In this document: piece after piece, positions 1 to 64,000 of the stretch
Layout of the letters: each line of letters begins with the position of its first letter
Numbering within the stretch: position 1 is the stretch's first letter
From: Streptococcus ruminantium
GTDB lineage: Bacteria > Bacillota > Bacilli > Lactobacillales > Streptococcaceae
Assembly: GCF_003609975.1 (NCBI RefSeq)
Contig: NZ_AP018400.1
Coordinates: forward strand, 1,748,501 to 1,812,500
Direction of reading: 5' to 3'
DNA length: 64,000 nucleotides
Notes under the pieces: model-generated
What the model saw: the letters and a program-made list of their open reading frames with translations, nothing else
Databases searched by the model: none
Told to the model about the DNA's origin: nothing
Program-made: the position numbers and the translations under genes

Positions 1-1
1 T

Positions 2-544
2 TTATTGCATCTGTTTTTCAAAACGGAAGAAACCTTCCGGGAATTGTTCAAGCATATTATGGTTTTCTTCTCCTAGTATCGGCTCTTGATGGAAACGATT
101 ATAGTATTCTACAACATGAAAGCCACAGCGATTGACATAGAAATGAATATTGCGTTGGTCATAATAAGGAGTAACAGTCTCCCAAATCTTAACCTGCGGG
201 AAGGTTTGTTCCACAGCTATCCAGGCTGCAAAACCAATCCCCTTACTGTGAATGGTAGGAGTAGTAAAGAGTGTTTCCAACTCCCCTCGCTCACCTTCTA
301 TCATCAAAATCAGACCACCAACTCGCCGTCCATCCAGAATAATCCAATAAGCTTGTCCATGCTGCAACGATCTGAGAATAGTATTGCGAGCAATGACTTG
401 CCCCTCTTCTTCAAAATAGGTATGTCTTGGACCAAATTCTTCCAAGGCACCATAATTAAAGGATTCTTGATTGGCTTTGATAAACTCTTCGTGTTCTTCA
501 GTTTTCAAGGAAACCAAATCAACCGTCAAAATCGTTCGTGTCAT
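2..544 (-). CDS. GNAT-family N-acetyltransferase
   Basis: About 180 residues with a GNAT fold pattern. The acetyl-CoA binding region is suggested by the stretch around GELETLFTTPTIHSKGIGFA and a C-terminal segment IHFYVNRCGFHVVEYY typical of GNAT strands 6-7. The acetyl acceptor cannot be told from sequence. An upstream in-frame ATG at 556 exists, but a GGAG ribosome site lies inside that extension, so the ATG at 544 (or 547) is the better start. It follows sufD on the same strand, where sufS, sufU and sufB are often found in Firmicutes; the rest of a suf operon may lie outside the window. Family call is firm, function is open. Confidence 0.85.
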   Translation of the reverse strand: MTRTILTVDLVSLKTEEHEEFIKANQESFNYGALEEFGPRHTYFEEEGQVIARNTILRSLQHGQAYWIILDGRRVGGLILMIEGERGELETLFTTPTIHSKGIGFAAWIAVEQTFPQVKIWETVTPYYDQRNIHFYVNRCGFHVVEYYNRFHQEPILGEENHNMLEQFPEGFFRFEKQMQ

Positions 545-572
545 CATTTTCTCCATTTTTACAATAGTAGCT

Positions 573-1835
573 CTATCTCTTTGTCAATATTTCCTCAATA
601 ACAGCAACCAGTTCGTCACGAACTTCCTTAACTGGAATTTCTGTAATAACAGAGCCCAAGAAACCGCGGATAACTAGGCGCTCTGCAGTTGCCCGATCCA
701 AACCACGGCTCATGAGATAATACATGTCCTCTGGATCTACCTGACCGATAGAGGCTGCGTGACCCGCTGTCACCTCATTTTCATCAATAAGAAGAATCGG
801 ATTAGCATCTGAGCGCGCCTTATCCGACAGCATAAGCACACGACTTTCCTGTTGAGCATCTGCTCCCTTGGCTCCGCGAATAATATGGCCGATTCCGTTA
901 AAGGTCAGGGTACCACTCTCTAAAATAACGCCATGTTGCAAGATATGGCCGACCGAATTGTGACCGTAATTCGTCACACGCGTATCAACACCTTGCACCT
1001 GACGACCAGATGAGAGCGCAACAACTTTGAGATTAGCGTGGCTACCGTTTCCTTTCAAATCACTGTCAAAATCTGCAACCACATTTCCTTGATTCATAAG
1101 TCCCAAGGCCCAGTCAATGCTGGCATCATTGCCCAGCAAACCACGACGCGCCATATAGGTATCCAAATGCTTACCAAGTCGATCAATGGCTGCAAATTTT
1201 ATCTGACTCCCTGCCTGCGCAATCACTTCCACAATGATATTCGCAGTACTTGGAGAAGCACCATCTCCTAGACTTTCAAAACGCTCCAGATAATTTAGCT
1301 TACTATTTTTTCCAGCAATAATCAGTACGCGTTTGTTAAATGGAACAGCGCTTGTACTATCTTGATAGAACAGCGCTTCAACAGGCTGCTCAACCTCTAC
1401 ATTATCTGGAATATAGAGAACGGCCGTTGCATTAAAATAAGCTGTATTGTAGGCAGAAAGTCTGTGTTCATCAAAGGCAACCGCAGATCCTAGATACTTC
1501 TCAATAATATCTGGAATCACATCCATCGCCGAAGCAAAATCTGTAAAGACTACACCTTGTTCTACCAGCTCAATTGGTAATTGTTCCAAAACAGTCTGAC
1601 TACCGACTTGAACCAGCTTGGGATTATCTCCAAGAGAAGTGAAATCAGGAACCGCACCAATTGCTTCGTTAACTGCTAGACTTCCATCTCCTAAGTTCCA
1701 ACGGTGAAATTTAACACGTTCAACAACTGGAAAATCCAGCTCTGCGATTTTGTCAAATGCTTTAAGACGAATATCCGTCAACCAAGTTGGCTCTGCCTGT
1801 TCTAGTGAAAATTCTTTGATTCTATCTTTGGTCAT
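573..1835 (-). CDS. sufD: Fe-S cluster assembly protein SufD
   Basis: 420 residues, the usual SufD length. SufD is the scaffold partner of SufB and SufC in the SUF iron-sulfur cluster assembly complex in the cytosol. The C-terminal half carries the beta-helix core with motifs seen in the family, for example QESRVLMLSDKARSDANP and the late segment EVTAGHAASIGQVDPEDMYYLMSRGL. The reading frame stays open upstream to 1958, but that overlaps sufC. A GGAGG site 5-9 bases ahead of the ATG at 1835 fixes the start. It lies 16 bp after sufC and is surely co-transcribed with it. Confidence 0.95.
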   Translation of the reverse strand: MTKDRIKEFSLEQAEPTWLTDIRLKAFDKIAELDFPVVERVKFHRWNLGDGSLAVNEAIGAVPDFTSLGDNPKLVQVGSQTVLEQLPIELVEQGVVFTDFASAMDVIPDIIEKYLGSAVAFDEHRLSAYNTAYFNATAVLYIPDNVEVEQPVEALFYQDSTSAVPFNKRVLIIAGKNSKLNYLERFESLGDGASPSTANIIVEVIAQAGSQIKFAAIDRLGKHLDTYMARRGLLGNDASIDWALGLMNQGNVVADFDSDLKGNGSHANLKVVALSSGRQVQGVDTRVTNYGHNSVGHILQHGVILESGTLTFNGIGHIIRGAKGADAQQESRVLMLSDKARSDANPILLIDENEVTAGHAASIGQVDPEDMYYLMSRGLDRATAERLVIRGFLGSVITEIPVKEVRDELVAVIEEILTKR

Positions 1836-1851
1836 CGCTTCCTCCAAAGAC

Positions 1852-2625
1852 CTAAATGTCATCTTCTTTATAGTCAATGCCAAGTTCAGCAGCAACCTGA
1901 ACATAGCCTTCTTTTTCCAAACGTTGTGCCAATTCTGGCCCACCTGAAAGCACAACACGGCCTTCCATCATGACATGGACAACATCAGGAGTGATGTAGT
2001 TGAGAAGACGTTGGTAGTGGGTGATAATCATCGCTCCAAAGCCTTCACCACGCATGGCGTTAATTCCCTTAGACACAACTTTTAGCGCATCAATATCTAG
2101 ACCTGAGTCAATCTCATCAAGCAGGGCAAAAGTTGGCTCTAGCATGAGTAATTGTAAAATCTCATTGCGCTTCTTCTCACCACCTGAGAAACCTTCATTG
2201 AGATAGCGCTCTGCCATTTCTTCCTTCATATTGAGCAGTTCCATTTTTTCATCCAACTTGGTAATGAAGTCACGGACCGAAATCTTATCTTCATCTTCCT
2301 TGCCAGCGTTCATGGCTGCACGAAGAAACTCCGCATTGGTAATTCCAGGAATTTCTGATGGATACTGCATAGCGAGGAAAAGTCCCATACGAGCGCGCTC
2401 ATCTACTTCCAATTCTAAAATATTGACACCATCAAAGAGGACTTCCCCTTGGGTTACCTCGTAGCTAGGATTTCCCATGATAGCTGCCGAAAGAGTTGAT
2501 TTTCCCGTTCCATTCGGTCCCATAATAGCCGCAATTTCACCGGTTTTCAGAGTCAAATTGACTCCTTTAAGAATTTCTTTCCCTTCAATTTCCACATGAA
2601 GGTCTTTTATTTCTAATATCGACAT
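1852..2625 (-). CDS. sufC: Fe-S cluster assembly ATPase SufC
   Basis: 257 residues, an ABC-type ATPase that drives the SufBCD scaffold. Visible motifs are Walker A GPNGTGKST, the signature FSGGEKKRNEI, Walker B FALLDEIDSGLDID and the switch histidine in IITHYQRLL. The start is the ATG at 2625, preceded by AAGGAGA; an upstream in-frame extension to 2709 runs through the terminator of the previous operon and is not real. It is first in a sufC-sufD transcription unit. Promoter and preceding terminator are packed into 40 bp. Confidence 0.97.
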   Translation of the reverse strand: MSILEIKDLHVEIEGKEILKGVNLTLKTGEIAAIMGPNGTGKSTLSAAIMGNPSYEVTQGEVLFDGVNILELEVDERARMGLFLAMQYPSEIPGITNAEFLRAAMNAGKEDEDKISVRDFITKLDEKMELLNMKEEMAERYLNEGFSGGEKKRNEILQLLMLEPTFALLDEIDSGLDIDALKVVSKGINAMRGEGFGAMIITHYQRLLNYITPDVVHVMMEGRVVLSGGPELAQRLEKEGYVQVAAELGIDYKEDDI

Positions 2626-2655
2626 GCTGTTCTCCTTTTCATTTTCTCCTTTCAT

Positions 2656-2686
2656 ATTATAACAAAAAAAGAGCCAACTGGCTCTT
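2656..2686 (-). terminator. mecA-rgpG terminator fused to the sufC promoter
   Basis: On the minus strand a 6-bp stem (AGAGCC / GGCTCT, loop AGTT) is followed by seven T residues, ending the upstream mecA-rgpG unit. The T-tract runs straight into TGTTATAAT, an extended -10 element (2656-2661) that should start sufC transcription. No good -35 is visible, which fits an extended -10 promoter. Confidence 0.7.
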
Positions 2687-2717
2687 ATCATGTTTAGAAA
2701 CATTCCCATGTTCTTGT

Positions 2718-3878
2718 CTACTTTTTGAAGCGTTCTTTGTACTTAGCAACTCTCTCTTGCCGGTAACTGCTATTGCCGATAAAGCGCAAAAGATTAAGTA
2801 GAGGCATCCGATTGACTCCAAAAATACCGATCAATTCGCAGAGAATTTCAACTCCCAAACCCATGGTTACCAAAAGAAGAACTCCTCCAATTCGGCTAGA
2901 AACATTAAGCAAGAGTGAAGTCAGGGAAAACACGAAGGAAATCGCATAGATTACCAACACGGTCCCCCTATGGGTCAATCCCAGCGATAACAAGCGATGG
3001 TGCAAATGCATCTTATCTGCTTCATAGATTTTTTGACCCGATAATTTCCGACGAATGATGGCTACGACTGTATCTGTAATCGGCACTCCCAGAATAATCA
3101 TCGGTGTCACCACAGCGACGGCTGTAGAATTTTTCAATCCTTGAAGCGATAAAACCCCAATCATAAATCCAATAAAGAGAGCACCCGTATCACCTAGAAA
3201 AATAATTGCCGGATTGTAATTGTAAGGCAAAAAACCAATAATAGCTGCTACCAAGATAAAAATAGTTAGCGTCAAAAAAATGTTACTGTCGTGTAAAAAG
3301 AAGTATGACACAATCCCCATCGTGGTCAAGGAAATAACAGATACTCCCGACACCAAACCATCTAGTCCATCAATTAAATTCACAGCATTCGTAATAGTAA
3401 CAATCCATAAGACTGTCAATACAAAAGATAGCCATACAGGAAAGTGAATCAAGGGACCACCGAAAGGGAGCTTAAAACTATCAAAACGAAATTCAGTAAA
3501 AATCCAGATAAGAGCCGCAGCTACAACAATCCCTAACAGCTTAGGAACAGGCTTTAGTTCTCTGACATCATCAATATAACCTGTCGCAACAATAATACTA
3601 GAGGCTACCACAAGAGGCCAAATATAATTCAAGTAGCTTCCATGATAGCTGATATGAGCCACGATACCTGGCAAAAACCATAAAGCCGATAAAGTAAAGG
3701 CAATAAAGATTGCCAGTCCCCCCGCTGAAGGCATAGGTGCCGTGTTAATCCGACGAACATTAGGATTATCAACAGCCCCAACCCTCAGAGACAAAAAACG
3801 TACTAAAGGCGTTACAACCGCTGAGATAACCATGGTCGAAATAATAACCATTATGTACTTTAGGGCGAAGGGAATCAT
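2718..3878 (-). CDS. rgpG: Undecaprenyl-phosphate N-acetylglucosaminyl-1-phosphate transferase (RgpG/TagO/WecA family)
   Basis: 386 residues, polytopic membrane enzyme of the MraY/WecA family. It should transfer a sugar-1-phosphate from a UDP-sugar to undecaprenyl phosphate, the first membrane step of rhamnose-polysaccharide or teichoic-type wall polymer synthesis. About ten hydrophobic segments are visible. Family motifs are GYIDDVRELKP (the DD metal site), NAVNLIDGLDGLVSGVS and GDTGALFIGF, plus a basic cytosolic loop ending in MHLHHRLLSLG. In streptococci this gene commonly follows mecA, as here, with a 4-bp overlap. The exact acceptor polymer is inferred. Confidence 0.85.
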   Translation of the reverse strand: MIPFALKYIMVIISTMVISAVVTPLVRFLSLRVGAVDNPNVRRINTAPMPSAGGLAIFIAFTLSALWFLPGIVAHISYHGSYLNYIWPLVVASSIIVATGYIDDVRELKPVPKLLGIVVAAALIWIFTEFRFDSFKLPFGGPLIHFPVWLSFVLTVLWIVTITNAVNLIDGLDGLVSGVSVISLTTMGIVSYFFLHDSNIFLTLTIFILVAAIIGFLPYNYNPAIIFLGDTGALFIGFMIGVLSLQGLKNSTAVAVVTPMIILGVPITDTVVAIIRRKLSGQKIYEADKMHLHHRLLSLGLTHRGTVLVIYAISFVFSLTSLLLNVSSRIGGVLLLVTMGLGVEILCELIGIFGVNRMPLLNLLRFIGNSSYRQERVAKYKERFKK

Positions 3879-4597
3879 GCTATTGTAACCTTTCTAAGCT
3901 CTTCAATCGCTGCATGGGAGAGGAGGAGCATCCCGTGTTCTTGCAAGACAGGTCTTGCTAATTTTGTATCGTTGGAAAACTCTAACATACGTGAAAGAAG
4001 GTGCTCTGGATATTGCTTGGAACGGTTTTCTATATCAACAAGAACTGTCAGATAATAGTAACCATCCATCTTATAAAGTTCCGATTCTTCAATCGAATAG
4101 TCAACCGTACCAACAAAAATAAACAGTTCTTCAATCTTTTTGAACTCTAAAATATAGTAGATATACCGTTCTTGCTCTCCGTCCTCATCCTCTTCTGCCT
4201 GCTCAATATCTTCTAGATGGTGGACAGCAGCTACATCTGCGGCACTCTTCTCACGGACCGTCTGCTCCAAACTCTTGAAAAATTCATCTGGAGTCATGCT
4301 GGCAACATCACCAAGGTCAGACAAATCTGTAAATTCATCAAAATTCAAATTTTGATCCAAATCAGATTTGGTCACAAAAATGTCAACCCGATCAGGCTTT
4401 GGTGTCACACGGAAACTCAGCATACCACTTTCGCGGAAAGTCATCGGCAAGTCCAGCTCATCCAGAACTGTGTAGAAAAACTCTTCTGTCTTCTCCTGTG
4501 GGATAAGAAAGTCAGAAAGTTCCATGCCTCTTTCTTCCAAATCATCCAATTTGATAGTGATTTTTAAGGTAGAATCACTAATTTGCTTTACTTTCAT
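3875..4597 (-). CDS. mecA: Adaptor protein MecA
   Basis: 240 residues, the normal MecA length. MecA delivers substrates such as ComX/ComW or ComK-type proteins to the ClpC protease. The N-terminal substrate domain begins MKVKQISDSTLKITI and the C-terminal ClpC-binding domain holds YIYYILEFKKIEELFIF. An acidic linker (EQAEEDEDGEQE) separates them. An ATG 15 bases further up is possible, but GAGGTG sits just ahead of 4597. Its end overlaps the start of the glycosyl-phosphate transferase gene by 4 bp, so the two are one operon. Confidence 0.95.
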   Translation of the reverse strand: MKVKQISDSTLKITIKLDDLEERGMELSDFLIPQEKTEEFFYTVLDELDLPMTFRESGMLSFRVTPKPDRVDIFVTKSDLDQNLNFDEFTDLSDLGDVASMTPDEFFKSLEQTVREKSAADVAAVHHLEDIEQAEEDEDGEQERYIYYILEFKKIEELFIFVGTVDYSIEESELYKMDGYYYLTVLVDIENRSKQYPEHLLSRMLEFSNDTKLARPVLQEHGMLLLSHAAIEELRKVTIA

Positions 4598-4784
4598 AAC
4601 CACCTCATTCAATCGTCAGTGTTCTCAAGTTTATACTCAATAAAAAGCCAAAATAGCCTAAGAAGCAAAAGCCATCTAAAACTGTTGATAATACATCACC
4701 TTGGTTTTCATAGAGCATGACTGACTATTCTCAATACTCATGCATATCTTCCACCATTATACTAAAAGCAGCCCCGAAAGACAA

Positions 4785-4807
4785 AAGAAAAGCAGGGAAC
4801 CCTGCTC
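4785..4807 (-). terminator. uppP terminator
   Basis: A perfect 7-bp hairpin (AGCAGGG / CCCTGCT, two-base loop, 4791-4806) followed on the minus strand by TTTCTTTT. It abuts the uppP stop codon at 4808. Confidence 0.75.
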
Positions 4808-5644
4808 TTAAAATAAAAATGTAACAAAGGAGTAAACCAATAGGACAGCCCCCAAAACAATACGGTAATAACCAAAAACAGTAAAATCATGTTTCTTCAC
4901 AAAATCAGTCAAGAAGCGAATGACAACCAGCGATACAAGATAGGCTGTCACGCTAGCTACCAATAAGAGTAATATCTGTTCAAGATTGAGTCCATTGCCA
5001 TCCAAAAAATACTTAACAGCCTTCAAACCACTGTAGCCAAACATGGTTGGAATACCGAGGAAAAAAGTAAAATCAGCTGCCACCGACCGACTAGTCCCCA
5101 AGATGATAGCTCCTAGAATCGTCGCTCCTGATCGACTCGTTCCCGGAACGATACTCAAAACTTGAAAACACCCAATCAACAAGGCTGTTTTATAACTCAT
5201 TTTCGCCAAGTCCTTCACTTGAGGCTCCACATCTTTATTGCGATCCTCAATCCAGATGAAAGCGACACCATAGACAATCAAGGCAATGGCAATCGGTACC
5301 ATAAAATTAAAGTTCGCTTCAAACCAGTCATCCAAAGGAACTGCAATTAAGATTGACGGAATACAAGCAATGACAACTTTGGCCCATAGTTGCCAAGTTA
5401 ATCGAATCTCACGCTGAGTTTTTCCAGGCTGAAAGGGATTTAATTTTCTAAAGTAAATTGTCATAACCGCTAAGATAGCTCCCAGCTGAATGACAATATT
5501 AAACATCTCTAGGAACTGTTTATTTTGATTTAGTTTCATAAATTCTTGAACTAAAATCAAATGTCCAGTAGAGGACACAGGTAACCACTCTGTAATTCCT
5601 TCAATAAGCCCTAAAAATATAGCTTTCAATAACTCTAGCAACAT
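4808..5644 (-). CDS. uppP: Undecaprenyl-diphosphatase UppP/BacA
   Basis: 278 residues, all membrane. UppP recycles undecaprenyl pyrophosphate to the monophosphate carrier used for wall polymers, and confers bacitracin tolerance. Diagnostic motifs are [17 protein letters not shown] near the N-terminus and the [10 protein letters not shown] motif at about residue 166. Eight hydrophobic stretches follow the family pattern. It stands alone with its own terminator and is divergent from the amino-acid transporter gene. It acts on the same lipid carrier as the nearby RgpG-type enzyme. Confidence 0.97.
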
Positions 5645-5723
5645 ATAAAGCTCCTTTTCATCAATTCTCTACATTATATCATATCATAAAAAAATAACAT
5701 ACTCATAGTGCAAGGATATTGAA

Positions 5724-5755
5724 ATTTGTCAGAATTTTTAATAAAATGGTGTAAT
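5724..5755 (+). promoter_or_regulatory. Promoter of the amino-acid ABC transporter with a CodY-like box
   Basis: TTGTCA (5726-5731), 18-bp spacer and TGTAAT with a TGG extension (5750-5755). Overlapping the -35 is a 15-base match (11 of 15) to the CodY consensus AATTTTCWGAAAATT at 5724-5738. Nutritional control of an amino-acid importer by CodY would make sense, but the match is weak. Confidence 0.5.
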
Positions 5756-5775
5756 AGCATTAAAAAGGAGAAATT

Positions 5776-7338
5776 ATGAAACATAAACTCAGCATATTTC
5801 TGCTGGCACTCATTACTGTTTTTTCTATGGTAACAGAGGTTAAAGCAGATGAATACCTTCGAGTCGGTATGGAAGCAGCCTATGCTCCTTTCAACTGGAC
5901 CCAAGAGGATGCCAGTAATGGTGCGGCTCCCATTGAAGGCACCAATCAATTCGCCAATGGATACGATGTCCAAGTTGCCAAAAAAATTGCTCAAGCAATG
6001 GACAAAAAATTGCTAATCGTCAAGACTAAATGGGAAGGATTGGTTCCAGCTCTTACATCTAAAAAAATTGATATGATTATCGCTGGCATGAGTCCAACCG
6101 AAGAACGCAAAAAGGAAATTGCTTTTTCAAATAGCTACTACACTTCCACTCCCACATTGGTAGTACGCTCAGATAGTCAGTACGCAAGTGCAACAAGCTT
6201 GACTGACTTTGCAGGTGCCAAAATCACTGCCCAACAGGGAGTCTATCTCTATGATTTGATTAACCAAATCAAGGGAGCAAATAAGCAAACTGCCATGGGA
6301 GATTTTTCTCAAATCCGTCAAGCCTTGGAATCCGGTATCATTGATGCCTATGTTTCCGAGCGTCCAGAAGGACGTACCGCAGAAGCTGCCAATAAAGCAT
6401 TCAAAATGATTGAACTTACTGAAGGCTTTAAAACCAAGGCCGAGGATGTAACCATTGCAGTTGGTATGCGCAAAGAAGATACTCGCATCACTCAGGTCAA
6501 TGAAGTACTGACCACACTATCAGAAAACGATCAAGTTTCTCTCATGGACAATATGATTGAAAACCAACCAGTTGAAGAAGCCAGCGAAGAAACACCTAGC
6601 TTTTTCTCTCAGGTTTGGAACATCGTCGTCAATAACTGGCAACAACTTCTTCGTGGTACAGGAATGACGCTCCTCATTTCAATTATCGGTACCATTGTCG
6701 GAACAGTAATTGGACTGTTAATCGGTATTTTCCGCACTGCTCCAAAGGCAACCAATAAAGCCCTAGCTGTTGGTCAAAAGCTGTTGGGCTGGATAATCAA
6801 TATTTATATCGAAATTTTCCGCGGTACCCCAATGATTGTACAATCTATGGTTATCTACTATGGTACTGCCCAAGCCTTCGGTCTAAACCTTGACCGCACT
6901 CTAGCAGCCATCTTCATCGTATCCATCAATACCGGTGCTTATATGAGCGAGATTGTTCGTGGAGGCATCTTTGCTGTTGACAAGGGACAATTTGAAGCGG
7001 CAACGGCTCTTGGATTTACCCACAACCAAACCATGCGTAAAATCGTTCTTCCTCAGGTAATCCGCAACATCTTGCCAGCAACTGGTAATGAATTTGTCAT
7101 CAATATTAAAGATACTTCTGTATTGAACGTCATTTCAGTTGTCGAACTCTACTTCTCAGGAAATACTGTCGCAACTCAGACCTATCAGTACTTCCAAACC
7201 TTCACAGTTATCGCTATTATTTACTTTATTTTAACCTTTACTGTAACTCGTATCCTACGTGCCATTGAAAAACGTTTGGACACTGATACTTACACAACAG
7301 GTGCCAACCAAATGCAAACGGAGGTGCTCCATGACTAA
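5776..7338 (+). CDS. Amino-acid ABC transporter, fused substrate-binding protein and permease
   Basis: 520 residues. Residues 1-25 form a signal peptide ending near [10 protein letters not shown]. Residues 26-265 are a family 3 solute-binding domain with [16 protein letters not shown]. From about residue 290 to 500 comes a HisM/GlnP-type permease with several membrane segments and the EAA loop [16 protein letters not shown] that docks the ATPase. Such fusions are typical for glutamine or polar amino-acid importers of streptococci. A GGAG site precedes the ATG. The next gene, overlapping by 8 bp, encodes the ATPase. Substrate is not proven. Confidence 0.93.
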
Positions 7339-8074
7339 TCCTGTCATCTTAGAAATCAAAAACCTCAAAAAATCCTATGGGCAGAATCAAGTCCTCAAAG
7401 GTATTTCCGTCACGGTTAAACAGGGGGAAGTCATCTCTATTATCGGTTCATCCGGTTCAGGAAAATCAACTTTCCTTCGCTCTATTAACCTATTGGAAAT
7501 TCCAACTGAAGGGCAGATTCTCTACCACAACCAAGACGTTCTTGCCAAAGGCTACAATCTGACAACCTATCGCGAAAAGCTGGGTATGGTTTTCCAGTCG
7601 TTTAATCTTTTTAATAACCTTAATGTTTTAGAAAATGCCATCGTAGCACAGACCACTGTTTTAAAACGTGATCGAGCTGAAGCGGAAAAAATTGCCAAAG
7701 AAAATCTCAACAAGGTCGGCATGACAGAGCAGTATTGGACTGCTAAACCAAGCCAGTTATCAGGTGGACAAAAGCAACGTGTTGCCATTGCTCGTGCCTT
7801 ATCTGTCAATCCAGAGGTAATCCTCTTTGATGAGCCAACTTCTGCCCTAGACCCAGAGATGGTCGGAGAAGTTCTCAAAACCATGCAGGACTTAGCTAAA
7901 TCAGGTCTAACTATGATTATCGTTACCCATGAAATGGAATTTGCTCGGGATGTATCTGATCGTGTTATCTTCATGGATAAAGGTGTCATAGCAGAAGAAG
8001 GAAGCCCACAGCAAATCTTTGAAAACCCACAAGAGGAGCGGACACGTGAATTTCTTCAACGTTTTCTCGGATAA
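7331..8074 (+). CDS. Amino-acid ABC transporter ATP-binding protein (GlnQ type)
   Basis: 247 residues. Walker [10 protein letters not shown], signature [16 protein letters not shown], Walker [16 protein letters not shown] and switch histidine IVTHEMEFA identify a polar amino-acid importer ATPase. The frame is open upstream to 7259 but that overlaps the permease. The ATG at 7331 follows GGAGGTG and overlaps the permease stop by 8 bp, implying translational coupling. It pairs with the fused binding protein/permease to complete the transporter. Confidence 0.95.
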
Positions 8075-8111
8075 AAATAATTGACTTTGGAAAAGTCTGA
8101 TTCTGTACTTA

Positions 8112-8164
8112 AAAAACGAACAAAGATTGATTTCAAAAAAGAAATCTAGTCTTTGTTCGTTTTT
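8112..8164 (+). terminator. Strong hairpin terminator after the amino-acid transporter
   Basis: A perfect 15-bp stem (8112-8126 with 8150-8164, AAAAACGAACAAAGA and its complement) plus an inner GATTTC/GAAATC stem around an A-rich loop. It has A and T tails on either side, so it can work in both directions. Confidence 0.9.
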
Positions 8165-8256
8165 ATATATGCAATTTTATTGAATAATAATAGATGATGC
8201 AGGATTCCTAAACTCAAAATCTTTTTGTCCCAGGCTCAATTTTTTACATTGTAACC

Positions 8257-8287
8257 CAAAAAGAGAGAAACCCAACCGAATCTCTCT
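8257..8287 (-). terminator. Terminator of the 69-residue gene
   Basis: Minus-strand 7-bp stem AGAGAGA/TCTCTCT (8262-8268, 8281-8287) followed by TTTTT. It lies 34 bp beyond the stop codon of the small gene. Confidence 0.7.
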
Positions 8288-8320
8288 CCATCACTACATA
8301 TCCAAACAAAGCCATTCAGA

Positions 8321-8530
8321 TTAGCTTTCAAACTTCTTGTGGTTTTTATCGTAAAAGTCAATCAACCCCAAAGCAGTAGCAAACGAAATGTTATCAATCT
8401 TAGCACGACCTTGTGCAAGTGCGATAACTGACATTTCGCGAGCGTTTGTTTCCTTACTGATGCGGTAACCTGTGATCTTCTTGTCACGAACCCAGCCGAC
8501 AACTGCGGCTACTTTTTCATAACTAGTCAT
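8321..8530 (-). CDS. Small conserved hypothetical protein
   Basis: 69 residues, no membrane segment, not recognised. The segment KKITGYRISKETNAREMSV followed by ALAQGRAKIDNISFATALG resembles a short helix-turn-helix of the Cro/C1 class, so it may be a minimal DNA-binding protein; this is only pattern reading. It has its own promoter (TTGACA-18-TATACT), an AGGGG ribosome site and its own terminator, all signs of a real monocistronic gene. Confidence 0.7.
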   Translation of the reverse strand: MTSYEKVAAVVGWVRDKKITGYRISKETNAREMSVIALAQGRAKIDNISFATALGLIDFYDKNHKKFES

Positions 8531-8563
8531 TAGAAACCCCTTTCCTTTTTATTCGTGCAATTT

Positions 8564-8593
8564 AGTATAATATAAGCAAACCTATTTTGTCAA
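8564..8593 (-). promoter_or_regulatory. Promoter of the 69-residue gene
   Basis: On the minus strand TTGACA (8588-8593), 18-bp spacer, TATACT (8564-8569), ending 33 bp before the start codon. Confidence 0.7.
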
Positions 8594-8615
8594 GCAAAAG
8601 ATTTAGCTTCCACCA

Positions 8616-9515
8616 TTATTTTGCTTTTAGAGACGATAGTATCTGTGTCCTTATATCCTCAACTCCTTCTGGGCTAGCAGGAAGGAAAATAGTCTGATTA
8701 CCCCCTTGTGCAAAATTATTTAGGGTATCCAAATACTGGTTAGTCAGCAAAATGGACATAATCTGTGCTTCTGATAGGCTGATGTTCGAGTCTTTCAACT
8801 CACGAATTGAATCTGCTAGCCCATCAACAATCGCCTTACGTTGTTGGGCTATACCCACGCCGTGCAGACGATCTTTTTCAGCCTCTGCTTCTGCGGCAGT
8901 AACAATCTTAATTTTATCAGCTTCTGCTAATTCTTGGGCTGCAACCCGTTTCCGCTGAGCTGCATTGATTTCGTTCATTGATTGCTTCACCTCGGCATCT
9001 GGCTCAACCTTGGTAATCAAGGTTTTAACAATAACATAACCGTAGGTTGACATTTCTTCTGCTACTTGTTTTTGTACTTCAAGGGCAATTTCATCTTTTT
9101 TCTCAAATAGTTCATCCAAAGTCAATTTAGGAACAGATGAACGCAAAGCATCTTCGATATAAGACTTGATCTGTGCTTCTGGATGCATGAGTTTGTAGTA
9201 AGCATCCGTCACATTGTTTTCATTTACTCGATACTGTGTAGCGACATTCATGGTTACAAAAACATTATCCTGTGTCTTGGTCTCAACTACAATTTCACTC
9301 TGTAACATACGCAATTGGATACGAGCCGCAATCATATCTACACCGAACGGAATTTTAAAGTTGATACCCGAAGTAGAAGTTTTCTGATATTTACCAAATC
9401 GCTCAATAATCGCAACCGTCTGTTGCTTAACAACATAAAGCCCTGAGACTAGCAACACCAAGGCAATAAACATAACAAGTAAGATAAAACCAATAATAAA
9501 TAAATTAATTGACAT
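8616..9515 (-). CDS. SPFH/band-7 (stomatin-prohibitin family) membrane protein
   Basis: 299 residues. One N-terminal membrane segment (about residues 5-28) is followed by a band-7 domain (VVKQQTVAIIERFGKYQKT onward) and an Ala/Glu-rich coiled coil (AQELAEADKIKIVTAAEAEA). This is the QmcA/YbbK type of membrane-scaffold protein. It lies 9 bp after ilvA and may share its transcript, but no functional tie to isoleucine synthesis is known. GGAGG precedes the ATG. Confidence 0.92.
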   Translation of the reverse strand: MSINLFIIGFILLVMFIALVLLVSGLYVVKQQTVAIIERFGKYQKTSTSGINFKIPFGVDMIAARIQLRMLQSEIVVETKTQDNVFVTMNVATQYRVNENNVTDAYYKLMHPEAQIKSYIEDALRSSVPKLTLDELFEKKDEIALEVQKQVAEEMSTYGYVIVKTLITKVEPDAEVKQSMNEINAAQRKRVAAQELAEADKIKIVTAAEAEAEKDRLHGVGIAQQRKAIVDGLADSIRELKDSNISLSEAQIMSILLTNQYLDTLNNFAQGGNQTIFLPASPEGVEDIRTQILSSLKAK

Positions 9516-9524
9516 AACAGCCTC

Positions 9525-10775
9525 CTAAACTAACATTTTATAAAGCGAATCATTTTCATGTAAATTGATGTACTGCGGATCAAATTCTTCCAACCGTTCG
9601 ATAAACTGAGTGTAGTCAGCTTTATTCTCCAGAGCAATCCCTATCAGGACCGGACCTGTCCCTTTATTGGCACGTTTGATATATTCAAAGCGGGTAATAT
9701 CATCGTTTGGACCTAAAATATCATTCACAAACTCGCGAAGGGCGCCTGGGCGTTGTGGGAAGTTGACAACAAAATAGTGCTTAATTCCTTCGTAAATGAG
9801 AGCTCGTTCTTCCATCTCCGGCATGCGGTTAATATCATTATTCCCACCCGAAATAATGCAACAAATCGTTTGCCCCTTGATTTGATCCTTGATGACGTCT
9901 AGTGCGGCAATGGTCGCTGCTCCTGCTGGTTCTGCAACAATCCCTAGTTTAGAATAGAGGTCCAGAATTGTACCGGAAATCCAGCCTTCATTCACACCAA
10001 TGAGCTTGTCTACACATCTACGAGCAATTTCATAGGTTGATTTTCCGACTTTCTGGACAGCAATACCGTCCGCAAATTTATCAATTGTCGCCAACTTAAC
10101 TGGACGCCCTTTATCAAAAGCAGCCTTCATAGAACGAGCCCCGCTCGCCTCTACACCGATAATCTTTATCGCAGGAGCGTGTTCCTTGAGATAGACAGAG
10201 ACTCCCGAAATCAATCCACCACCACCAACAGGGACTAGGATTTGATCAAAGCTAATGCTCTGCTCTTCGGCTTCATCTAAGATTTCATAGGCGACCGTAC
10301 CTTGCCCAGCCTGTACATTCTCATCATCAAAAGGATCGATGAAGTTTTTTCCGCTTTCTTTGGTGTATTCTTGCGCTGCCTGAGCAGACTCATCAAAGGT
10401 GTCACCAACAAGACGAATATCAACATAGTCACCACCGAAAAATTTTACCTGTCCAACCTTCTGCTGAGGGGTTGTAATCGGCATAAAAATAGTAGCAGGA
10501 ATTTTCATCTCTTGACAAGTGTAGGCAACTCCTTGGGCATGATTTCCTGCAGAAGCACAGACGACACCTCGTACTTTTTCTTCATCCGTTCGTTGCGAAA
10601 TAGCATAATAGGCTCCACGAATTTTGAAAGAACGAACCTTCTGTTCATTTTCACGTTTGATATAAATAGTAGCATCGTATTTTTCTGACAAATAGCGACT
10701 ATAATCCAAAGGAGTCCGAACAACCACTTGCTTAAGAACCGAATAAGCTTGCTCTACATTTTTTGCTGTAATCAT
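9525..10775 (-). CDS. ilvA: Threonine dehydratase (biosynthetic)
   Basis: 416 residues. PLP enzyme that deaminates threonine to 2-oxobutyrate, first step to isoleucine. The PLP lysine sits in VRSFKIRGAYYA, the phosphate-binding glycine loop is VPVGGGGLISG, and ISGGNNDINRM lies at the end of the catalytic domain. The C-terminal 80 residues (HYFVVNFPQRPGALREFVND) form one ACT-like regulatory domain, as in the short Gram-positive form. A GTG at 10781 is also in frame; the ATG at 10775 gives the usual family length. It has its own promoter, separate from ilvBNC. Confidence 0.95.
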   Translation of the reverse strand: MITAKNVEQAYSVLKQVVVRTPLDYSRYLSEKYDATIYIKRENEQKVRSFKIRGAYYAISQRTDEEKVRGVVCASAGNHAQGVAYTCQEMKIPATIFMPITTPQQKVGQVKFFGGDYVDIRLVGDTFDESAQAAQEYTKESGKNFIDPFDDENVQAGQGTVAYEILDEAEEQSISFDQILVPVGGGGLISGVSVYLKEHAPAIKIIGVEASGARSMKAAFDKGRPVKLATIDKFADGIAVQKVGKSTYEIARRCVDKLIGVNEGWISGTILDLYSKLGIVAEPAGAATIAALDVIKDQIKGQTICCIISGGNNDINRMPEMEERALIYEGIKHYFVVNFPQRPGALREFVNDILGPNDDITRFEYIKRANKGTGPVLIGIALENKADYTQFIERLEEFDPQYINLHENDSLYKMLV

Positions 10776-10802
10776 ACTCACATTAAATTCTTTCTATTTT
10801 TT

Positions 10803-10828
10803 ATTATACCAATATTTCCCAGAAAATC
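10803..10828 (-). promoter_or_regulatory. ilvA promoter with an imperfect CodY box
   Basis: Minus-strand TGGTATAAT (extended -10 at 10803-10808). Directly upstream, 10814-10828 matches the CodY consensus at 11 of 15 positions. It overlaps the promoter spacer, a position expected for repression. Confidence 0.5.
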
Positions 10829-11182
10829 CTAGTATTTAGATAGTTATGTTAAATAATTGTGATAGGTATGGGAAAAAACGAATTTCCTATTGACGGTTGA
10901 TTTATTTTGTCAATAAGTTAGTTTAAAAAGTTGGTCAAACCAACTCTTTTGTTCACTCTTTTGACTAGCAAAATAGGACCTCTTCAATCTGATGCCTGCT
11001 TTAAACCTACTTGCAATCTAAAAAATCCAGTCTCTTTCCTTTCTGATGACGACTTCAGTCGTTTAAAAAAGTTGACGAGTAGGAAACAAAAATATGCAGT
11101 GTCCCTATTCTTGCAGTCTTAGTTCCAAAATCTATTGATTTGACCTTCCAGAAATTCTCAACAAAAATCCCATCAAACCTTT
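10829..11182 (-). other. Intergenic region ilvC-ilvA with ilvC terminator
   Basis: Between the ilvC stop and the ilvA promoter I see one hairpin: AGTTGGT/ACCAACT with a 3-base loop at 10929-10945, followed by TTTT on the minus strand. It is a likely terminator of the ilvBNC unit about 240 bp past the ilvC stop. The remaining bases hold no convincing gene; a 63-codon plus-strand frame lacks a ribosome site. Confidence 0.5.
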
Positions 11183-12304
<1,122 letters not shown>

Positions 12305-12362
12305 TCATACAAGAGATAAAGTTGATCAAAAATTATCAGGTCAACCTAACATAAGACCGATC

Positions 12363-12820
12363 TCAAAGAGTACCAATCATGGTAAAAACCGCTTGCTCTG
12401 GTTTTCGTAACTTCCTTGGTATCGCAGGATGAAACAGATAAAGAAGTACTTCTACTTTGTCTTTGCTTTCTATTATTCTAAAACCAATAGAACAAAGAGC
12501 AGCATCTCCCCCTGATACGGAAAAACTGAATGAATACTGCTTCATCTATTTTACTGAAGGGGATATTACTCAAAATATGACTGGTCTGTTGAATCACAGA
12601 TACAAACCACATCAATCAGGCGATCAAATTGCTTCATCACTTGTTTCACTTCATCATAACTAGCCATGTCCACAATGACAGTTACTTGCGCTAAATCCTC
12701 CACCTCAGTCAGTCCAACGCAAAGCGATTCAATATTGATTTGACGACGAGACAAAACACCGGTAAAGCGGTTCAGAACACCTGGGGCATTTCGTAGTGTT
12801 GCTGTTAAGGTTCTACGCAT
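12363..12820 (-). pseudogene. ilvN: Acetolactate synthase small subunit, disrupted
   Basis: The first 84 codons (12566-12820) encode an intact N-terminal ACT domain: MRRTLTATLRNAPGVLNRF and ESLCVGLTEVEDLAQVTV. A normal IlvN has about 158 residues. Here the frame meets TAA after DQSYFE. The C-terminal half survives as debris: in one frame KIDEAVFIQFFR matches KRAEILAIIQPFR of streptococcal IlvN, and in a third frame (60-codon frame, 12363-12545) DAALCSIGFRII and KVEVLL match the DVAPSSITIQM...KSEALL region without gaps. So there are at least two frameshifts and about 28 missing bases. The remaining ACT fragment may still bind IlvB. Its start overlaps the ilvB end by 8 bp. Confidence 0.8.
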
Positions 12821-14516
12821 TGAACTTCACCCCCAACATTTCTGCATTACTCTTACCAGCCGGAACCATCGGTTGAACGTGCTCACGATTGGAAATGTGA
12901 ACTTCTATCAGCATGGGTATATCTTCTAAGATGACTTTTATATCTTCTGCCAAAGTAGCTGGATTTTTTAAATGATAATGACTGATACCATAAGCTTCAG
13001 CTAAAAGTTGAAAATTCGGTTCATCATTAAAGACAGACTGGCTACGACGATTCTCATAGAATGATTCCTGCCATTGGCGGACCATCCCTAACGAGTGATT
13101 ATTCATCAGGATAATTTTAATGGGAACACCATATCCATTTAGAAGAGCCAACTCCTGATTGGTCATTTGAAAACCCCCATCACCAACAAAAACGATAACT
13201 TCTTTATCCGGATTGGCTAATTTTGCCCCGATAGCCGCCGGGATACCAAAGCCCATTGTTCCCATACCGCCAGAAGTTACCAACTGACGAACGTGTTTGT
13301 AAGGATAAAATTGAGCTGTCCACATTTGATGTTGCCCAACATCCGTAACAATGATCGCATCCCCATCAGTCAGTTGACCAACCAGCTCAATCGCTGCCTG
13401 CGGCTTGATATAAGTTGAATCCTCATCGTATCCAAATGGCGCTCGGCGCTTGTTTTCCAACACTTGTCTTGTCCAAGTAGCATGGTTCGTTTTAACCGGT
13501 TCTAGCTTTAACAGCGCTGTTAAAGTTGCCTTAGCATCTCCAACCACTGGAATAGCTGTCTCAACAATCTTGCCAATCTCGGACGGATCAATATCAATAT
13601 GGGCTATCGTTGCATTTGGTGCATAAGTAGCGGGATTTCCCGTCAATCGATCATCAAAACGAGCACCAACATTGATGAGATAGTCAGCTTCATCCATAGC
13701 CATATTGGCAGCATAAGAACCGTGCATACCTCCCATAGCTAGGGACAAGTCGTGCTCAATTGGTATAGCGCCTAAACCGAGTAACGTTGATACGACAGGA
13801 ATCTGGTAGCGTTCGGCAAAAGCTACTAATTCTCTACCAGCATCCGCATAGTTGACACCACCACCAGCTAAGATAACTGGCTTTTTTGCCCTGCTCAATT
13901 GTTGCAAAATCTTTTTGACCTGTACATCATCTGGTTCAATAATAGGCTGATAACTCGGTAAATGGAGACTGGGATCGTGATAAAATTCAACTACCTTTTC
14001 CTGAATATCTTTTGGAACATCAATAACAACCGGTCCTGGACGACCCGTTGTTGCAATATGTAAAGCTTCTGTTACAATTCTAGGAATATCTGCTGCATCA
14101 CGAATTTGGTAGTTGTATTTGGTAATCGGCATGGTCATCCCCAAAACATCAGCTTCTTGAAAGGTATCTTTGCCAATACCTCTAGTTGCTACTTGACCAG
14201 TAAAAACCAAAAGTGGCACGCTATCTCCCATAGCATCTACAATTCCTGTGATAGCATTGGTAGCTCCTGGGCCAGATGTCACAATCGCCACACCCACCTT
14301 TCCTGACGATTTGGCGTAGCCTTCTGCCTCATGAACAGCTCCTTGCTCATGACGTGCTAAAATATGCTGGATACCCTCATACTGATAAATCGCATCATAC
14401 AAGGGTAAAACCGCCCCACCAGGATAGCCGAAAACAAGGTCAACTCCTAAACGGTGTAGGGTATCTAACAATAGATAGGATCCCGAACGTGGTTGATCTA
14501 ACTGAATTTCTTGCAC
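12813..14516 (-). CDS. ilvB: Acetolactate synthase large (catalytic) subunit
   Basis: 567 residues. ThDP enzyme that condenses pyruvate with pyruvate or 2-oxobutyrate. Visible are the catalytic glutamate region ILARHEQGAVHEAEGYAKSS, the FAD-domain segments, and the ThDP motif from VGDGGFQMTNQELALL to MNNHSLGMVRQWQ. An ATG at 14537 is in frame, but the ribosome site AGGAGG lies inside that extension. The GTG at 14516, 6 bases after it, is the real start. First gene of ilvB-ilvN(broken)-ilvC, under a CodY-type operator. Confidence 0.96.
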   Translation of the reverse strand: MQEIQLDQPRSGSYLLLDTLHRLGVDLVFGYPGGAVLPLYDAIYQYEGIQHILARHEQGAVHEAEGYAKSSGKVGVAIVTSGPGATNAITGIVDAMGDSVPLLVFTGQVATRGIGKDTFQEADVLGMTMPITKYNYQIRDAADIPRIVTEALHIATTGRPGPVVIDVPKDIQEKVVEFYHDPSLHLPSYQPIIEPDDVQVKKILQQLSRAKKPVILAGGGVNYADAGRELVAFAERYQIPVVSTLLGLGAIPIEHDLSLAMGGMHGSYAANMAMDEADYLINVGARFDDRLTGNPATYAPNATIAHIDIDPSEIGKIVETAIPVVGDAKATLTALLKLEPVKTNHATWTRQVLENKRRAPFGYDEDSTYIKPQAAIELVGQLTDGDAIIVTDVGQHQMWTAQFYPYKHVRQLVTSGGMGTMGFGIPAAIGAKLANPDKEVIVFVGDGGFQMTNQELALLNGYGVPIKIILMNNHSLGMVRQWQESFYENRRSQSVFNDEPNFQLLAEAYGISHYHLKNPATLAEDIKVILEDIPMLIEVHISNREHVQPMVPAGKSNAEMLGVKFNA

Positions 14517-14551
14517 GCTTTTTCCTCCTCTCCGCAAGTATATTACCTATT

Positions 14552-14596
14552 ATCATAGCACAAGGAAATAGAATGTCAAGGAATTTTCTGAAAATT
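14552..14596 (-). promoter_or_regulatory. ilvB promoter with a perfect CodY box
   Basis: Minus strand: TTGACA (14574-14579), 16-bp spacer, TATGAT (14552-14557) with a TGC extension. At 14582-14596, immediately upstream of the -35, lies AATTTTCTGAAAATT, a 15/15 match to the CodY consensus. This predicts repression of the ilv operon in amino-acid-rich conditions. Confidence 0.85.
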
Positions 14597-14902
14597 CCTA
14601 CTTTTGTTTAATACAAAAAATAATGCCAAACTGATTACGTCCGATAATTTGCGGAATTCTGTCATCTAGCTACTGCTACAAACCTTCTGACCTCAGTTTT
14701 GGTCAGCCCTTTTATTTCGTAAAACAGCAACATTCACAAGCCCATTTAACTAGCTATAGGCAAAAGTAGGATATTTCCAATCCTCTTTTTTTCTCAGTTA
14801 GGGTCTTAAAAATTCAGAAATTTCCAATTATTCATTAAATTCCTGAACCACTGACTAATAACTATGGTATAATAGTTAAAATAAGATGGGAAGGGAAGTA
14901 TC
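14597..14902 (+). promoter_or_regulatory. ilvD upstream region: promoter and CodY-like box
   Basis: The extended -10 TGGTATAAT lies at 14865-14873. A CodY-like box at 14809-14823 matches 12 of 15 bases, about 45 bp upstream of the -10. The rest of the divergent ilvB-ilvD spacer shows no gene and no clear attenuator. Confidence 0.6.
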
Positions 14903-16618
14903 ATGACAGACCTAAGTAAACAAAAAAAACTCCGTCATCGTAGCTCCGTCTATGATTCGATGGTCAAATCACCCAACCGAGCAATGCTTCGAGCAACTGG
15001 CATGCAGGATAAAGACTTTGAATCGCCTATTGTGGGAGTGATCTCTACTTGGGCAGAAAATACACCTTGCAATATTCACCTTCATGATCTTGGAAAGATA
15101 GCTAAAAAAGGAGTCACATCTGCCGGTGCTTGGCCAGTCCAATATGGTACCATTACGGTAGCCGATGGAATTGCCATGGGAACTCCAGGAATGCGCTTTT
15201 CTCTAACTTCACGCGATATTATTGCAGATTCAATCGAGGCAGCTATGGGAGGACATAATGTAGATGCTTTTGTCGCCATTGGTGGATGCGATAAGAATAT
15301 GCCCGGAGCCATGATTGCTATTGCAAACATGGATATTCCAGCCATCTTTGCCTACGGTGGAACGATTGCCCCAGGAAACTTAGATGGTAAAGACATTGAT
15401 CTTGTGTCCGTATTTGAAGGTATCGGCAAGTGGAACCATGGTGATATGACTGCTGAAGAAGTGCGCCAACTGGAATGCAATGCCTGTCCCGGTCCAGGGG
15501 GATGTGGCGGTATGTATACAGCTAATACCATGGCCTCTGCTATAGAGGCTCTAGGAATGAGTCTACCTGGTTCATCTTCACATCCAGCTGAGTCTATGGA
15601 AAAAAAGGTTGATATTGAAGATGCCGGTCGCGCAGTTGTCCGTATGTTAGAATTAGGCCTCAAACCATCTGACATTATGACCCGCAAAGCCTTTGAAAAT
15701 GCCATAACTGTCGTCATGGCTTTAGGTGGCTCAACCAACGCTACCTTACATTTATTGGCCATGGCTCACGCTGCTAATGTCGAATTGACACTGGAAGATT
15801 TCAACACCTTCCAAGAAAAAGTTCCGCATTTAGCCGATTTAAAACCATCTGGTCGCTACGTTTTTCAAGACCTCTACAATGTTGGCGGAGTACAGGCTGT
15901 CATGAAATACCTCTATCAGAATGGTTTCTTACATGGTGATTGTATGACTTGCACAGGTAAAACCATTGCAGAAAACCTAGCTGACGCACCCGACCTGACT
16001 CCTGGACAAGATGTCATCATGCCATTGGATAACCCCAAACGTGCAGATGGCCCACTGATTGTCCTCCACGGTAATCTAGCTCCAGAAGGTGCAGTTGCTA
16101 AGGTTTCTGGGGTGAAAGTCCGTCGCCATATCGGCCCAGCTCGTGTCTTTGATTCTGAAGAAGCTGCGGTTGCAGCTGTATTAGCTGATGAGATTGTAGA
16201 GGGGGACGTAGTAGTTGTTCGCTATGTCGGTCCAAAAGGCGGGCCTGGCATGCCTGAAATGCTTTCCCTTTCCTCTATCTTAGTCGGTAAAGGGCAGGGC
16301 GAATCTGTAGCTTTATTAACAGACGGTCGTTTCTCTGGTGGTACATACGGTCTCGTTGTCGGCCATATCGCACCAGAAGCTCAAGACGGAGGACCAATTG
16401 CCTACTTGCGCGATGGAGATACTATTCTTATTGACCAAGATACTAAGGAATTGACGATGGAGGTTTCTATGGAGGAAATTGAACGTCGCAAGGCTGAAAC
16501 AGTTATCCCCCCACTCTACTCTCGTGGGGTTCTTGGCAAATACGCTCATACCGTATCTTCTGCCTCAAAAGGAGCCGTTACAGACTTTTGGCGACCAGAA
16601 CGAACGGGCAAAAAATAA
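14903..16618 (+). CDS. ilvD: Dihydroxy-acid dehydratase
   Basis: 571 residues. Fe-S enzyme that dehydrates dihydroxy-acids to the 2-keto acids of valine and isoleucine. Cluster and metal residues are in the [11 protein letters not shown] motif and in [20 protein letters not shown] third cysteine pair is in [16 protein letters not shown]. The C-terminal substrate loop [20 protein letters not shown] is present. It needs the kind of Fe-S cluster the Suf system makes. GGAAGGGAAG precedes the ATG. Divergent from ilvB and under its own CodY-like site. Confidence 0.97.
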
Positions 16619-16749
16619 TACTCTTGGAAAACCAAGACCGCATGGTATCCACTTATTTTGATAAGCACTCATCTCATTGAGCATCTTCAGTTTGCTCCTT
16701 AAAAGCTACTTTTGATTTTACTTTACTAAAATAGAACAGGAAATCCAAA

Positions 16750-17136
16750 ATGAAATTACATGTTGAATTATCTCGCTTTCGTGTCAAGGAAGGCAAATCA
16801 GCCGTTGTTGATCAATGGATGAACTTTTTAAACGATCACATGAAAGACACGCTATTAACCTTAGAAGGTGAGAAAATGTATATCGAGACTATCTTTCGTG
16901 AAGTTTTAGACGGCAATGAATATCTCTACTGGTACTCAGTTCAAGCTGAGGGAGGAATGGAAGTTGAAAATTCTGAGTCCTACGTTGATAAAAAACACTT
17001 GGAATACTGGAAAGAATGCATTGACCCTTGCTTTGGCATGGTAGACCTCAAACCACAGGTCGTTATGATTCCCAAGCCCATCTATGAAACTATGGAAGAA
17101 TTAGATAAACAATACGATGAGTCCCATAAAAAATGA
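16750..17136 (+). CDS. DUF6176-type conserved protein
   Basis: 128 residues, soluble, no signal peptide. The sequence MKLHVELSRFRVKEGKSA, TLEGEKMYIETIFREVLDG and the Trp/Tyr-rich YLYWYSVQAEGGMEVE fit the DUF6176 family as I recall it. Function unknown. The weak ribosome site AACAGGAAA sits ahead of the ATG. It is monocistronic, ending in a strong terminator. Confidence 0.75.
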   Translation: MKLHVELSRFRVKEGKSAVVDQWMNFLNDHMKDTLLTLEGEKMYIETIFREVLDGNEYLYWYSVQAEGGMEVENSESYVDKKHLEYWKECIDPCFGMVDLKPQVVMIPKPIYETMEELDKQYDESHKK

Positions 17137-17159
17137 GCTGCAACTGTGCAGCTCATTTT
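17131..17159 (+). terminator. Terminator after the DUF6176 gene
   Basis: A perfect 12-bp stem AAATGAGCTGCA/TGCAGCTCATTT with a 4-base loop, starting inside the last codons and followed by a T run. Confidence 0.9.
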
Positions 17160-17289
17160 CTTACTCTCAGAACGTGGATTCCCCTTGAACATTTAATAAC
17201 TTCGAAAGTTCTACGGTAGTATAGTTCATTTTTCAACTCTTAGAAACGCTATTATTCCAACGTTTCTGGAAAGCTTTTGCTACTGATTG

Positions 17290-17340
17290 CAAAAAAAAAA
17301 AAGACTGAAGATCTTGTCCAAAATGAACTTTCTCTTCAAT
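17290..17340 (-). terminator. Possible terminator of the 39-residue gene
   Basis: On the minus strand TGAAGA and TCTTCA can pair across about 22 bases and are followed by a run of twelve T (the plus-strand A12 at about 17290-17302). Weak stem but a very strong T-tract, 20-65 bp after the stop codon. Confidence 0.45.
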
Positions 17341-17356
17341 CCGGATAGGATTTCTC

Positions 17357-17476
17357 CTACTTCCCTTTTTTCTGACGCTTATGAGCTTGGATAACTGCCA
17401 AAGCTCGCTTGCGTGTTTTAATATTGGGACTCTTCAGTTTGCGATATGCACTGGATAAATCTAATCTTTCTGCCAT
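17357..17476 (-). CDS. 39-residue basic protein, putative metal-homeostasis peptide, zinc-regulated
   Basis: A complete small gene: ATG at 17476 preceded by GGAGG at 5 bases, stop TAG at 17357. The peptide begins MAERLDLSSAYRKLKS, continues PNIKTRKRALAVIQAHKR and ends QKKGK; it is strongly basic with no membrane segment. Short proteins of this type are, to my memory, labelled putative metal homeostasis proteins in lactic acid bacteria. The operator evidence agrees: its -35 is embedded in an AdcR-type site. It is divergent from htpS, a known member of the zinc regulon. The reading frame is certain; the function is inferred. Confidence 0.75.
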   Translation of the reverse strand: MAERLDLSSAYRKLKSPNIKTRKRALAVIQAHKRQKKGK

Positions 17477-17505
17477 GATGACCTCCAAAAATTCTGATAA
17501 GATAT

Positions 17506-17534
17506 AGTTTACCTTATTTTAATTAACCAGTCAA
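17506..17534 (-). promoter_or_regulatory. Promoter of the 39-residue gene with AdcR-type box
   Basis: Minus strand TTGACT (17529-17534), 17-bp spacer, TAAACT (17506-17511). The -35 is part of TTGACTGGTTAA (17523-17534), 11 of 12 to the AdcR consensus TTAACYRGTTAA. AdcR with zinc would cover the -35. Confidence 0.7.
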
Positions 17535-17552
17535 GCATTTTGAAAAAATCTA

Positions 17553-17605
17553 TTGACAGTTTATTGATTAAGCTGTAAAATAACCTTGGTTACTTAACTG
17601 GTTAA
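17553..17605 (+). promoter_or_regulatory. htpS promoter with perfect AdcR box
   Basis: TTGACA (17553-17558), 17-bp spacer, TAAAAT (17576-17581). TTAACTGGTTAA at 17594-17605 is a full match to the streptococcal AdcR zinc operator, just past the expected transcription start. This predicts zinc repression of htpS. Confidence 0.85.
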
Positions 17606-17628
17606 TCTTTTTGCAAAAAGGAGATAAA

Positions 17629-20394
17629 ATGAAAAAAAGAAAATTACTTTATAGTAGTCTCATTCTAGCTACCTTAGCTGGAACTTCAGGAATAGCTTAT
17701 CAACTAGGAATTGCTAACGGGAGAAGGGAAGTCAAATCTTCTGTAGATTATGTTTCTCAAAAAGTTACTAAAAAAGGTGCATCATCCAGTAAAACATCCC
17801 CCAAAAATCCAGAAGAAGATGCCAAGGATGAAGGTATCTCCGCAGAGCAAATTGTTGTCAAGATAACAGCCGAGGGTTACGTTACCTCTCATGGAGACCA
17901 CTTTCACTACTACAATGGAAAAGTACCATTTGATGCAATTTTCAGCGAAGAACTCCTGATAAAAGACCCTACTTATAAATTAGATGAGAGTCATATTATA
18001 AGCACCATTAAAGATGGCTATATCATCAAGGTTAACGGACAATATTATATCTATCTAAAACAAAATAGTAAGCAAAATCACATACGTAGCAAGGAAGAAA
18101 TTGACCATCAGCGACAGCAAACATCTAACCATCCAGTCGACAAATCTTCCCCTGATGGAAGTTACACGACAGACGACGGCTATATCTTTAAACCAAGCGA
18201 TATAATCGAAGATCTAGGGAATGCTTTTGTTGTTCGGCATAAGGATCATCTGCATTACATTCCAAAATCAGACTTATCTGAAAATGAACGTACTACCGCA
18301 CAATCTTATTGGAATCAACGTCGCCAACAAATTCACACCAGCAAGTCTACAATTCCAAGTCAGCAAACCGATAACTATTCTAGAACTTCTCCAGTAAATG
18401 CTAATAATAGTATTGAAGCCAAACGTGCTTATATGGCTAAGATGTACGGTCTAGCCATTTCCGACATTCAGATTGCAGGCGATTATTTCACTTATCCACA
18501 CGGAAACCATAGACATGCCCTGCCAATTTCTCAAGTTATTGTCGGACAGTTTCCAACCGCAGCCAGTGTTGAAGCGGACCTCAATCACAGACACACTAAC
18601 ATACCTATTCCGTTAAAACCAGCTACTAAACCAATACAAACAGAGCCGATTGCTCCTCAAAATAATGATAAAGAGTTACAAGACAAAATTAACTACATTG
18701 CTCAGCTCTACAGAATTGATCCCGAAAGGATTCAGGTACAAGGTGATAGTTTGATTTGGCCACATGAAGATCACACACACGGAATGGCTATTTCCGAGAT
18801 TGTCATTCCCAAAATTAGTGATGACCCTGAAGCTGACTTTGAGGCAGAATTGACAACCCTAGCTAAGACTCTACATGTTGATCCATCAAGTATCATCATT
18901 CAAGATGGTACAATGACGGTTCCTCACGGAGATCATAGCCACACTTACAAGATTAAAAGTCCGGGCTGGCGCGATTACATTAAGCACAAAATCCCAGCTT
19001 TAGATGGCAGCTATATCGCTGGTCCACTGGATCGCAAAATCGTTCGCACCAAGGTTCAAGAACTCATTTTATCAGCCAAAACGATTTTTCAGGATGACCC
19101 AAAACAATTACGTCGCATCAAAGCAGCTCTCAGAGACTTTGAAAATGGTTTAGACTGGGCGACTAATTCCACACAAGGATACCTGAAAATTCTGGATGAT
19201 TTTGATAAGAAGTACATCCAATTGACTACTGTCCCAGTTACAATAGTAGAAACTGCTGAAGCTGATACCAGCTGGACTGATGTTGATGCCTTAGTTCAAA
19301 AAATCCAAGATGCTATACCAAAAGCACATGAACAGTATTCCAAAGCTCTTTCCAAGTTACAAAGTCTCAAGGAAAGCATTGGTTATCGCCAAGAAACACC
19401 TGCTACTCTGAAGGTTCACCTTCTTCAATTTGCTGCTGAACACCAACTTAATCTTGAACAGGCGATAGCTCCTTCTGTAACAGTTAATGACAGTAGCAAT
19501 TTTGAAACAGCTAAAGAACAAGTTCATGCTGCTATCCTAAGATTAAATGAAGATAAATATTTATTAAAACGTGTACAATTGCTCAACAAAGTCTACGATG
19601 CTAAAACTATCTCAGAACTACAAGCCATTCAGGATGAGTTGAGCCACATCGGAACAACAGCTAGCAATACTGCTCTAAAGCAAGTAGATGATCTCAAGCA
19701 ATATTTAAAAGCCAACGAAAATGACAATCGACTCACAAGCGAACTCAAAACCGCAATCCAAGACGCTCTAAAAAACGATTCCACCAGTGTACAATCTCTG
19801 ACCAATCTAAAACAAAAAATTAAAGATTCCTACCGTCAAGCTGACATCAAACAACATCAACTGGTCTCTCGTATCACTGAGTTGCTATCTCAAATTCAAG
19901 AAGCGATCACTGCTCTTTCTGAAGGAGATACAAGAACTAGACTTGAAGCTGAGTCAGAAGAACTCAAGAACCTCCTTCAAATAACTACTTCTGATAAAGA
20001 TGCACTCCTCTTGCGCGCTCAAGAGTTGAAAGCGAAAATTGAGAAAAGCACTGATTCTTCAGAAATCCCTGAAAAAGAGTCATCCTCAGAAGACTCAACT
20101 ATTGCCACGGAAACGCCTGTCCCAGTTGCAAATCCAGAATTAGTAGCCCAAATTGAAGCTATTATTGATTTTATCACTGATAACCGCCGCAAGATTGAGA
20201 CAACACCTATTACTTTAAAAGTTGAATTGCTGAATAAGGCTGATGACTTGGAAGCACAATTCAAGGCTAGATCCAAAAATCTACAAGAACTGTATGAACA
20301 ATTACAGATCTTGAAAACTCAGATTGAACCCCACATTAAAGCTGATAATAGTACAAACAATACAGCCGCTAACGATTGGGGAACCGGATGGTAA
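17629..20394 (+). CDS. htpS: Histidine triad surface protein (Pht/HtpS family)
   Basis: 921 residues. N-terminal signal peptide after MKKRKLLYSSLILATLAG. Five zinc-binding HxxHxH triads are visible: HGDHFH, HKDHLH, HGNHRH, HEDHTH and HGDHSH, all in the first 450 residues. The C-terminal half is long, charged and helical, predicted coiled coil. No LPxTG anchor. Pht proteins sit on the streptococcal surface, bind zinc, hand it to AdcAII and affect complement. A TTG at 17611 is in frame, but AAGGAGATAAA sets the ATG at 17629. Name HtpS assumes S. suis. Confidence 0.92.
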   Translation: MKKRKLLYSSLILATLAGTSGIAYQLGIANGRREVKSSVDYVSQKVTKKGASSSKTSPKNPEEDAKDEGISAEQIVVKITAEGYVTSHGDHFHYYNGKVPFDAIFSEELLIKDPTYKLDESHIISTIKDGYIIKVNGQYYIYLKQNSKQNHIRSKEEIDHQRQQTSNHPVDKSSPDGSYTTDDGYIFKPSDIIEDLGNAFVVRHKDHLHYIPKSDLSENERTTAQSYWNQRRQQIHTSKSTIPSQQTDNYSRTSPVNANNSIEAKRAYMAKMYGLAISDIQIAGDYFTYPHGNHRHALPISQVIVGQFPTAASVEADLNHRHTNIPIPLKPATKPIQTEPIAPQNNDKELQDKINYIAQLYRIDPERIQVQGDSLIWPHEDHTHGMAISEIVIPKISDDPEADFEAELTTLAKTLHVDPSSIIIQDGTMTVPHGDHSHTYKIKSPGWRDYIKHKIPALDGSYIAGPLDRKIVRTKVQELILSAKTIFQDDPKQLRRIKAALRDFENGLDWATNSTQGYLKILDDFDKKYIQLTTVPVTIVETAEADTSWTDVDALVQKIQDAIPKAHEQYSKALSKLQSLKESIGYRQETPATLKVHLLQFAAEHQLNLEQAIAPSVTVNDSSNFETAKEQVHAAILRLNEDKYLLKRVQLLNKVYDAKTISELQAIQDELSHIGTTASNTALKQVDDLKQYLKANENDNRLTSELKTAIQDALKNDSTSVQSLTNLKQKIKDSYRQADIKQHQLVSRITELLSQIQEAITALSEGDTRTRLEAESEELKNLLQITTSDKDALLLRAQELKAKIEKSTDSSEIPEKESSSEDSTIATETPVPVANPELVAQIEAIIDFITDNRRKIETTPITLKVELLNKADDLEAQFKARSKNLQELYEQLQILKTQIEPHIKADNSTNNTAANDWGTGW

Positions 20395-20868
20395 CAACTA
20401 CTCGTAAATATGATTTTATATCTAGCTAGAAGGATAAGCTGTTCAGTACGTTTAATGCTTCCTAATACTCAGTTATTGATTATCACTTGATCTATCTTTT
20501 ATTACTTTGGTAAACAAGGAAACTTCATTTCCTTACTGCTTTAGACAACTGATATTATTTGAAATCGCCCTATCTACCCTCATTGGTGTCTGTTTAACAC
20601 GGACTCCAATCACTTTATTTCCAACCTTCAACAGGTTGTTTTCAGATTTTTTGGAACTGACTACATCAACTGTGAAGATCAAAAAACAATGCCTAGGGAG
20701 AGCAACATTTCGTTCTCTCTTTTTTGTATGAAAGACCAAGCTAAAAGAGCACGCTAGCCCTTTTTTTATATTTAATAATGACTCTAAAAACTACCTCTAT
20801 CGGACTATCCTTGGAAACAAGTGATGCTCCTTCAAATTTGATTGACCTTAACAGTCAAACTAACTTTT
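20395..20868 (+). other. Intergenic region after htpS, no gene recognised
   Basis: About 470 bp. A weak hairpin GAGAG-C-AAC/GTTCTCTC with six T follows at about 20697-20725 and may end htpS transcription. Two overlapping frames on opposite strands (20507-20731 and 20533-20739) have no ribosome sites and no recognisable domain. They may be remnants, but I cannot name them. Confidence 0.4.
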
Positions 20869-21210
20869 CTATTTAGGGCTAATTCCTAACATAATCCTTC
20901 CCAGACGACTAATTCTGGTCATCTTCCATACGGGAGACCAAACAATTTCTACTTGAACACTTTCAATACCTTCAATCGTTTTTAAAGCAGCCACAAGTTC
21001 GTTTGGTACGGTATCTGTACAGGAACATGCTGAATCCGTAAAAGTCATAGTTAGTTTGCACAGCCCAGTCTCATCTAGATGAATCTCATACACTAGCCCT
21101 AAATTGTATATGTCTAACTCAATCTCCGGATCATAAATGGACTCCAAAACTTCTACCAGTTGATCTGATAAGGCCTGTGCTCGATCGTTTATCTGAATAT
21201 CTTTTCGCAT
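20869..21210 (-). CDS. MIP18/SufT-like (DUF59) iron-sulfur assembly protein
   Basis: 113 residues of the MIP18 (PaaD/SufT) family. Key segments are VLESIYDPEIELDIYNLGL and the conserved cysteine region MTFTDSACSCTDTVPNEL. Such proteins help deliver or mature Fe-S clusters; in Gram-positives a SufT often accompanies the SUF genes, here 18 kb away. Monocistronic on the minus strand, and probably the last chromosomal gene before the rpsI island. Confidence 0.85.
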   Translation of the reverse strand: MRKDIQINDRAQALSDQLVEVLESIYDPEIELDIYNLGLVYEIHLDETGLCKLTMTFTDSACSCTDTVPNELVAALKTIEGIESVQVEIVWSPVWKMTRISRLGRIMLGISPK

Positions 21211-21558
21211 AATTTCTTCTTATTTTCTCCATGTTTGTATCATTTTCTCATATTTTTTGTACATTTTCAAGAAAAATTTGTAAATTCTGAATATTCCAGT
21301 AAATTCCAAGAGAAATTGCTCAATAAATAAAAAGCAAAATTGACAATAAAAATCCCTTATAACTTCTTGTAAAGTGCTTTGAAGCGTTGATGCATCGCTG
21401 ATACTTCAGTATAAGTTTACCCACTATAGTTGGCAAGGCATCAAAAAAGCACCAGCAAGATGCCGATGCTTTAAACTTATTGAACTCTTTGAGCAAGTAA
21501 ACATTTGAACCAATTTGAACCAAAAAGTCGGCACAAATGTTGCCCCCCATAACGTTTT
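21211..21558 (+). other. Relic of an integrase-proximal element end
   Basis: No gene recognised; a 102-codon minus frame here has no family resemblance. The 30 bases at 21366-21395 match 34342-34371 at 24 positions. The second site lies at a similar distance from an rpsI-tail repeat (about 140 bp, versus about 165 bp here). This suggests the left flank derives from the int-side end of an older element of the same kind. Confidence 0.4.
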
Positions 21559-21611
21559 GATTAACGTTTTGAGAATTGTGAAGCCTTGTGGGCTTTTTTG
21601 AGACCTGGTTT
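21559..21611 (-). repeat. Diverged copy of the rpsI 3' end (attachment site, left end of element A)
   Basis: 53 bases aligned without gaps to the rpsI 3' end, 39 identical. Read on the minus strand it still encodes [17 protein letters not shown] and a stop, almost the S9 C-terminus. Differences are mostly synonymous, so this is a homologous rpsI tail from another lineage. All three copies are identical at the stop-codon end (gattaacgtt), where strand exchange probably took place. Confidence 0.8.
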
Positions 21612-21739
21612 TGGGGGACAGAAGTCAAATATCTACAAAAGCTTATTAAATCAAGCTCTCAATATCTATTTCCATTAAATAAATGGACTTCCGAACCAAT
21701 CCTGCAAACAAAGGATTACCATTAGATTACCAAAAATCT

Positions 21740-21763
21740 GTTTTCGGAGCTTATGTAGTTGAG
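21740..21763 (-). repeat. Third copy of the element A 24-bp motif (inverted)
   Basis: The minus strand reads CTCAACTACATAAGCTCCG then AAAAC; 23 of 24 bases match 33043-33066. It lies 71 bp ahead of the antitoxin gene. Confidence 0.7.
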
Positions 21764-21833
21764 GAACAATGTGTATTCACTTTACTTTTTTGTAAGTTCG
21801 TTTTATAATGTATATACAAAAGGAGGTGGAACC

Positions 21834-22055
21834 ATGAATGTTATCTTGAGAAAAACAGGAAATAGTACTGTCATTACAATTCCCAATAAAATAAAAGAGA
21901 CTCTTGGAGCAGAAATTGGAGAAGAAATCGAATTTGTCACTTCGGGAAATAACGTCATCATTCGTAAAGCTGAGCCAAAATTTGATTTTGATAAGGAACT
22001 AGAAAAAGCCATGAACCAATACGATGAGCTTTTGAAAGAATTGGTGGATAGATGA
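21834..22055 (+). CDS. AbrB/MazE-type antitoxin
   Basis: 73 residues. The N-terminal swapped-hairpin DNA-binding domain is plain: NVILRKTGNSTVITIPNKI then EIGEEIEFV. The C-terminal tail is acidic and helical, as for a toxin-wrapping antitoxin. AAAGGAGGTGG precedes the ATG at 21834; an in-frame extension to 21759 lacks a ribosome site. Its stop overlaps the toxin start (ATGA), the usual arrangement of a type II pair. Expected to bind its own promoter. Confidence 0.88.
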   Translation: MNVILRKTGNSTVITIPNKIKETLGAEIGEEIEFVTSGNNVIIRKAEPKFDFDKELEKAMNQYDELLKELVDR

Positions 22056-22459
22056 GATATCTAACTGCTGAAGATATTATCAAAATCAATGTTATGGCTA
22101 TTGGTAAATATTCTCCTAATGAACCTGTTGGCATTGCTGATCCAAACAGTCTTCAAATGATTGTTGAACAGCCTAAACAAGAGATTTTCGGCAAAGTTCT
22201 CTATCCAGATATCTACAGTAAAGCTGCTATTATCTGGATAAATTTGATTAAGAAACATCCTTTTTATAATGCCAACAAACGAACTGCCGTTCTTGCCTTA
22301 CATATGTTTCTAGCAATGAATGGCTATCAGTCCCATCTCTCACTAAGTGATGGACTGGAAAAGACAATTGAAATTGCTACCTTTCAAGGAGATTTTGAAG
22401 ATTTAAAGAAAATAATTATTCACTTCCTCAAGCAAGATGGAAATATAACTAAATTATAA
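22052..22459 (+). CDS. Doc/Fic-type toxin
   Basis: 135 residues of the death-on-curing family. The Fic motif is HPFYNANKRTAVLALHMFL; Doc proteins usually show HxFxDANKR, and here the Asp is Asn. The known Doc toxin phosphorylates elongation factor Tu. It starts inside the antitoxin stop codon and ends before a strong terminator. The Asn change is allowed in several homologues, so loss of activity should not be assumed. The pair likely stabilises the element. Confidence 0.88.
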   Translation: MRYLTAEDIIKINVMAIGKYSPNEPVGIADPNSLQMIVEQPKQEIFGKVLYPDIYSKAAIIWINLIKKHPFYNANKRTAVLALHMFLAMNGYQSHLSLSDGLEKTIEIATFQGDFEDLKKIIIHFLKQDGNITKL

Positions 22460-22461
22460 TT

Positions 22462-22500
22462 AAAAAGTGGTTGTCAACTTTTCGTTGAAGACCACTTTTT
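22462..22500 (+). terminator. Toxin-antitoxin operon terminator
   Basis: Stem AAAAAGTGGT/ACCACTTTTT with an inner TCAAC/GTTGA extension, ending in a T run. Confidence 0.88.
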
Positions 22501-22534
22501 ATATCCTACTGTATCCTACTTCATAAAGGATAAA

Positions 22535-23970
22535 CTATCTGTCAACCAAAGTATAGTACTGATTTCTATCATTTTTGTTTGCGCCGTACCAATTAAGGAT
22601 GCCCAATTCTTGTAAGTTTTTCATAGTTTTTACAATAAATTTACGGCTTCTACCAGTAATTTCAATCGCTTTGGCCGTAGTCATCTTCTCGCCTGAATTA
22701 TACATGTAGTGAACCAGTAATTGCTCATCAGCATTGAGGTCGCCAAAGTCAGTAAACTGTTTCTCTAAACTATCTCGTGTTCGGAGATGTCGACTCACGA
22801 TGTTATTTTCAAGGGTCAAAACCACCTTATTACCTGGTTCTGAATATTTAGGCTCATGAAGAAATGCTGATTCCATCTCAGAGTAGATCCGTTTAACACC
22901 TTCATTCATTTCACGGACCCAGCCAAACTCTGTCAGGGTTCTGGCAACTCGAGGATTTCTTGAAAACCGTTCATGCTTGATATTGTCAACGGTGACGATA
23001 TTTGGCAATTTCCCTGGGCTATGAATTTCCAGTCGGTCATCAAACATCAGCACACGAATATGATCCCCATAGACAGAGTAATCACGGTGAGTAACAGCAT
23101 TGACAACACCTTCAAACCAGGCAAATTCTGGATACTCAGGCAAAATTTGAAATTGCCCATTGTCATCCAGATATTGGAACTCACGCAGCTGGGTACGAAT
23201 AAAATCACGAGCCTTGATAATCAGGCTTGGTAGAGCATCATCAAAGGTTGCTTCCTTGATGACATTAAAGCTAGTCCCTGTCCCCATGTCCGTGCCATCA
23301 AACCGCTGAAAACGAACACGAGCTTGAGGGAAGAAGGCTGACGGGTATTTACCAAAAAGCAAGATAGCTGCCTTGGTCAATTTTCCATTGACCAGAAAAC
23401 GCCGAGCTTTGAGAATTTCTTCCGTAGAACGGTCTGAAATATCAAATCGATTCTTGAAATCCTGTACCAGACTATCATCAATGTCTTCCAAGGTTGCGTC
23501 AGCCACAACTTCATCCTCAAAGAAACGCTGCCCTTTATCATAGCTGAGTTGAGTTCGTTGTTCATAACTAAGTTTAACAGTCTCATCACCCTGACGCAGG
23601 TAAACCTCATCATTAGGCGCAGCAATCACTCGGTTTGAAGATAATTCAACTGAGATAACCAAAATCAGGTCATCTTCCCCCTTATGATTAACCACAGAGA
23701 TTTCTTCAAATGACAAATCCAGAGGGGAGTATCACGCATCTCACGGTCAATCTTTTTGAAATCGTCTATGGGATAAGATCTGCCATCTTTGAAGCCAGTG
23801 ATGATGTTATTCTGCTTGTCGTCCTCAATACCGATGACCAGCTGACCACCATCTGCATTAGCAAAGACAATCAGGTGTTTAAGAAGTTCAGACGGCTTCT
23901 TTCGGGCGGATTTCCTGTCCAAATGTTGGCTTTCTAGTGAGAATTGGTAGTGGGATAGGGTTTGATTCAT
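22535..23970 (-). pseudogene. AlbA_2-domain (Schlafen-type) ATP-binding protein, frameshifted
   Basis: Two overlapping frames make one protein. The N-terminal part (23665-23970) has LDRKSARKKPSELLKHLIVF and ADGGQLVIGIEDD, an AlbA_2 domain. The rest (22535-23716) has the HATPase-like segment WFEGVVNAVTHRDYSVYGD and a winged-helix C-terminus. The break lies near 23730: RDTPL should continue DLSFEE, but an extra CT dinucleotide (CCCCTCTGG) shifts the frame. Family members are often found in mobile elements and near defense genes. Here it lies between the toxin pair and hsdS. Confidence 0.8.
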
Positions 23971-24034
23971 ATCATTCTCCTGAGTGTTATAGCTCTAATA
24001 GCACATCTCCCAGCCTTTCTTACTTCTCATTTAG

Positions 24035-24577
24035 TGTGCTAAGAAACCTTATGGGAAGATACTCAGTTGGAAAACCTCAACACTAAATAGAGTGACTAAT
24101 CTTTATACAGGTAATAGTATAAATGCAACTCAAAAACAACTTTATTTTTCGAGTGGTGTCGGGATAAATTATATCGCGACAAAAGATGTTGATTTTAATG
24201 GGAACATCACTTATGATAATGGTATAAAAATCCCTGACACCTACTTAGATGGTTTTAAGATAAGCCAACCTCAATCAATCTTACTCTGTCTAGAGGGAGG
24301 AAGTGCTGGGCGTAAAATAGGGATGCTAGACCAAATTGTTTGTTTTGGAAATAAACTTTGTAGCCTCTCATTTTATTCTGGTAACAATAAATTTTTATAT
24401 TATTTTTTACAAAGTCCTCAGTTTCTGAACGATTTTAAAGAGAACAAATCAGGAATTATCGGAGGTGTTAGCCTAAAGAATCTAGGTAATATTTCAATTC
24501 CATTAGTTCCATTAACAGAGCAAGCACGCATTAGTCAGCGAGTTGAGCAACTTTTTGAAAAAGTAAATCAATTTTAG
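24035..24577 (+). pseudogene. 5'-truncated hsdS fragment (inverted specificity cassette)
   Basis: A plus-strand frame opposing hsdS. From about 24065 it reads WKTSTLNRVTNLYTGNSIN, a typical start of an HsdS target-recognition domain, and ends TEQARISQRVEQLFEKV, a typical domain end. There is no upstream half and no good start; a GTG at 24092 is the only candidate. Its last 47 bases overlap the hsdS end, through a near palindrome (ACTTTTTGAAAAAGT) that encodes both tails. This looks like a silent or left-over specificity cassette. Confidence 0.75.
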
Positions 24578-26099
24578 ATACAATTTCTTTCATTTCCCGA
24601 TAATTTGAAATAGGTATTAATAGCTCTGAAATACTGGTGCTATTTAGCGTTTTACCTTTTATGGCATCCTTTAAATTACCAGCAGTTGAGATCAGGGGCA
24701 AAAAACGCATTAGATAGTCTCTTATGATGTTATCTTTATCACCATATGGAAATATTGAGATAATCGCCTCATTATGACTAGCTGGCATATCTAATAGTGC
24801 AACTTTACCGATAGACAACTTAAAACTCATCAGTAGAGTGTCTACTGGTACTATCTTCATATTTTTCTGTTTTATTGCCAAATCTGAGATATATTCTTTT
24901 GTTTGAGTAATATAACCACTATTAGGCATATCTGAAATAGATACCCAAGGAATATCAACTCCCCAATAAGTTGGTTCACTTCTTGGAGGTGTTTTTCCAA
25001 TATTGAATAAAACTAGTTCCCCAAACCTAACGTAACTCCAAGAGTTAGGAATCTCAGGCATAGTTGAACTGACGAAATCACTATTTTCTTTGTTATTCCC
25101 ATAAGGAGAGTTATCATCTCCTTTTGTCACCACTATTTCTGCCAAATCTTTCTTCTTGAGTTTACCTTCCTTATAGAGTTTTTGCTTTTCAGCTTGGATT
25201 TTTTCAAGTAAAACTTCGACAGGTTCATCATCTGGGTCTTGGGTAACTAGTTTACCTTGCATGGCGTATTGTAAGATAGATTTTTTCAACTTATCTGGAA
25301 ATTCTTTATCCAGTTCTTGCAGTCGGTTGTAACTTTCTGCGTATTCGTCAACTTTCGCCAATGCTTTTTCGATTTTCTCGACAATTCGTTTTTGTTCGGC
25401 GAGGGGTGGGAGGGGGATAAATAAATTTGAAAGATTACTTCCATTAACATTGGGTTGACCTGTTCCCATAGAAACATCTTGTAGCTGTTTCCAATATAAA
25501 TTACTATTCAAAAAGACCGTTATGTATTGTTCTATTTTTTGAAGCAGTTGAACTCTGATTAAATATGAAGCATAAACAGAGGTCTGCCCAACATGCTTAA
25601 TCAAAAAACTTTTTCCAATAGTTCCTCCAGTTCTTGCAATCACGATATCACCGGAACTTAAAATATAGTTGTCTATTTTTTCAAGAGATATATTACAGTA
25701 AGGCACTCTATCCCAATCTACATTTCCATTTTGAATATCCGTAATTCTGAGAAGTTTAGCATTACCTTTATTTTCAGATGAGGCTGTATAGCCATAATTA
25801 ATTTTTTTAGAGATACTCCCTAACCTCACCCACTCCCAACTATCTGGAATATCATAGGGGACTTCCACTTCTTGAACTGTTCCATCCGTCAACTTCTCAT
25901 AAGGTTTCCCATCATCACCTCGAAAAAGCTCTGTTTCTTTTTTATCTCGCTTGATTTTGCCATCAGCAATGAGTTTTTCTTTTTCCGCTTTGATACGTTT
26001 AAGTAGCTCACTAGCTGGCTCGTCAGTTGGGTCTTGAGAAACTAATTTTCCCTCCATTGCTCGCTGTAAGATACTAGCTTTTAGTTGTTCTGGGGTCAT
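24531..26099 (-). CDS. hsdS: Type I restriction-modification specificity subunit HsdS
   Basis: 522 residues. Two target-recognition domains begin IPDSWEWVRLGSISKKI and IPNSWSYVRFGELVLF. Each is preceded by a repeated helical spacer (SILQRAMEGKLVSQDP and SILQYAMQGKLVTQDP), the half-site organisation of HsdS. It sets the bipartite DNA target of the HsdRMS complex. The ATG at 26099 overlaps the hsdM stop (TAATG); an in-frame extension to 26237 lies inside hsdM. A second, opposing domain abuts the end. Confidence 0.95.
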   Translation of the reverse strand: MTPEQLKASILQRAMEGKLVSQDPTDEPASELLKRIKAEKEKLIADGKIKRDKKETELFRGDDGKPYEKLTDGTVQEVEVPYDIPDSWEWVRLGSISKKINYGYTASSENKGNAKLLRITDIQNGNVDWDRVPYCNISLEKIDNYILSSGDIVIARTGGTIGKSFLIKHVGQTSVYASYLIRVQLLQKIEQYITVFLNSNLYWKQLQDVSMGTGQPNVNGSNLSNLFIPLPPLAEQKRIVEKIEKALAKVDEYAESYNRLQELDKEFPDKLKKSILQYAMQGKLVTQDPDDEPVEVLLEKIQAEKQKLYKEGKLKKKDLAEIVVTKGDDNSPYGNNKENSDFVSSTMPEIPNSWSYVRFGELVLFNIGKTPPRSEPTYWGVDIPWVSISDMPNSGYITQTKEYISDLAIKQKNMKIVPVDTLLMSFKLSIGKVALLDMPASHNEAIISIFPYGDKDNIIRDYLMRFLPLISTAGNLKDAIKGKTLNSTSISELLIPISNYREMKEIVSKIDLLFQKVAQLAD

Positions 26100-27562
26100 T
26101 AGTTCTCCTCCAAAAGCTCTAAAATATCTGCCAAAACAGCATATATTTTTTGGTTCAAAGCCGCTCTTTCTTGCTGATAGTTTTGGATAAGTTCCAGCGG
26201 TTCCAAAATCTCTTCTTCTTCCTTGGGAAAGCCACATTGATCAAAATTATAGTTCAAATCAGCTAACTCAGATGGTGTAAAAGATTTGGCTTTATAAAAA
26301 TTCCCCTCTAAAATCTCCTCACGACTAGTCCACCACTCACGAACAGGATTGAAATGCTCTGACTTCATCGGCTTGGTCTTAGAAAAATTTTTATACCCCT
26401 CTGGCATGTCCAAACGATAAAACCAAGTCTGCTCCGTCTTCTTAGTCTTGTCAAAGAAAAGGATATTGGTGTGAATACCTGTGTAAGGTGCAAAGACACT
26501 ATGAGGCAAACGGATAATCGTATGAAGATTAAATTCCTCAACCAATTTTTCTTTCAAACGAGTTTTAACACCCTCTCCAAAGAGAAAGCCATCTGGTAAA
26601 ATTACCCCAACACGACCGTTTTCTTTCAGCCTATACATGATAACTGCCATAAAAAGGTCCGCTGTCTCCGAACTCCGCAACTCTGCTGGAAAATTATTTT
26701 TAATCGTATCAAGTTCGGAACCACCAAAAGGTGGGTTCATCATGATAAGGTCAAACTTCTCATCATCTGTGTACTCTCGGACATTTTTCTCCAAGGTATT
26801 GCCATGAATGATTTTAGGGTCATCAATTTCATGAAGAAAGAGGTTCGTCACTGCTAATAGGTGAGGAAAGGCTTTTTTCTCAATCCCAAAGACAGCCTGA
26901 TTGTATTTTTGAATATCCTCGCTAGTCTTACGTTGTTTGCTTAAATGATTTAAAGTCGAGGTCAAGAAACCACCTGTTCCACAGGCAAGATCAGCCATCG
27001 TTTCACCTAATTTAGGGTCAAGCATTTCAGCAATGAAATCGGTCGCTGCACGAGGGGTATAAAATTCCCCAGAGTTCCCTGCACTTTGGATGTCCTTGAG
27101 GATTTTCTCATAAATATCATTAAAGGAGTGTCGGTCTTCTGGACTATTAAAGTCCACCTCATCAATGACATTGATAACCTGACGCAAGAGCACACCGTTT
27201 TTCATGTAGTTATTAGCATCTTCAAAGGCTGATTTAACAATGCTTTTCCGAATGGGCATATTGGGTGTGATTTCAAGCTCTTTTAATTCCTTAAACAGCC
27301 TATTGTTCACAAAATCAAGCAAATCATCACCTGTCAAGACTTGCTCACCTTTTTCAGCGTGAGCCCAATTTCGCCATTTTAAGTCTTCAGGAATAATTGA
27401 CTCATAATCATCTTCCTCCAACTCCCAAACCAACTCACGGCTATCATAAATTTTCAAAAAGAGTAACCAAGACATTTGTTCAATACGTTGGGCGTCTCCA
27501 TTAACACCTGCGTCATTGCGTGTAATATCTTGAATACGTTTCACAAATGATGTAATCGACAT
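26099..27562 (-). CDS. hsdM: Type I restriction-modification DNA methyltransferase HsdM
   Basis: 487 residues. N-terminal HsdM helical domain (RNDAGVNGDAQRIEQMSWL) and N6-adenine methylase domain with SAM loop ADLACGTGGFLTSTLNHL and catalytic NPPFGGSE. The tail ending LADILELLEEN is a helical HsdS-binding extension. It overlaps hsdS by one base and lies 12 bp after hsdR. All key motifs look intact, so methylation should work. Confidence 0.96.
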   Translation of the reverse strand: MSITSFVKRIQDITRNDAGVNGDAQRIEQMSWLLFLKIYDSRELVWELEEDDYESIIPEDLKWRNWAHAEKGEQVLTGDDLLDFVNNRLFKELKELEITPNMPIRKSIVKSAFEDANNYMKNGVLLRQVINVIDEVDFNSPEDRHSFNDIYEKILKDIQSAGNSGEFYTPRAATDFIAEMLDPKLGETMADLACGTGGFLTSTLNHLSKQRKTSEDIQKYNQAVFGIEKKAFPHLLAVTNLFLHEIDDPKIIHGNTLEKNVREYTDDEKFDLIMMNPPFGGSELDTIKNNFPAELRSSETADLFMAVIMYRLKENGRVGVILPDGFLFGEGVKTRLKEKLVEEFNLHTIIRLPHSVFAPYTGIHTNILFFDKTKKTEQTWFYRLDMPEGYKNFSKTKPMKSEHFNPVREWWTSREEILEGNFYKAKSFTPSELADLNYNFDQCGFPKEEEEILEPLELIQNYQQERAALNQKIYAVLADILELLEEN

Positions 27563-27574
27563 AGTTTCCTTTCA

Positions 27575-29902
27575 TCAAGCTACTGTAAATAGCTCTTCTT
27601 CCAACTCTTTAATAGCCCTTAGATAGGCCTGCTTATTTCCAAAATAGGTATTGATAATCTTAAAGGTTCCACCGTAAATTTGAAACTCTGGTAATTTTAG
27701 CGTTTCAATGCTTTCCAGTTCACCAATTCCCTTATCCATGTACTTATCTAATAACGTCTCTAAAACAGATCGGGCCTCTTCACTGTACTTTTGCAGATAA
27801 CCACTACTCTTAACCCTGCTAATTCTCTGGCTCTTAGTCAACTCTTTTTGACCATAAGCCAGTTTTAGCAGCAAGTCAAAGTCATCAATCTCCTGTTCAG
27901 AAACCCCTTCTGCTTCTCGAATGGCATCAAGATAAACACCTTTTTTATAGAGTTCTTCTAAGATAGCTTTTTTCTTATCAGCTGCTTGCCAAGCAGTAAT
28001 AAACTCGGTCAAAGTAGCGTAAGCCCCCAGAATATTTTTCCGAGTATAGTCGGTCAAACTTTCTGTCACTAACTTCCCATTTTCATCCAAAACCTGAATG
28101 GTTGAATTGAGAACATCTACCTTTTTATCAGTAACCCTATATTTTTCAATAGGTTCTCCGCCACCTCCAGTTGGTTCTCCGCCACCTCCAGTTGGCTCTT
28201 TAGGGTCAAAGACATACGCTGGCTCTCCATCAAAATCTGGGTCTGCAAACAGATTGGTCACGTTTCTAAAATCAATAATGGTAAAAAATTCTTTCCCTTT
28301 CTGCGGGTACAAACGTGTCCCACGACCAATAATCTGTTTGAACTCCGTCATGGATTGAATATTGGAATCGAGCACAATCAAACGGCAAGTTTTTGCATTG
28401 ACCCCCGTTGTCAAGAGTTTTGATGTTGTGACAATAGCTGGAAATTTAGAATTAACATCCATAAAATTATCGAGCTGTGCTTTACCCTCTGCATTGTCGC
28501 CTGTCACCTGCATCACATAACGATAATCTTCCTGAACTAAGTCTGTATTTTCTTTGACAAAAGCCGCTCTCATCCGCTCAGCATGGTCAATATCAACACA
28601 AAAGACAATGGTTTTGTCAAATCGAGCATTGTTTTGTTTCATATAATCAGAAACAAACTTAGCCACCTTTTGGGTACGATCATCAATAACAATGGTCTTA
28701 TCAAAATCTTTCCGACCATAGTACCTATCTTCGATAAGTCTTCCTGTGGCATCCTCTTTACCACTCTCTGGACGATAGCCATTGACATCAATATCCAAAT
28801 TAACTCGCATCACACGATAAGGGGCCAAGAAGCCATCCTCAATTCCCTGTTTCAAACTATAAGTATAAACAGGCTCTCCAAAATAATCTATATTAGAAAC
28901 TTCTTTGGTTTCCTTTGGTGTCGCTGTCATCCCAATCTGGGTTGCTGAGGCAAAATAATCAATCACTTGACGCCAGTTGCTATCCTCCTTAGCTGAACCG
29001 CGGTGAGCCTCATCAATAACAATCAGGTCAAAGAAATCCTTATCAAACTTTTGGTAATGCGTTTCCTCACCATCTTCGCCTGTTAATTGCTGATACAAAC
29101 CTAAGTAAATCTCGAAAGAATTTAACTTTTCTGGAGAATTCAGTAACTTTGCTGTGATTTTGGTCATTACCTTTTCAAAAGGCTTAAAATCTTCAGCCAT
29201 TGTTTGGTCAACTAAGATATTTCGGTCAGCTAAAAAGAGAACACGTTTGGCTAAACCAGCTTTTCGCAAACGATAAATAATTTGAAAAGCCATAAAGGTC
29301 TTACCTGTCCCTGTTGCCATGACAAACATGACCCGCTTTCCTCCTCTTGCAACCGCCTCAACGGTACGGTTGATAGCGATTTGCTGGTAATAACGTGGTG
29401 TTTTATTGGAGAACGCATCAGTATAGTAAGGGACTGAAATCGCCTTTGAAACCTCAGAAGTTATCTCTTTTTCAGCAATCAAACGCTCAAATAATTCTTC
29501 ACGAGTAGGAAATTCCTCTAAAGTTAATTTACGTTCTTGCCTCGTGATACGGTCATGCTCAATAAAACCATCACCATTTGAGGAATAAACAAAAGGAACA
29601 TCTAAAATCTCACCATATTCAATCGCCTGCTGTAATCCAGCTCGTAAACTATGCTTATTATCTTTAGCTTCAACGATTGCAATACGCTGCCCAAATTGAT
29701 AGTAGAGAGCATAGTCTGATTTTTTCCCTTCTTTACGACGAGCCTTATCACCTCGAACCTCTATTCGCCCATCTGTAAAATATTCCTCATAGGCAATATG
29801 CTCACCATTTTTCCAACCTTTAGCTAAAATGGCTGGAGTAATAAAATTAGCTTTAATATCTTCTTCGCTCATGCTCTTTTTGTCTTTGATGAATGTCGCC
29901 AT
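27575..29902 (-). CDS. hsdR: Type I restriction enzyme subunit HsdR (EcoEI-like)
   Basis: 775 residues. N-terminal nuclease region with QRIAIVEAKDNKHS (the ExK of the PD-(D/E)xK site). Helicase motifs: Walker A VMATGTGKTFMAF, DEAH in LIVIDEAHRGS, GMTATP and the late IIGRGTRLYPQKG. The C-terminal 150 residues look like the EcoEI R C-terminal domain. An unusual glycine-rich linker (TGGGGEP twice) lies at about residues 570-590. First gene of hsdR-hsdM-hsdS, ATG after GGGAG. Confidence 0.95.
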   Translation of the reverse strand: MATFIKDKKSMSEEDIKANFITPAILAKGWKNGEHIAYEEYFTDGRIEVRGDKARRKEGKKSDYALYYQFGQRIAIVEAKDNKHSLRAGLQQAIEYGEILDVPFVYSSNGDGFIEHDRITRQERKLTLEEFPTREELFERLIAEKEITSEVSKAISVPYYTDAFSNKTPRYYQQIAINRTVEAVARGGKRVMFVMATGTGKTFMAFQIIYRLRKAGLAKRVLFLADRNILVDQTMAEDFKPFEKVMTKITAKLLNSPEKLNSFEIYLGLYQQLTGEDGEETHYQKFDKDFFDLIVIDEAHRGSAKEDSNWRQVIDYFASATQIGMTATPKETKEVSNIDYFGEPVYTYSLKQGIEDGFLAPYRVMRVNLDIDVNGYRPESGKEDATGRLIEDRYYGRKDFDKTIVIDDRTQKVAKFVSDYMKQNNARFDKTIVFCVDIDHAERMRAAFVKENTDLVQEDYRYVMQVTGDNAEGKAQLDNFMDVNSKFPAIVTTSKLLTTGVNAKTCRLIVLDSNIQSMTEFKQIIGRGTRLYPQKGKEFFTIIDFRNVTNLFADPDFDGEPAYVFDPKEPTGGGGEPTGGGGEPIEKYRVTDKKVDVLNSTIQVLDENGKLVTESLTDYTRKNILGAYATLTEFITAWQAADKKKAILEELYKKGVYLDAIREAEGVSEQEIDDFDLLLKLAYGQKELTKSQRISRVKSSGYLQKYSEEARSVLETLLDKYMDKGIGELESIETLKLPEFQIYGGTFKIINTYFGNKQAYLRAIKELEEELFTVA
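28152..28193 (-). repeat. 21-bp tandem duplication inside hsdR
   Basis: Two perfect 21-base units (ggttctccgccacctccagt plus t) followed by a partial third. They encode TGGGGEP twice in a linker between helicase and C-terminal domains. Copy number changes keep frame. Confidence 0.85.
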
Positions 29903-30234
29903 ACCGAGTCTCCCACATCTATACTTAATAAAAAATTATCAGAAGTATGTTACCCGTCTATTATACCATTTTTCCCTTCTTCTTACACATTTTCTCAAGG
30001 GGTTTGGGACTTTGCCCCAAGTGTTAAAATCCATCACCTAAAGGAGCCGTCTGCTCACTTTTGGTGGTGGAATTTTTGCGATAGTGTGTATACACTATCT
30101 GAGCTCGCAAAGACCTAAACCCAAGTTTCTCAGTCCTTTCTCATTGTCCCGGGTTAAATACGGGGATGACATTGCTAGGCAACTGAATTTCAAAAGAACA
30201 CAATAAAACTGCTGGCTGCTGCCAACGGTTTTAT
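29903..30234 (-). promoter_or_regulatory. Non-coding region with candidate oriT
   Basis: No gene. At 30075-30111 nested inverted repeats occur: GATAGTGT/ACACTATC with loop GTAT inside TTTGCG/CGCAAA. The ATAGTGTGTATAC core resembles known nicking regions of mobilizable streptococcal plasmids. A second GC-rich repeat (CTTGGGG...CCCCTTG) is at about 29996-30022. It sits directly after mobC, where an origin of transfer is expected. Function is inferred. Confidence 0.45.
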
Positions 30235-30594
30235 TCACTTTTTGCGGGACTTCTTTTGGGGTATGACTGAAATTTCTTTCTCCACTGCTTCCATCAATCG
30301 AGTCACCAACTGACCAAGTTCTATAAAATCCGATTACGAAATCATTCCAACCTGAGTTGACAATTTGGCAATTACATTGATTGAACGTCCAATTTGGATG
30401 AGTTGCTCTGTCAACTGCTCATACTCTGGAAAATTAACCGTCCACGATTCTATCTCACAGCTAAGTAATTTCTTTCTGGCATAGGCTGAAAAGTTAGCCT
30501 CCTGTTCCTTAGCCATCAGAGCTAGCAATCTATCATTTTCTTCTTCGGTCAGAAAGACTTGCTTCACGACGTTCTTGATCCTCTTTTTCATCAA
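30235..30594 (-). pseudogene. mobC: MobC-like mobilization protein with internal stop
   Basis: MobC proteins are small relaxosome accessory proteins that help the relaxase act at oriT. Motifs: FLTEEENDRLLALMAKEQ, NFSAYARKKLL and QLIQIGRSINVIAKL. The frame stops at TAA (30334-30336) after VGMIS, but the same frame continues SDFIELGQLVTRLMEAVEK to a TGA at 30235. The whole is 119 codons, the usual MobC length. So one nonsense codon cuts off the last 33 residues. No relaxase gene follows. Confidence 0.78.
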
Positions 30595-30953
30595 TCTACC
30601 TTTGATAGTAACCTCTCCTTCTTCTGTTTATGGTACTTGAGTAACGCTGTCTCATATTTGCCAATCATTTGAACACTATATATCATCGCTCGCACTGCTT
30701 GAACATCTTGAGACTGTTCTGCAATCCTGGATAACTGATTCAAATTATTTTTGATTCGCCTCACGGAAAATATCAACGCATCAAAAGCTGTTTCATCAAA
30801 CGTCACAACGACGGGAGTCTTCTTAAACAACATTTTCCTAGCATAACTGGAAAAATTTCTGGTTCCTGTATAGCTGATAAAATAATCTAGGGCCTGATTC
30901 TGGGATTCAGTAATGTAGAATTTTTTTAGCACTGTTCGATAGCGTTCAGCCAT
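30591..30953 (-). CDS. MobC-like (ribbon-helix-helix) mobilization protein
   Basis: 120 residues, beginning MAERYRTVLKKFYITESQN. It shares the pattern FSSYARKMLFKK and the later helical RRIKNNLNQLSRIAEQ with MobC proteins and with its downstream neighbour. The two look like an ancient duplication. The start at 30953 overlaps the previous gene by 8 bp and its stop overlaps the next start (ATGA). The longer frame to 31145 runs through the upstream gene. Probably DNA-binding at oriT. Confidence 0.65.
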   Translation of the reverse strand: MAERYRTVLKKFYITESQNQALDYFISYTGTRNFSSYARKMLFKKTPVVVTFDETAFDALIFSVRRIKNNLNQLSRIAEQSQDVQAVRAMIYSVQMIGKYETALLKYHKQKKERLLSKVD

Positions 30954-31236
30954 GCTGGGCCTTCTTTCCATAAAATTCCGCCTGAACAATATCATGCTTT
31001 CGTAAACATTCCACCAGGGATTGATAGTCATGTAGCAAGCCCAATTCCAAATCTGGAAAGTCATTTTCCTTGGTTTCGATAATAACTTCCAACTGACTAG
31101 CAATTTCTCTGACTGAAAAGCTGTAATCCAACGTCTCGGCTTCATAGTCTTGTTTTAACTCTTGATACCGTACATATTCATCCTGCGACTTAAAGCCAGC
31201 CACTAGCATGTTCTCAAGTTGATAATAATCCGTCAT
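30946..31236 (-). CDS. Hypothetical protein of the mobilization operon
   Basis: 96 residues, acidic and helical, not recognised. It starts MTDYYQLENMLVAGFKSQDE, has a central EIASQLEVIIETKEND and ends with LRKHDIVQAEFYGKKAQHG. It is tightly packed between the replisome organizer (12 bp away) and the MobC-like gene (8-bp overlap), so it belongs to the same transcription unit. A role in replication or transfer of the element is a guess from position. Confidence 0.6.
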   Translation of the reverse strand: MTDYYQLENMLVAGFKSQDEYVRYQELKQDYEAETLDYSFSVREIASQLEVIIETKENDFPDLELGLLHDYQSLVECLRKHDIVQAEFYGKKAQHG

Positions 31237-31248
31237 TTCTTCTTTCCT

Positions 31249-32091
31249 CTATTTCTTTTGATACTTTCTTCTAGCATTTTCATGGGCAATGGCTTTCGCT
31301 TCTAACAACCTCTCCTCTTTTAACCGTTCCATGGAACTGATTAGATAAGCTAGGGGAGATTCTACATCTTCTGGAATCCTATCAATCATAGCCAAAACCT
31401 CATCACTTGTCATGTAGCCATCACTCAAAAATTGACCAATTAGCATCTTTTGTTGATGGGTCAGACTATAATTATAAGGATAAATAAACTTTTCGTTGTA
31501 TTTGTCTGCAATGACTTGTAGCAAAGAATAATATTCAGGTTTGATATAAGGTTGAGTCTCTCTAGAACTATTATCAAGTATAGTCTTATTCTCCTTCTTA
31601 CTCTTGTTCTTAATCTGTTGCGTTACTTGACCGTTACCATCCGTTACAGGTAACGCTTCTGTAACATTACATTCCAGCTTTAACTGCTCTTTACCATTGA
31701 CCACCGCTTTTTGCTTTTGACGAAAGCGTGTTACCCTTTCTCTAGTTTGCTGACGAATTTTCTCTAAACCATCAATGTTCTGATGCTTTTCCCAATTTGG
31801 AATGGTGACAGTACCATCTACAAATGCTATCATGCTAAACTGTTCAAAGGTCTTTAAGGCTAATTTGACTGTTGTAGCTTTTCGCCTGAAAACCGTCGTC
31901 AACATTTCCTCCGTGTAAAAGATTTTATCACCTAGAGCTAATACGCCACTATAATTCTGTTTGCCCGCTAAGACTAACAACTTGAACCAAATAACAATTA
32001 GGGTATCACCCTCTGGCATTGATTCAATCAACTGAATCTTTTCGTCATCAAAAATATCCGTTGTAATCTTAATCCACCGAACATCACTCAT
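31249..32091 (-). CDS. Phage replisome organizer-type protein
   Basis: 280 residues. The first 120 residues (VRWIKITTDIFDDEKIQLI, DTLIVIWFKLLVLAGK, FYTEEMLTTVFRRKATTV) match the replisome-organizer N-terminal winged-helix domain of Firmicute phages and elements. A low-complexity middle leads to a DnaD-like C-terminus (MLIGQFLSDGYMTSDEVL). It would open an origin or load helicase for replication of the excised element. It follows the HTH gene by 12 bp. Confidence 0.82.
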   Translation of the reverse strand: MSDVRWIKITTDIFDDEKIQLIESMPEGDTLIVIWFKLLVLAGKQNYSGVLALGDKIFYTEEMLTTVFRRKATTVKLALKTFEQFSMIAFVDGTVTIPNWEKHQNIDGLEKIRQQTRERVTRFRQKQKAVVNGKEQLKLECNVTEALPVTDGNGQVTQQIKNKSKKENKTILDNSSRETQPYIKPEYYSLLQVIADKYNEKFIYPYNYSLTHQQKMLIGQFLSDGYMTSDEVLAMIDRIPEDVESPLAYLISSMERLKEERLLEAKAIAHENARRKYQKK

Positions 32092-32103
32092 AAATGTTCC
32101 TCT

Positions 32104-32388
32104 TTATCTTTCATATTGCTTCAACCAGCGTGTCACAGCCCGCTTATCGTAGAGAGTTACACCATCTATCACCATAGTTGGCATGCCCTCACGTGTCCAT
32201 TTTTGCAAAGTGGTTGTGGAAACATCTAACCATCTTGCTAAAGCAGCCATTCGCACCATCGGTTTATAAAGCTCTTTATCCTCTAAAGCTCGCTCCACTG
32301 CTGTTGCAATCATCTCATCATAGTGAGCTCGTAATTGCTTTTCTAGTGCTTTAGGAAGTTGGACAACCAAAGTCGTTTCTTCTGACAT
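32104..32388 (-). CDS. Helix-turn-helix protein (excisionase-like)
   Basis: 94 residues. The C-terminal 50 residues form a MerR/excisionase-like winged helix: ALARWLDVSTTTLQKWTREG then TLYDKRAVTRWLKQYER. The N-terminus (LVVQLPKALEKQLRAHYDEM) is helical. First gene of the leftward operon, divergent from the XRE regulator. It may be the excisionase, although excisionases more often lie next to the integrase. Confidence 0.7.
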   Translation of the reverse strand: MSEETTLVVQLPKALEKQLRAHYDEMIATAVERALEDKELYKPMVRMAALARWLDVSTTTLQKWTREGMPTMVIDGVTLYDKRAVTRWLKQYER

Positions 32389-32407
32389 ATCGTTACTTCA
32401 TTTCTAT

Positions 32408-32431
32408 TTCTCAATTAAATAAACTCCGAAA
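32408..32431 (+). repeat. Element A 24-bp motif, copy in the divergent control region
   Basis: ttctcaattaaataaactcc then gaaa; 22 of 24 bases match 33041-33064. It lies between the leftward operon and the XRE gene, next to an inverted repeat TGTATA(T)6TATACA at about 32435-32453. Probable regulator binding region. Confidence 0.6.
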
Positions 32432-32512
32432 TTTGTATATTTTTTTATACATTTTAGATTATATATACTTTTTGTATTGAATGTGGTTGCAATATCTAAG
32501 AGGAGGTTACTT

Positions 32513-33031
32513 ATAACCAATAATATCGCCAAACTTATCGAAGAAAGTGGCAAAAAAATAAAAAGTATCAGTGAAGCGCTAGATATATCCTACCCAACAC
32601 TATCTAGCTATAACCAAGGAATACGAAAACCTAAAAAAGAGAATGCTCAAAAGTTAGCGGATTATTTTGGTGTCTCAGTGGCATACATCCTTGGAATTGA
32701 CGAAGAAAAGTACGCTCCGTCAAATTTAAAAATCGTCACTGATAGTTTCAAGACATCTGAAATTACTTCTGTAACACCTTTTAAAAGCGATATGGAGAAG
32801 CTTAAGAAAGGAATCGAACTAGGAGAGATTCATTTGTCTATGCCCTTAAATGAAGGCTTCTCAGACGATTTTAGGCGCATTTTAGCGCGCTACTTGATCA
32901 ATCATGAGGAAGAATTCATGAAAACTTTCACTAAACACATGAATAGTTTAAAACGAGAGTCAGAAATTTGGCAAACCTGGATTCAGACTGAAGAATACCG
33001 AATTAGACAAGAAGACCGACACAAAAAATAA
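32513..33031 (+). CDS. XRE-family regulator with ATA at the expected start
   Basis: 172 residues from 32513. The Cro/C1 domain is clear: NNIAKLIEESGKKIKSISEA, LDISYPTLSSYNQGIRKP, KLADYFGVSVAYILGID. A perfect AGGAGG at 32501-32506 is followed 6 bases later by ATA ACC AAT AAT, where relatives have ATG. No ATG lies near; a TTG at 32477 is in frame but lies before the ribosome site. So the start codon appears mutated (ATG to ATA) or is a rare AUA start. It probably represses the divergent operon and the integrase. Confidence 0.75.
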   Translation: MTNNIAKLIEESGKKIKSISEALDISYPTLSSYNQGIRKPKKENAQKLADYFGVSVAYILGIDEEKYAPSNLKIVTDSFKTSEITSVTPFKSDMEKLKKGIELGEIHLSMPLNEGFSDDFRRILARYLINHEEEFMKTFTKHMNSLKRESEIWQTWIQTEEYRIRQEDRHKK

Positions 33032-33040
33032 ACGAACAGT

Positions 33041-33064
33041 TTCTCAATTACATAAGCTCCGAAA
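33041..33064 (+). repeat. Element A 24-bp motif, copy ahead of the integrase
   Basis: ttctcaattacataagctcc then gaaa, 22 bp before the integrase start. Copies also at 32408 and (inverted) 21740. Confidence 0.6.
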
Positions 33065-33085
33065 ACTTAGAAACGGAGAACTGTT

Positions 33086-34240
33086 ATGTCAATTCATAAA
33101 TACCAATCCCTCAAAGGAACCACCTATTTTGTCAAAATTTACCTGGGTCTAAACGACTATGGTAAGAAAAAGTATTACACCAAGTGAGGATTCAAAACTC
33201 GCAAAGCTGCAAAAGCACATGAAACAGCTATAACTCACCAGCTGAATTCTGGAATTTTTGTTCAACTTTCCAGGCAGGTATCATTTACCTACAAAGAGTT
33301 ATACCAAAAGTGGTACGAAGCCTACAAAGACACTGTGGAAGCAACCACAGCTGCGAAAACTGCTGACTTATATCGCCTTCATATTCTACCAATCTTTGGG
33401 GAGAAAAAGATTTCAAAAATTAGTCCATTGGATTACCAAACCTTTATTACAGATAAGGCCAAGTCATTCAAGAATATGAAACAAATCAAGTCATATACCT
33501 CAAAAATCTTTGAATTTGCCGGCAACATGAATTTCATTGAACGCAATCCAATGAGCAAGGTGATTATGCCTACAATCAAAAAAACTGCCAGTGAAAATTA
33601 CTGGTCAGTTAGTGAGTTGCAGCAGTTTTTGACAATCATTTTAGAAAATGAACCTTATAAACATTATGCCTTGTTCAGACTATTAGCTTATAGTGGTTTA
33701 CGAAAAGGTGAATTGTATACTCTTAGATGGTCAGACTTTAATCCAGATACCCAATTACTAACCATCAATAAAAGCCTGGGTAGGATAGATGGGCATGCTG
33801 TTGAAAAAGACACGAAGAACTCATTTTCTGTACGTTCAATCTACCTTGACGATGAGACTTGTACCATACTTCATAAGTGGAAACAAGAATCTATCCAAGA
33901 GAAAGGCCAGCTACATATCGCACCTCTCTCCATAGAAGATAATTTTATGTTCACTTACTGCACAAGAACAGGTAGTATTGAGCCACTTCACGCTGACTAC
34001 ATCAACAATATTCTAAAACGCATTATACGTAAGCATAATCTTAAAAAGATTAACCCACATGGGTTTAGACACACTCACACAACCTTGATGATTGAAATGG
34101 GAGTTGATCCTGTGAATGCTGCTAAACGGTTGGGACACGCTAGTAGCCAAATGACACTGGACACCTATAGCCATGCCACAAAAACTGGTGAAAAACAGTC
34201 CATTACAACATTCGCTGAATACTTCAATAAAGCTAAATAA
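33086..34240 (+). pseudogene. int: Tyrosine integrase of element A, in-frame stop
   Basis: 384 codons from ATG 33086 (GGAG ahead). Codon 34 (33185-33187) is TGA: YYTK-stop-GFKTRKAA, where integrases of this family have Arg, so a CGA/AGA to TGA change is likely. The rest is complete: an arm-binding/SAM-like domain and the catalytic domain with RLLAYSGLRKGELYTLRW, HGFRHTHTTLMIEMG, LGHASSQMTLDTYSH (R-H-R-H-Y all present). Without readthrough only a 301-residue internal frame from 33335 could be made. Located at the rpsI-proximal side of element A. Confidence 0.88.
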
Positions 34241-34510
34241 CCCTAGCTTTATTTTTCCAACTAAATTTAACCAGGTCTTAAGAGATTACCAAAAGGATTA
34301 CCAAGCCCACTTTTCCACAAAGAAAGACACCTTGCAAGTAACTTGCAAAGTGCCTGTAAACGTTGATACATTAACATTTTGAGGCAGGCTCTGACGAGCT
34401 CTGCAGCCGCATCTGTAAGCGCCTAAAGCCGCAACAGCTGCGTCAATTTAGACACAAAAACACTCCCCAAATCTGAGGAGTGTTTGAGATAGACGATAAT
34501 CTGACCAGCA
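34241..34510 (-). other. Right end of element A with an rpsI-type terminator
   Basis: Contains GATTACCAAAA-type arm-site candidates near 34284-34300 and the int-end motif at 34342-34371. A hairpin AAACACTCC/GGAGTGTTT (34458-34466, 34477-34485) is followed by T on the minus strand. It lies right after the second rpsI tail and would have ended rpsI transcription before element B came in. Confidence 0.55.
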
Positions 34511-34563
34511 GATTAACGTTTACTAAATTGACTCGCTTTACGAGCTTTCTTAAGACCTGGTTT
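34511..34563 (-). repeat. Exact 53-bp copy of the rpsI 3' end (junction of elements A and B)
   Basis: Identical over 53 bases to 43645-43697. It includes the rpsI stop codon and last 15 sense codons. Identity stops abruptly on both sides. This is the att site between the tandem elements. Confidence 0.95.
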
Positions 34564-34900
34564 GTCATGATAAAACTTCAAATATTTAGATAAAGCTTTC
34601 ACATCAGTGGTTGAGAGCTTTTTATTTTACTTGAAATTTGATTAAATTTCATCTAATTTGAAACAAGTCAGGTAACTTTCTTGCTATAAATAGAGGAGCA
34701 TTAAGACAAACTAGGTTTAATTTTCTCACTTTAGTTATATCATATTATTCCCTACAATGAAATAACCGAGGCAAGAAAGAAACGGTGATTTTCAGCAAAA
34801 TAGAAAAGCTGAACTATCCCAAACCTAGAAACGATTTTCTAAGTGAGAAGTTCGATTTTTTGAATGTTCGAGAATTAGTGAACTTTCTATTTTTACTTCA
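34564..34900 (+). other. Left end of element B, no gene recognised
   Basis: AT-rich. A plus-strand frame from 34785 overlaps the end of res in antisense and has no ribosome site. GTCAGGTAACTTT at about 34666 resembles the arm-site unit at the other end of the element. Confidence 0.35.
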
Positions 34901-37570
34901 TCAATCTTTAGAAAAGCGGTCAGCAAGTACATTAAAGGATGAACTGGCATGGATTTGTTGTGAGGGAATAAAAACGTATTTCCATGGTTTTCTTCCTGTA
35001 GCCTCTGCCCAAGATGTAGCTACTTTACAAAATTGAACTGCTCGTTTCCCTTTAGCAATAACATCAGCTGTTTCAATTTTATCCTCACCTTTTACTTCTA
35101 CAATATAAAAAGCATCTTTTGTTTCTACAACAAAATCTGGAATATAGTGCCTGCCTCTATTGTATGAAATATTAAACTCTGCTGGAGCTGGTCTAAGCCA
35201 GTTTCTTACATCTTTTTCATTTTCAAGGACTCTAGCTAAAATGAGTTCAGGCTTACTATCGAATTTAGTAGAAGAAAATACTCCTTTTTTTATTCCCTCA
35301 AAAAGGACAGATTTGATACCAGAAGTATAAGAATCACTATAAAAATTTACACGCTCACTCCAAGTGAATGATTGTTCAAGATTATAGTCTCTTTCTCCAG
35401 ATACTCTTTCTTGAATCAGTCCATTTTCAGTATAGAAGTGGTCGTCTTGTAACATCTGATGATAAATTTTATTGGCAATATCTTTCTTAAACATCATTAC
35501 TATGTTTCTCAAACCATTGCTACCAAACTTTTCTTCATAAAAATCACAAACTTGTGAAATTAACTTGAATATTAACTCTGAGCACTTTTCATAGTCTACT
35601 TCAGGCTTTTCCCTAAGTAGGGTAAGAATTGTCTTTTTAGGATTATAACCGTCAAAATCAATTGCATCACTATCAATTCGTTGAATTTCTGTCAAATCCT
35701 CTAGATTCTGTAAAAGCATTTCGTTTTTTATCGGAACATGATTAAAGTCTGATAAATCAATATCAAAATCTGAAAAACCATATTCTTCAACACCTGAGTC
35801 AGTAACTCTCAATTGTGGTATAGGGATAAATTTTGCAATAGCTTCTTGATGAAACTCTTCAACAGTTTGGTCAATCCAATAACTGAAAATGTCTTGATTT
35901 TCTGTATAAACCTCACCTAAATCCTTCTTTTCTTTTATCTTAGATTTAACACGGCTAGTAAGGTTTATTTTCTGATTTGAAGTCATGTTACTAGCTTGGT
36001 TTTGTTGAATCTCATCACTAATTTCTTTTTGAACTAATAATGTAGTCTCGTCAATTACTTTATCAATTTTTTCATCTCTTTCCAGATTTAGCACCTGATA
36101 AGCTTTGAAACGTGATTCTTCTTTTTCAAAATTGAAAGATAGCTGTGTTGACGAGGACTCTGTTGCTACATCTTCAATATTTATGACATTTCCTGCCTTA
36201 AATATTGAATCTCCTTTCTGAGCCTCTTCGATTATTTCTTGGAATTTATCATGTGCAGTAAGATAAACTGCATCAACAATACTATCTCTCGTTCGCTTTC
36301 CATATGGTAATCGCAATCCCCGTCCAACCATTTGTTCTCTCAAAATTTTAGAAGTCGCTGTTCGCAGAGGAACTATTGTGTACAGGTTGTTTACATCCCA
36401 GCCTTCCTTAAGCATATTTACATGGATAACAATCTCAACAGGATTGTCACTACTCTCAATCTCAAGTAAAAGTTTGGTATTTGCTTCGCTCTCTATACCA
36501 GTTTTTTTAGAATGAACAGTAATAGTTTTATTCCGATAGAAACCATCTCTAAACTCATCAGAAGTTACAAACTCTTCTACCCATTTTGCATGCTCAGTAT
36601 CTTTACAAACAACCATCATGAAAGGTTTTACAACTCTAATAGGACTCTCTGGTGTACTATTATTTTTTGAATAACTTTCTAATTCAGCTTTTGTTCTTTC
36701 ATGAAGTTTAATTCCATCATACAACATTGTCTTATCAAGTTCTTCCTGACCGAAATTAAAAAAGTCAATATCAGAACGAGTAACTGCATAAGGAGTTCTC
36801 GTATATCCGTCTTCAATTGCTTTTGATAATGGATATTCATAGACTACATTTTTAAATTTTTCCTGTTTTTTCCCTTTACCAACAAGCGGAGTTGCAGTTA
36901 ATTCTAAACCTAACATCGGCTTTAAATCATTAAGTGCTTGCATCCCTTTTTCTGCTCGATAATGGTGTGATTCATCCATAATCATCACTAGACCCGGAAT
37001 ACTTGAAAGATAGTCATAAAAAGAATCACCGAGGAATTCATTTAGCTTCCTCATATTTGCTTCTTCTTTGTTAAATTTATCAATATTATAGACAAAAATT
37101 CTAATATCTGATTCCCACATTGAGATTTGCTTTGTTTTATAGTCATCATCTGTGACTATTTGTGGTGGATTTGAAAAACACCCAAGCCCATTAAATACGT
37201 ATTTCGAGTGATTATAATCAGATAAATCTCGTTTTAATTTTTCATATATTGTAGTATTGGGAGCTACAACAAAGAAGTTTCTTAGATTTTGCTGTGTATA
37301 TAAATATGCTATAAACGCACCCATCAATCTTGTTTTACCTACACCTGTAGCTAAAGCAAATGTTAATGACATAAAGTCTCTTTCAAAATCTGTGCATATT
37401 GGATAAAGATTATTGACACTCTTAAGTGCAGCATCTAGATTCATCCCTTTTTTAACCTGTATGGAAGTCACTATTTTTTCTAGAATTTTTAAGGAATCCT
37501 CTTGTGGTTTCCTTAGAGACATAACACCACTGATGTAGTCAGTTGTATAATGAGGAAATCTATTATTCAT
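34901..37570 (-). CDS. res: Type III restriction subunit Res
   Basis: 889 residues. Helicase motifs: ALATGVGKTRLMGAF (Walker A), LVMIMDESHHYRAEKG, LELTATPLVGKG, and EQMVGRGLRLPYGKR (motif VI). The C-terminal nuclease has RHYIPDFVVETKDAFYIVEVK, a PD-x-ExK site. The frame is open to 37609, but GAGGAGG and the ATG at 37570 give an 8-bp overlap with the mod stop, the usual coupling. Res cuts after ATP-driven sliding, only in complex with Mod. No disruption seen. Confidence 0.92.
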   Translation of the reverse strand: MNNRFPHYTTDYISGVMSLRKPQEDSLKILEKIVTSIQVKKGMNLDAALKSVNNLYPICTDFERDFMSLTFALATGVGKTRLMGAFIAYLYTQQNLRNFFVVAPNTTIYEKLKRDLSDYNHSKYVFNGLGCFSNPPQIVTDDDYKTKQISMWESDIRIFVYNIDKFNKEEANMRKLNEFLGDSFYDYLSSIPGLVMIMDESHHYRAEKGMQALNDLKPMLGLELTATPLVGKGKKQEKFKNVVYEYPLSKAIEDGYTRTPYAVTRSDIDFFNFGQEELDKTMLYDGIKLHERTKAELESYSKNNSTPESPIRVVKPFMMVVCKDTEHAKWVEEFVTSDEFRDGFYRNKTITVHSKKTGIESEANTKLLLEIESSDNPVEIVIHVNMLKEGWDVNNLYTIVPLRTATSKILREQMVGRGLRLPYGKRTRDSIVDAVYLTAHDKFQEIIEEAQKGDSIFKAGNVINIEDVATESSSTQLSFNFEKEESRFKAYQVLNLERDEKIDKVIDETTLLVQKEISDEIQQNQASNMTSNQKINLTSRVKSKIKEKKDLGEVYTENQDIFSYWIDQTVEEFHQEAIAKFIPIPQLRVTDSGVEEYGFSDFDIDLSDFNHVPIKNEMLLQNLEDLTEIQRIDSDAIDFDGYNPKKTILTLLREKPEVDYEKCSELIFKLISQVCDFYEEKFGSNGLRNIVMMFKKDIANKIYHQMLQDDHFYTENGLIQERVSGERDYNLEQSFTWSERVNFYSDSYTSGIKSVLFEGIKKGVFSSTKFDSKPELILARVLENEKDVRNWLRPAPAEFNISYNRGRHYIPDFVVETKDAFYIVEVKGEDKIETADVIAKGKRAVQFCKVATSWAEATGRKPWKYVFIPSQQIHASSSFNVLADRFSKD

Positions 37571-39245
37571 TCTCATCCTCCTCATATTCATAAATTGGCG
37601 GATTGACAATATTCAAGTTGTAGTTTTCTTTATTGAATTCACATCTATCAAGAAGCATTTGTGGAAGTTTCTTGATTGTAATATTTTTATATTTATTACC
37701 AATTTCTCTTGAAAAAGATTTACAAGCAATTATCAAATATTCATTATCTTGCATAGTAGACTGGATTGAATCGATAATTTGAGTGTTAACATGACGAGTT
37801 GTAACAAAGAGATAAGAATTTTCACTACCAATTGATTGTTTCCAAAAATAATTGCTATCGGGTTGATATAAAAAACCTTCATGTAGAGCTACTGCGCTTG
37901 CCAACATATCCGCATCATAATCAGGGTTAATTACGTGTTCATCAAAAAGGTCCTTTTTAATTAATGAAGGCGCTAATTCATAAAACTTATATGCCCCACC
38001 ACCTTGCCAGTTAACGATTCTAGAAATTCCACCCTGATCGCTTCCGTCAATTACTCTATCTAAGCGGGTTTTACAATGTGTATAAGCATGGTCTCCCATT
38101 TCTATTCCAATATACCGTCTGTTCAACTTTTGAGCAACAGCTGCTGTTGTTCCTGATCCAAGAAATGAATCTAAAACTAAGTCACCTTCATTAGTTGCAG
38201 TTTTTAAAATTCTCATCAATATCTTTTCAGGTTTTTTACTTTTTGCAAAAGAAACTCCACCTTCTTGTGCCACTCCGCCGTCATTTGAAATATCAATCCA
38301 GTTATCTGAAACATATACAGTAGAATTTGCCTTAGCTTGCACTAATTCAATTCTTGGATCTTTAGCATCTCGGTTAAAATCTGTTCTAAAAAATCTTTTA
38401 TTCCCATCATTATTCGTATAACAATAAATTATCTGTTCAAATTCTTCAGTTTTATATTTTTGAACCAGCGGCTTGTTTGATTTTGAGCCAAAAATCCTAT
38501 ATGAATTGTTCCATTTCCACTCATCAGTCAAGTCAATTTGATTGTCCTTAGCATAACTCGAAAGGCTCATAAGGCGCATACCTTTTAGTATTTCGTTTAC
38601 CTCTGAATCACTCAATTCATGAAATGAATCAAATTGGCTTTCAGATAATTCCGGAATAATTAAATTATATTCTTTGTCCCACTGCTTTTTGTTTATTTTC
38701 TCTATTTTTAGCGGAGAAAAAGCAATACCTTTTTTATAAAGCAAAATATATTCTTTTTGTGCAGGAAATCTTTTTCCGTTGATAACATGGGTCATTTTAA
38801 CACCCGAAAGGCTATTCATGTTAACTGAAATAATATTAACACGATTATTTCTTCCAAATATCTCGTCCATTATAACAGTTAAATAGGCTAATTCATTATC
38901 ATCAATCTGAACAAACATCCAGCCATCATTTGCTAGTAATTTGTACAGTATCTCAATTCTTGCTTTCATTAATGTTAACCAGATAGAATGTTCTAGGTTA
39001 TCGTCATAATGTTCAAAAGCAGAGCCAGTATTGTAAGGCGGGTCAATGTAGATACACTTTACTTGTCCAGCATATTTTTTTTCTAAAGCTTTCAAAGCAA
39101 GTAAGTTATCACCATGAATAATCATATTTTCTGTGTTTGGATCATTTATACAATTAGATTTGTTACTATCTTCAACTAGTAACCGTGGTTCTAATTTAAC
39201 TTCATCTTCTTTTCCTATCCATGTTAATTCTAGCTTGTTTGCCAC
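37563..39245 (-). CDS. mod: Type III DNA methyltransferase Mod
   Basis: 560 residues. Order of motifs is DPPYNTGSAF (about residue 70) before DSFLGSGTTAAVAQ (about residue 363), the beta-class order of type III Mod proteins. The region between them is the target-recognition domain. GTG start at 39245 after GGGAGG. Unlike many streptococcal or pathogen mod genes I see no simple-sequence repeat that would make it phase variable. Forms an operon with res. Confidence 0.92.
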   Translation of the reverse strand: MANKLELTWIGKEDEVKLEPRLLVEDSNKSNCINDPNTENMIIHGDNLLALKALEKKYAGQVKCIYIDPPYNTGSAFEHYDDNLEHSIWLTLMKARIEILYKLLANDGWMFVQIDDNELAYLTVIMDEIFGRNNRVNIISVNMNSLSGVKMTHVINGKRFPAQKEYILLYKKGIAFSPLKIEKINKKQWDKEYNLIIPELSESQFDSFHELSDSEVNEILKGMRLMSLSSYAKDNQIDLTDEWKWNNSYRIFGSKSNKPLVQKYKTEEFEQIIYCYTNNDGNKRFFRTDFNRDAKDPRIELVQAKANSTVYVSDNWIDISNDGGVAQEGGVSFAKSKKPEKILMRILKTATNEGDLVLDSFLGSGTTAAVAQKLNRRYIGIEMGDHAYTHCKTRLDRVIDGSDQGGISRIVNWQGGGAYKFYELAPSLIKKDLFDEHVINPDYDADMLASAVALHEGFLYQPDSNYFWKQSIGSENSYLFVTTRHVNTQIIDSIQSTMQDNEYLIIACKSFSREIGNKYKNITIKKLPQMLLDRCEFNKENYNLNIVNPPIYEYEEDENE

Positions 39246-39401
39246 TTTGTTTACCTCCCATCTTACATGCTTCTATTATATCACATTAAGTTTCTTTTCA
39301 TTTTTGTACTTCATTCTTCTTAAATCCGTCAATGTCCGATTTATTCAAAAACTTTCCTGAAAATAAGTCTTTTCAAGAAATTAACTTTCTCTAATTTAAT
39401 A

Positions 39402-41337
39402 CTAGTGAGAATTAATTTTAAATTTTATCCCTCTCTTTTTCCCAATACTTTCAATACGCTCTTTATTTAATTCATATATGTCTGAATTGTCCGTCCAAAT
39501 GCCAATTTCAAAGTCCAGATGTTTTGTCCGAATTGTCTCCCTTTCTATGAGTCCCATCAATTCCCAAAAATCTAAAAATTCTGAGTCTGATAATTCATCT
39601 ACTAACTGTTTTATGTGATTTTCGTTATCTCTATAATTTTCAAAATTTCTAGTAACTAGATAATAGATATAAACTTTATGATTTTCTAAATCTAGTTCAT
39701 CTTTATTTTGAAGCATTTTTTGAGATAATTCAGTCAATAAAGGAATAATGAATTGTCCACCAAATCGATAATCAAGATGAAATTTGATTTTCTCTGACAG
39801 ACTAAATTTTTGGGTGTATACCTCCCACCTTCTATATTCATGTTCATTTATCAATTTTTGTATTTCATCTTCTGTTGTATCTCTTTCCTGATTTTTCCCT
39901 TGTATACTTTTTTTATACTTTCCCGTTTTTTCTATTTCTGATTTACTTTCCAGATATATTTTTTTACCTAATTCAGATACAACAAAATTAGTAATTTGAT
40001 TTCGGTTTCCCTCTTTGACTTCTTCAATAACTAGTTTTTCAATTAAAGTTCTATTGTTTTCAAACACTTTACGGTCTTTATTGATTCCGTCTATAAAATC
40101 TTCCATCATAGGCTGTTGAAATTTAGAATACTCTATAACCAGGTAAATAAAAATCATCATTGTTGTTGCTTGTATGACTTCTCGAACTTATTTTCATCAG
40201 AAAAATGTTCTCCTTCTTTTAAAGATAAATTCTTTACATACTCATCTACATAGTATATTCTCTATTATAAAATTGTCTTGGATATGTATTTTGAGTATTA
40301 TCTATTAAGATTTCAAAAATCTTTCTTTATAGTCTTCGAACGATTTCTACCCTCATAAGATGATTCTCTATCTCGAGTTACCGTCCTGAATCTAAGGTAA
40401 CTCACAAAGTCTTTAATTCTAAATAATATTTTGGTTAAAACAAAAAGATATAAACAATCGTTATTAATTGCTGGATATTAACAAGGTCTCTTTTCCCTCG
40501 TTCAAAAAGTTCATAATTCAGCAAATCGGAGAATTGTTTTAGTTCACGCAAAGTCCTATCTTCATTTTTTATAATTAAAATAATTCCAGGATTAAGAACA
40601 TCTTCTTTAATTCCAAACGCTGAAGATAATTTATCTAAATAGTTTGTCCAAATATTTCTAGAATTTAAGACAGAAGGGAGTTCCAATCTTCTATCAATGA
40701 TTTTCTGTAAATATTTTCCACTTTCCTCATCACCCTTAGATATTTTATGGTAATCTCCAATAAAGACAATCGGAAGTTTTCCGTGTAGAATATTAAAAAG
40801 TTTATATGCCTCATTCTGTCTTTCAACTGAAATTCTGTCAAAATCATCTATTATTAAAACCTTATTATTTAAACAACGTGGTAGTAATCGGATATAAAGT
40901 GAATCTGACTTCACTTTTATAAGTTGATAAACGGTAACTAATAATGCCATTATGGTTCCTATAGTTATCAAGTAATTTGGAATATACGTAGACAGACCTA
41001 AATTAATTGCTGGGGTCATTAGTACACTAATTACAGCCATAAATAGAATTAAAACTCTCATGAACTTGTATTGAAATGGATGTAACAAACTAAAAGCTAT
41101 AGCTGTTACACTTCGCTCATCTTGTAATTCCCATAGTTTTAAATTTACGAATCTAGTCCTATTTGCATTTCTTTCTGCATTATTTAAAAAGGTAGTTTTA
41201 CCACTTCCCCAAACACCATTTAAAAAGAATGTTTGATAACTTTCCTTTCTATCTGTTAAAGATTTTTTTAGAATTATTTCTACAAATGTTTTCTCGGCAT
41301 TTTCAGTAGAGACTTCATCAAATCTAATTTCTTCCAC
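39402..41337 (-). pseudogene. KAP-family P-loop NTPase, multiply frameshifted
   Basis: N-terminal part (40435-41337, GTG start) has Walker A FLNGVWGSGKTTFLNNAE, two membrane segments (about residues 94-140) and Walker B KVLIIDDFDRIS, the layout of KAP NTPases. The frame is lost near 40435. Coding remnants continue in other frames (ILIDNTQNTYPRQFYNREY, then YVDEYVKNLSLKEGEHFSDE) to a last open piece (39402-40160) rich in charged residues. At least three frameshifts. KAP NTPases occur in phage-defense contexts, fitting the restriction genes next door. Confidence 0.7.
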
Positions 41338-41571
41338 CCTTTAGCCCTAATTCCTTCTTAATCTAGTTTATTCTAGTATAACACATCCGATTATATTTAA
41401 ATAAAAAGAGGAGGTCTGTGCGCGATACACCGACTTCCTTTTAGAAGATTTTGAAATAATAACTTTACAACATACCCCTTCTAACTCATCTTACATTATA
41501 ACTCCCCCCTTTGCCCCACATACCGAAACGTCCTGACATTCTTATTATCGACCTGAAATTCAAAATAATGA

Positions 41572-41991
41572 TCTCGTCCGTCTGGTGCTCTCTTTTTTGA
41601 ATCACTCAAAAGCTACAGCCAAGTATCTGAGTTACTTACTGAAAAATTAAATACCCCTGCTCATGTCGAGGTTATTATGTCTCCTAAAGGTATGTACGAC
41701 TATTTTATTCATGCGGAAAATCCTGAAAAAACGCTCTATAACATTGAAGATATTGAATCAGGATGCGGCTTTGAATTGGATAAATTCTTACGTAACAATA
41801 ACAACGATGAATTTCTCTCAACTGTCATTGACATTATTGAGGATTATAACTTTACTGAGTTCAATAACCTTGTTAAATATGCGCGAGATGAAGACCCAGT
41901 GCTCCTAGCACTCATTGTAGATAAGACTTATTTCTTTGCCAAATATCTTGATTCACGGCGACATTCTGGATTCGGGAAACAGGAGGTCTAA
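41572..41991 (+). pseudogene. Rolling-circle Rep (Rep_2-like) C-terminal remnant
   Basis: The frame reads ELLTEKLNTPAHVEVIMSPK, GMYDYFIHAENPEKTLYNIE, then DIESGCGFELDKFL. This matches the later half of Rep_2-type plasmid initiators (the NPEK-x-Y and DI...GG/F segments). No start and no N-terminal catalytic part; upstream frames are broken. It ends 1 bp before the excisionase start region, so this was once a rep-xis-int module. Confidence 0.6.
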
Positions 41992-41992
41992 A

Positions 41993-42256
41993 ATGCAAGT
42001 TATCTTACCTGATGAACAAATTCATCAAATTCAAACACTACTATCCAATCTTATTCAAAAAGAAATTGAGCAACAGTTAGTACAAAATGGTCTTAACAAC
42101 CTCTATCTAAACAAGAAACAAGCATGTAACTATTTAAGTATTTCTAACAATACGCTTGATTCTTGGATTCAAATGGGGCTTCCATCTATTAAAATTGGAA
42201 AAACAGTTCGTTTCGACAAACAAGCTATAGATACTTGGCTACTTTCACAAAACTAG
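41993..42256 (+). CDS. xis: Excisionase-like helix-turn-helix protein
   Basis: 87 residues. C-terminal HTH_17 pattern: LNKKQACNYLSISNNTLDSW then IKIGKTVRFDKQAIDTWL. The N-terminus is a short coiled coil. AGGAGG precedes the ATG at 41993; the longer frame to 41936 overlaps the Rep remnant. Position 65 bp before the integrase gene is classic for an excisionase (Xis) that steers excision of the element. Confidence 0.8.
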   Translation: MQVILPDEQIHQIQTLLSNLIQKEIEQQLVQNGLNNLYLNKKQACNYLSISNNTLDSWIQMGLPSIKIGKTVRFDKQAIDTWLLSQN

Positions 42257-42321
42257 AAATATCTACATTTTTGTTTTATAATGGTCATGATATTTTCTGG
42301 TTCGATATAAAGGAGAATATC

Positions 42322-43540
42322 ATGACTATCACTAAGACAAAAAATGGTACTTATCGTTTAAAAGTTTACATCCCTACCGAAGCACGAATGCCCCTTGGTA
42401 TCGTAAACAACAACTACTTTGACAAACGTTTCAAAACTAGGAAGGAGGCACGACAAGCTGAGATAGAACTTTTAACAAGACTCAATCAGATTGAAGATAA
42501 CGAGTTTACAGGACTAGGTAAAGGAGAAATTCTGTTCAAAGATTTCTTTGAATCCATTTGGTGGGAAGCCTACAAGGCAGGACAGACTACTTCAACAACT
42601 AGACCTCCTAGCAAGTCAACGGTAGTTAATACTAAAACTTGTTTTGAAAAGCACCTTCTTCCCTTACTTGGAAACTACACTATTCAATTTCTAAATCAGA
42701 ACAAGCAAGTTATTCTAAACTTGATGACTGCTAAAGCTAATGAATACGCCAATTTCAAGACCTTGAGAAGCTATGTGATTTCCATATTTGATTGGGCTGA
42801 GGAACTTGAATATATTGAGAATAATCGCCTTGCTAAAACCTTACGCCGTATCAAGGCAACAAAGAAAATTCAATTAGCCGAAGCTAGACGAGATGAAGAC
42901 CTCTATCTGACTCAGGAACAGTTACAAGCATGGTTTACTGCTTTTCAAGCAAGATTTGGATGACGATAAAATCTCGCTAAAAGATTATGTTCTCTTCTAT
43001 TTGACCTTCTTTCTAGGAGATAGGAAATCCGAAACTTACGCTTTGCAATGGAAGTATATCGACTTTTCAAAAGCACAAATCCAACTAATTTAGGCTTTGG
43101 ATAGATATGGGGAGGTAAAATCAACCAAAGGAAATAAGAAAACAATCTTTGTAATTTCCGAAGACCTAACTCATCTCCTCAAACTATGGAAAAACCAACA
43201 AAAACATGAATTAGCTAAATTTGGAATAATTACCAATCCTGACCAATTCGTGTTCACCTATATCGATACCAAAGGCAATGTCAATAAACCTCTGCACGCT
43301 GATTATCTCAACAACAAAATGAAGTCTGTTAATAAGCGCCACCCTGAGCTTGCACATGCTACACCACACAAACTACGCCACACAGGAGCAACACTTGCTA
43401 AACAGGCTGGCATGAGCTTAGAAGCCATTTCAGAGGCTCTAACCCATAGCGATACCGCTACAACTCAAATTTATGTCAATACTTCCAATGTCGTTCCTAT
43501 AACAGTTGGAGAATTTACTTTAAAGTCTCTCAAGAAATAA
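42322..43540 (+). pseudogene. int: Tyrosine integrase of element B, frameshift and nonsense codon
   Basis: ATG at 42322 after AGGAGA. The first 213 codons give the arm-binding and core domains (MTITKTKNGTYRLKVYIP). The frame is then lost near 42950 (FQARFG-stop; the next frame reads QDLDDDKISLKDYVLFYL). A TAG at 43091-43093 interrupts IQLI-stop-ALDRYGEV, probably from CAG. The C-terminal catalytic part (ATPHKLRHTGATLAKQAG, ALTHSDTATTQIYVN) is intact. Two independent lesions show it is dead. Confidence 0.88.
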
Positions 43541-43644
43541 GGTAAAAATGAGGTAAATTATAAGGTGAACTTTTCAAAAAATCACAAAAAAAGCACCCAT
43601 GAGGTAAACTCTTGAGTACTTTGAAACCTTGATATAATCGTATT

Positions 43645-43697
43645 GATTAACGTTTACTAAATTGACTCGCTTTACGAGCTTTCTTAAGACCTGGTTT
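43645..43697 (-). repeat. rpsI: rpsI 3' end attachment site (right end of element B)
   Basis: The last 53 bases of rpsI including stop codon, repeated exactly at 34511 and in diverged form at 21559. Integration here regenerates the rpsI end, so the ribosomal gene stays whole. Confidence 0.93.
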
Positions 43698-44039
43698 CTT
43701 ACGTTCAACCATACGAGCGTCACGAGTAAGAAGACCTGCACGTTTCAATGAATCGCGGAAGTCTGGGTCAACTTGAAGCAATGCACGCGCGATACCGTGA
43801 CGGATCGCACCTGATTGACCACCGTAACCACCACCATTAACGTTTACGAAAACGTCATATGAACCTTGTGTTGAAGTTACTGCAAACGGTTGGTTAATTA
43901 CCAAACGAAGGTCAGCGCGTGGGATATATTCTTCTACATCTTTTTTGTTAACTGTAATTTTACCAGTACCTGGGACCAAACGTACGCGTGCAACCGCGTT
44001 TTTACGACGACCAGTACCTGTGTATTGTGCTTGTGCCAT
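43647..44039 (-). CDS. rpsI: 30S ribosomal protein S9
   Basis: 130 residues, complete. Begins [20 protein letters not shown] and ends [12 protein letters not shown], the tail that reaches the P-site tRNA. Follows rplM by 19 bp with GGAAAGG ahead. Its 3' end is the integration site for two elements, and its natural terminator is now displaced to about 34470. Confidence 0.98.
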
Positions 44040-44058
44040 TTAGATTACGTCCTTTCCC

Positions 44059-44505
44059 TTAGATAAGACCTGAAATATCAAGTACTTCTGGTTGTTGTGC
44101 AGCGTGATTGTGCTCACCACCTACAAACACTTTCAACTTCATGCCTTGTGCACGACCAAGTGTGTTGTGTGGAAGCATACCTTTAACTGATTTTTCAATC
44201 AAACGAACAGCGTTTTTAGAACGCAATTCACCCGCAGTGATTGATTTCAAACCACCTGGATGCAATGAGTGAGTGTAGTACACCTTATCAGTTGCTTTTT
44301 TACCAGTCAATTTCACCTTCTCAGCGTTGATGACAATAACGAAATCACCTGTATCAGTGTGAGGTGTGAAAGTTGGTTTGTTTTTACCGCGAAGAACGCT
44401 AGCAACTACTGCTGAAAGGCGTCCAAGAGGCACATCAGTAGCATCTACCACATACCATTTACGTTCAACTTGGCCTGGCTTAGCCATAAATGTTGTTTTG
44501 TTCAT
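44059..44505 (-). CDS. rplM: 50S ribosomal protein L13
   Basis: 148 residues. [38 protein letters not shown] and [18 protein letters not shown] are standard L13. First gene of rplM-rpsI, preceded by a structured leader for autoregulation. AGGAGAAATC precedes the ATG. Confidence 0.98.
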
Positions 44506-44518
44506 GATTTCTCCTATA

Positions 44519-44606
44519 CGAATCGTTTTTGTTTACTAAGGCGGATGTTCCGGTCCGCGGATATTTGGAAGGTTCCGGGGCCTTTCAAATGGGGTAAACA
44601 ATACCG
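44519..44606 (-). ncRNA. L13 (rplM) autoregulatory leader
   Basis: On the minus strand the leader opens with TTGTTTAC and closes with GTAAACAA just before the ribosome site. Inner arms are GGCCCCGGAACC and GCGGACCGG...CCGC. This fits the Firmicute L13 leader, which binds L13 and represses rplM-rpsI. No alignment was run. Confidence 0.75.
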
Positions 44607-44612
44607 TCTACC

Positions 44613-44641
44613 ATTCTATCAAATATAGGGGAACTCGTCAA
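44613..44641 (-). promoter_or_regulatory. rplM promoter
   Basis: TTGACG (44636-44641), 17-bp spacer, TAGAAT (44613-44618) on the minus strand, about 6 bp before the leader. Confidence 0.75.
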
Positions 44642-44961
44642 GATATTTTACTTTACTTTTTTTATTTTTTAGCAATAACAGATTTGCCAATTAAAAACAA
44701 TTTTTACAGCTCCTCCTTTGATTTTTCCATTCCTTTACACCATCATCCGAAGATTGTACATTACCGTTCCTAGTCATCATGGTCATTGAATAATCTGCTG
44801 CCTTATTTCCTGATAACCATTCCCGTTGATTGGTCAAATAAAATCAATTATAGTACCTCAACCAACAATAGCGCTCTGCTATTTTGCAAAAAAAAAATAA
44901 AAGCAAGAGAGTATACCAAAGAAGTATTGGCTAACTCCCCTACCACACAAGGCAACTTTCC
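44642..44961 (-). other. degV-rplM spacer with terminator
   Basis: On the minus strand an imperfect hairpin (GAGTtagCCAA ... TTGGtatACTC, about 44909-44937) is followed by TTTTATTTTTTTTTT: terminator of the rlmB-NYN-degV unit. The rest of the spacer holds no recognisable gene. Confidence 0.55.
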
Positions 44962-45825
44962 CTAGGGTCTTTTTTCTGATCCAATGGATAGAATAGCTAG
45001 AACACCTGTCCCTGTATGGGTTGCAATAACAGGTCCTAGCTCAGTCACAATCACTTCTGAAACCCGATGATCTTCAAGAAGGGTAGTTTTTATAGCTGTT
45101 GCTGCTGTCAAATCACCTGTATAAGCTACCATGACAGTTGAATGATCTAAGTTATCTAGGGTAAGGTTCATCATTTCCTTAATCCCTTTCTTACGTCCGC
45201 GCATCTTGGCAATAGGCTCCAGCTTACCTTCTGCATTAAGAGAAAGCAGGGGCTTGATATTAACCAAACCACCGATAAGCCCTGCTGCCTTAGACAGGCG
45301 ACCACCGCGTACCAAGTGATTGAGATCATCAACCAAAAGATAGGTTCGTAGACGTGGACTCAATTCTTCAATAAGCGCCGCCGTTTCCTTTAAACTCTTT
45401 CCCATAGCACGCGCTTCGACAGCCTTCATCACTAGGTAGCCCTCACCGATAGTCGCTGCCCTTGTATCAATAATGGTAATGACTGCTTCTGGATACTGAT
45501 CCAAAACCATATCTCGGGCGATGACTGCACTTTGATAAGTCCCTGAAAGAGCTGCTGAAAAAGCCAAATAAAGAACAGCTTCTTCAGCTTTAGCTGCCGC
45601 CTGAAAAACTTCTTCAAACTGTCCAACATTGACCTGACTGGTTGTTGGTTGACTTCCTGCTTCCATCTTCTCTAATAGGAAATCGCTAGTCAATCTGTTA
45701 TCTCCAACCGTTTCATAGGTCTTACCATCTAGATTTATGGTTAAACCCAGCACTGTTACGCCATGCTCTTGCGCCCAACCAGTCGGCAAGTCCGAGGTTG
45801 AGTCTGTTACAATTCTAAACGTCAC
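44962..45825 (-). CDS. DegV family fatty-acid-binding protein
   Basis: 287 residues. N-terminal FRIVTDSTSDLPTGWAQEHG, TSQVNVGQFEEVFQAA and YLAFSAALSGTYQSAVIA are DegV hallmarks. Members of this family hold a fatty acid for the FakA kinase (FakB role). It overlaps the NYN gene by 4 bp. Whether this copy works with a fatty-acid kinase is inferred from family. Confidence 0.92.
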   Translation of the reverse strand: MTFRIVTDSTSDLPTGWAQEHGVTVLGLTINLDGKTYETVGDNRLTSDFLLEKMEAGSQPTTSQVNVGQFEEVFQAAAKAEEAVLYLAFSAALSGTYQSAVIARDMVLDQYPEAVITIIDTRAATIGEGYLVMKAVEARAMGKSLKETAALIEELSPRLRTYLLVDDLNHLVRGGRLSKAAGLIGGLVNIKPLLSLNAEGKLEPIAKMRGRKKGIKEMMNLTLDNLDHSTVMVAYTGDLTAATAIKTTLLEDHRVSEVIVTELGPVIATHTGTGVLAILSIGSEKRP

Positions 45826-46343
45826 TCGTTCATTTCCTCCATCATTTCTTTCAAGGCTTGAAAATTTCTATCTGACCATGGATTCAGACGCGGAGTATAA
45901 AGTTCTACCCGATCTACAAACTTATCCAAATCCTTTTTAACCACCTGTGTCCGCTCTTCCAACTCACGAGCAGATACCCGTAAGGCACCTTGAGAAAAGA
46001 CAACCCATTGTTCGTTAAGGTCACTTGTAGCTACCGATACTTGTTTTCGGCGGTTTTGATTTAACTCTGCACTCAAGCGCTCGATATAACTATCTGCAGT
46101 TTCTTCCTCTTCTGTAAAGACAACCGACACATTAAACTCATCGTATTGCTGCCGTAAGCCTGGAACATGGTGGGCGTCAAAAACACAGATAATTTCTATA
46201 TTCTCAAAGGAAGCATAATTGGACAATGTTTGAAGAAGGCTAGTCCTAGCTGCATCCAATTCTCCTTTTTTAAAGTCTTGTTTTGTTGATCTCCAGGAGG
46301 CAATCATATTATAGCCATCTACGATAAGAATTTTTTCCTTCAT
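45822..46343 (-). CDS. NYN-domain RNase (YacP/Rae1-like)
   Basis: 173 residues. PIN-like NYN nuclease: ILIVDGYNMIASWRSTKQD, EIICVFDAHHVPG and TADSYIERLSAELNQ supply the acidic residues. The Bacillus relative cuts mRNA on the ribosome. Overlaps degV by 4 bp and abuts rlmB, a long-conserved trio in Firmicutes. Confidence 0.9.
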   Translation of the reverse strand: MKEKILIVDGYNMIASWRSTKQDFKKGELDAARTSLLQTLSNYASFENIEIICVFDAHHVPGLRQQYDEFNVSVVFTEEEETADSYIERLSAELNQNRRKQVSVATSDLNEQWVVFSQGALRVSARELEERTQVVKKDLDKFVDRVELYTPRLNPWSDRNFQALKEMMEEMNE

Positions 46344-47072
46344 CTAAATCTTCTTTCGGGATACTTCATACATCAATATCGCAGCTGCTACACTGGCATT
46401 GAGGCTCTGGACATGACCAGTCATGGGAATGGTAATCATCTCATCTACCTGCTTTTTGATATTGACTGAAATTCCCTTGCCTTCGTTACCAATAATGAGA
46501 GCTAGTTTGCCAGAGGTATTCCACTTAGTTGATGGTGTACCATTCATATCCGTCCCAAAAATCCAAAAACCAACTTCCTTGAGTTTGTCCAAGGTCTGAC
46601 TGAGATTGGTCACACGAGCAATTGGTACATGCTCAACCGCACCTGTCGAGGTCTTTGACACAACGGGTGTAACTCCAACCGCACGATGCTTGGGAATAAT
46701 GACCCCACAAACTCCTGTTGCATCAGCCGTCCGCAAAATTGAACCAAAGTTGTGGGGATCGGTCAAGCCATCCAAGATGAGAATGAGGGGATTGTCTTGC
46801 TGCTCTGCTTTTTCCAAAATCGTAGATAATTCCGCATAGGCAAACTCAGATACACGTAGGACAAAGCCTTGATGAACCGCCCCATCAGTCATCTCAGACA
46901 AGGTTTTCTTCGGTGTCCAAGAAATCGAAACTTTTTTCTCAGCCGCCAATGCCTTGACTTTGTCAACCTTTTTGCCCCGCAAATCGTCTTGAATGTACAG
47001 TTTGTTGCCAGTATTGGCCTGCAAACTTTCTGTGACAGCGTGAACGCCGTAAACTATGTCATTTTGTTCCAT
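46344..47072 (-). CDS. rlmB: 23S rRNA (guanosine-2'-O)-methyltransferase RlmB
   Basis: 242 residues, SPOUT/TrmH type. N-terminal substrate domain (MEQNDIVYGVHAVTESLQ) and knotted domain with LDGLTDPHNFGSILRTADA, IPKHRAVGVTP, LIIGNEGKGIS and GHVQSLNASVAAAILMYE. Homologues start MxxNDIVYG, so the ATG at 47072 is right, although no ribosome site is present. The promoter places transcription start at or next to the ATG, so the mRNA may be leaderless. Confidence 0.93.
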   Translation of the reverse strand: MEQNDIVYGVHAVTESLQANTGNKLYIQDDLRGKKVDKVKALAAEKKVSISWTPKKTLSEMTDGAVHQGFVLRVSEFAYAELSTILEKAEQQDNPLILILDGLTDPHNFGSILRTADATGVCGVIIPKHRAVGVTPVVSKTSTGAVEHVPIARVTNLSQTLDKLKEVGFWIFGTDMNGTPSTKWNTSGKLALIIGNEGKGISVNIKKQVDEMITIPMTGHVQSLNASVAAAILMYEVSRKKI

Positions 47073-47078
47073 AATTTC

Positions 47079-47106
47079 AGTATAACATAGAACAATCAAT
47101 AAACAA
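47079..47106 (-). promoter_or_regulatory. rlmB promoter, close to the start codon
   Basis: Minus strand TTGTTT (47101-47106), 16-bp spacer, TGTTATACT (extended -10, hexamer 47079-47084). Only 6 bases (GAAATT) separate the -10 from the ATG. Confidence 0.7.
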
Positions 47107-47140
47107 AGAGAGAGTAGCTAAACTTACTACTCTTTCCTGA
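47107..47140 (-). terminator. Terminator of the SH3-protein unit
   Basis: Hairpin AGAGTAG/CTACTCT (9-base loop, about 47113-47136) with CTCTCTTTGTTT following on the minus strand. Moderate. Confidence 0.45.
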
Positions 47141-47198
47141 TGATTAGTCAGCGGTTACACTAAATTGTCAACAGCTTGAACTACTGCTTGGATGATCA

Positions 47199-48302
47199 TT
47201 ATTCTGTATATTCCTCGGAAACAGGCTCCCAAATCAGTTTATGATCAAATTGAGCATGCTCCAGGTGACCATCTCCATTGATTCGATACTGTCCAACTTT
47301 TTCAGCATTAAAATTAGGATCACTGGGAATAGTAATATTGGCATAAACTAAGCCATCTTCTGCCATTTGAACAGCGATTACCAAATCCGTCCTTACATAT
47401 TTTTTGCTGTTCCCCTTTGTTCTCATAAAGACAGTCGCAACCCATTTTTTCACCTGCTCAGTCGTCAGATTTTTTGTATCAATCCGTTGGTTAGCTTGAC
47501 CAGCTACTCCTGATACATTTTCTCCATGAGCGACTACGCTTCCCCCAACTATGTTTAGAGCAATCCAACCTTCACCTGATTTTAGCTTACCCCAAAGTTG
47601 TCCATCAACCTTCCGGGTTGCTGTGATTGTGTAACGCCCTTTAGGAATTAAACGTACAACTGGAGCAGACAGACTAGGACTTTGACGAATATTGAGGTCA
47701 GTGACTGTGACATCAACTGTAAATTCAGTTGAGTTAGTATGCTCGGTATTAGCATAAGGTGCTGGTAATGCTGATGAAGAACTTGATGGCACAGGTTCAC
47801 TCATAGATAACGCTGACCTATCATCGCTTGACGATAAGACAGCAGATTGAGCAGATGCACCAAAAGTTCCATCTTCTTCACCAGCCTTTAATACTGTTTG
47901 AACGGTACTAGTTCCGCTCTTCTGTCTGTTATTCTGACCACCAAATATTTCCTTAAACATCAAGAAAAGCAAAGGAATCATGATTAACAATAAAACAATT
48001 GAGATGACTCGGCCTATTCTCTCAGATTTTCTTTTCCTTTCCAAATAGCCCTCATAATCTGCTTGTGCTTCATCTAAAAGGATTTGGATTTGTTCCTGCT
48101 GATGACTGTCAGAAGCCTGTGCCAAGGCTAAATGCAAGCGATCAATTTTATCCTTGTAAGACTTTTCCTCTTCTTTTTTACGCTGTCGCTCTTGATTGGC
48201 AATTTGAAGAGCTAACAAATCATTTTACCGTCGAGATTCATTAGCCATTTGCTCTTCAAATTGTTTTCTTTCAAAATCTCGTATCCAGTTATTGTTATTC
48301 AT
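47199..48302 (-). pseudogene. Membrane protein with SH3 domain, premature stop near the N-terminus
   Basis: From the ATG at 48302 (GAGG ahead) the frame encodes MNNNNWIRDFERKQFEEQM and ANESRR, then TAA (48225-48227), then continues without shift as NDLLALQIANQERQRKKE. The full product would be about 367 residues: N-terminal coiled coil, one membrane segment (IVLLLIMIPLLFLMF), Ser-rich linker, SH3b domain (LNIRQSPSLSAPVVRLIP, GWIALNIVGG) and an unknown C-terminal domain. A TTG at 48218 could restart translation and give 339 residues, so function may survive. CAA to TAA is the likely change. Confidence 0.75.
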
Positions 48303-48313
48303 CACAAACCTCA

Positions 48314-49135
48314 TCAATTCTCATTGTAGCCAAATTCTCTTGTCTTCAAAACTTGTTTCCAATAAGTTTCTCTCCCAAGGACACACTTATCGTCTATCTT
48401 GGCATTGTAATTTTCTAGCACACTATACTGGAAATACTTTTTGACATAGTCAAACCCTTCCCTATTCACCAAGGCAAGTAATTCCTTATTGCCACCGTGA
48501 CCGTTTTGAATATAAGATTGCCAGCGAGACAAAAGCATGCCATAATCACTGGTCGCTGAACCTACATAAAGTTTCCCTGTATAGGTATCAGTAATAAGAT
48601 AAACAGCCTTTTGATTGGTCAGAGCAGTCAACCAATCCTTTTTTCCCAAGCGTAAGATGGATTCCAATTGTTGATAAGTTAGGCAGATATTATCATAACC
48701 AGGAAATTCCTCACCCCCATAGACTTCAGGTAAGAGTTGATGCACCTCTAAATGATCTATCACCGTTTGGAAGCTAAAAACAGAAGCACGTCCGGGACGC
48801 TTGCAATGCAAAATCAAATGAGCAAAATAAGGAGAATATTCCTCTAAAACCTCCCCCGTATAGTTTTGACCAAAGGTCACACCAAGTTCCTTGGTAACAC
48901 GTTTAATCGTGGTCAAAAGCCACTTATCGTGTCCCATCTGAATGAGGTTAATAGCAATGTCGCCAACCGAGTAATTTCGATTTTTATTTCGCCAGAATAG
49001 ATTGAAGTTATCTACCGTTTCAGGGTCAGATAGGTAGTTTTGTAGCGGATTTTCCCCAGTCCAGTTATTAAACTTGACCTTAACGCGTGGCAGTTTTTCT
49101 TCTGAAAATTGTAGCAAATCTTGCAAACGAATCAT
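48314..49135 (-). CDS. GIY-YIG nuclease family protein
   Basis: 273 residues. The C-terminal domain has KAVYLITDTYTGKLYVGSA, a GIY-YIG variant (VYL...YVG), followed by LLSRWQSYIQNGHGGNKELL and a late glutamate in VLGRETYWKQVLKT. The N-terminal 150 residues are of unknown type (FNNWTGENPLQNYLSDPET). Lies 11 bp upstream of the SH3 membrane protein gene. Target unknown. Confidence 0.82.
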   Translation of the reverse strand: MIRLQDLLQFSEEKLPRVKVKFNNWTGENPLQNYLSDPETVDNFNLFWRNKNRNYSVGDIAINLIQMGHDKWLLTTIKRVTKELGVTFGQNYTGEVLEEYSPYFAHLILHCKRPGRASVFSFQTVIDHLEVHQLLPEVYGGEEFPGYDNICLTYQQLESILRLGKKDWLTALTNQKAVYLITDTYTGKLYVGSATSDYGMLLSRWQSYIQNGHGGNKELLALVNREGFDYVKKYFQYSVLENYNAKIDDKCVLGRETYWKQVLKTREFGYNEN

Positions 49136-49170
49136 CTCTCGCTCCTAAACTTTCTTTACCAATAGTTTAA

Positions 49171-49194
49171 GGTATTGATTGGTAAATCAATACC
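49171..49194. promoter_or_regulatory. Perfect inverted repeat between GIY-YIG and FUSC genes
   Basis: GGTATTGATT and AATCAATACC, 10 bp each, 4-base centre. A partly overlapping second pairing (TTTACCAAT ... ATTGGTAAA) is also possible. Without a T-run it looks more like an operator than a terminator, and lies between divergent genes. Confidence 0.5.
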
Positions 49195-49256
49195 TGTTAT
49201 GCTTAGTATAACAGCTTTTTTGCTTCTATGATACAATGAAAGAAAAGGAGATTACT

Positions 49257-50237
49257 ATGCCCATTTTTCAACGAACCATAAAACTGATACTGGCAACTGT
49301 CTTAGCCATCTACCTTGCAGATTGGCTGGGATTAGCCTATGCGACATCGGCTGGGATTATCGCAATTTTGAGTGTTTTAGATACCCGAAAATCTAGTTTC
49401 AAAATGGCATGCAATCGTCTCTTTTCCACCCTTTTAGCGCTAACAATAGCCTCTCTGACCTTTGTATTGTTTGGGTTTGACATCTGGACTCTCACTATCT
49501 ATCTAGCATTCTATGTTCCTATCGCTTATCATTTCGGCTGGGAAGCAGGCATTGCACCTTCAACCGTCCTTGCCGCCCATCTCCTACTAGAGCAAAATAT
49601 ATCCTTTTCTTTTTTAGGCAATGAACTAGCACTTTTTCTACTTGGAACAGGACTAGCCCTCTTATTCAACAACCTCTATATGCCTTCACAAGAACAGAAT
49701 ATTGAGGCCTATCACGCGCAGGTGGAAGACCTGCTCAAACAGATTCTCCTACGCTTTGAATCCTTCTTACTAAATGGTGATGGTCGTAATGAAGCTCAGC
49801 TCATCAACCAGTTAGACCTGACTCTTGAAAAAGCCTTGAAAGTCGTCTACCTAGACCGCCATAACCAACTTTTTCAGCAAACCAACTATCAGGTCCATTA
49901 TTTTGAAATGCGTGCCGCCCAAAATAAAATCCTGCGTACCATGGCAGGAAATATTAACAAATGCTTACTGGAAGGTCGAGAAAATATTATTTTAGCTAGT
50001 CTGTTTGAGCGAGTAGCCCAGCAACTTAGTCGAGAAAATTCAGCCAAGGAACTTTTACTGGACATTGAACTCTTTCATACTACCTTCCGCGAGCGACCGC
50101 TCCCACAGACCAGAGAAGAATTTGAGACCAGAGCAACCCTCTTCCAACTCCTACATGACATGGAAGCTTTTATTCGACTTAAGGTCGAATTTTACCAAAC
50201 CTACTCAAAAGAAGATGAAAAAGACCCATCAGTATGA
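49257..50237 (+). CDS. FUSC/aromatic acid exporter (ArAE) family membrane protein
   Basis: 326 residues. Six or so membrane segments in the first 145 residues (MPIFQRTIKLILATVLAIYL, AYATSAGIIAILSVLDTRKS) and a cytosolic C-terminal helical domain (about 150-326). This fits the Firmicute ArAE_1 (DUF939-like) proteins. AAAGGAGA precedes the ATG at 49257; an upstream ATG at 49236 lies before that site. Substrate unknown. Confidence 0.85.
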   Translation: MPIFQRTIKLILATVLAIYLADWLGLAYATSAGIIAILSVLDTRKSSFKMACNRLFSTLLALTIASLTFVLFGFDIWTLTIYLAFYVPIAYHFGWEAGIAPSTVLAAHLLLEQNISFSFLGNELALFLLGTGLALLFNNLYMPSQEQNIEAYHAQVEDLLKQILLRFESFLLNGDGRNEAQLINQLDLTLEKALKVVYLDRHNQLFQQTNYQVHYFEMRAAQNKILRTMAGNINKCLLEGRENIILASLFERVAQQLSRENSAKELLLDIELFHTTFRERPLPQTREEFETRATLFQLLHDMEAFIRLKVEFYQTYSKEDEKDPSV

Positions 50238-50258
50238 CTGGCGGGTCTTAGGTGTTTT
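50220..50258 (+). terminator. Terminator after the FUSC gene
   Basis: Stem AAGACCC/GGGTCTT with inner CAGT/ACTG, then TTTT. Overlaps the end of the coding region. Confidence 0.65.
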
Positions 50259-50268
50259 ATGAACAAGA

Positions 50269-51399
50269 TTAGACAATCGCTTGATCTGTGTCATCATCAA
50301 AGAAATGTGCCTTATTGAGGTTGAAGGTCAAACGAACTTTATCACCTGGATTATGGTAATCACGCGCATCAACACGAGAAACAAATTCTGTATCACCAAC
50401 CTTAGAATAGAGCATAGTTTCTGCACCAAGAAGCTCTGAAACGACAACTTCTGCCTCAACGATAGAACTTGGGAAAGTATCCAATTCCAACTGAGAAGCC
50501 TTGATGTCTTCCGGACGAATACCAAGTGTAAATGATTTACCATTGTAGCCTTTTTCTTCCAAGTGTTTGCGACGTCCCTCTGGAAGATCAACCTTGAAGC
50601 CATCTCCCACAAGAACACCATCTTGAAGTGTAACTGTGAAGAAGTTCATAGCAGGGCTACCAATAAAGCTAGCGACAAACTTGTTAACCGGCTTATTGTA
50701 CAATTCTTCTGGGCTACCAATTTGCTCAATCCGACCAATCGTACCTGTACCTGCATCATTCTTAGTTGCAGACATGATAACGATGCGGTCTGCCAAGGTC
50801 ATTGCTTCTGTCTGATCGTGGGTTACGTAGATAGTTGTTGCGCCAATACGACGGTGAATTTTAGCGATTTCTGTACGCATAGATACACGAAGTTTGGCAT
50901 CCAAGTTTGATAAAGGTTCGTCCATCAAGAACACCTTGGCATCACGAACGATAGCACGTCCCATAGCAACACGTTGACGTTGACCACCAGAAAGATCCGC
51001 TGGTTTACGTTGCAAGAATTCTGTCAAACCAAGGATTTGCGCTGCTTCTTCTACACGCTTTTTGATTTCGTCCTTGCTGTACTTGCGTAATTTAAGGCCG
51101 AAAGCCATATTATCAAATACAGTCATGTGCGGATAAAGGGCATAGTTCTGGAAAACCATAGCAATATCGCGATCTTTTGGTGCTACATCGTTCATCAATA
51201 CGCCATCAATGTATGCTTCTCCTTCTGTGATGTCTTCCAGACCAGCAATCATACGAAGGGTTGTTGACTTACCACATCCTGAAGGACCTACGAATACGAT
51301 AAATTCCTTATCCTTGATGTCCAAATTGAAATTTTCTACTGAGTAATGCTCACTATTTGGGTATTTTTTATAGATATTCTTTAAATTCAGTTGAACCAT
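50269..51399 (-). CDS. msmK: Multiple-sugar ABC transporter ATPase MsmK
   Basis: 376 residues. Walker A FVGPSGCGKSTTLRMIAG, signature DLSGGQRQRVAMGRAIVR, Walker B VFLMDEPLSNLDAKL, switch TIYVTHDQTEAM and a C-terminal TOBE domain (FTLGIRPEDIKASQ). In streptococci MsmK energises several sugar importers whose operons lack an ATPase; it stands alone here too, which fits that role. A cre-like site overlaps the promoter, so carbon catabolite control is likely. Confidence 0.94.
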   Translation of the reverse strand: MVQLNLKNIYKKYPNSEHYSVENFNLDIKDKEFIVFVGPSGCGKSTTLRMIAGLEDITEGEAYIDGVLMNDVAPKDRDIAMVFQNYALYPHMTVFDNMAFGLKLRKYSKDEIKKRVEEAAQILGLTEFLQRKPADLSGGQRQRVAMGRAIVRDAKVFLMDEPLSNLDAKLRVSMRTEIAKIHRRIGATTIYVTHDQTEAMTLADRIVIMSATKNDAGTGTIGRIEQIGSPEELYNKPVNKFVASFIGSPAMNFFTVTLQDGVLVGDGFKVDLPEGRRKHLEEKGYNGKSFTLGIRPEDIKASQLELDTFPSSIVEAEVVVSELLGAETMLYSKVGDTEFVSRVDARDYHNPGDKVRLTFNLNKAHFFDDDTDQAIV

Positions 51400-51428
51400 A
51401 GTCCGGCCTCGCTTTCTTTTATGCTTCC

Positions 51429-51450
51429 ATTATATATGAAAGCGTTTTAT
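51429..51450 (-). promoter_or_regulatory. msmK promoter with cre site
   Basis: TATAAT on the minus strand (51429-51434). TGAAAGCGTTTTAT at 51437-51450 is close to the CcpA cre consensus (TGWAARCGYTWNCW) and covers the spacer. Confidence 0.7.
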
Positions 51451-51474
51451 TTTTCTAGGTCAGGGTGAACAAAA

Positions 51475-51509
51475 AGAAAAAAATCTTTTGTACATCTTGC
51501 ACAAAAGAT
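51475..51509 (-). terminator. Terminator of the PucR-type regulator gene
   Basis: Stem ATCTTTTGT/ACAAAAGAT (51483-51491, 51501-51509) followed by seven T on the minus strand, just past the stop codon at 51515. Confidence 0.88.
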
Positions 51510-51514
51510 CAGCA

Positions 51515-52381
51515 TCATTGTTCCATTAGCACTTGGTAACACATGGTCAAATCGGTTAGCTCTTTTAATTGTAAGCCTGTCAAATCTTGCCATTTTTCCA
51601 AACGATATTGAAGGGTATTGCGATGAACATAGAGGCGTTGGGCCGCCTTGGTTACCACTGCAGCCTCGGACCAAAGAGCCAAAATAGTTTCCTCAAGTTG
51701 ATCCTGACTTAGAAGCAAGCCACGTAAAACCGATTTTAAGTACTGTCTCCCCCTGCTGCCCTGTCCCGTACCCAAGATGAATACTTGACTAAAGCGTAAA
51801 AAGGTTGACTGATGGACTGAATGTTTCCAGTCGGTAAACAAATTCACTTCTGCTTGAAAAATCTGCGGCCATTCTTGCACAATTTGTTGCGGCCATATTT
51901 GTCCGATAAATACTGCCAACTTCAAACCCAAATCATATTCCAAAGCAGGGAGCACTGATTGAACAATCTCCTCAACATCAACCCTAAAGGTCTGGTCTAA
52001 AACAAAGACATAGTCCCACTTCGATTGCTGAAAAACGGTCACTTGATTCGTCAACAAGTCTCCCATCATCTCCAACAAGGTCTTAATCGCTTCTGTATCA
52101 CTAGAACCCGGAATATGGATATAAATAGCCTGTAAAGCTCCCAAAGGTTGAGGAAGTTTCCCACCTTGATTTAGATAAAGAAACCAAGGGTTAGAAGAAG
52201 TTTGTTTAGTCTTACCAGTCAATAGCTCAAATAAGAATAGTTCCCTTGCTGTCAACTCCTCTTTGGGAACTTGTAAACAACGTCCATCTTCTAAAACCAG
52301 TGAAAGCCATGACGATTGTGGCAATTCTTCTTCCACGATTCGAGCAGTTGGAAACCAAGAAACTAACTCCTTTTCGTACAT
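51515..52381 (-). CDS. PucR/CdaR-type transcriptional regulator
   Basis: 288 residues. The C-terminal PucR helix-turn-helix is clear: TKAAQRLYVHRNTLQYRLEK then LTGLQLKELTDLTM. The rest is a poorly conserved sensor region. AAGGGG precedes the ATG at 52381, which sits 1 bp after the mrnC stop; a longer frame to 52405 overlaps mrnC. Next to msmK, so a link to sugar uptake is possible but unproven. Confidence 0.82.
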   Translation of the reverse strand: MYEKELVSWFPTARIVEEELPQSSWLSLVLEDGRCLQVPKEELTARELFLFELLTGKTKQTSSNPWFLYLNQGGKLPQPLGALQAIYIHIPGSSDTEAIKTLLEMMGDLLTNQVTVFQQSKWDYVFVLDQTFRVDVEEIVQSVLPALEYDLGLKLAVFIGQIWPQQIVQEWPQIFQAEVNLFTDWKHSVHQSTFLRFSQVFILGTGQGSRGRQYLKSVLRGLLLSQDQLEETILALWSEAAVVTKAAQRLYVHRNTLQYRLEKWQDLTGLQLKELTDLTMCYQVLMEQ

Positions 52382-52382
52382 T

Positions 52383-52781
52383 CTAGCCCCTTTCCACTCG
52401 TTCAATACACCAAGTCACCAACTCTTCTAGACGCTCGATTTCCCCAGTCATATGCAGGTAGCCCAAAACCGCCTCAAAGCCTGTAGACATGCGATAGGTC
52501 ACCACATCCGCATTCTTAGCTTTGGTGTGACTGTGGGTATTGCGCCCTCGCTTATAGATTTCCTCCTCTTTTTCGGTCAATAGCTGAGCCTCTAAGAGGG
52601 CTGAAACTAGGCTTGCCTGCGCCTTAGCTGATACGTATTTGTTGGCCTCGCTGTGCAATTTATTAGGCTTGGTTATGCCCTTGAAAATCAAATGCCTGCG
52701 AATATACATGGCATAAACCGCATCACCCTCAAAAGCAAGAGCAATGCCATTGATGAGATTAACATCTACTGAACTAGTCAC
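52383..52781 (-). CDS. mrnC: Mini-ribonuclease III
   Basis: 132 residues, RNase III catalytic domain without a dsRNA-binding domain. The signature is NGIALAFEGDAVYAMYIRRH, with the second acidic site near FEAVLGYLHMTGEIERLEEL. MrnC matures 23S rRNA ends. Overlaps cysS by 8 bp, a standard Firmicute pair. Confidence 0.95.
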   Translation of the reverse strand: MTSSVDVNLINGIALAFEGDAVYAMYIRRHLIFKGITKPNKLHSEANKYVSAKAQASLVSALLEAQLLTEKEEEIYKRGRNTHSHTKAKNADVVTYRMSTGFEAVLGYLHMTGEIERLEELVTWCIERVERG

Positions 52782-54117
52782 GTGTCCACCTCACTCCATC
52801 TTTTGTATCCAATAGTTTGATACCTTGAGATGCCAGTTCATCACGGATTCGGTCAGCTGTAGCAAAATCTCGATTAGCACGAGCTGCTTGACGCTCCGCA
52901 ATCAAGACCTCAATCTCGCTGTCCAAGACATCCTCTTCAAAGACAATACCGAAAACTGCCAACATCTTCCCAAAGGCTTCTTTGACTGCTTCATCGTAGT
53001 TGCCAGAGTTAATCCACTTAGCAAAATCAAAGACAACTGTAATACCATTTGCCGCATTGAAGTCATCATTCATTGCCGACTCAAAAGCCGACAAATAGTG
53101 ATTCAGACCTGCTTCATCCGTGACCATTGATACCGGTTGAGTGTAGGTATTTTTCAAATACTTGAGATTTACCTCCGCATCATGGATAGCCTTTTCAGTA
53201 TAGTTAAGTGGACGACGATAGTGCTGAGTGGATAGGAAGAAACGCAGAATCTGTCCGTCAATTTGCTCCAACATATCATGTGCTGTCAGAAAATTGCCTA
53301 AGGACTTGGACATTTTTTCATCATTGATATTGAGCATGGCATTGTGCATCCAGTAGTTAGCAAAAGTCTGACCTGTCTTACACTCTGATTGGGCAATTTC
53401 ATTGGTATGGTGAGGAAACTCCAAATCTGCACCGCCACCATGAATATCAATAGTGTCTCCCAAAATCTCTGTCGCCATAACCGAGCACTCAATATGCCAA
53501 CCAGGGCGACCAGCGCCCCAAGGACTCTCCCAAGAAACCTCACCTGGCTTAGCTGACTTCCAAAGAGCAAAGTCAAAAGGATGCTCCTTGAGCTGACCTT
53601 CCCCATCAACCCGACCAGAAGCACCGGCCTCAAGGTCCGATAAGGTTTTATTAGCTAGACGAGCATAGTTTTCAGCTCTTTTCACCCGGAAATAGACATC
53701 ACCAGCCGCCTCATAAGCATAGCCCTTGTCCATCAAGACTTGCACAAAATCAATAATCTCATCCATGTAATCAATAACACGTGGATTGTTTGTTGCAGGT
53801 TTAACACCCAAGCTAGCTACATCTTCTTTGAAGGCTGCAATAAACCGATCAGACAATTCTTTGGTTGTCATACCAGCTTCATTGGCAGCTTTGATAATTT
53901 TATCGTCCACATCTGTGAAATTGGAAACGTACATCACCTCATAACCACAGTACTCAAAATAACGCCGAATAGTATCAAAAGCCACCACACTACGAGCATT
54001 GCCAATATGGATATAGTTGTAAACTGTTGGACCACAGACATACATCTTGACCTTGCCTTCTTCCAAGGGCACAAACTCACGCAAACTGCGAGTCATGGTA
54101 TCGTAAATTCTAATCAT
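52774..54117 (-). CDS. cysS: Cysteinyl-tRNA synthetase
   Basis: 447 residues. Zinc cysteine and HIGH-type motif in VCGPTVYNYIHIGNARSV, further zinc ligands in GWHIECSVMATEILG and HHTNEIAQSE, and KMSKSLGN. GGAG precedes the ATG at 54117; a frame to 54141 is longer but out of line with homologues. With cysE nearby this forms a cysteine-related cluster. Confidence 0.97.
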   Translation of the reverse strand: MIRIYDTMTRSLREFVPLEEGKVKMYVCGPTVYNYIHIGNARSVVAFDTIRRYFEYCGYEVMYVSNFTDVDDKIIKAANEAGMTTKELSDRFIAAFKEDVASLGVKPATNNPRVIDYMDEIIDFVQVLMDKGYAYEAAGDVYFRVKRAENYARLANKTLSDLEAGASGRVDGEGQLKEHPFDFALWKSAKPGEVSWESPWGAGRPGWHIECSVMATEILGDTIDIHGGGADLEFPHHTNEIAQSECKTGQTFANYWMHNAMLNINDEKMSKSLGNFLTAHDMLEQIDGQILRFFLSTQHYRRPLNYTEKAIHDAEVNLKYLKNTYTQPVSMVTDEAGLNHYLSAFESAMNDDFNAANGITVVFDFAKWINSGNYDEAVKEAFGKMLAVFGIVFEEDVLDSEIEVLIAERQAARANRDFATADRIRDELASQGIKLLDTKDGVRWTRD

Positions 54118-54127
54118 AGATTCTCCA

Positions 54128-54313
54128 TTATCTCTGGGCATTTTTTAAAAATTGGTACTTTTGATAAAGTTTTACTAGCCAATAGGTCGTTGCTACCAAC
54201 CAAATCATTCCCAACTGCCACTTACCTTGTGAAAATTTTACAGATAACATGATGACACCTGCTATTGATGTCAGCACATAGGGCCAATTCTTTTGCAATA
54301 ATTCTTTTAACAT
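54128..54313 (-). CDS. Small two-helix membrane protein
   Basis: 61 residues with two hydrophobic segments (YVLTSIAGVIMLSV and LGMIWLVATTYWLVKLY) and basic ends. Not recognised. It overlaps the phosphorylase stop by 7 bp and ends 10 bp before the cysS start, so it is part of the cysE-cysS transcript. Reality is supported by tight packing; function unknown. Confidence 0.65.
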   Translation of the reverse strand: MLKELLQKNWPYVLTSIAGVIMLSVKFSQGKWQLGMIWLVATTYWLVKLYQKYQFLKNAQR

Positions 54314-55083
54314 GATCTACTTTCTAACTTTTTAGCAATGGCCATAGCAACCTCAAAGAAGACCATGCAATCTTCCTGACGTTTATCCCACCGCACATCC
54401 CATTCATTTTTGTGGTGATCCACATAGTCTGCTGTGTAAAAAAATTGATAAACCTCAGCCTGACGAAAGTTTGCCCAGGCCATGATAGCAGAAGCTTCCA
54501 TATCGACCACCATGGCACCAGCGGCTAGGCGGCGTTTGACCTTGGCAGCCGTTTCCCGATAGAAAGCGTCCGTCGTCCAGGTCTTGGCCCGCACATGCTC
54601 GATTCCCACTTGATCCAAGGCCTTTTCCATGGTCAATAGCAGAGCCGGGTCATAGCTGATTTCGTCACTAGCCGAAGCATAATGATAGCTGGTTCCCTCA
54701 TCTCGCAGAGCAGAGCAAGGTAGGATAATCTTATCCGCTGGGATAGATTTGTCCAATACACCGCAAGTCCCCAAAATAATAAATTTCCTAAAGCCCTTGG
54801 CTTTCAACTCTTCTAAGTTTCCGACAATCATAGATGCCCCAATCGGTGCTAACATGACTCCTACCTGAATCCCCTCGACTTCATAGATATACCAAGGCAA
54901 ACGACCATTGAGATTATAAAGAGCACCGCCCTCACGCACATCTTTTAGCTTTGTAATTCTCTCGATCACCTCACCATTAAAGGAAAGAATCAACGTATCG
55001 CAGACCTCCCCTCCTCCACGAATGGAATGATCTGTCGGTTCAATGACAGCAGTACCGGTTTCAAATTCTTCTAGTAACATCAT
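54307..55083 (-). CDS. Nucleoside phosphorylase (uridine-phosphorylase-like)
   Basis: 258 residues of the PNP/UDP phosphorylase superfamily. VGVMLAPIGASMIVGNLEEL, FIILGTCGVLDKSI and the ribose-binding glutamate segment MVVDMEASAIMAWANF are visible. Which nucleoside it cleaves is open. Lies between cysE and cysS in the same operon. Confidence 0.85.
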   Translation of the reverse strand: MMLLEEFETGTAVIEPTDHSIRGGGEVCDTLILSFNGEVIERITKLKDVREGGALYNLNGRLPWYIYEVEGIQVGVMLAPIGASMIVGNLEELKAKGFRKFIILGTCGVLDKSIPADKIILPCSALRDEGTSYHYASASDEISYDPALLLTMEKALDQVGIEHVRAKTWTTDAFYRETAAKVKRRLAAGAMVVDMEASAIMAWANFRQAEVYQFFYTADYVDHHKNEWDVRWDKRQEDCMVFFEVAMAIAKKLESRSC

Positions 55084-55098
55084 TTTCCCTTGTTTATC

Positions 55099-55716
55099 TT
55101 ATAAATGCGAGGAATGGTGGCTAGCTTCTTTCAACTCAGCTAACTTGGTCGTATAGTGTTCCCGACCGTCTTCCATATCATGAATGACCTTCTCATCTTT
55201 TCTTCCATGGACGCGGACAATTTTGGCTGGCATACCAACCACTGTCACATTTGCCGGAACATCTGCTAAAACAACAGCTGCCGCTCCGACCTTGGCATTT
55301 TCACCAATTTCAATAGGACCAATAATCTGAGCATGAGCAGAAATTAGTGCTCCCTTGCGAACGGTAGGATGACGTTTACCACAATCCTTACCAGTCCCAC
55401 CCAAGGTCACTCCATGATAAAGCATAGCGCCCGACTCTATAACAGCAGTTTCTCCAATCACTAGACCAGCTCCATGATCAATGAAAACCCCCGCTTCGAT
55501 ACTAGCTCCAGGATGAATTTCAATATTGGTCCAAAAACGCCAAAATTGACTATGCATACGGGCCAATAACTTAAAGCCTTTTCCCCACATAAAATGAGAG
55601 AAACGATGAGCAGCTAGAGCCTTAACGCCAGGGTAGGTCAAAAGGACTTCCAGACTGGTTCGTGCTGCCGGATCTTTTTCTTTTACAATCTCAATGGTGT
55701 CTTTCCACCATCCCAT
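55099..55716 (-). CDS. cysE: Serine O-acetyltransferase
   Basis: 205 residues. Left-handed beta-helix enzyme: IEIHPGASIEAGVFIDHGAG, HGVTLGGTGKDCGKRHP and VGMPAKIVRVHGRK. It makes O-acetylserine for cysteine synthesis. AAGGAGTTACGAC sets the ATG at 55716 (MGWWKDTIEIVKEKDPAAR); the extension to 55761 is not used. The short Gram-positive form lacks the long N-terminal helices of the E. coli enzyme. Confidence 0.96.
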   Translation of the reverse strand: MGWWKDTIEIVKEKDPAARTSLEVLLTYPGVKALAAHRFSHFMWGKGFKLLARMHSQFWRFWTNIEIHPGASIEAGVFIDHGAGLVIGETAVIESGAMLYHGVTLGGTGKDCGKRHPTVRKGALISAHAQIIGPIEIGENAKVGAAAVVLADVPANVTVVGMPAKIVRVHGRKDEKVIHDMEDGREHYTTKLAELKEASHHSSHL

Positions 55717-55761
55717 GTCGTAACTCCTTCCTTTCCTAACGCATTCCGAGAAAATAGACAC

Positions 55762-56039
55762 TCAACCAGACAGCGAGAAAACCGTGAGACTGCAATTTTC
55801 AAAGAATGGTCTACTACGGAAAGAGGCTGGGCATAGCGTCCAGTCCTCTATTTTTATTTTCTGAAACTGTCTGACATAGTAGCTTATCCCTTTAGCAGTT
55901 AGATACTACTATCGTGAAAATAGAGATTGCGAAACAAGTCTCACAGACCCTTTTCATTTCAGCAACAGCACTATAACTACACCGTATTTGTGTTTGTTCT
56001 AACCTTTATCAACTGCTGGATCGTTTGAGCAGTCTATCA
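55762..56039. other. pnp-cysE spacer
   Basis: No gene. An imperfect hairpin AGAGGCTGGGC / GTCCAGTCCTCT at about 55828-55852 is followed by a T-rich stretch on the plus strand. Similar gaggctggg hairpins are common streptococcal intergenic repeats. No clear pnp terminator on the minus strand. Confidence 0.35.
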
Positions 56040-58256
56040 CTACTTTTTCTCCACCTTGTGGAACTTAAACTCCCCAAAATTACCGTCTTTTTTATCTTTG
56101 TGTTCCTTGTGACGACGTGGCTTGTCTGAACGTTCCCGCTTTTCTTCTGTGCAACCTTCTGGTCTTGGAAGAAGAGCCTTCATAGAAGCATCTACACGTC
56201 CCTTATCATCAATCTTGATAACCTTGACATCAACGACATCACCGATTTCTACCAAATCTTCGGGTTTGTTGACACGAGTCCAAGCCATTTCAGAAACATG
56301 CACCAAAGCATCCGTCTTGTCAAAGAGGTTAACAAAGGCACCGAACTTCTCTAGACGAACAACTTTCGCTTGATATACTTCATCCACCTTAGCCTCACGA
56401 ACAAGACCTGAAATAATCTCTTTCGTACGTTCAATCGCTTCACGGTCTGGTGAGAAGATTGCTACAAGACCGTCTTCATCAATATCAATTTTTACGCCAG
56501 TCTCTGCAATGATCTTGTCGATGGTCTCACCACCCTTACCAATAACAATCTTAATCTTATCAACATCAATCTTGATGGTATCGATCTTCGGTGCTGTCGG
56601 TGCCAAATCAGGACGAACCTCTGGAATAGTTGCTTCGATGACATCAAGAATCTCAAAACGAGCTTTCTTGGCTTGTGCAAGTGCTTCTTCCAAGATTTGC
56701 GGTGTGATGCCATCAATCTTTATATCCATTTGAAGGGCTGTAATCCCCTCACGAGTCCCTGCTACCTTAAAGTCCATATCTCCGAAATGGTCCTCAAGAC
56801 CTTGAATATCTGTCAAAACAGTATAATTGGTGCCATCTGAAATCAAGCCCATGGCAATTCCTGCAACCGGTGCCTTAATCGGTACACCACCCGCCATAAG
56901 GGCAAGTGTCCCAGCCGTGATAGAAGCTTGCGATGATGAACCATTCGATTCCAGAACCTCAGCGACCAAACGGATAGCATAAGGAAACTCCTCTAAACTT
57001 GGCAAAACTTGCTCAAGAGCACGCTCCCCAAGGGCACCATGACCGATTTCACGACGACCTGGTGCACCATAACGACCGGTTGAACCAACGGAGTATTGCG
57101 GGAAGTTGTAGTGGTGCAAGAAACGCTTCTTGTATTCATCATCCAAACCATCAATGATTTGGGTTTCACCCATCGGTGCCAACGTTAAAACAGAAAGTGC
57201 TTGTGTTTGGCCACGAGTGAAAAGACCTGATCCATGAACATTTGGTAAAAAATCTACCTCTGCATCAAGCGGGCGAATTTCATCTACGCGGCGGCCATCC
57301 GGACGAACCTTGTCCTCTGTGATCAAACGACGCACTTCTGCGTGCTCCATGAGTTCTAAGATTTCGTGAACATCGCGCATGATGCGGTCAAACTCTTCGT
57401 GTTCAGCGTATTTTTCTTCGTAGGCTGTGATGACTGCTTCACGAACTGCATTGGTTGCATCTTCGCGGGCTAGTTTTTCTTCAACCTGCACCGCTTTTTT
57501 CAAATCATCATTATAAATTGCCACGATCTCCGCCTGCAAGTCGGGATCAACTTGCAACAACTCAACATCTGCTTTTTCCTTACCCACTGCCGCTACGATT
57601 TGGTTTTGGAAGTCTAGCAATTCTTGAATGGCTGCATGGCCCTTGAGCAGAGCCTCAAGCATGATGTCCTCTGACAATTCTTTGGCACCTGACTCTACCA
57701 TGTTGATAGCATCCTTATTACCAGCCACTGTCAGATCAAGCAAGGACTCTTCCATCTCTGCCTTATCTGGATTGATGATAAATTCACTGTTTACATAGCC
57801 AACCTGAACACCTGCGATTGGTCCATTGAAGGGAATATCTGAGATAGCAAGAGCCAAGGAACTACCAAACATGGCTGCCATAGGAGCAGATGCATCTGGA
57901 TCATAAGAAAGAACCGTATTGATTACTTGCACTTCATTGCGGAAGCCTTCAGCGAACATTGGACGGATTGGACGGTCAATCAGACGTGCAGTTAGGGTCG
58001 CATCTGTTGATGGTCGGCCTTCACGCTTCATCCAACCACCTGGAAACTTCCCAGCAGCATACATCTTTTCTTCGTAGTTGACTTGGAGCGGAAAGAAGTC
58101 TCCCGTTGCCATTTTTTTGGACATAACCGCTGCAGTGAGAACTGTTGAGTCGCCATAGCGAACGACAACTGCACCGTTGGCCTGTTTGGCAACTTGACCT
58201 GTTTCAACAACCAACTTCTTGCCAGCAAAAACCGTTTCAAATACTTGTTTTGACAT
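56040..58256 (-). CDS. pnp: Polyribonucleotide nucleotidyltransferase (PNPase)
   Basis: 738 residues. Two RNase PH domains ([20 protein letters not shown]; the active core from [20 protein letters not shown] to [16 protein letters not shown]), a KH domain ([18 protein letters not shown]) and an S1 domain ([20 protein letters not shown]), with a basic C-terminal tail. 3'-5' exonuclease of the degradosome. AGGAGACAATTT sets the ATG at 58256. A long upstream region suggests leader control. Confidence 0.97.
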
Positions 58257-58736
58257 AAATTGTCTCCTGATATTTATTTTGCTCAATAAAAATCAAACTT
58301 CAAACAAGAAAAAACGCAGAAATGCACTTCTATTTTGAGTTTCAACAGCAGTGGGAATCGTTAAAAATTTAACTTATGCCAAAAGGTAGCCCTACCGATA
58401 CCATAGCCAACTGATAGGAAGACAAACTAAAGTACTGTGCAAACAGAGTTTACCAAATTGAGTTCTTACCGTATGAATTTGATTTTTGCAGAGGAATACG
58501 TGTTTTCCACAAAGTTCAACCCAATACCCCTATCGGATTCAGCTTTGCACAAAACCACGCATACTCTTTATTTTATCATATTTGATGAAAAATGTGGGGA
58601 AATGAGGAAGGAATTTATGATAAAAACCGATGAAAAACGAATGAAGAACAGCATACATAAAAACACAACCTAAAATGAATAGGTGATGCAGTCTAAAAAT
58701 TCTGAACCAATGATATTTTTCAATTTTTTAAGTTAA
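58257..58736 (-). promoter_or_regulatory. pnp upstream leader region
   Basis: No gene recognised. A likely -10 (TATGAT or TAAAAT, 58570-58580) would give a leader of about 310 bases. The plus-strand frame at 58437-58673 has no ribosome site. pnp is autoregulated through its leader in other bacteria; whether that applies here is not visible. Confidence 0.4.
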
Positions 58737-58786
58737 TCAAAAAACACCTACTTCCTGCCGTTCATTTTGAGGGATTTAGGTGTTTT
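58737..58786 (-). terminator. Terminator of the lanthipeptide-like locus
   Basis: Perfect 10-bp stem AAAACACCTA/TAGGTGTTTT (58741-58750, 58777-58786), ending in T on the minus strand, about 95 bp past the regulator stop. Confidence 0.75.
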
Positions 58787-58882
58787 ATGATAATCTAAAC
58801 TGATTTTCAATATCAACTTAGTATTACTGGAGGAATTTTATCTCCAAATAAAATCACATATGTAAACAATAACAAACTAAAT

Positions 58883-59758
58883 TTAATTAATTTCTTCTTC
58901 ATCTTTCGGCTCCTTTTCCATTAAATCTATAAAGAATGATTGAGCTAAATTTTTTAAAAGTTCATCACCTTCTAAGTCATAAACAACTATTGCTTTTTTG
59001 ACCATATCAATCGCTTCTGAAATAATAGAGCGCTTCGCTAATATATTGGCTCTCATTAATAAAGTATTACCTAGCATAAATAAAGTATTTCGACTCCTTA
59101 GCAATTCTAGTGATTCAGCATTATAAATTAATGCCTTTTCAAAGCTGTTACACAGGTACAAAATTCTAGAATATCCGTATTGAAATAATACTTTCAGCTC
59201 CCAGGCATTTGATTCATTATAGTGATGAATGAGACTTTCATATTGGTTCATTGATGCTGTATAATCTTCTAACTCAGAATATATCCCCGCAATGGCAATC
59301 CCAACTCGTAAAAATAGATTAGAGTTTTCAACCAAAGTAGGCAGCAACTCTTCCAAAATTTCTAATGCCTCGTTTGTTTTTTTATATTTTCCAAACAACA
59401 ATACCCCATTAAGATATCGTATATAGGGACTTTGATTCGAAGGTACAGAATCTTTTGAAACAAACTGTAAAAAATATTCTAATGTATCATACTCTCTTCG
59501 GTAAAGAATAGATCTCAATTCATCCGTAAGAATAGATTCTTCTGTACTCTTCTTTAGCTGAAACAATTCCAATATCACACTAGAATCAATGTCTAATTTT
59601 TTGACAAGTTTAAAAAATAATTCGACTGAGGGAGAAACCTCGGCTTTTTCAATTTTACTAATAACGGCCTGAGCACAAATACCCTCAGACAGTTCTTTTT
59701 GACTAAATCCCTTCTCCAAACGAGTCCGCTTAATAAGACTAGCAATCTTTTCTTTCAC
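58883..59758 (-). CDS. Rgg/PlcR-type (RRNPP) transcriptional regulator
   Basis: 291 residues. N-terminal Cro/C1 domain (IASLIKRTRLEKGFSQKELS, QAVISKIEKAEVSPSVE) and a C-terminal array of TPR-like helices from about residue 70 (NEALEILEELLPTLVEN, EKALIYNAESLELLRSR). RRNPP regulators sense a short secreted peptide; no peptide gene is visible next to it. It follows the ABC exporter by 15 bp and likely controls the locus. Confidence 0.82.
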   Translation of the reverse strand: MKEKIASLIKRTRLEKGFSQKELSEGICAQAVISKIEKAEVSPSVELFFKLVKKLDIDSSVILELFQLKKSTEESILTDELRSILYRREYDTLEYFLQFVSKDSVPSNQSPYIRYLNGVLLFGKYKKTNEALEILEELLPTLVENSNLFLRVGIAIAGIYSELEDYTASMNQYESLIHHYNESNAWELKVLFQYGYSRILYLCNSFEKALIYNAESLELLRSRNTLFMLGNTLLMRANILAKRSIISEAIDMVKKAIVVYDLEGDELLKNLAQSFFIDLMEKEPKDEEEIN

Positions 59759-59773
59759 GATTCACATTCCAAT

Positions 59774-61390
59774 TCATAGTATTTTCTCTATTGTACCACT
59801 ATTCGGTTGAATTTCCCATATTTCATCGTATAGGCTTAAGTCCGACTCTGTATAATGATGAGCAACCTCAAAGATTGTAATTGGTAATTGGGCAAGTTTG
59901 TTACGAATGAGAGTCGAAGACTTTTTATCAATTGCTGACGTTCCCTCATCAATTAATAAGATTTTCTTATTATGAAGAAGGGCTCTGGCAATCTCAATAC
60001 GTTGTTTTTGTCCTCCTGATAACTGCGCCCCATTTTCACCATAATATTTCTCTAAACAATCTTCACCTAGCTCTTCTACCAACCCTAGTGCTGAAAGCAA
60101 GGCTAACAACTCCTCCTCACGGACTGATTCCAGTGCCATTAGGAGATTCTCTTTTAAACTTGCCTCAAAATAGTAGGGAGATTGCTGTATTCTAGCCATT
60201 TGATTGCTAGGATTGTTTATTTTCTTCTGACGATCTAATACAGAAATCTCCCCCTCCAATGGCTGAAGTACCCCCTGTATGCTATCTAGTAAGGTCGTCT
60301 TGCCGCTTCCTGAGGCTCCTCTAATGAGTATTTTTCGACCATATGGAACTGTAGCATTAAAATTTTTTATAATAGGCATTCCGTGTCCAATTGCAACACC
60401 TGAAAATTGAATCTCAGGCGTCAATATTGATTCATCAATATGATTTTCAGACACTTCCTGTTGCTGAGAATCCTGCAACATTTTCTCTAATTTTTTTCGA
60501 GTCTGCTCCGTTGATTGTATCATCCGTAAATAGTTCGAAACATTTCTAAATGGATAGATAACACGGTCACTGGCTAAAAATAAAGCGATAACAATACTAG
60601 CATCTAGTTTCCCTTGGGTTACAAATACTAGAGCTACAGTTATTGGAACAATATAACTTAACCACGATAGCATGGAAGAAACAAGGTTAACTATGCTGTG
60701 TTTATTATTTAATGCCTCATTACTATTTTCTAAGTCATTGACAGTTGTCTCAGTCATCCCTAAAAACTTACGATTCGCACCGTATGTCCATAGAACCGAA
60801 AAACCTTGAAAAATATCTTTTATGCTACGAATAAATTTCTCATTCGACTTAGTAAAGTTCTCTGTTGCAGTTCCTAGATATTTGCTAAATAGTATTGCTG
60901 GCAACATTGGAAGAAATGAGAAAATAATAAATAATACAGAAATTGCAGGACTTAGATAGACAAGATATATCAATGAAACTGCCCCTAAAAGACTGTAGTA
61001 TAAGCAATCAAAAAGAACGGAAAAATATTTATCTTCTACTAATTTTAAATCTACTGTTAATACCGCAAGAGACTCTGTAACGTCTAATGCATTTCCCTTA
61101 TTTCCAAGATAGTTTAACAGCTCCATCTTATACTTTTTATGCAGATTTTTTAGTAAATCGTTTTTTATTATTGAAACAAATAAATCTGATAATTGAATCA
61201 ATAAATAGAACAATATACTGCAACCAGCGAATAGTAAAATATCTTTTACAGTTGATTCCGAGCTAAATTTACTAACTCTCGAAATAACCTGAGACATAAT
61301 AATACCGTCAAAACTCGCTCCTACCAATGCAAGCAAGAGTAAACATATTTTAAACTTAGGCAATATTCTCCATACCTGTTTTAATCTCAT
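59774..61390 (-). CDS. ABC exporter, fused membrane and ATPase domains
   Basis: 538 residues. About six membrane segments in residues 15-290, then ATPase: Walker A ILIRGASGSGKTTLLDSI, signature [18 protein letters not shown], Walker B ILLIDEGTSAID, switch histidine VAHHYTES. No N-terminal peptidase domain, unlike LanT/ComA exporters. GGAG ahead of the ATG at 61390, which overlaps the LanC-like gene by 35 bp. Probably exports or gives immunity to a peptide. Confidence 0.88.
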   Translation of the reverse strand: MRLKQVWRILPKFKICLLLLALVGASFDGIIMSQVISRVSKFSSESTVKDILLFAGCSILFYLLIQLSDLFVSIIKNDLLKNLHKKYKMELLNYLGNKGNALDVTESLAVLTVDLKLVEDKYFSVLFDCLYYSLLGAVSLIYLVYLSPAISVLFIIFSFLPMLPAILFSKYLGTATENFTKSNEKFIRSIKDIFQGFSVLWTYGANRKFLGMTETTVNDLENSNEALNNKHSIVNLVSSMLSWLSYIVPITVALVFVTQGKLDASIVIALFLASDRVIYPFRNVSNYLRMIQSTEQTRKKLEKMLQDSQQQEVSENHIDESILTPEIQFSGVAIGHGMPIIKNFNATVPYGRKILIRGASGSGKTTLLDSIQGVLQPLEGEISVLDRQKKINNPSNQMARIQQSPYYFEASLKENLLMALESVREEELLALLSALGLVEELGEDCLEKYYGENGAQLSGGQKQRIEIARALLHNKKILLIDEGTSAIDKKSSTLIRNKLAQLPITIFEVAHHYTESDLSLYDEIWEIQPNSGTIEKIL

Positions 61391-62739
61391 AACCCGTTCT
61401 CCATTTTCTAAAGATTTCATCAAGTAAATATAAAGCAAACTCTGAGGGTGCTGTTTGCACACCTTGCTTATACTTTACGTATCTATATAAGACGAGCGCT
61501 ATTCCACTACTACCTGAATGTAAATCATGGGAAATTTTTAAATTTCCTTCACCTAAAAATCCAAATAATATCCCACTCCCGTCTCTCTGTTCAAAAAGAT
61601 TCAAAGTCTTGATTTGCTGATCAACTACTTTTGATGTTCTTTCTGAGACTTCATCACACAATACTCCCTCTTGTAAACAAGTAATTAATAAATCAGTTAT
61701 CCCTGCCAATCCACGCATCAGAGTAGCAAAATAATGGATATCATAATCTAAACTCAAACAGATATTGTTTAACATGTTTGAGTATTCGACATTTTTAGTC
61801 ACTTTATAATAGTAAAGCAACAAATACCCGATACCCGACAAACCATTGTATAAGAACGGAGACTCAATCCTCTTTCCAGAATTATTTTTCCCAACTCGGT
61901 CTACAGTGAGGTTTCCATGTGAGTTTTCATATACATACGTCAAAATATTTGCTACATGGCTCTCCCCAATATCTAAATAACGTCTATCGTTTGTAACCAT
62001 ATACATCACTAAGTAGACCAAAGCAACACCAGATTCCCCCTCATACAATCCTACTACATCTGTTTCTAACCGTCTTTCCAGCAACCATTCTTGTAACTCT
62101 AAAAGTATTGTTTCGGAACATCCCTCAAATCCAAAGTATGCTCCTAAAATAACAAATCCAGAAATACCATAATATATCCCCGTATTATTACTATTTTTTA
62201 ATGTTTTGAAACTTCTATTAAAAATATTCCATGCTTCTAATATTTTGTTCTCACACATGAGAAAGTATGCAAAACTCAATTCTCCAATCATTAATCCACT
62301 TGAAATATCAATACAAGCATCAAATAACACCCCATATGTAGTATTAATAATATTGTTACTAATATTTTGTATTTCGTTTAATATTGTTCCTTCTTTTTCA
62401 TCAGAAATTCGTCGTAGAGAATACAAAACACCTAGCCCACCATGAGCAATACTATAGGGATTTGTATTATAAACTTGTGGATCCGCTGGAAAAAAATTTT
62501 TTTATGGTCCACTTCTAAAACAGCATAACTTTGCAGTATACATTTCAATATCTGATCTAACTGCTGACTGATATCATCAGGATAATCTTCACATACATTT
62601 GTTATATCATCAATTGTTTTATGTCTTTCTTGATCCAGCATTTTTTGAGCATACTTATTAATTATTTTTTTTAAATACTGAATACTTTTGAAAATATTGG
62701 ATGATTAAATTCAAACATATTTTGTATTGGAAACATCAT
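61356..62739 (-). pseudogene. LanC-like cyclase (class III LanKC C-terminal part), frameshifted
   Basis: The main frame (61356-62426) has the repeated GxxG pattern of LanC: GIYYGISGF, GLYEGESGVALV, FLYNGLSGIGYLLLYY, LMRGLAGITDLL and HSGSSGIALVL. Typical zinc ligands (CYG, CHG) are absent, as in class III LanKC. The upstream frame gives FFPADPQVYNTNPYSIAHGG, a class III cyclase entry motif, but it is reached only by a shift at an A7T7 tract near 62496. A further shift at an A8 run (about 62665) joins MFPIQNMFEFNHPIF. Kinase and lyase domains are missing. Confidence 0.7.
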
Positions 62740-63113
62740 ACATATCCTATAATGTAAGCTTTAGGTGTTTTCATGTTTATTTTTATTCAGTTTTATCAAT
62801 ATCATTACTTATATTTTTTCATTTTACCTATTGACTTTTAATAGTTAGTCTTTCTAAAATGTTTTAGCTAATCAACTGAATACATTATAATATACTTATT
62901 TTAAAAAGTCAATTACTTTTTTTTTGTTTTTTATAATTTTATTGATATTATCGAGTTATATTTTGTTTTTATATGCCTTTTATCCCAACAACCCCATCCA
63001 CTATCAAAGATTCGCATTACAGATTGAGTAAGAACCCGACATAAGTTCTTGCTGAATAATTGATACGAGCTGCGTCCTCACATCTTGAGCAGTTGAACAC
63101 AACCTAAAACCCA
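62740..63113 (-). other. AT-rich region ahead of the LanC-like locus
   Basis: Apart from the promoter I find only frames of 10-15 codons (for example MKTPKAYIIGYV near 62772). None looks like a lanthipeptide precursor with leader and Ser/Cys core. The sequence is very AT-rich, unlike the core genes. Confidence 0.4.
62884..62912 (-). promoter_or_regulatory. Promoter of the LanC-like/ABC/regulator operon
   Basis: Minus strand TTGACT (62907-62912), 17-bp spacer, TATAAT (62884-62889). A near-consensus promoter about 140 bp before the first coding remnant. Confidence 0.75.
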
Positions 63114-63156
63114 GAAAAAAGAAGAACTGCCAATATCCGAAGACATTGGCAGTTCT
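63114..63156 (-). terminator. rpsO terminator
   Basis: Perfect 12-bp stem AGAACTGCCAAT/ATTGGCAGTTCT (63123-63134, 63145-63156) followed by TCTTTTTT on the minus strand. Confidence 0.9.
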
Positions 63157-63193
63157 CTATTTTCAGTCGTTTTTGACGGACTTTATACCTATC

Positions 63194-63463
63194 TTAACGA
63201 CGCAATCCAAGTGAATTGATCAATTCACGGTAACGGTTAACATCTGTGCGGCGTAGGTATGCCAACAAGTTACGACGACGACCGATTTTTTTCATCAAAC
63301 CACGATAAGTTGCATGGTCTTTTTTATGTTGCTTAATATGGTCGTTAAGGTGGTTGATTTCCCAAGTAAGTACAGCTACTTGTACTTCAACTGAGCCAGT
63401 GTCGCCTTCATGACGAGCATACTGCGCCATGATTTCATTTTTTTTCTCTTTTGAGATTGCCAT
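63194..63463 (-). CDS. rpsO: 30S ribosomal protein S15
   Basis: 89 residues. [40 protein letters not shown] and [18 protein letters not shown] are standard S15. AAAGGAGAATAG precedes the ATG. Monocistronic, with a structured leader and a strong terminator. In many bacteria rpsO is followed at once by pnp; here the lanthipeptide-like locus lies between them. Confidence 0.98.
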
Positions 63464-63585
63464 GATCTATTCTCCTTTTATTTGAGCCTAATCCGAGTGA
63501 CAGGTTGGCGACCTGCAACCAAGAAAAAGCTAGATTTGTCCTTTAGGACCTTATTCATTTTAACAAGGAAGGAGACTTTTGTCAA
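63464..63585 (-). promoter_or_regulatory. rpsO promoter and candidate S15 leader
   Basis: Minus strand TTGACA (63580-63585), 17-bp spacer, TAAAAT (63557-63562). The leader (about 87 bases) can form either CAGGT/ACCTG or GGTTG/CAACC hairpins sharing the same bases (63499-63523). Such exclusive pairings fit an S15 autoregulatory site. Confidence 0.6.
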
Positions 63586-63653
63586 ATAATATTGTGTCAA
63601 ACAAAAGTCTGATAAGACTAATTCACTTTTGACATCTCCAATCGGTTAGTCGG

Positions 63654-64000
63654 CTATTCCGTTTTCTCAGCTCTTGGCAAGATTAGATTTAGAATAATTC
63701 CCACAATCGCTGAGAGAGCCGTACCTGATAGCTTAATGGCACCAAGATTCAAAACAGCTCCGCCAAGTCCCAATACCAGCATAGAACTTGCAATAATCAA
63801 ATTCCGAACCTGACCAAAATCCACACGACTTTCAATCAACACTTTCAAACCATTTGAGGCAATAACACCATAAAGTAAGATGGACATACCCCCAAGAACT
63901 GCACTTGGAATCGTTGAGATGAGGGCAGTAAATTTACCTAAGAATGAAAAGGCAATAGCAATCATAGCAGCATTGCGAATAACGGATACAGAAGCATTGC
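63654..64000 (-). CDS. pyrP: Uracil permease (nucleobase:cation symporter-2), C-terminal part
   Basis: Partial; the 5' end is beyond the window. The frame is open through ASVSVIRNAAMIAIAFSF to the edge. Membrane helices LIIASSMLVLGLGGAVLNLG and TALSAIVGIILNLILP and the loop TIPSAVLGGMSILLYGVIAS match UraA/PyrP. Imports uracil by cation symport. Confidence 0.88.
   Translation of the reverse strand, partial: NASVSVIRNAAMIAIAFSFLGKFTALISTIPSAVLGGMSILLYGVIASNGLKVLIESRVDFGQVRNLIIASSMLVLGLGGAVLNLGAIKLSGTALSAIVGIILNLILPRAEKTE

Follow-up and report, generated by a model that had tools for sequence, protein, structure and literature searches.

Layered genomic islands, probably accreted in tandem at the 3' end of rpsI in Streptococcus ruminantium, and the apparent synonymous overwriting of this gene end in streptococci

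Tandem accretions of IMEs and ICEs at rpsI have been published for Streptococcus, among them IME-IME accretion in S. suis. As far as the accessible text of these papers goes, the integrases of accretion partners are only 21-69% alike, and decayed elements within an accretion are mentioned (PMC5357655, PMC7168690). The rpsI 3' end is also the site of IMESag-rpsI of S. agalactiae, an element of about 9 kb for which the accessible part of the article reports excised circles and the MOBV1 relaxase MobSag (PMC5090054). Another group, the rpsI 'GI', is described in the accessible text as integrase-bearing islands without a relaxase, suggested to be mobilisable by a co-resident ICE (PMC7168690). The e14 prophage of E. 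coli, in turn, sits within the 3' end of the housekeeping gene icd and supplies its terminal codons (PMC6379469, accessible part). Judged by these sources in their accessible form, tandem accretion at rpsI and element-supplied terminal codons are already known principles.

Here we describe a window, a 64,000-nucleotide stretch of S. ruminantium DNA, in which two neighbouring elements, A and B, lie behind rpsI. They resemble the published rpsI accretions in their site, their tyrosine integrases and their direct repeats, but differ from what the accessible text describes in having no recognised relaxase, two restriction systems, broken integrases and two resolved relic layers (PMC5357655, PMC7168690). 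The site is common to IMESag-rpsI, whereas its relaxase MobSag found no counterpart in A or B (accessible part of PMC5090054). With the rpsI 'GI' they share the lack of a recognised relaxase, but here the integrases are broken (accessible text of PMC7168690). In contrast to e14 as the accessible text presents it, different islands across the genus here appear to supply the ends of the gene for a ribosomal protein, with a hypervariable but synonymous tail as the outcome in the S. suis-like clade (PMC6379469). The relaxase by which an IME is recognised had no match among the tested A and B proteins (Pfam, NCBIfam), and conjugation genes, which mark an ICE, had none among the A and B ORFs searched with Pfam; the one PF03432 relaxase of the genome lies outside both elements.

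A repeat search of the window returned a single three-copy direct-repeat family of this kind, at 43645, 34511 and 21559, with all copies of the rpsI 3' end in the same orientation. The copies at 43645-43697 and 34511-34563 agree in all 53 bp, while 21559-21611 is an altered copy with 14 of 51 nt different. Repeat and genome searches thereby confirm the initial annotation, which had placed the last 53 bp of rpsI exactly at the first two positions and in diverged form at the third. When the 2,090,539-bp single-contig genome was searched with a 401-bp rpsI-end query, these three sites were the only ones at E <= 0.001 (9.5e-210, 5.7e-21 and 3.8e-4). The third copy is far from a chance match because the S9 C-terminus can be read on the minus strand at all three repeats; the protein letters are the same in copies 1 and 2.

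43647..44039, minus strand: rpsI, ribosomal protein S9, 130 aa, the target gene (ORF list; 91-95% identical in the 26 closest relatives among the matches listed)
43645..43697, minus strand: tail copy 1, the rpsI 3' end beside element A (repeat and genome searches)
34511..34563, minus strand: tail copy 2, exact rpsI 3' end at the A/B boundary (repeat and genome searches)
21559..21611, minus strand: tail copy 3, an alternative, mostly synonymous haplotype close to that found with B-type integrase arms

The idea that the third repeat is merely decayed was rejected: its sequence resembles another tail haplotype, one that is seen elsewhere together with B-type arms.

Direct repeats of the rpsI end thus bound each element in one orientation, as in an accretion, and A and B each have one site-specific recombinase of their own beside the repeat, both broken. 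Element A carries a type III restriction-modification system and a KAP NTPase.

42322..43540, plus strand: tyrosine integrase of A with a frame change and an internal TAG (ORFs, NCBIfam, comparison with relatives)
41936..42256, plus strand: excisionase-like helix-turn-helix protein (TIGR01764, E 9.9e-9)
40435..41337, minus strand: KAP-family P-loop NTPase ORF, 300 aa, possibly truncated (PF07693, E 1.9e-14)
39402..40160, minus strand: ORF between KAP and Mod with no assigned function (weak PADLOC Upx match, E 5e-4)
37563..39245, minus strand: type III methyltransferase Mod (PF01555; PADLOC MTase_III, E 4e-142)
34901..37609, minus strand: type III restriction subunit Res (PF04851; PADLOC REase_III, E 3e-138)

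In relatives such as L040 the place of the A integrase is taken by one open frame of 415 codons. Both mod and res are full length and adjacent, as in a type III system, and Res aligns end to end with the Res of L151, where it lies (77%) near a distal tail. More in-frame stops follow the KAP ORF after 40437. For the ORF at 39402..40160, Pfam, NCBIfam and PHROGs gave no match at the limits used, and a comparison of KAP and its neighbouring ORFs with the E. faecium island revealed no convincing relation.

Element B combines a type I restriction-modification system, a Doc/MazE-like pair and a broken AlbA-type gene with a phage-like backbone.

34241..34510, minus strand: integrase-side arm of B, a terminator and dispersed-repeat module (34388-34510) followed by the B-type arm (34241-34387)
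33086..34240, plus strand: tyrosine integrase of B, in-frame stop at codon 34, catalytic part open (Pfam, frame reading)
32477..33031, plus strand: Cro/CI-type repressor (PF01381; phrog_8)
32104..32388, minus strand: excisionase/HTH-like protein (phrog_668, phrog_66; also phrog_57 terminase small subunit, 1.3e-6; no match in Pfam or NCBIfam)
31249..32091, minus strand: phage-type replisome organiser (PF09681, E 9e-47; TIGR01714; phrog_4880)
30334..31145, minus strand: two MobC/NikA-like accessory mobilisation proteins, without a relaxase (PF21983 at 25.0 and 23.0 bits, both below its cut-off of 27 bits; Tn5252_Orf10, in one protein, far below its own)
27575..29902, minus strand: type I restriction subunit HsdR (Pfam, PADLOC)
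26099..27562, minus strand: type I methyltransferase HsdM (Pfam, PADLOC)
24531..26237, minus strand: type I specificity subunit HsdS (PF01420; PADLOC)
24092-24577, plus strand: further, inverted hsdS fragment
22535..23970, minus strand: Schlafen AlbA_2 / HATPase_c_4 gene, frame-shifted (Pfam, frame reading)
21759..22459, plus strand: MazE-like antitoxin (21759-22055) and Doc toxin (22052-22459) (PF04014, PF02661; phrog_577, Doc-like)

We rejected the view that the module at 34388-34510 is the native terminator of rpsI, trapped between A and B: G137 (L068) has the same order of tail, terminator, repeat and B-type arm, with 81% over query bases 1-119 of 125. Since this order recurs there, and the module precedes a different arm class in G133 and G081, we regard it as belonging to the integrase-side arm. 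An open relative of the B integrase in L047 measures 384 aa and has its arm-DNA-binding domain at residues 13-58, and L047 also holds an open 502-aa ORF matching the frame-shifted AlbA_2/HATPase_c_4 gene. A scan of IMG/VR with the B integrase found no relative. With hsdR, hsdM and hsdS, a type I system is present; a search for inverted repeats of an hsdS switch gave only weak 10-20 bp matches. B, and only B, has the integrase, regulator and replication module of a phage-inducible chromosomal island, and as to packaging interference, the search gave one weak terminase-small-subunit-like match, in the HTH protein (PHROGs). The cargo first proposed for the island, two restriction systems, a toxin pair and a KAP NTPase, is there as described, apart from the frame shift in the AlbA/Schlafen-type gene and a KAP ORF that ends at 300 aa.

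How did such an arrangement arise? Very probably, integrative genomic islands accumulated here in tandem at the rpsI 3' end, with newcomers supplying the last codons, and the stack then froze. A tyrosine integrase would recombine the attP of its island, in which the final ~50 bp of rpsI are duplicated, with the matching chromosomal sequence, so that a newcomer inserts between rpsI and the earlier occupant. Islands inserted in this way would stack outward, the newest next to rpsI. If the exchange point lies in the 5' part of the repeat, the newcomer would supply the last rpsI codons, in synonymous form, together with its own integrase-side arm, and the earlier tail would persist distally, as a copy that marks the older island. 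In this window, A would have been added after B, which itself sits on relics of at least two older islands, and both integrases presumably broke afterwards. Because both are broken, the stack looks fossilised and gives no indication of present mobility.

Comparison with relatives, one genome per species rather than strains of one species, bears on whether A and B were ever separate. The three co-oriented repeats, and the position of the whole block between rpsI and a conserved far neighbour, would also suit a single composite element of ~22 kb gained at once, with the middle repeat internal to it. We disfavour this explanation and consider it very improbable, as a B-type island directly adjoins rpsI in L053 (G248), with no A between them, in the sequence stretch compared (hsdR 96.7%, hsdM 98.1%; the B arm is 92% over 131 bp). 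The order in L047 (G253) is reversed, running from rpsI through a B-type island and a tail to an A-type integrase. Furthermore, each element has an integrase of its own, the two being distant relatives (33% over the matched part), and the A methyltransferase occurs in 0 of the other 283 genomes at E 1e-120. Independent occurrence at rpsI is therefore seen for B as an island and for A as an integrase class, and no completely empty site was seen among the relatives compared.

B is itself a mosaic whose modules are best matched in different species: the integrase (91.9%) and excisionase (97.2%) in L129, the HTH protein (97.1%) and the AlbA-type gene (91.0%) in L142, hsdR and hsdM in L053, and doc-mazE (about 95%) in L047 and L094, while other matches of backbone modules are mostly 65-83%. 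A stack imported or edited mainly by homologous recombination between rpsI-linked islands, for example through natural transformation, with the integrases accounting for the oldest insertions only, would produce such a pattern. It would likewise decouple tails from the rpsI body if tails recombined, and distal tails unlike the own rpsI tail are indeed common (27 of 35; the other 8 are equal). Still, tails, arms and integrases are placed as site-specific integration predicts in many genomes, and the order of layers varies between genomes, which leaves predominant recombination a possible but rather doubtful origin.

The proposed accretion also extends beyond the third repeat, where the region meets the chromosome.

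21425..21558, minus strand: relic integrase-side arm of a third element, class 'tcaaaacc' (comparison with L043)
21336..21403, minus strand: relic integrase-side arm of a fourth element, of the class of A (comparison with L046)
20869..21210, minus strand: FeS-assembly (DUF59-type) gene, conserved chromosomal far neighbour (PF01883; position relative to rpsI in relatives)

The first relic shares 96 of 137 aligned columns with L043, with one 32-bp identical stretch among them that we interpret as a terminator hairpin; its score of 100 is reached by 0 of 1000 shuffles (best 53). The second is identical to L046 in 53 of 72 columns. All six A-class arms of relatives score 59-73 against it, again reached by 0 of 1000 shuffles, the window's own A arm only 49 (7 of 1000 shuffles), and two arms of other classes gave no match. 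When 21211-21390 was compared with the sequence preceding the FeS-assembly gene in L034, L037 and L038, the similarity fell below that of shuffles. Hence the proposed integrase or relic to the left of each repeat holds for copies 1 and 2, with their broken integrases, while at copy 3 no integrase was found, only relic arms. The accretion first described as two elements at one site, supported by a B-type island directly at rpsI in L053, the reversed order in L047 and the position of the far neighbour, has at least four layers: A, B and two relic integrase-side arms beyond 21559. Absence of the sequence left of 21559 from the region behind rpsI, which would have spoken against the initial annotation, was not observed: of the 16 clade genomes that carry both genes on a single contig, 13, this genome included, have the FeS-assembly gene 0.86-53 kb behind rpsI (0.86, 11.9, 13.7, 13.7, 19.6, 22.4 (this genome), 27.1, 34.4, 36.2, 42.6, 45.8, 46.7 and 53.0 kb). 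The other 12 of 28 clade genomes were left out of this count (11 with the genes on different contigs, and G157, place not listed).

Is this locus one case among many? Our sample of 95 Streptococcus genomes was drawn mostly from the higher ranks of a list of 284 ordered by identity (rpsI unmatched in two), after 6 of 101 loci without the rpsI end (L068, L071-L075) had been left out. In the 78 with at least 8 kb of sequence behind rpsI (17 have less), an integrase homologue lies within 2.5 kb of the gene in 42, at least one distal tail is present in 28, and at least two in 6.

Across the 95 genomes the last ~10-14 codons of rpsI are uncoupled from the rest of the gene and partly track the adjacent arm. 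Counting as variable those codons with a mean pairwise difference of at least 0.05, correlation with the rest of rpsI averages 0.234 for 88 codons of 1-111 versus 0.036 for 11 from 117 on (p 9.7e-7). Genus-wide, the linkage of tail to arm sequence is modest (r 0.157 with the body controlled, 0 of 999 permutations), and tail diversity is not above that of the body (0.249 vs 0.251). Within the S. suis-like clade of 28 genomes, the codon difference between pairs averages 0.042 over codons 1-111 and 0.350 over 117-128; of 100 twelve-codon windows in the body, 0 reach the tail value. Seven of the 95 genomes have the GCCCGCAAGGC tail, with a B-type arm in 7/7 vs 1/88 of the others (p 7e-10), and AGY-serine tails go with 'gaa' arms (13/25 vs 6/70; p 1.6e-5). 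With the GCC-CGC haplotype removed by design (11 genomes left out, 84 remaining), decoupling at codons 115-124 is weaker (mean r 0.093 vs 0.226, 5 codons, p 0.001) and codons 125-128 alone retain the arm linkage; the one linkage tried on 37 distal tails went in the same direction without significance (p 0.06).

Nearly all of these differences are synonymous, as relaxed or different codon selection at the gene end would also have it. Selection of this kind is nevertheless a highly unlikely cause: the change is abrupt near the repeat start, the clade has no comparable body window, and genomes with the GCCCGCAAGGC tail keep it to within 0-3 nt, along with its arm class, across hosts whose bodies are 1-12% apart. 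Integration of islands rather appears to overwrite the rpsI 3' end with synonymous codons that leave the protein unchanged. The window itself shows no overwriting, as tails 1 and 2 are identical. We found no prior description of genus-wide rpsI tail replacement in a literature search outside which most subscription papers and supplementary files lay.

The rpsI tail is also found on enterococcal conjugative megaplasmids, as an attachment-like site. On E. faecium plasmids its position is constant and the neighbouring integrases differ, which makes a resident attachment site possible; for the same reason we rejected these plasmids as proof of a crossover at the 5' end. On balance, we find it fairly probable that the rpsI end is a genus-wide exchange cassette to which islands bring their own last ~10-14 codons. 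The tail would then record the last island and not host ancestry, distal tails, of which this locus has two with two relic arms beyond them, would form a stratigraphic record of past islands, and enterococcal megaplasmids could ferry islands between genera.

What remains at this locus is a putative defence island in the form of a fossil stack with distinguishable layers, at a site where anti-phage cargo is exchanged module by module between species. Should islands turn out to rewrite rpsI generally, tail haplotypes would offer a cheap marker of past occupancy, the 3' ends of target genes would need trimming before phylogenies or typing, and the crossover positions of rpsI integrases would become testable.

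Behind the ribosomal protein gene rpsI, whose 3' stretch recurs twice to its left, the window carries two islands with the following features.

43647-44039, minus strand: rpsI
34564-43644: element A, adjoining rpsI, with an excisionase-like protein, a KAP NTPase ORF (300 aa, more stops downstream in its own frame), an unknown ORF between the KAP NTPase and Mod, and type III Mod and Res
21612-34510: element B, with a repressor, an HTH/excisionase-like protein, a phage-type replisome organiser, two weakly matched MobC/NikA-like proteins, type I HsdR-HsdM-HsdS plus an inverted hsdS fragment, and a MazE-like/Doc pair
22535-23970: frame-shifted AlbA/Schlafen-type gene of element B

The copies of the rpsI end reported in the initial annotation are indeed present: the second, at 34511-34563, is identical to the first (43645-43697) at 53/53 positions, and the diverged third, at 21559-21611, differs from the first at 14/51. 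In translation all three tails encode the S9 C-terminus, with a single residue changed in the third relative to the first (Arg to His). The 2.09-Mb single-contig genome holds no rpsI-end matches besides these three tails (E <= 0.001), and recurrence by chance is excluded.

A tyrosine integrase or its relic had been noted left of each repeat. This holds for A and B, both of whose integrases are broken; left of 21559, at the third repeat, none was found. In A the integrase has a frame change plus an internal TAG; in B it is interrupted by a stop at codon 34, which removes the part that carries the arm-DNA-binding domain in an intact relative. None of the proteins of A and B that were tested, and none of ten ORFs tested of one B-type relative, matched a relaxase family; the sole PF03432 relaxase of the genome lies about 0.8 Mb from the island. 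Among other recombinases encoded outside the island, the best scorer shares 27% identity with the B integrase across the part that matches. Unless another recombinase acts in trans, the two broken integrases probably leave the stack fixed.

The accretion of two elements proposed earlier is borne out by A and B but underestimates the stack, which appears to hold relics of older integrase-side arms left of 21559. The stretch 21425-21560 aligns with an arm of another class (96/137 columns identical with locus L043; score 100, reached by 0/1000 shuffles, the best scoring 53), and 21336-21403 with A-class arms (53/72 columns with locus L046). For the latter, 6/6 A-class arms of relatives score 59-73 with 0/1000 shuffles reaching any, the window's own A arm scores 49, which 7/1000 shuffles reach, and arms of two other classes gave no match. 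The putative relic at 21336-21403 is a weaker claim than that at 21425-21560.

An S. suis-like clade of 28 genomes has rpsI and the far neighbour of the stack, an FeS-assembly gene (20869-21210), on one contig in 16; the other 12 comprise 11 with the genes on different contigs and one without a listed place. In 13/16, the window's genome counted, this gene is co-oriented and lies on the far side, 0.86-53.0 kb from rpsI (distances subtracted by hand), while the best match lies elsewhere in G058, G064 and G261. The 856-bp gap of G246 is nearly empty with an arm remnant kept, in G248 (L053) a B-type island immediately adjoins rpsI (12 kb covered), and G253 (L047) shows the reverse order to the window: B-type, tail, A-type integrase. 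Just past the far neighbour, 17611-20394 is a large ORF with repeated histidine-rich motifs, which we take to resemble a streptococcal histidine-triad protein.

The sequence behind rpsI was surveyed in the 78 genomes where it spans 8 kb or more. An integrase homologue lies within 2.5 kb in 42 of them and keeps an open frame of 350 or more codons in 29/42; a distal tail occurs in 28/78, and two or more in 6, including the window's genome. Published accounts of S. suis describe accretion at rpsI, islands there that lack a relaxase, and decayed partners (PMC7168690, PMC5357655), and IMESag-rpsI, an element at the same site, has been studied experimentally (PMC5090054). The window's stack belongs to this known type.

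The modules of B have their closest matches in different genomes: integrase and excisionase in G059, regulator and AlbA-type gene in G013, hsdRM in G248, and Doc/MazE in G253 and G156. In G248, hsdR and hsdM are 96.7% and 98.1% identical to those of B, whereas int, regulator, xis, rep and mob reach only 76-81%. The Schlafen/AlbA-type gene is present in 15/100 relative loci, several times near a distal tail or Doc/MazE pair, and is perhaps common cargo of rpsI islands. Between rpsI tail and arm, 34388-34510 is a terminator and dispersed-repeat module of ~130 bp, also seen in G137 (L068), G133 and G081; such modules precede integrase arms of two different classes and finish with a sequence that nearly repeats the tail end (CTCAAAACGTTAA in both G137 and G133).

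The methyltransferase of A is absent from all other 283 species genomes (E 1e-120). Both subunits have relatives on a contig with the title S. suis HCJ31 (L151): its Res is 77% identical to that of A, its Mod less so (50% along most of the protein), and a distal rpsI tail lies ~1.4 kb from the Res end. The prophage record MK449009.1 (Javan88, S. canis) has at its end (25-1559) an integrase that, like the small gene upstream of it, shares 76% identity with its counterpart in A, so integrases of the A class also serve full-size prophages.

Tail copies also occur on E. faecium conjugative megaplasmids, beside a recombinase gene (L229, L235; e.g. NZ_LR135171.1 55627-55706). Differing integrases adjoin the tail in 3/5 E. 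faecium plasmids examined closely, with an annotated integrase piece in another. At least part of a 221-bp junction query matches 79 plasmid records (74 Enterococcus), and one plasmid-borne island has an annotated methyltransferase and helicase pair, distant relatives of Mod and Res. NZ_CP044103.1 (S. dysgalactiae, 23 kb), filed as a plasmid, combines albA/hsdS-like island DNA, invertase PsrA, an rpsI tail and PTS genes, and may be a chromosomal contig.

Is the 3' end of rpsI itself rewritten? Across 95 genomes, one per species and for the most part among the higher-ranking of 284 ordered by identity (6/101 loci without an rpsI end were left out), variable codons of 1-111 track the rest of rpsI (mean r 0.234, 88 codons), while those from 117 on barely do (0.036, 11 codons; difference p 9.7e-7). 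With distance in the body, the codons before the tail, controlled, tail differences follow the sequence after the stop codon (r 0.157, 0/999 permutations); leaving out 11 GCC-CGC genomes weakens the decoupling of tail from body and limits the arm linkage to codons 125-128. Within the 28-genome clade, codons differ between pairs of genomes by 0.042 on average in the body and by 0.350 in the tail; over the whole genus, tail diversity does not exceed that of the body (0.249 vs 0.251). One tail haplotype is shared by 7 genomes, 7/7 with a B-type arm, whose rpsI bodies are 1-12% apart, and AGY-serine tails are associated with 'gaa' arms (p 1.6e-5). In 37 distal tails the one linkage examined was not significant (p 0.06); 36/37 start with AACCAGG, which is favoured by their having been found by peptide.

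The simplest reading of these patterns would place the exchange in the first ~30 bp of the repeat and have homologous recombination between tails act alongside it. The window cannot show that rpsI was changed by the arrival of A, since tails 1 and 2 are identical. Our literature search found no earlier description of genus-wide synonymous rewriting of rpsI; a parallel to the 3'-end rewriting is reported for e14 in icd (PMC6379469). Each island would have integrated via its own integrase between rpsI and older occupants, and rpsI would remain functional because the incoming island supplies the missing codons. By family membership only, the cargo of these islands is read as phage defence.
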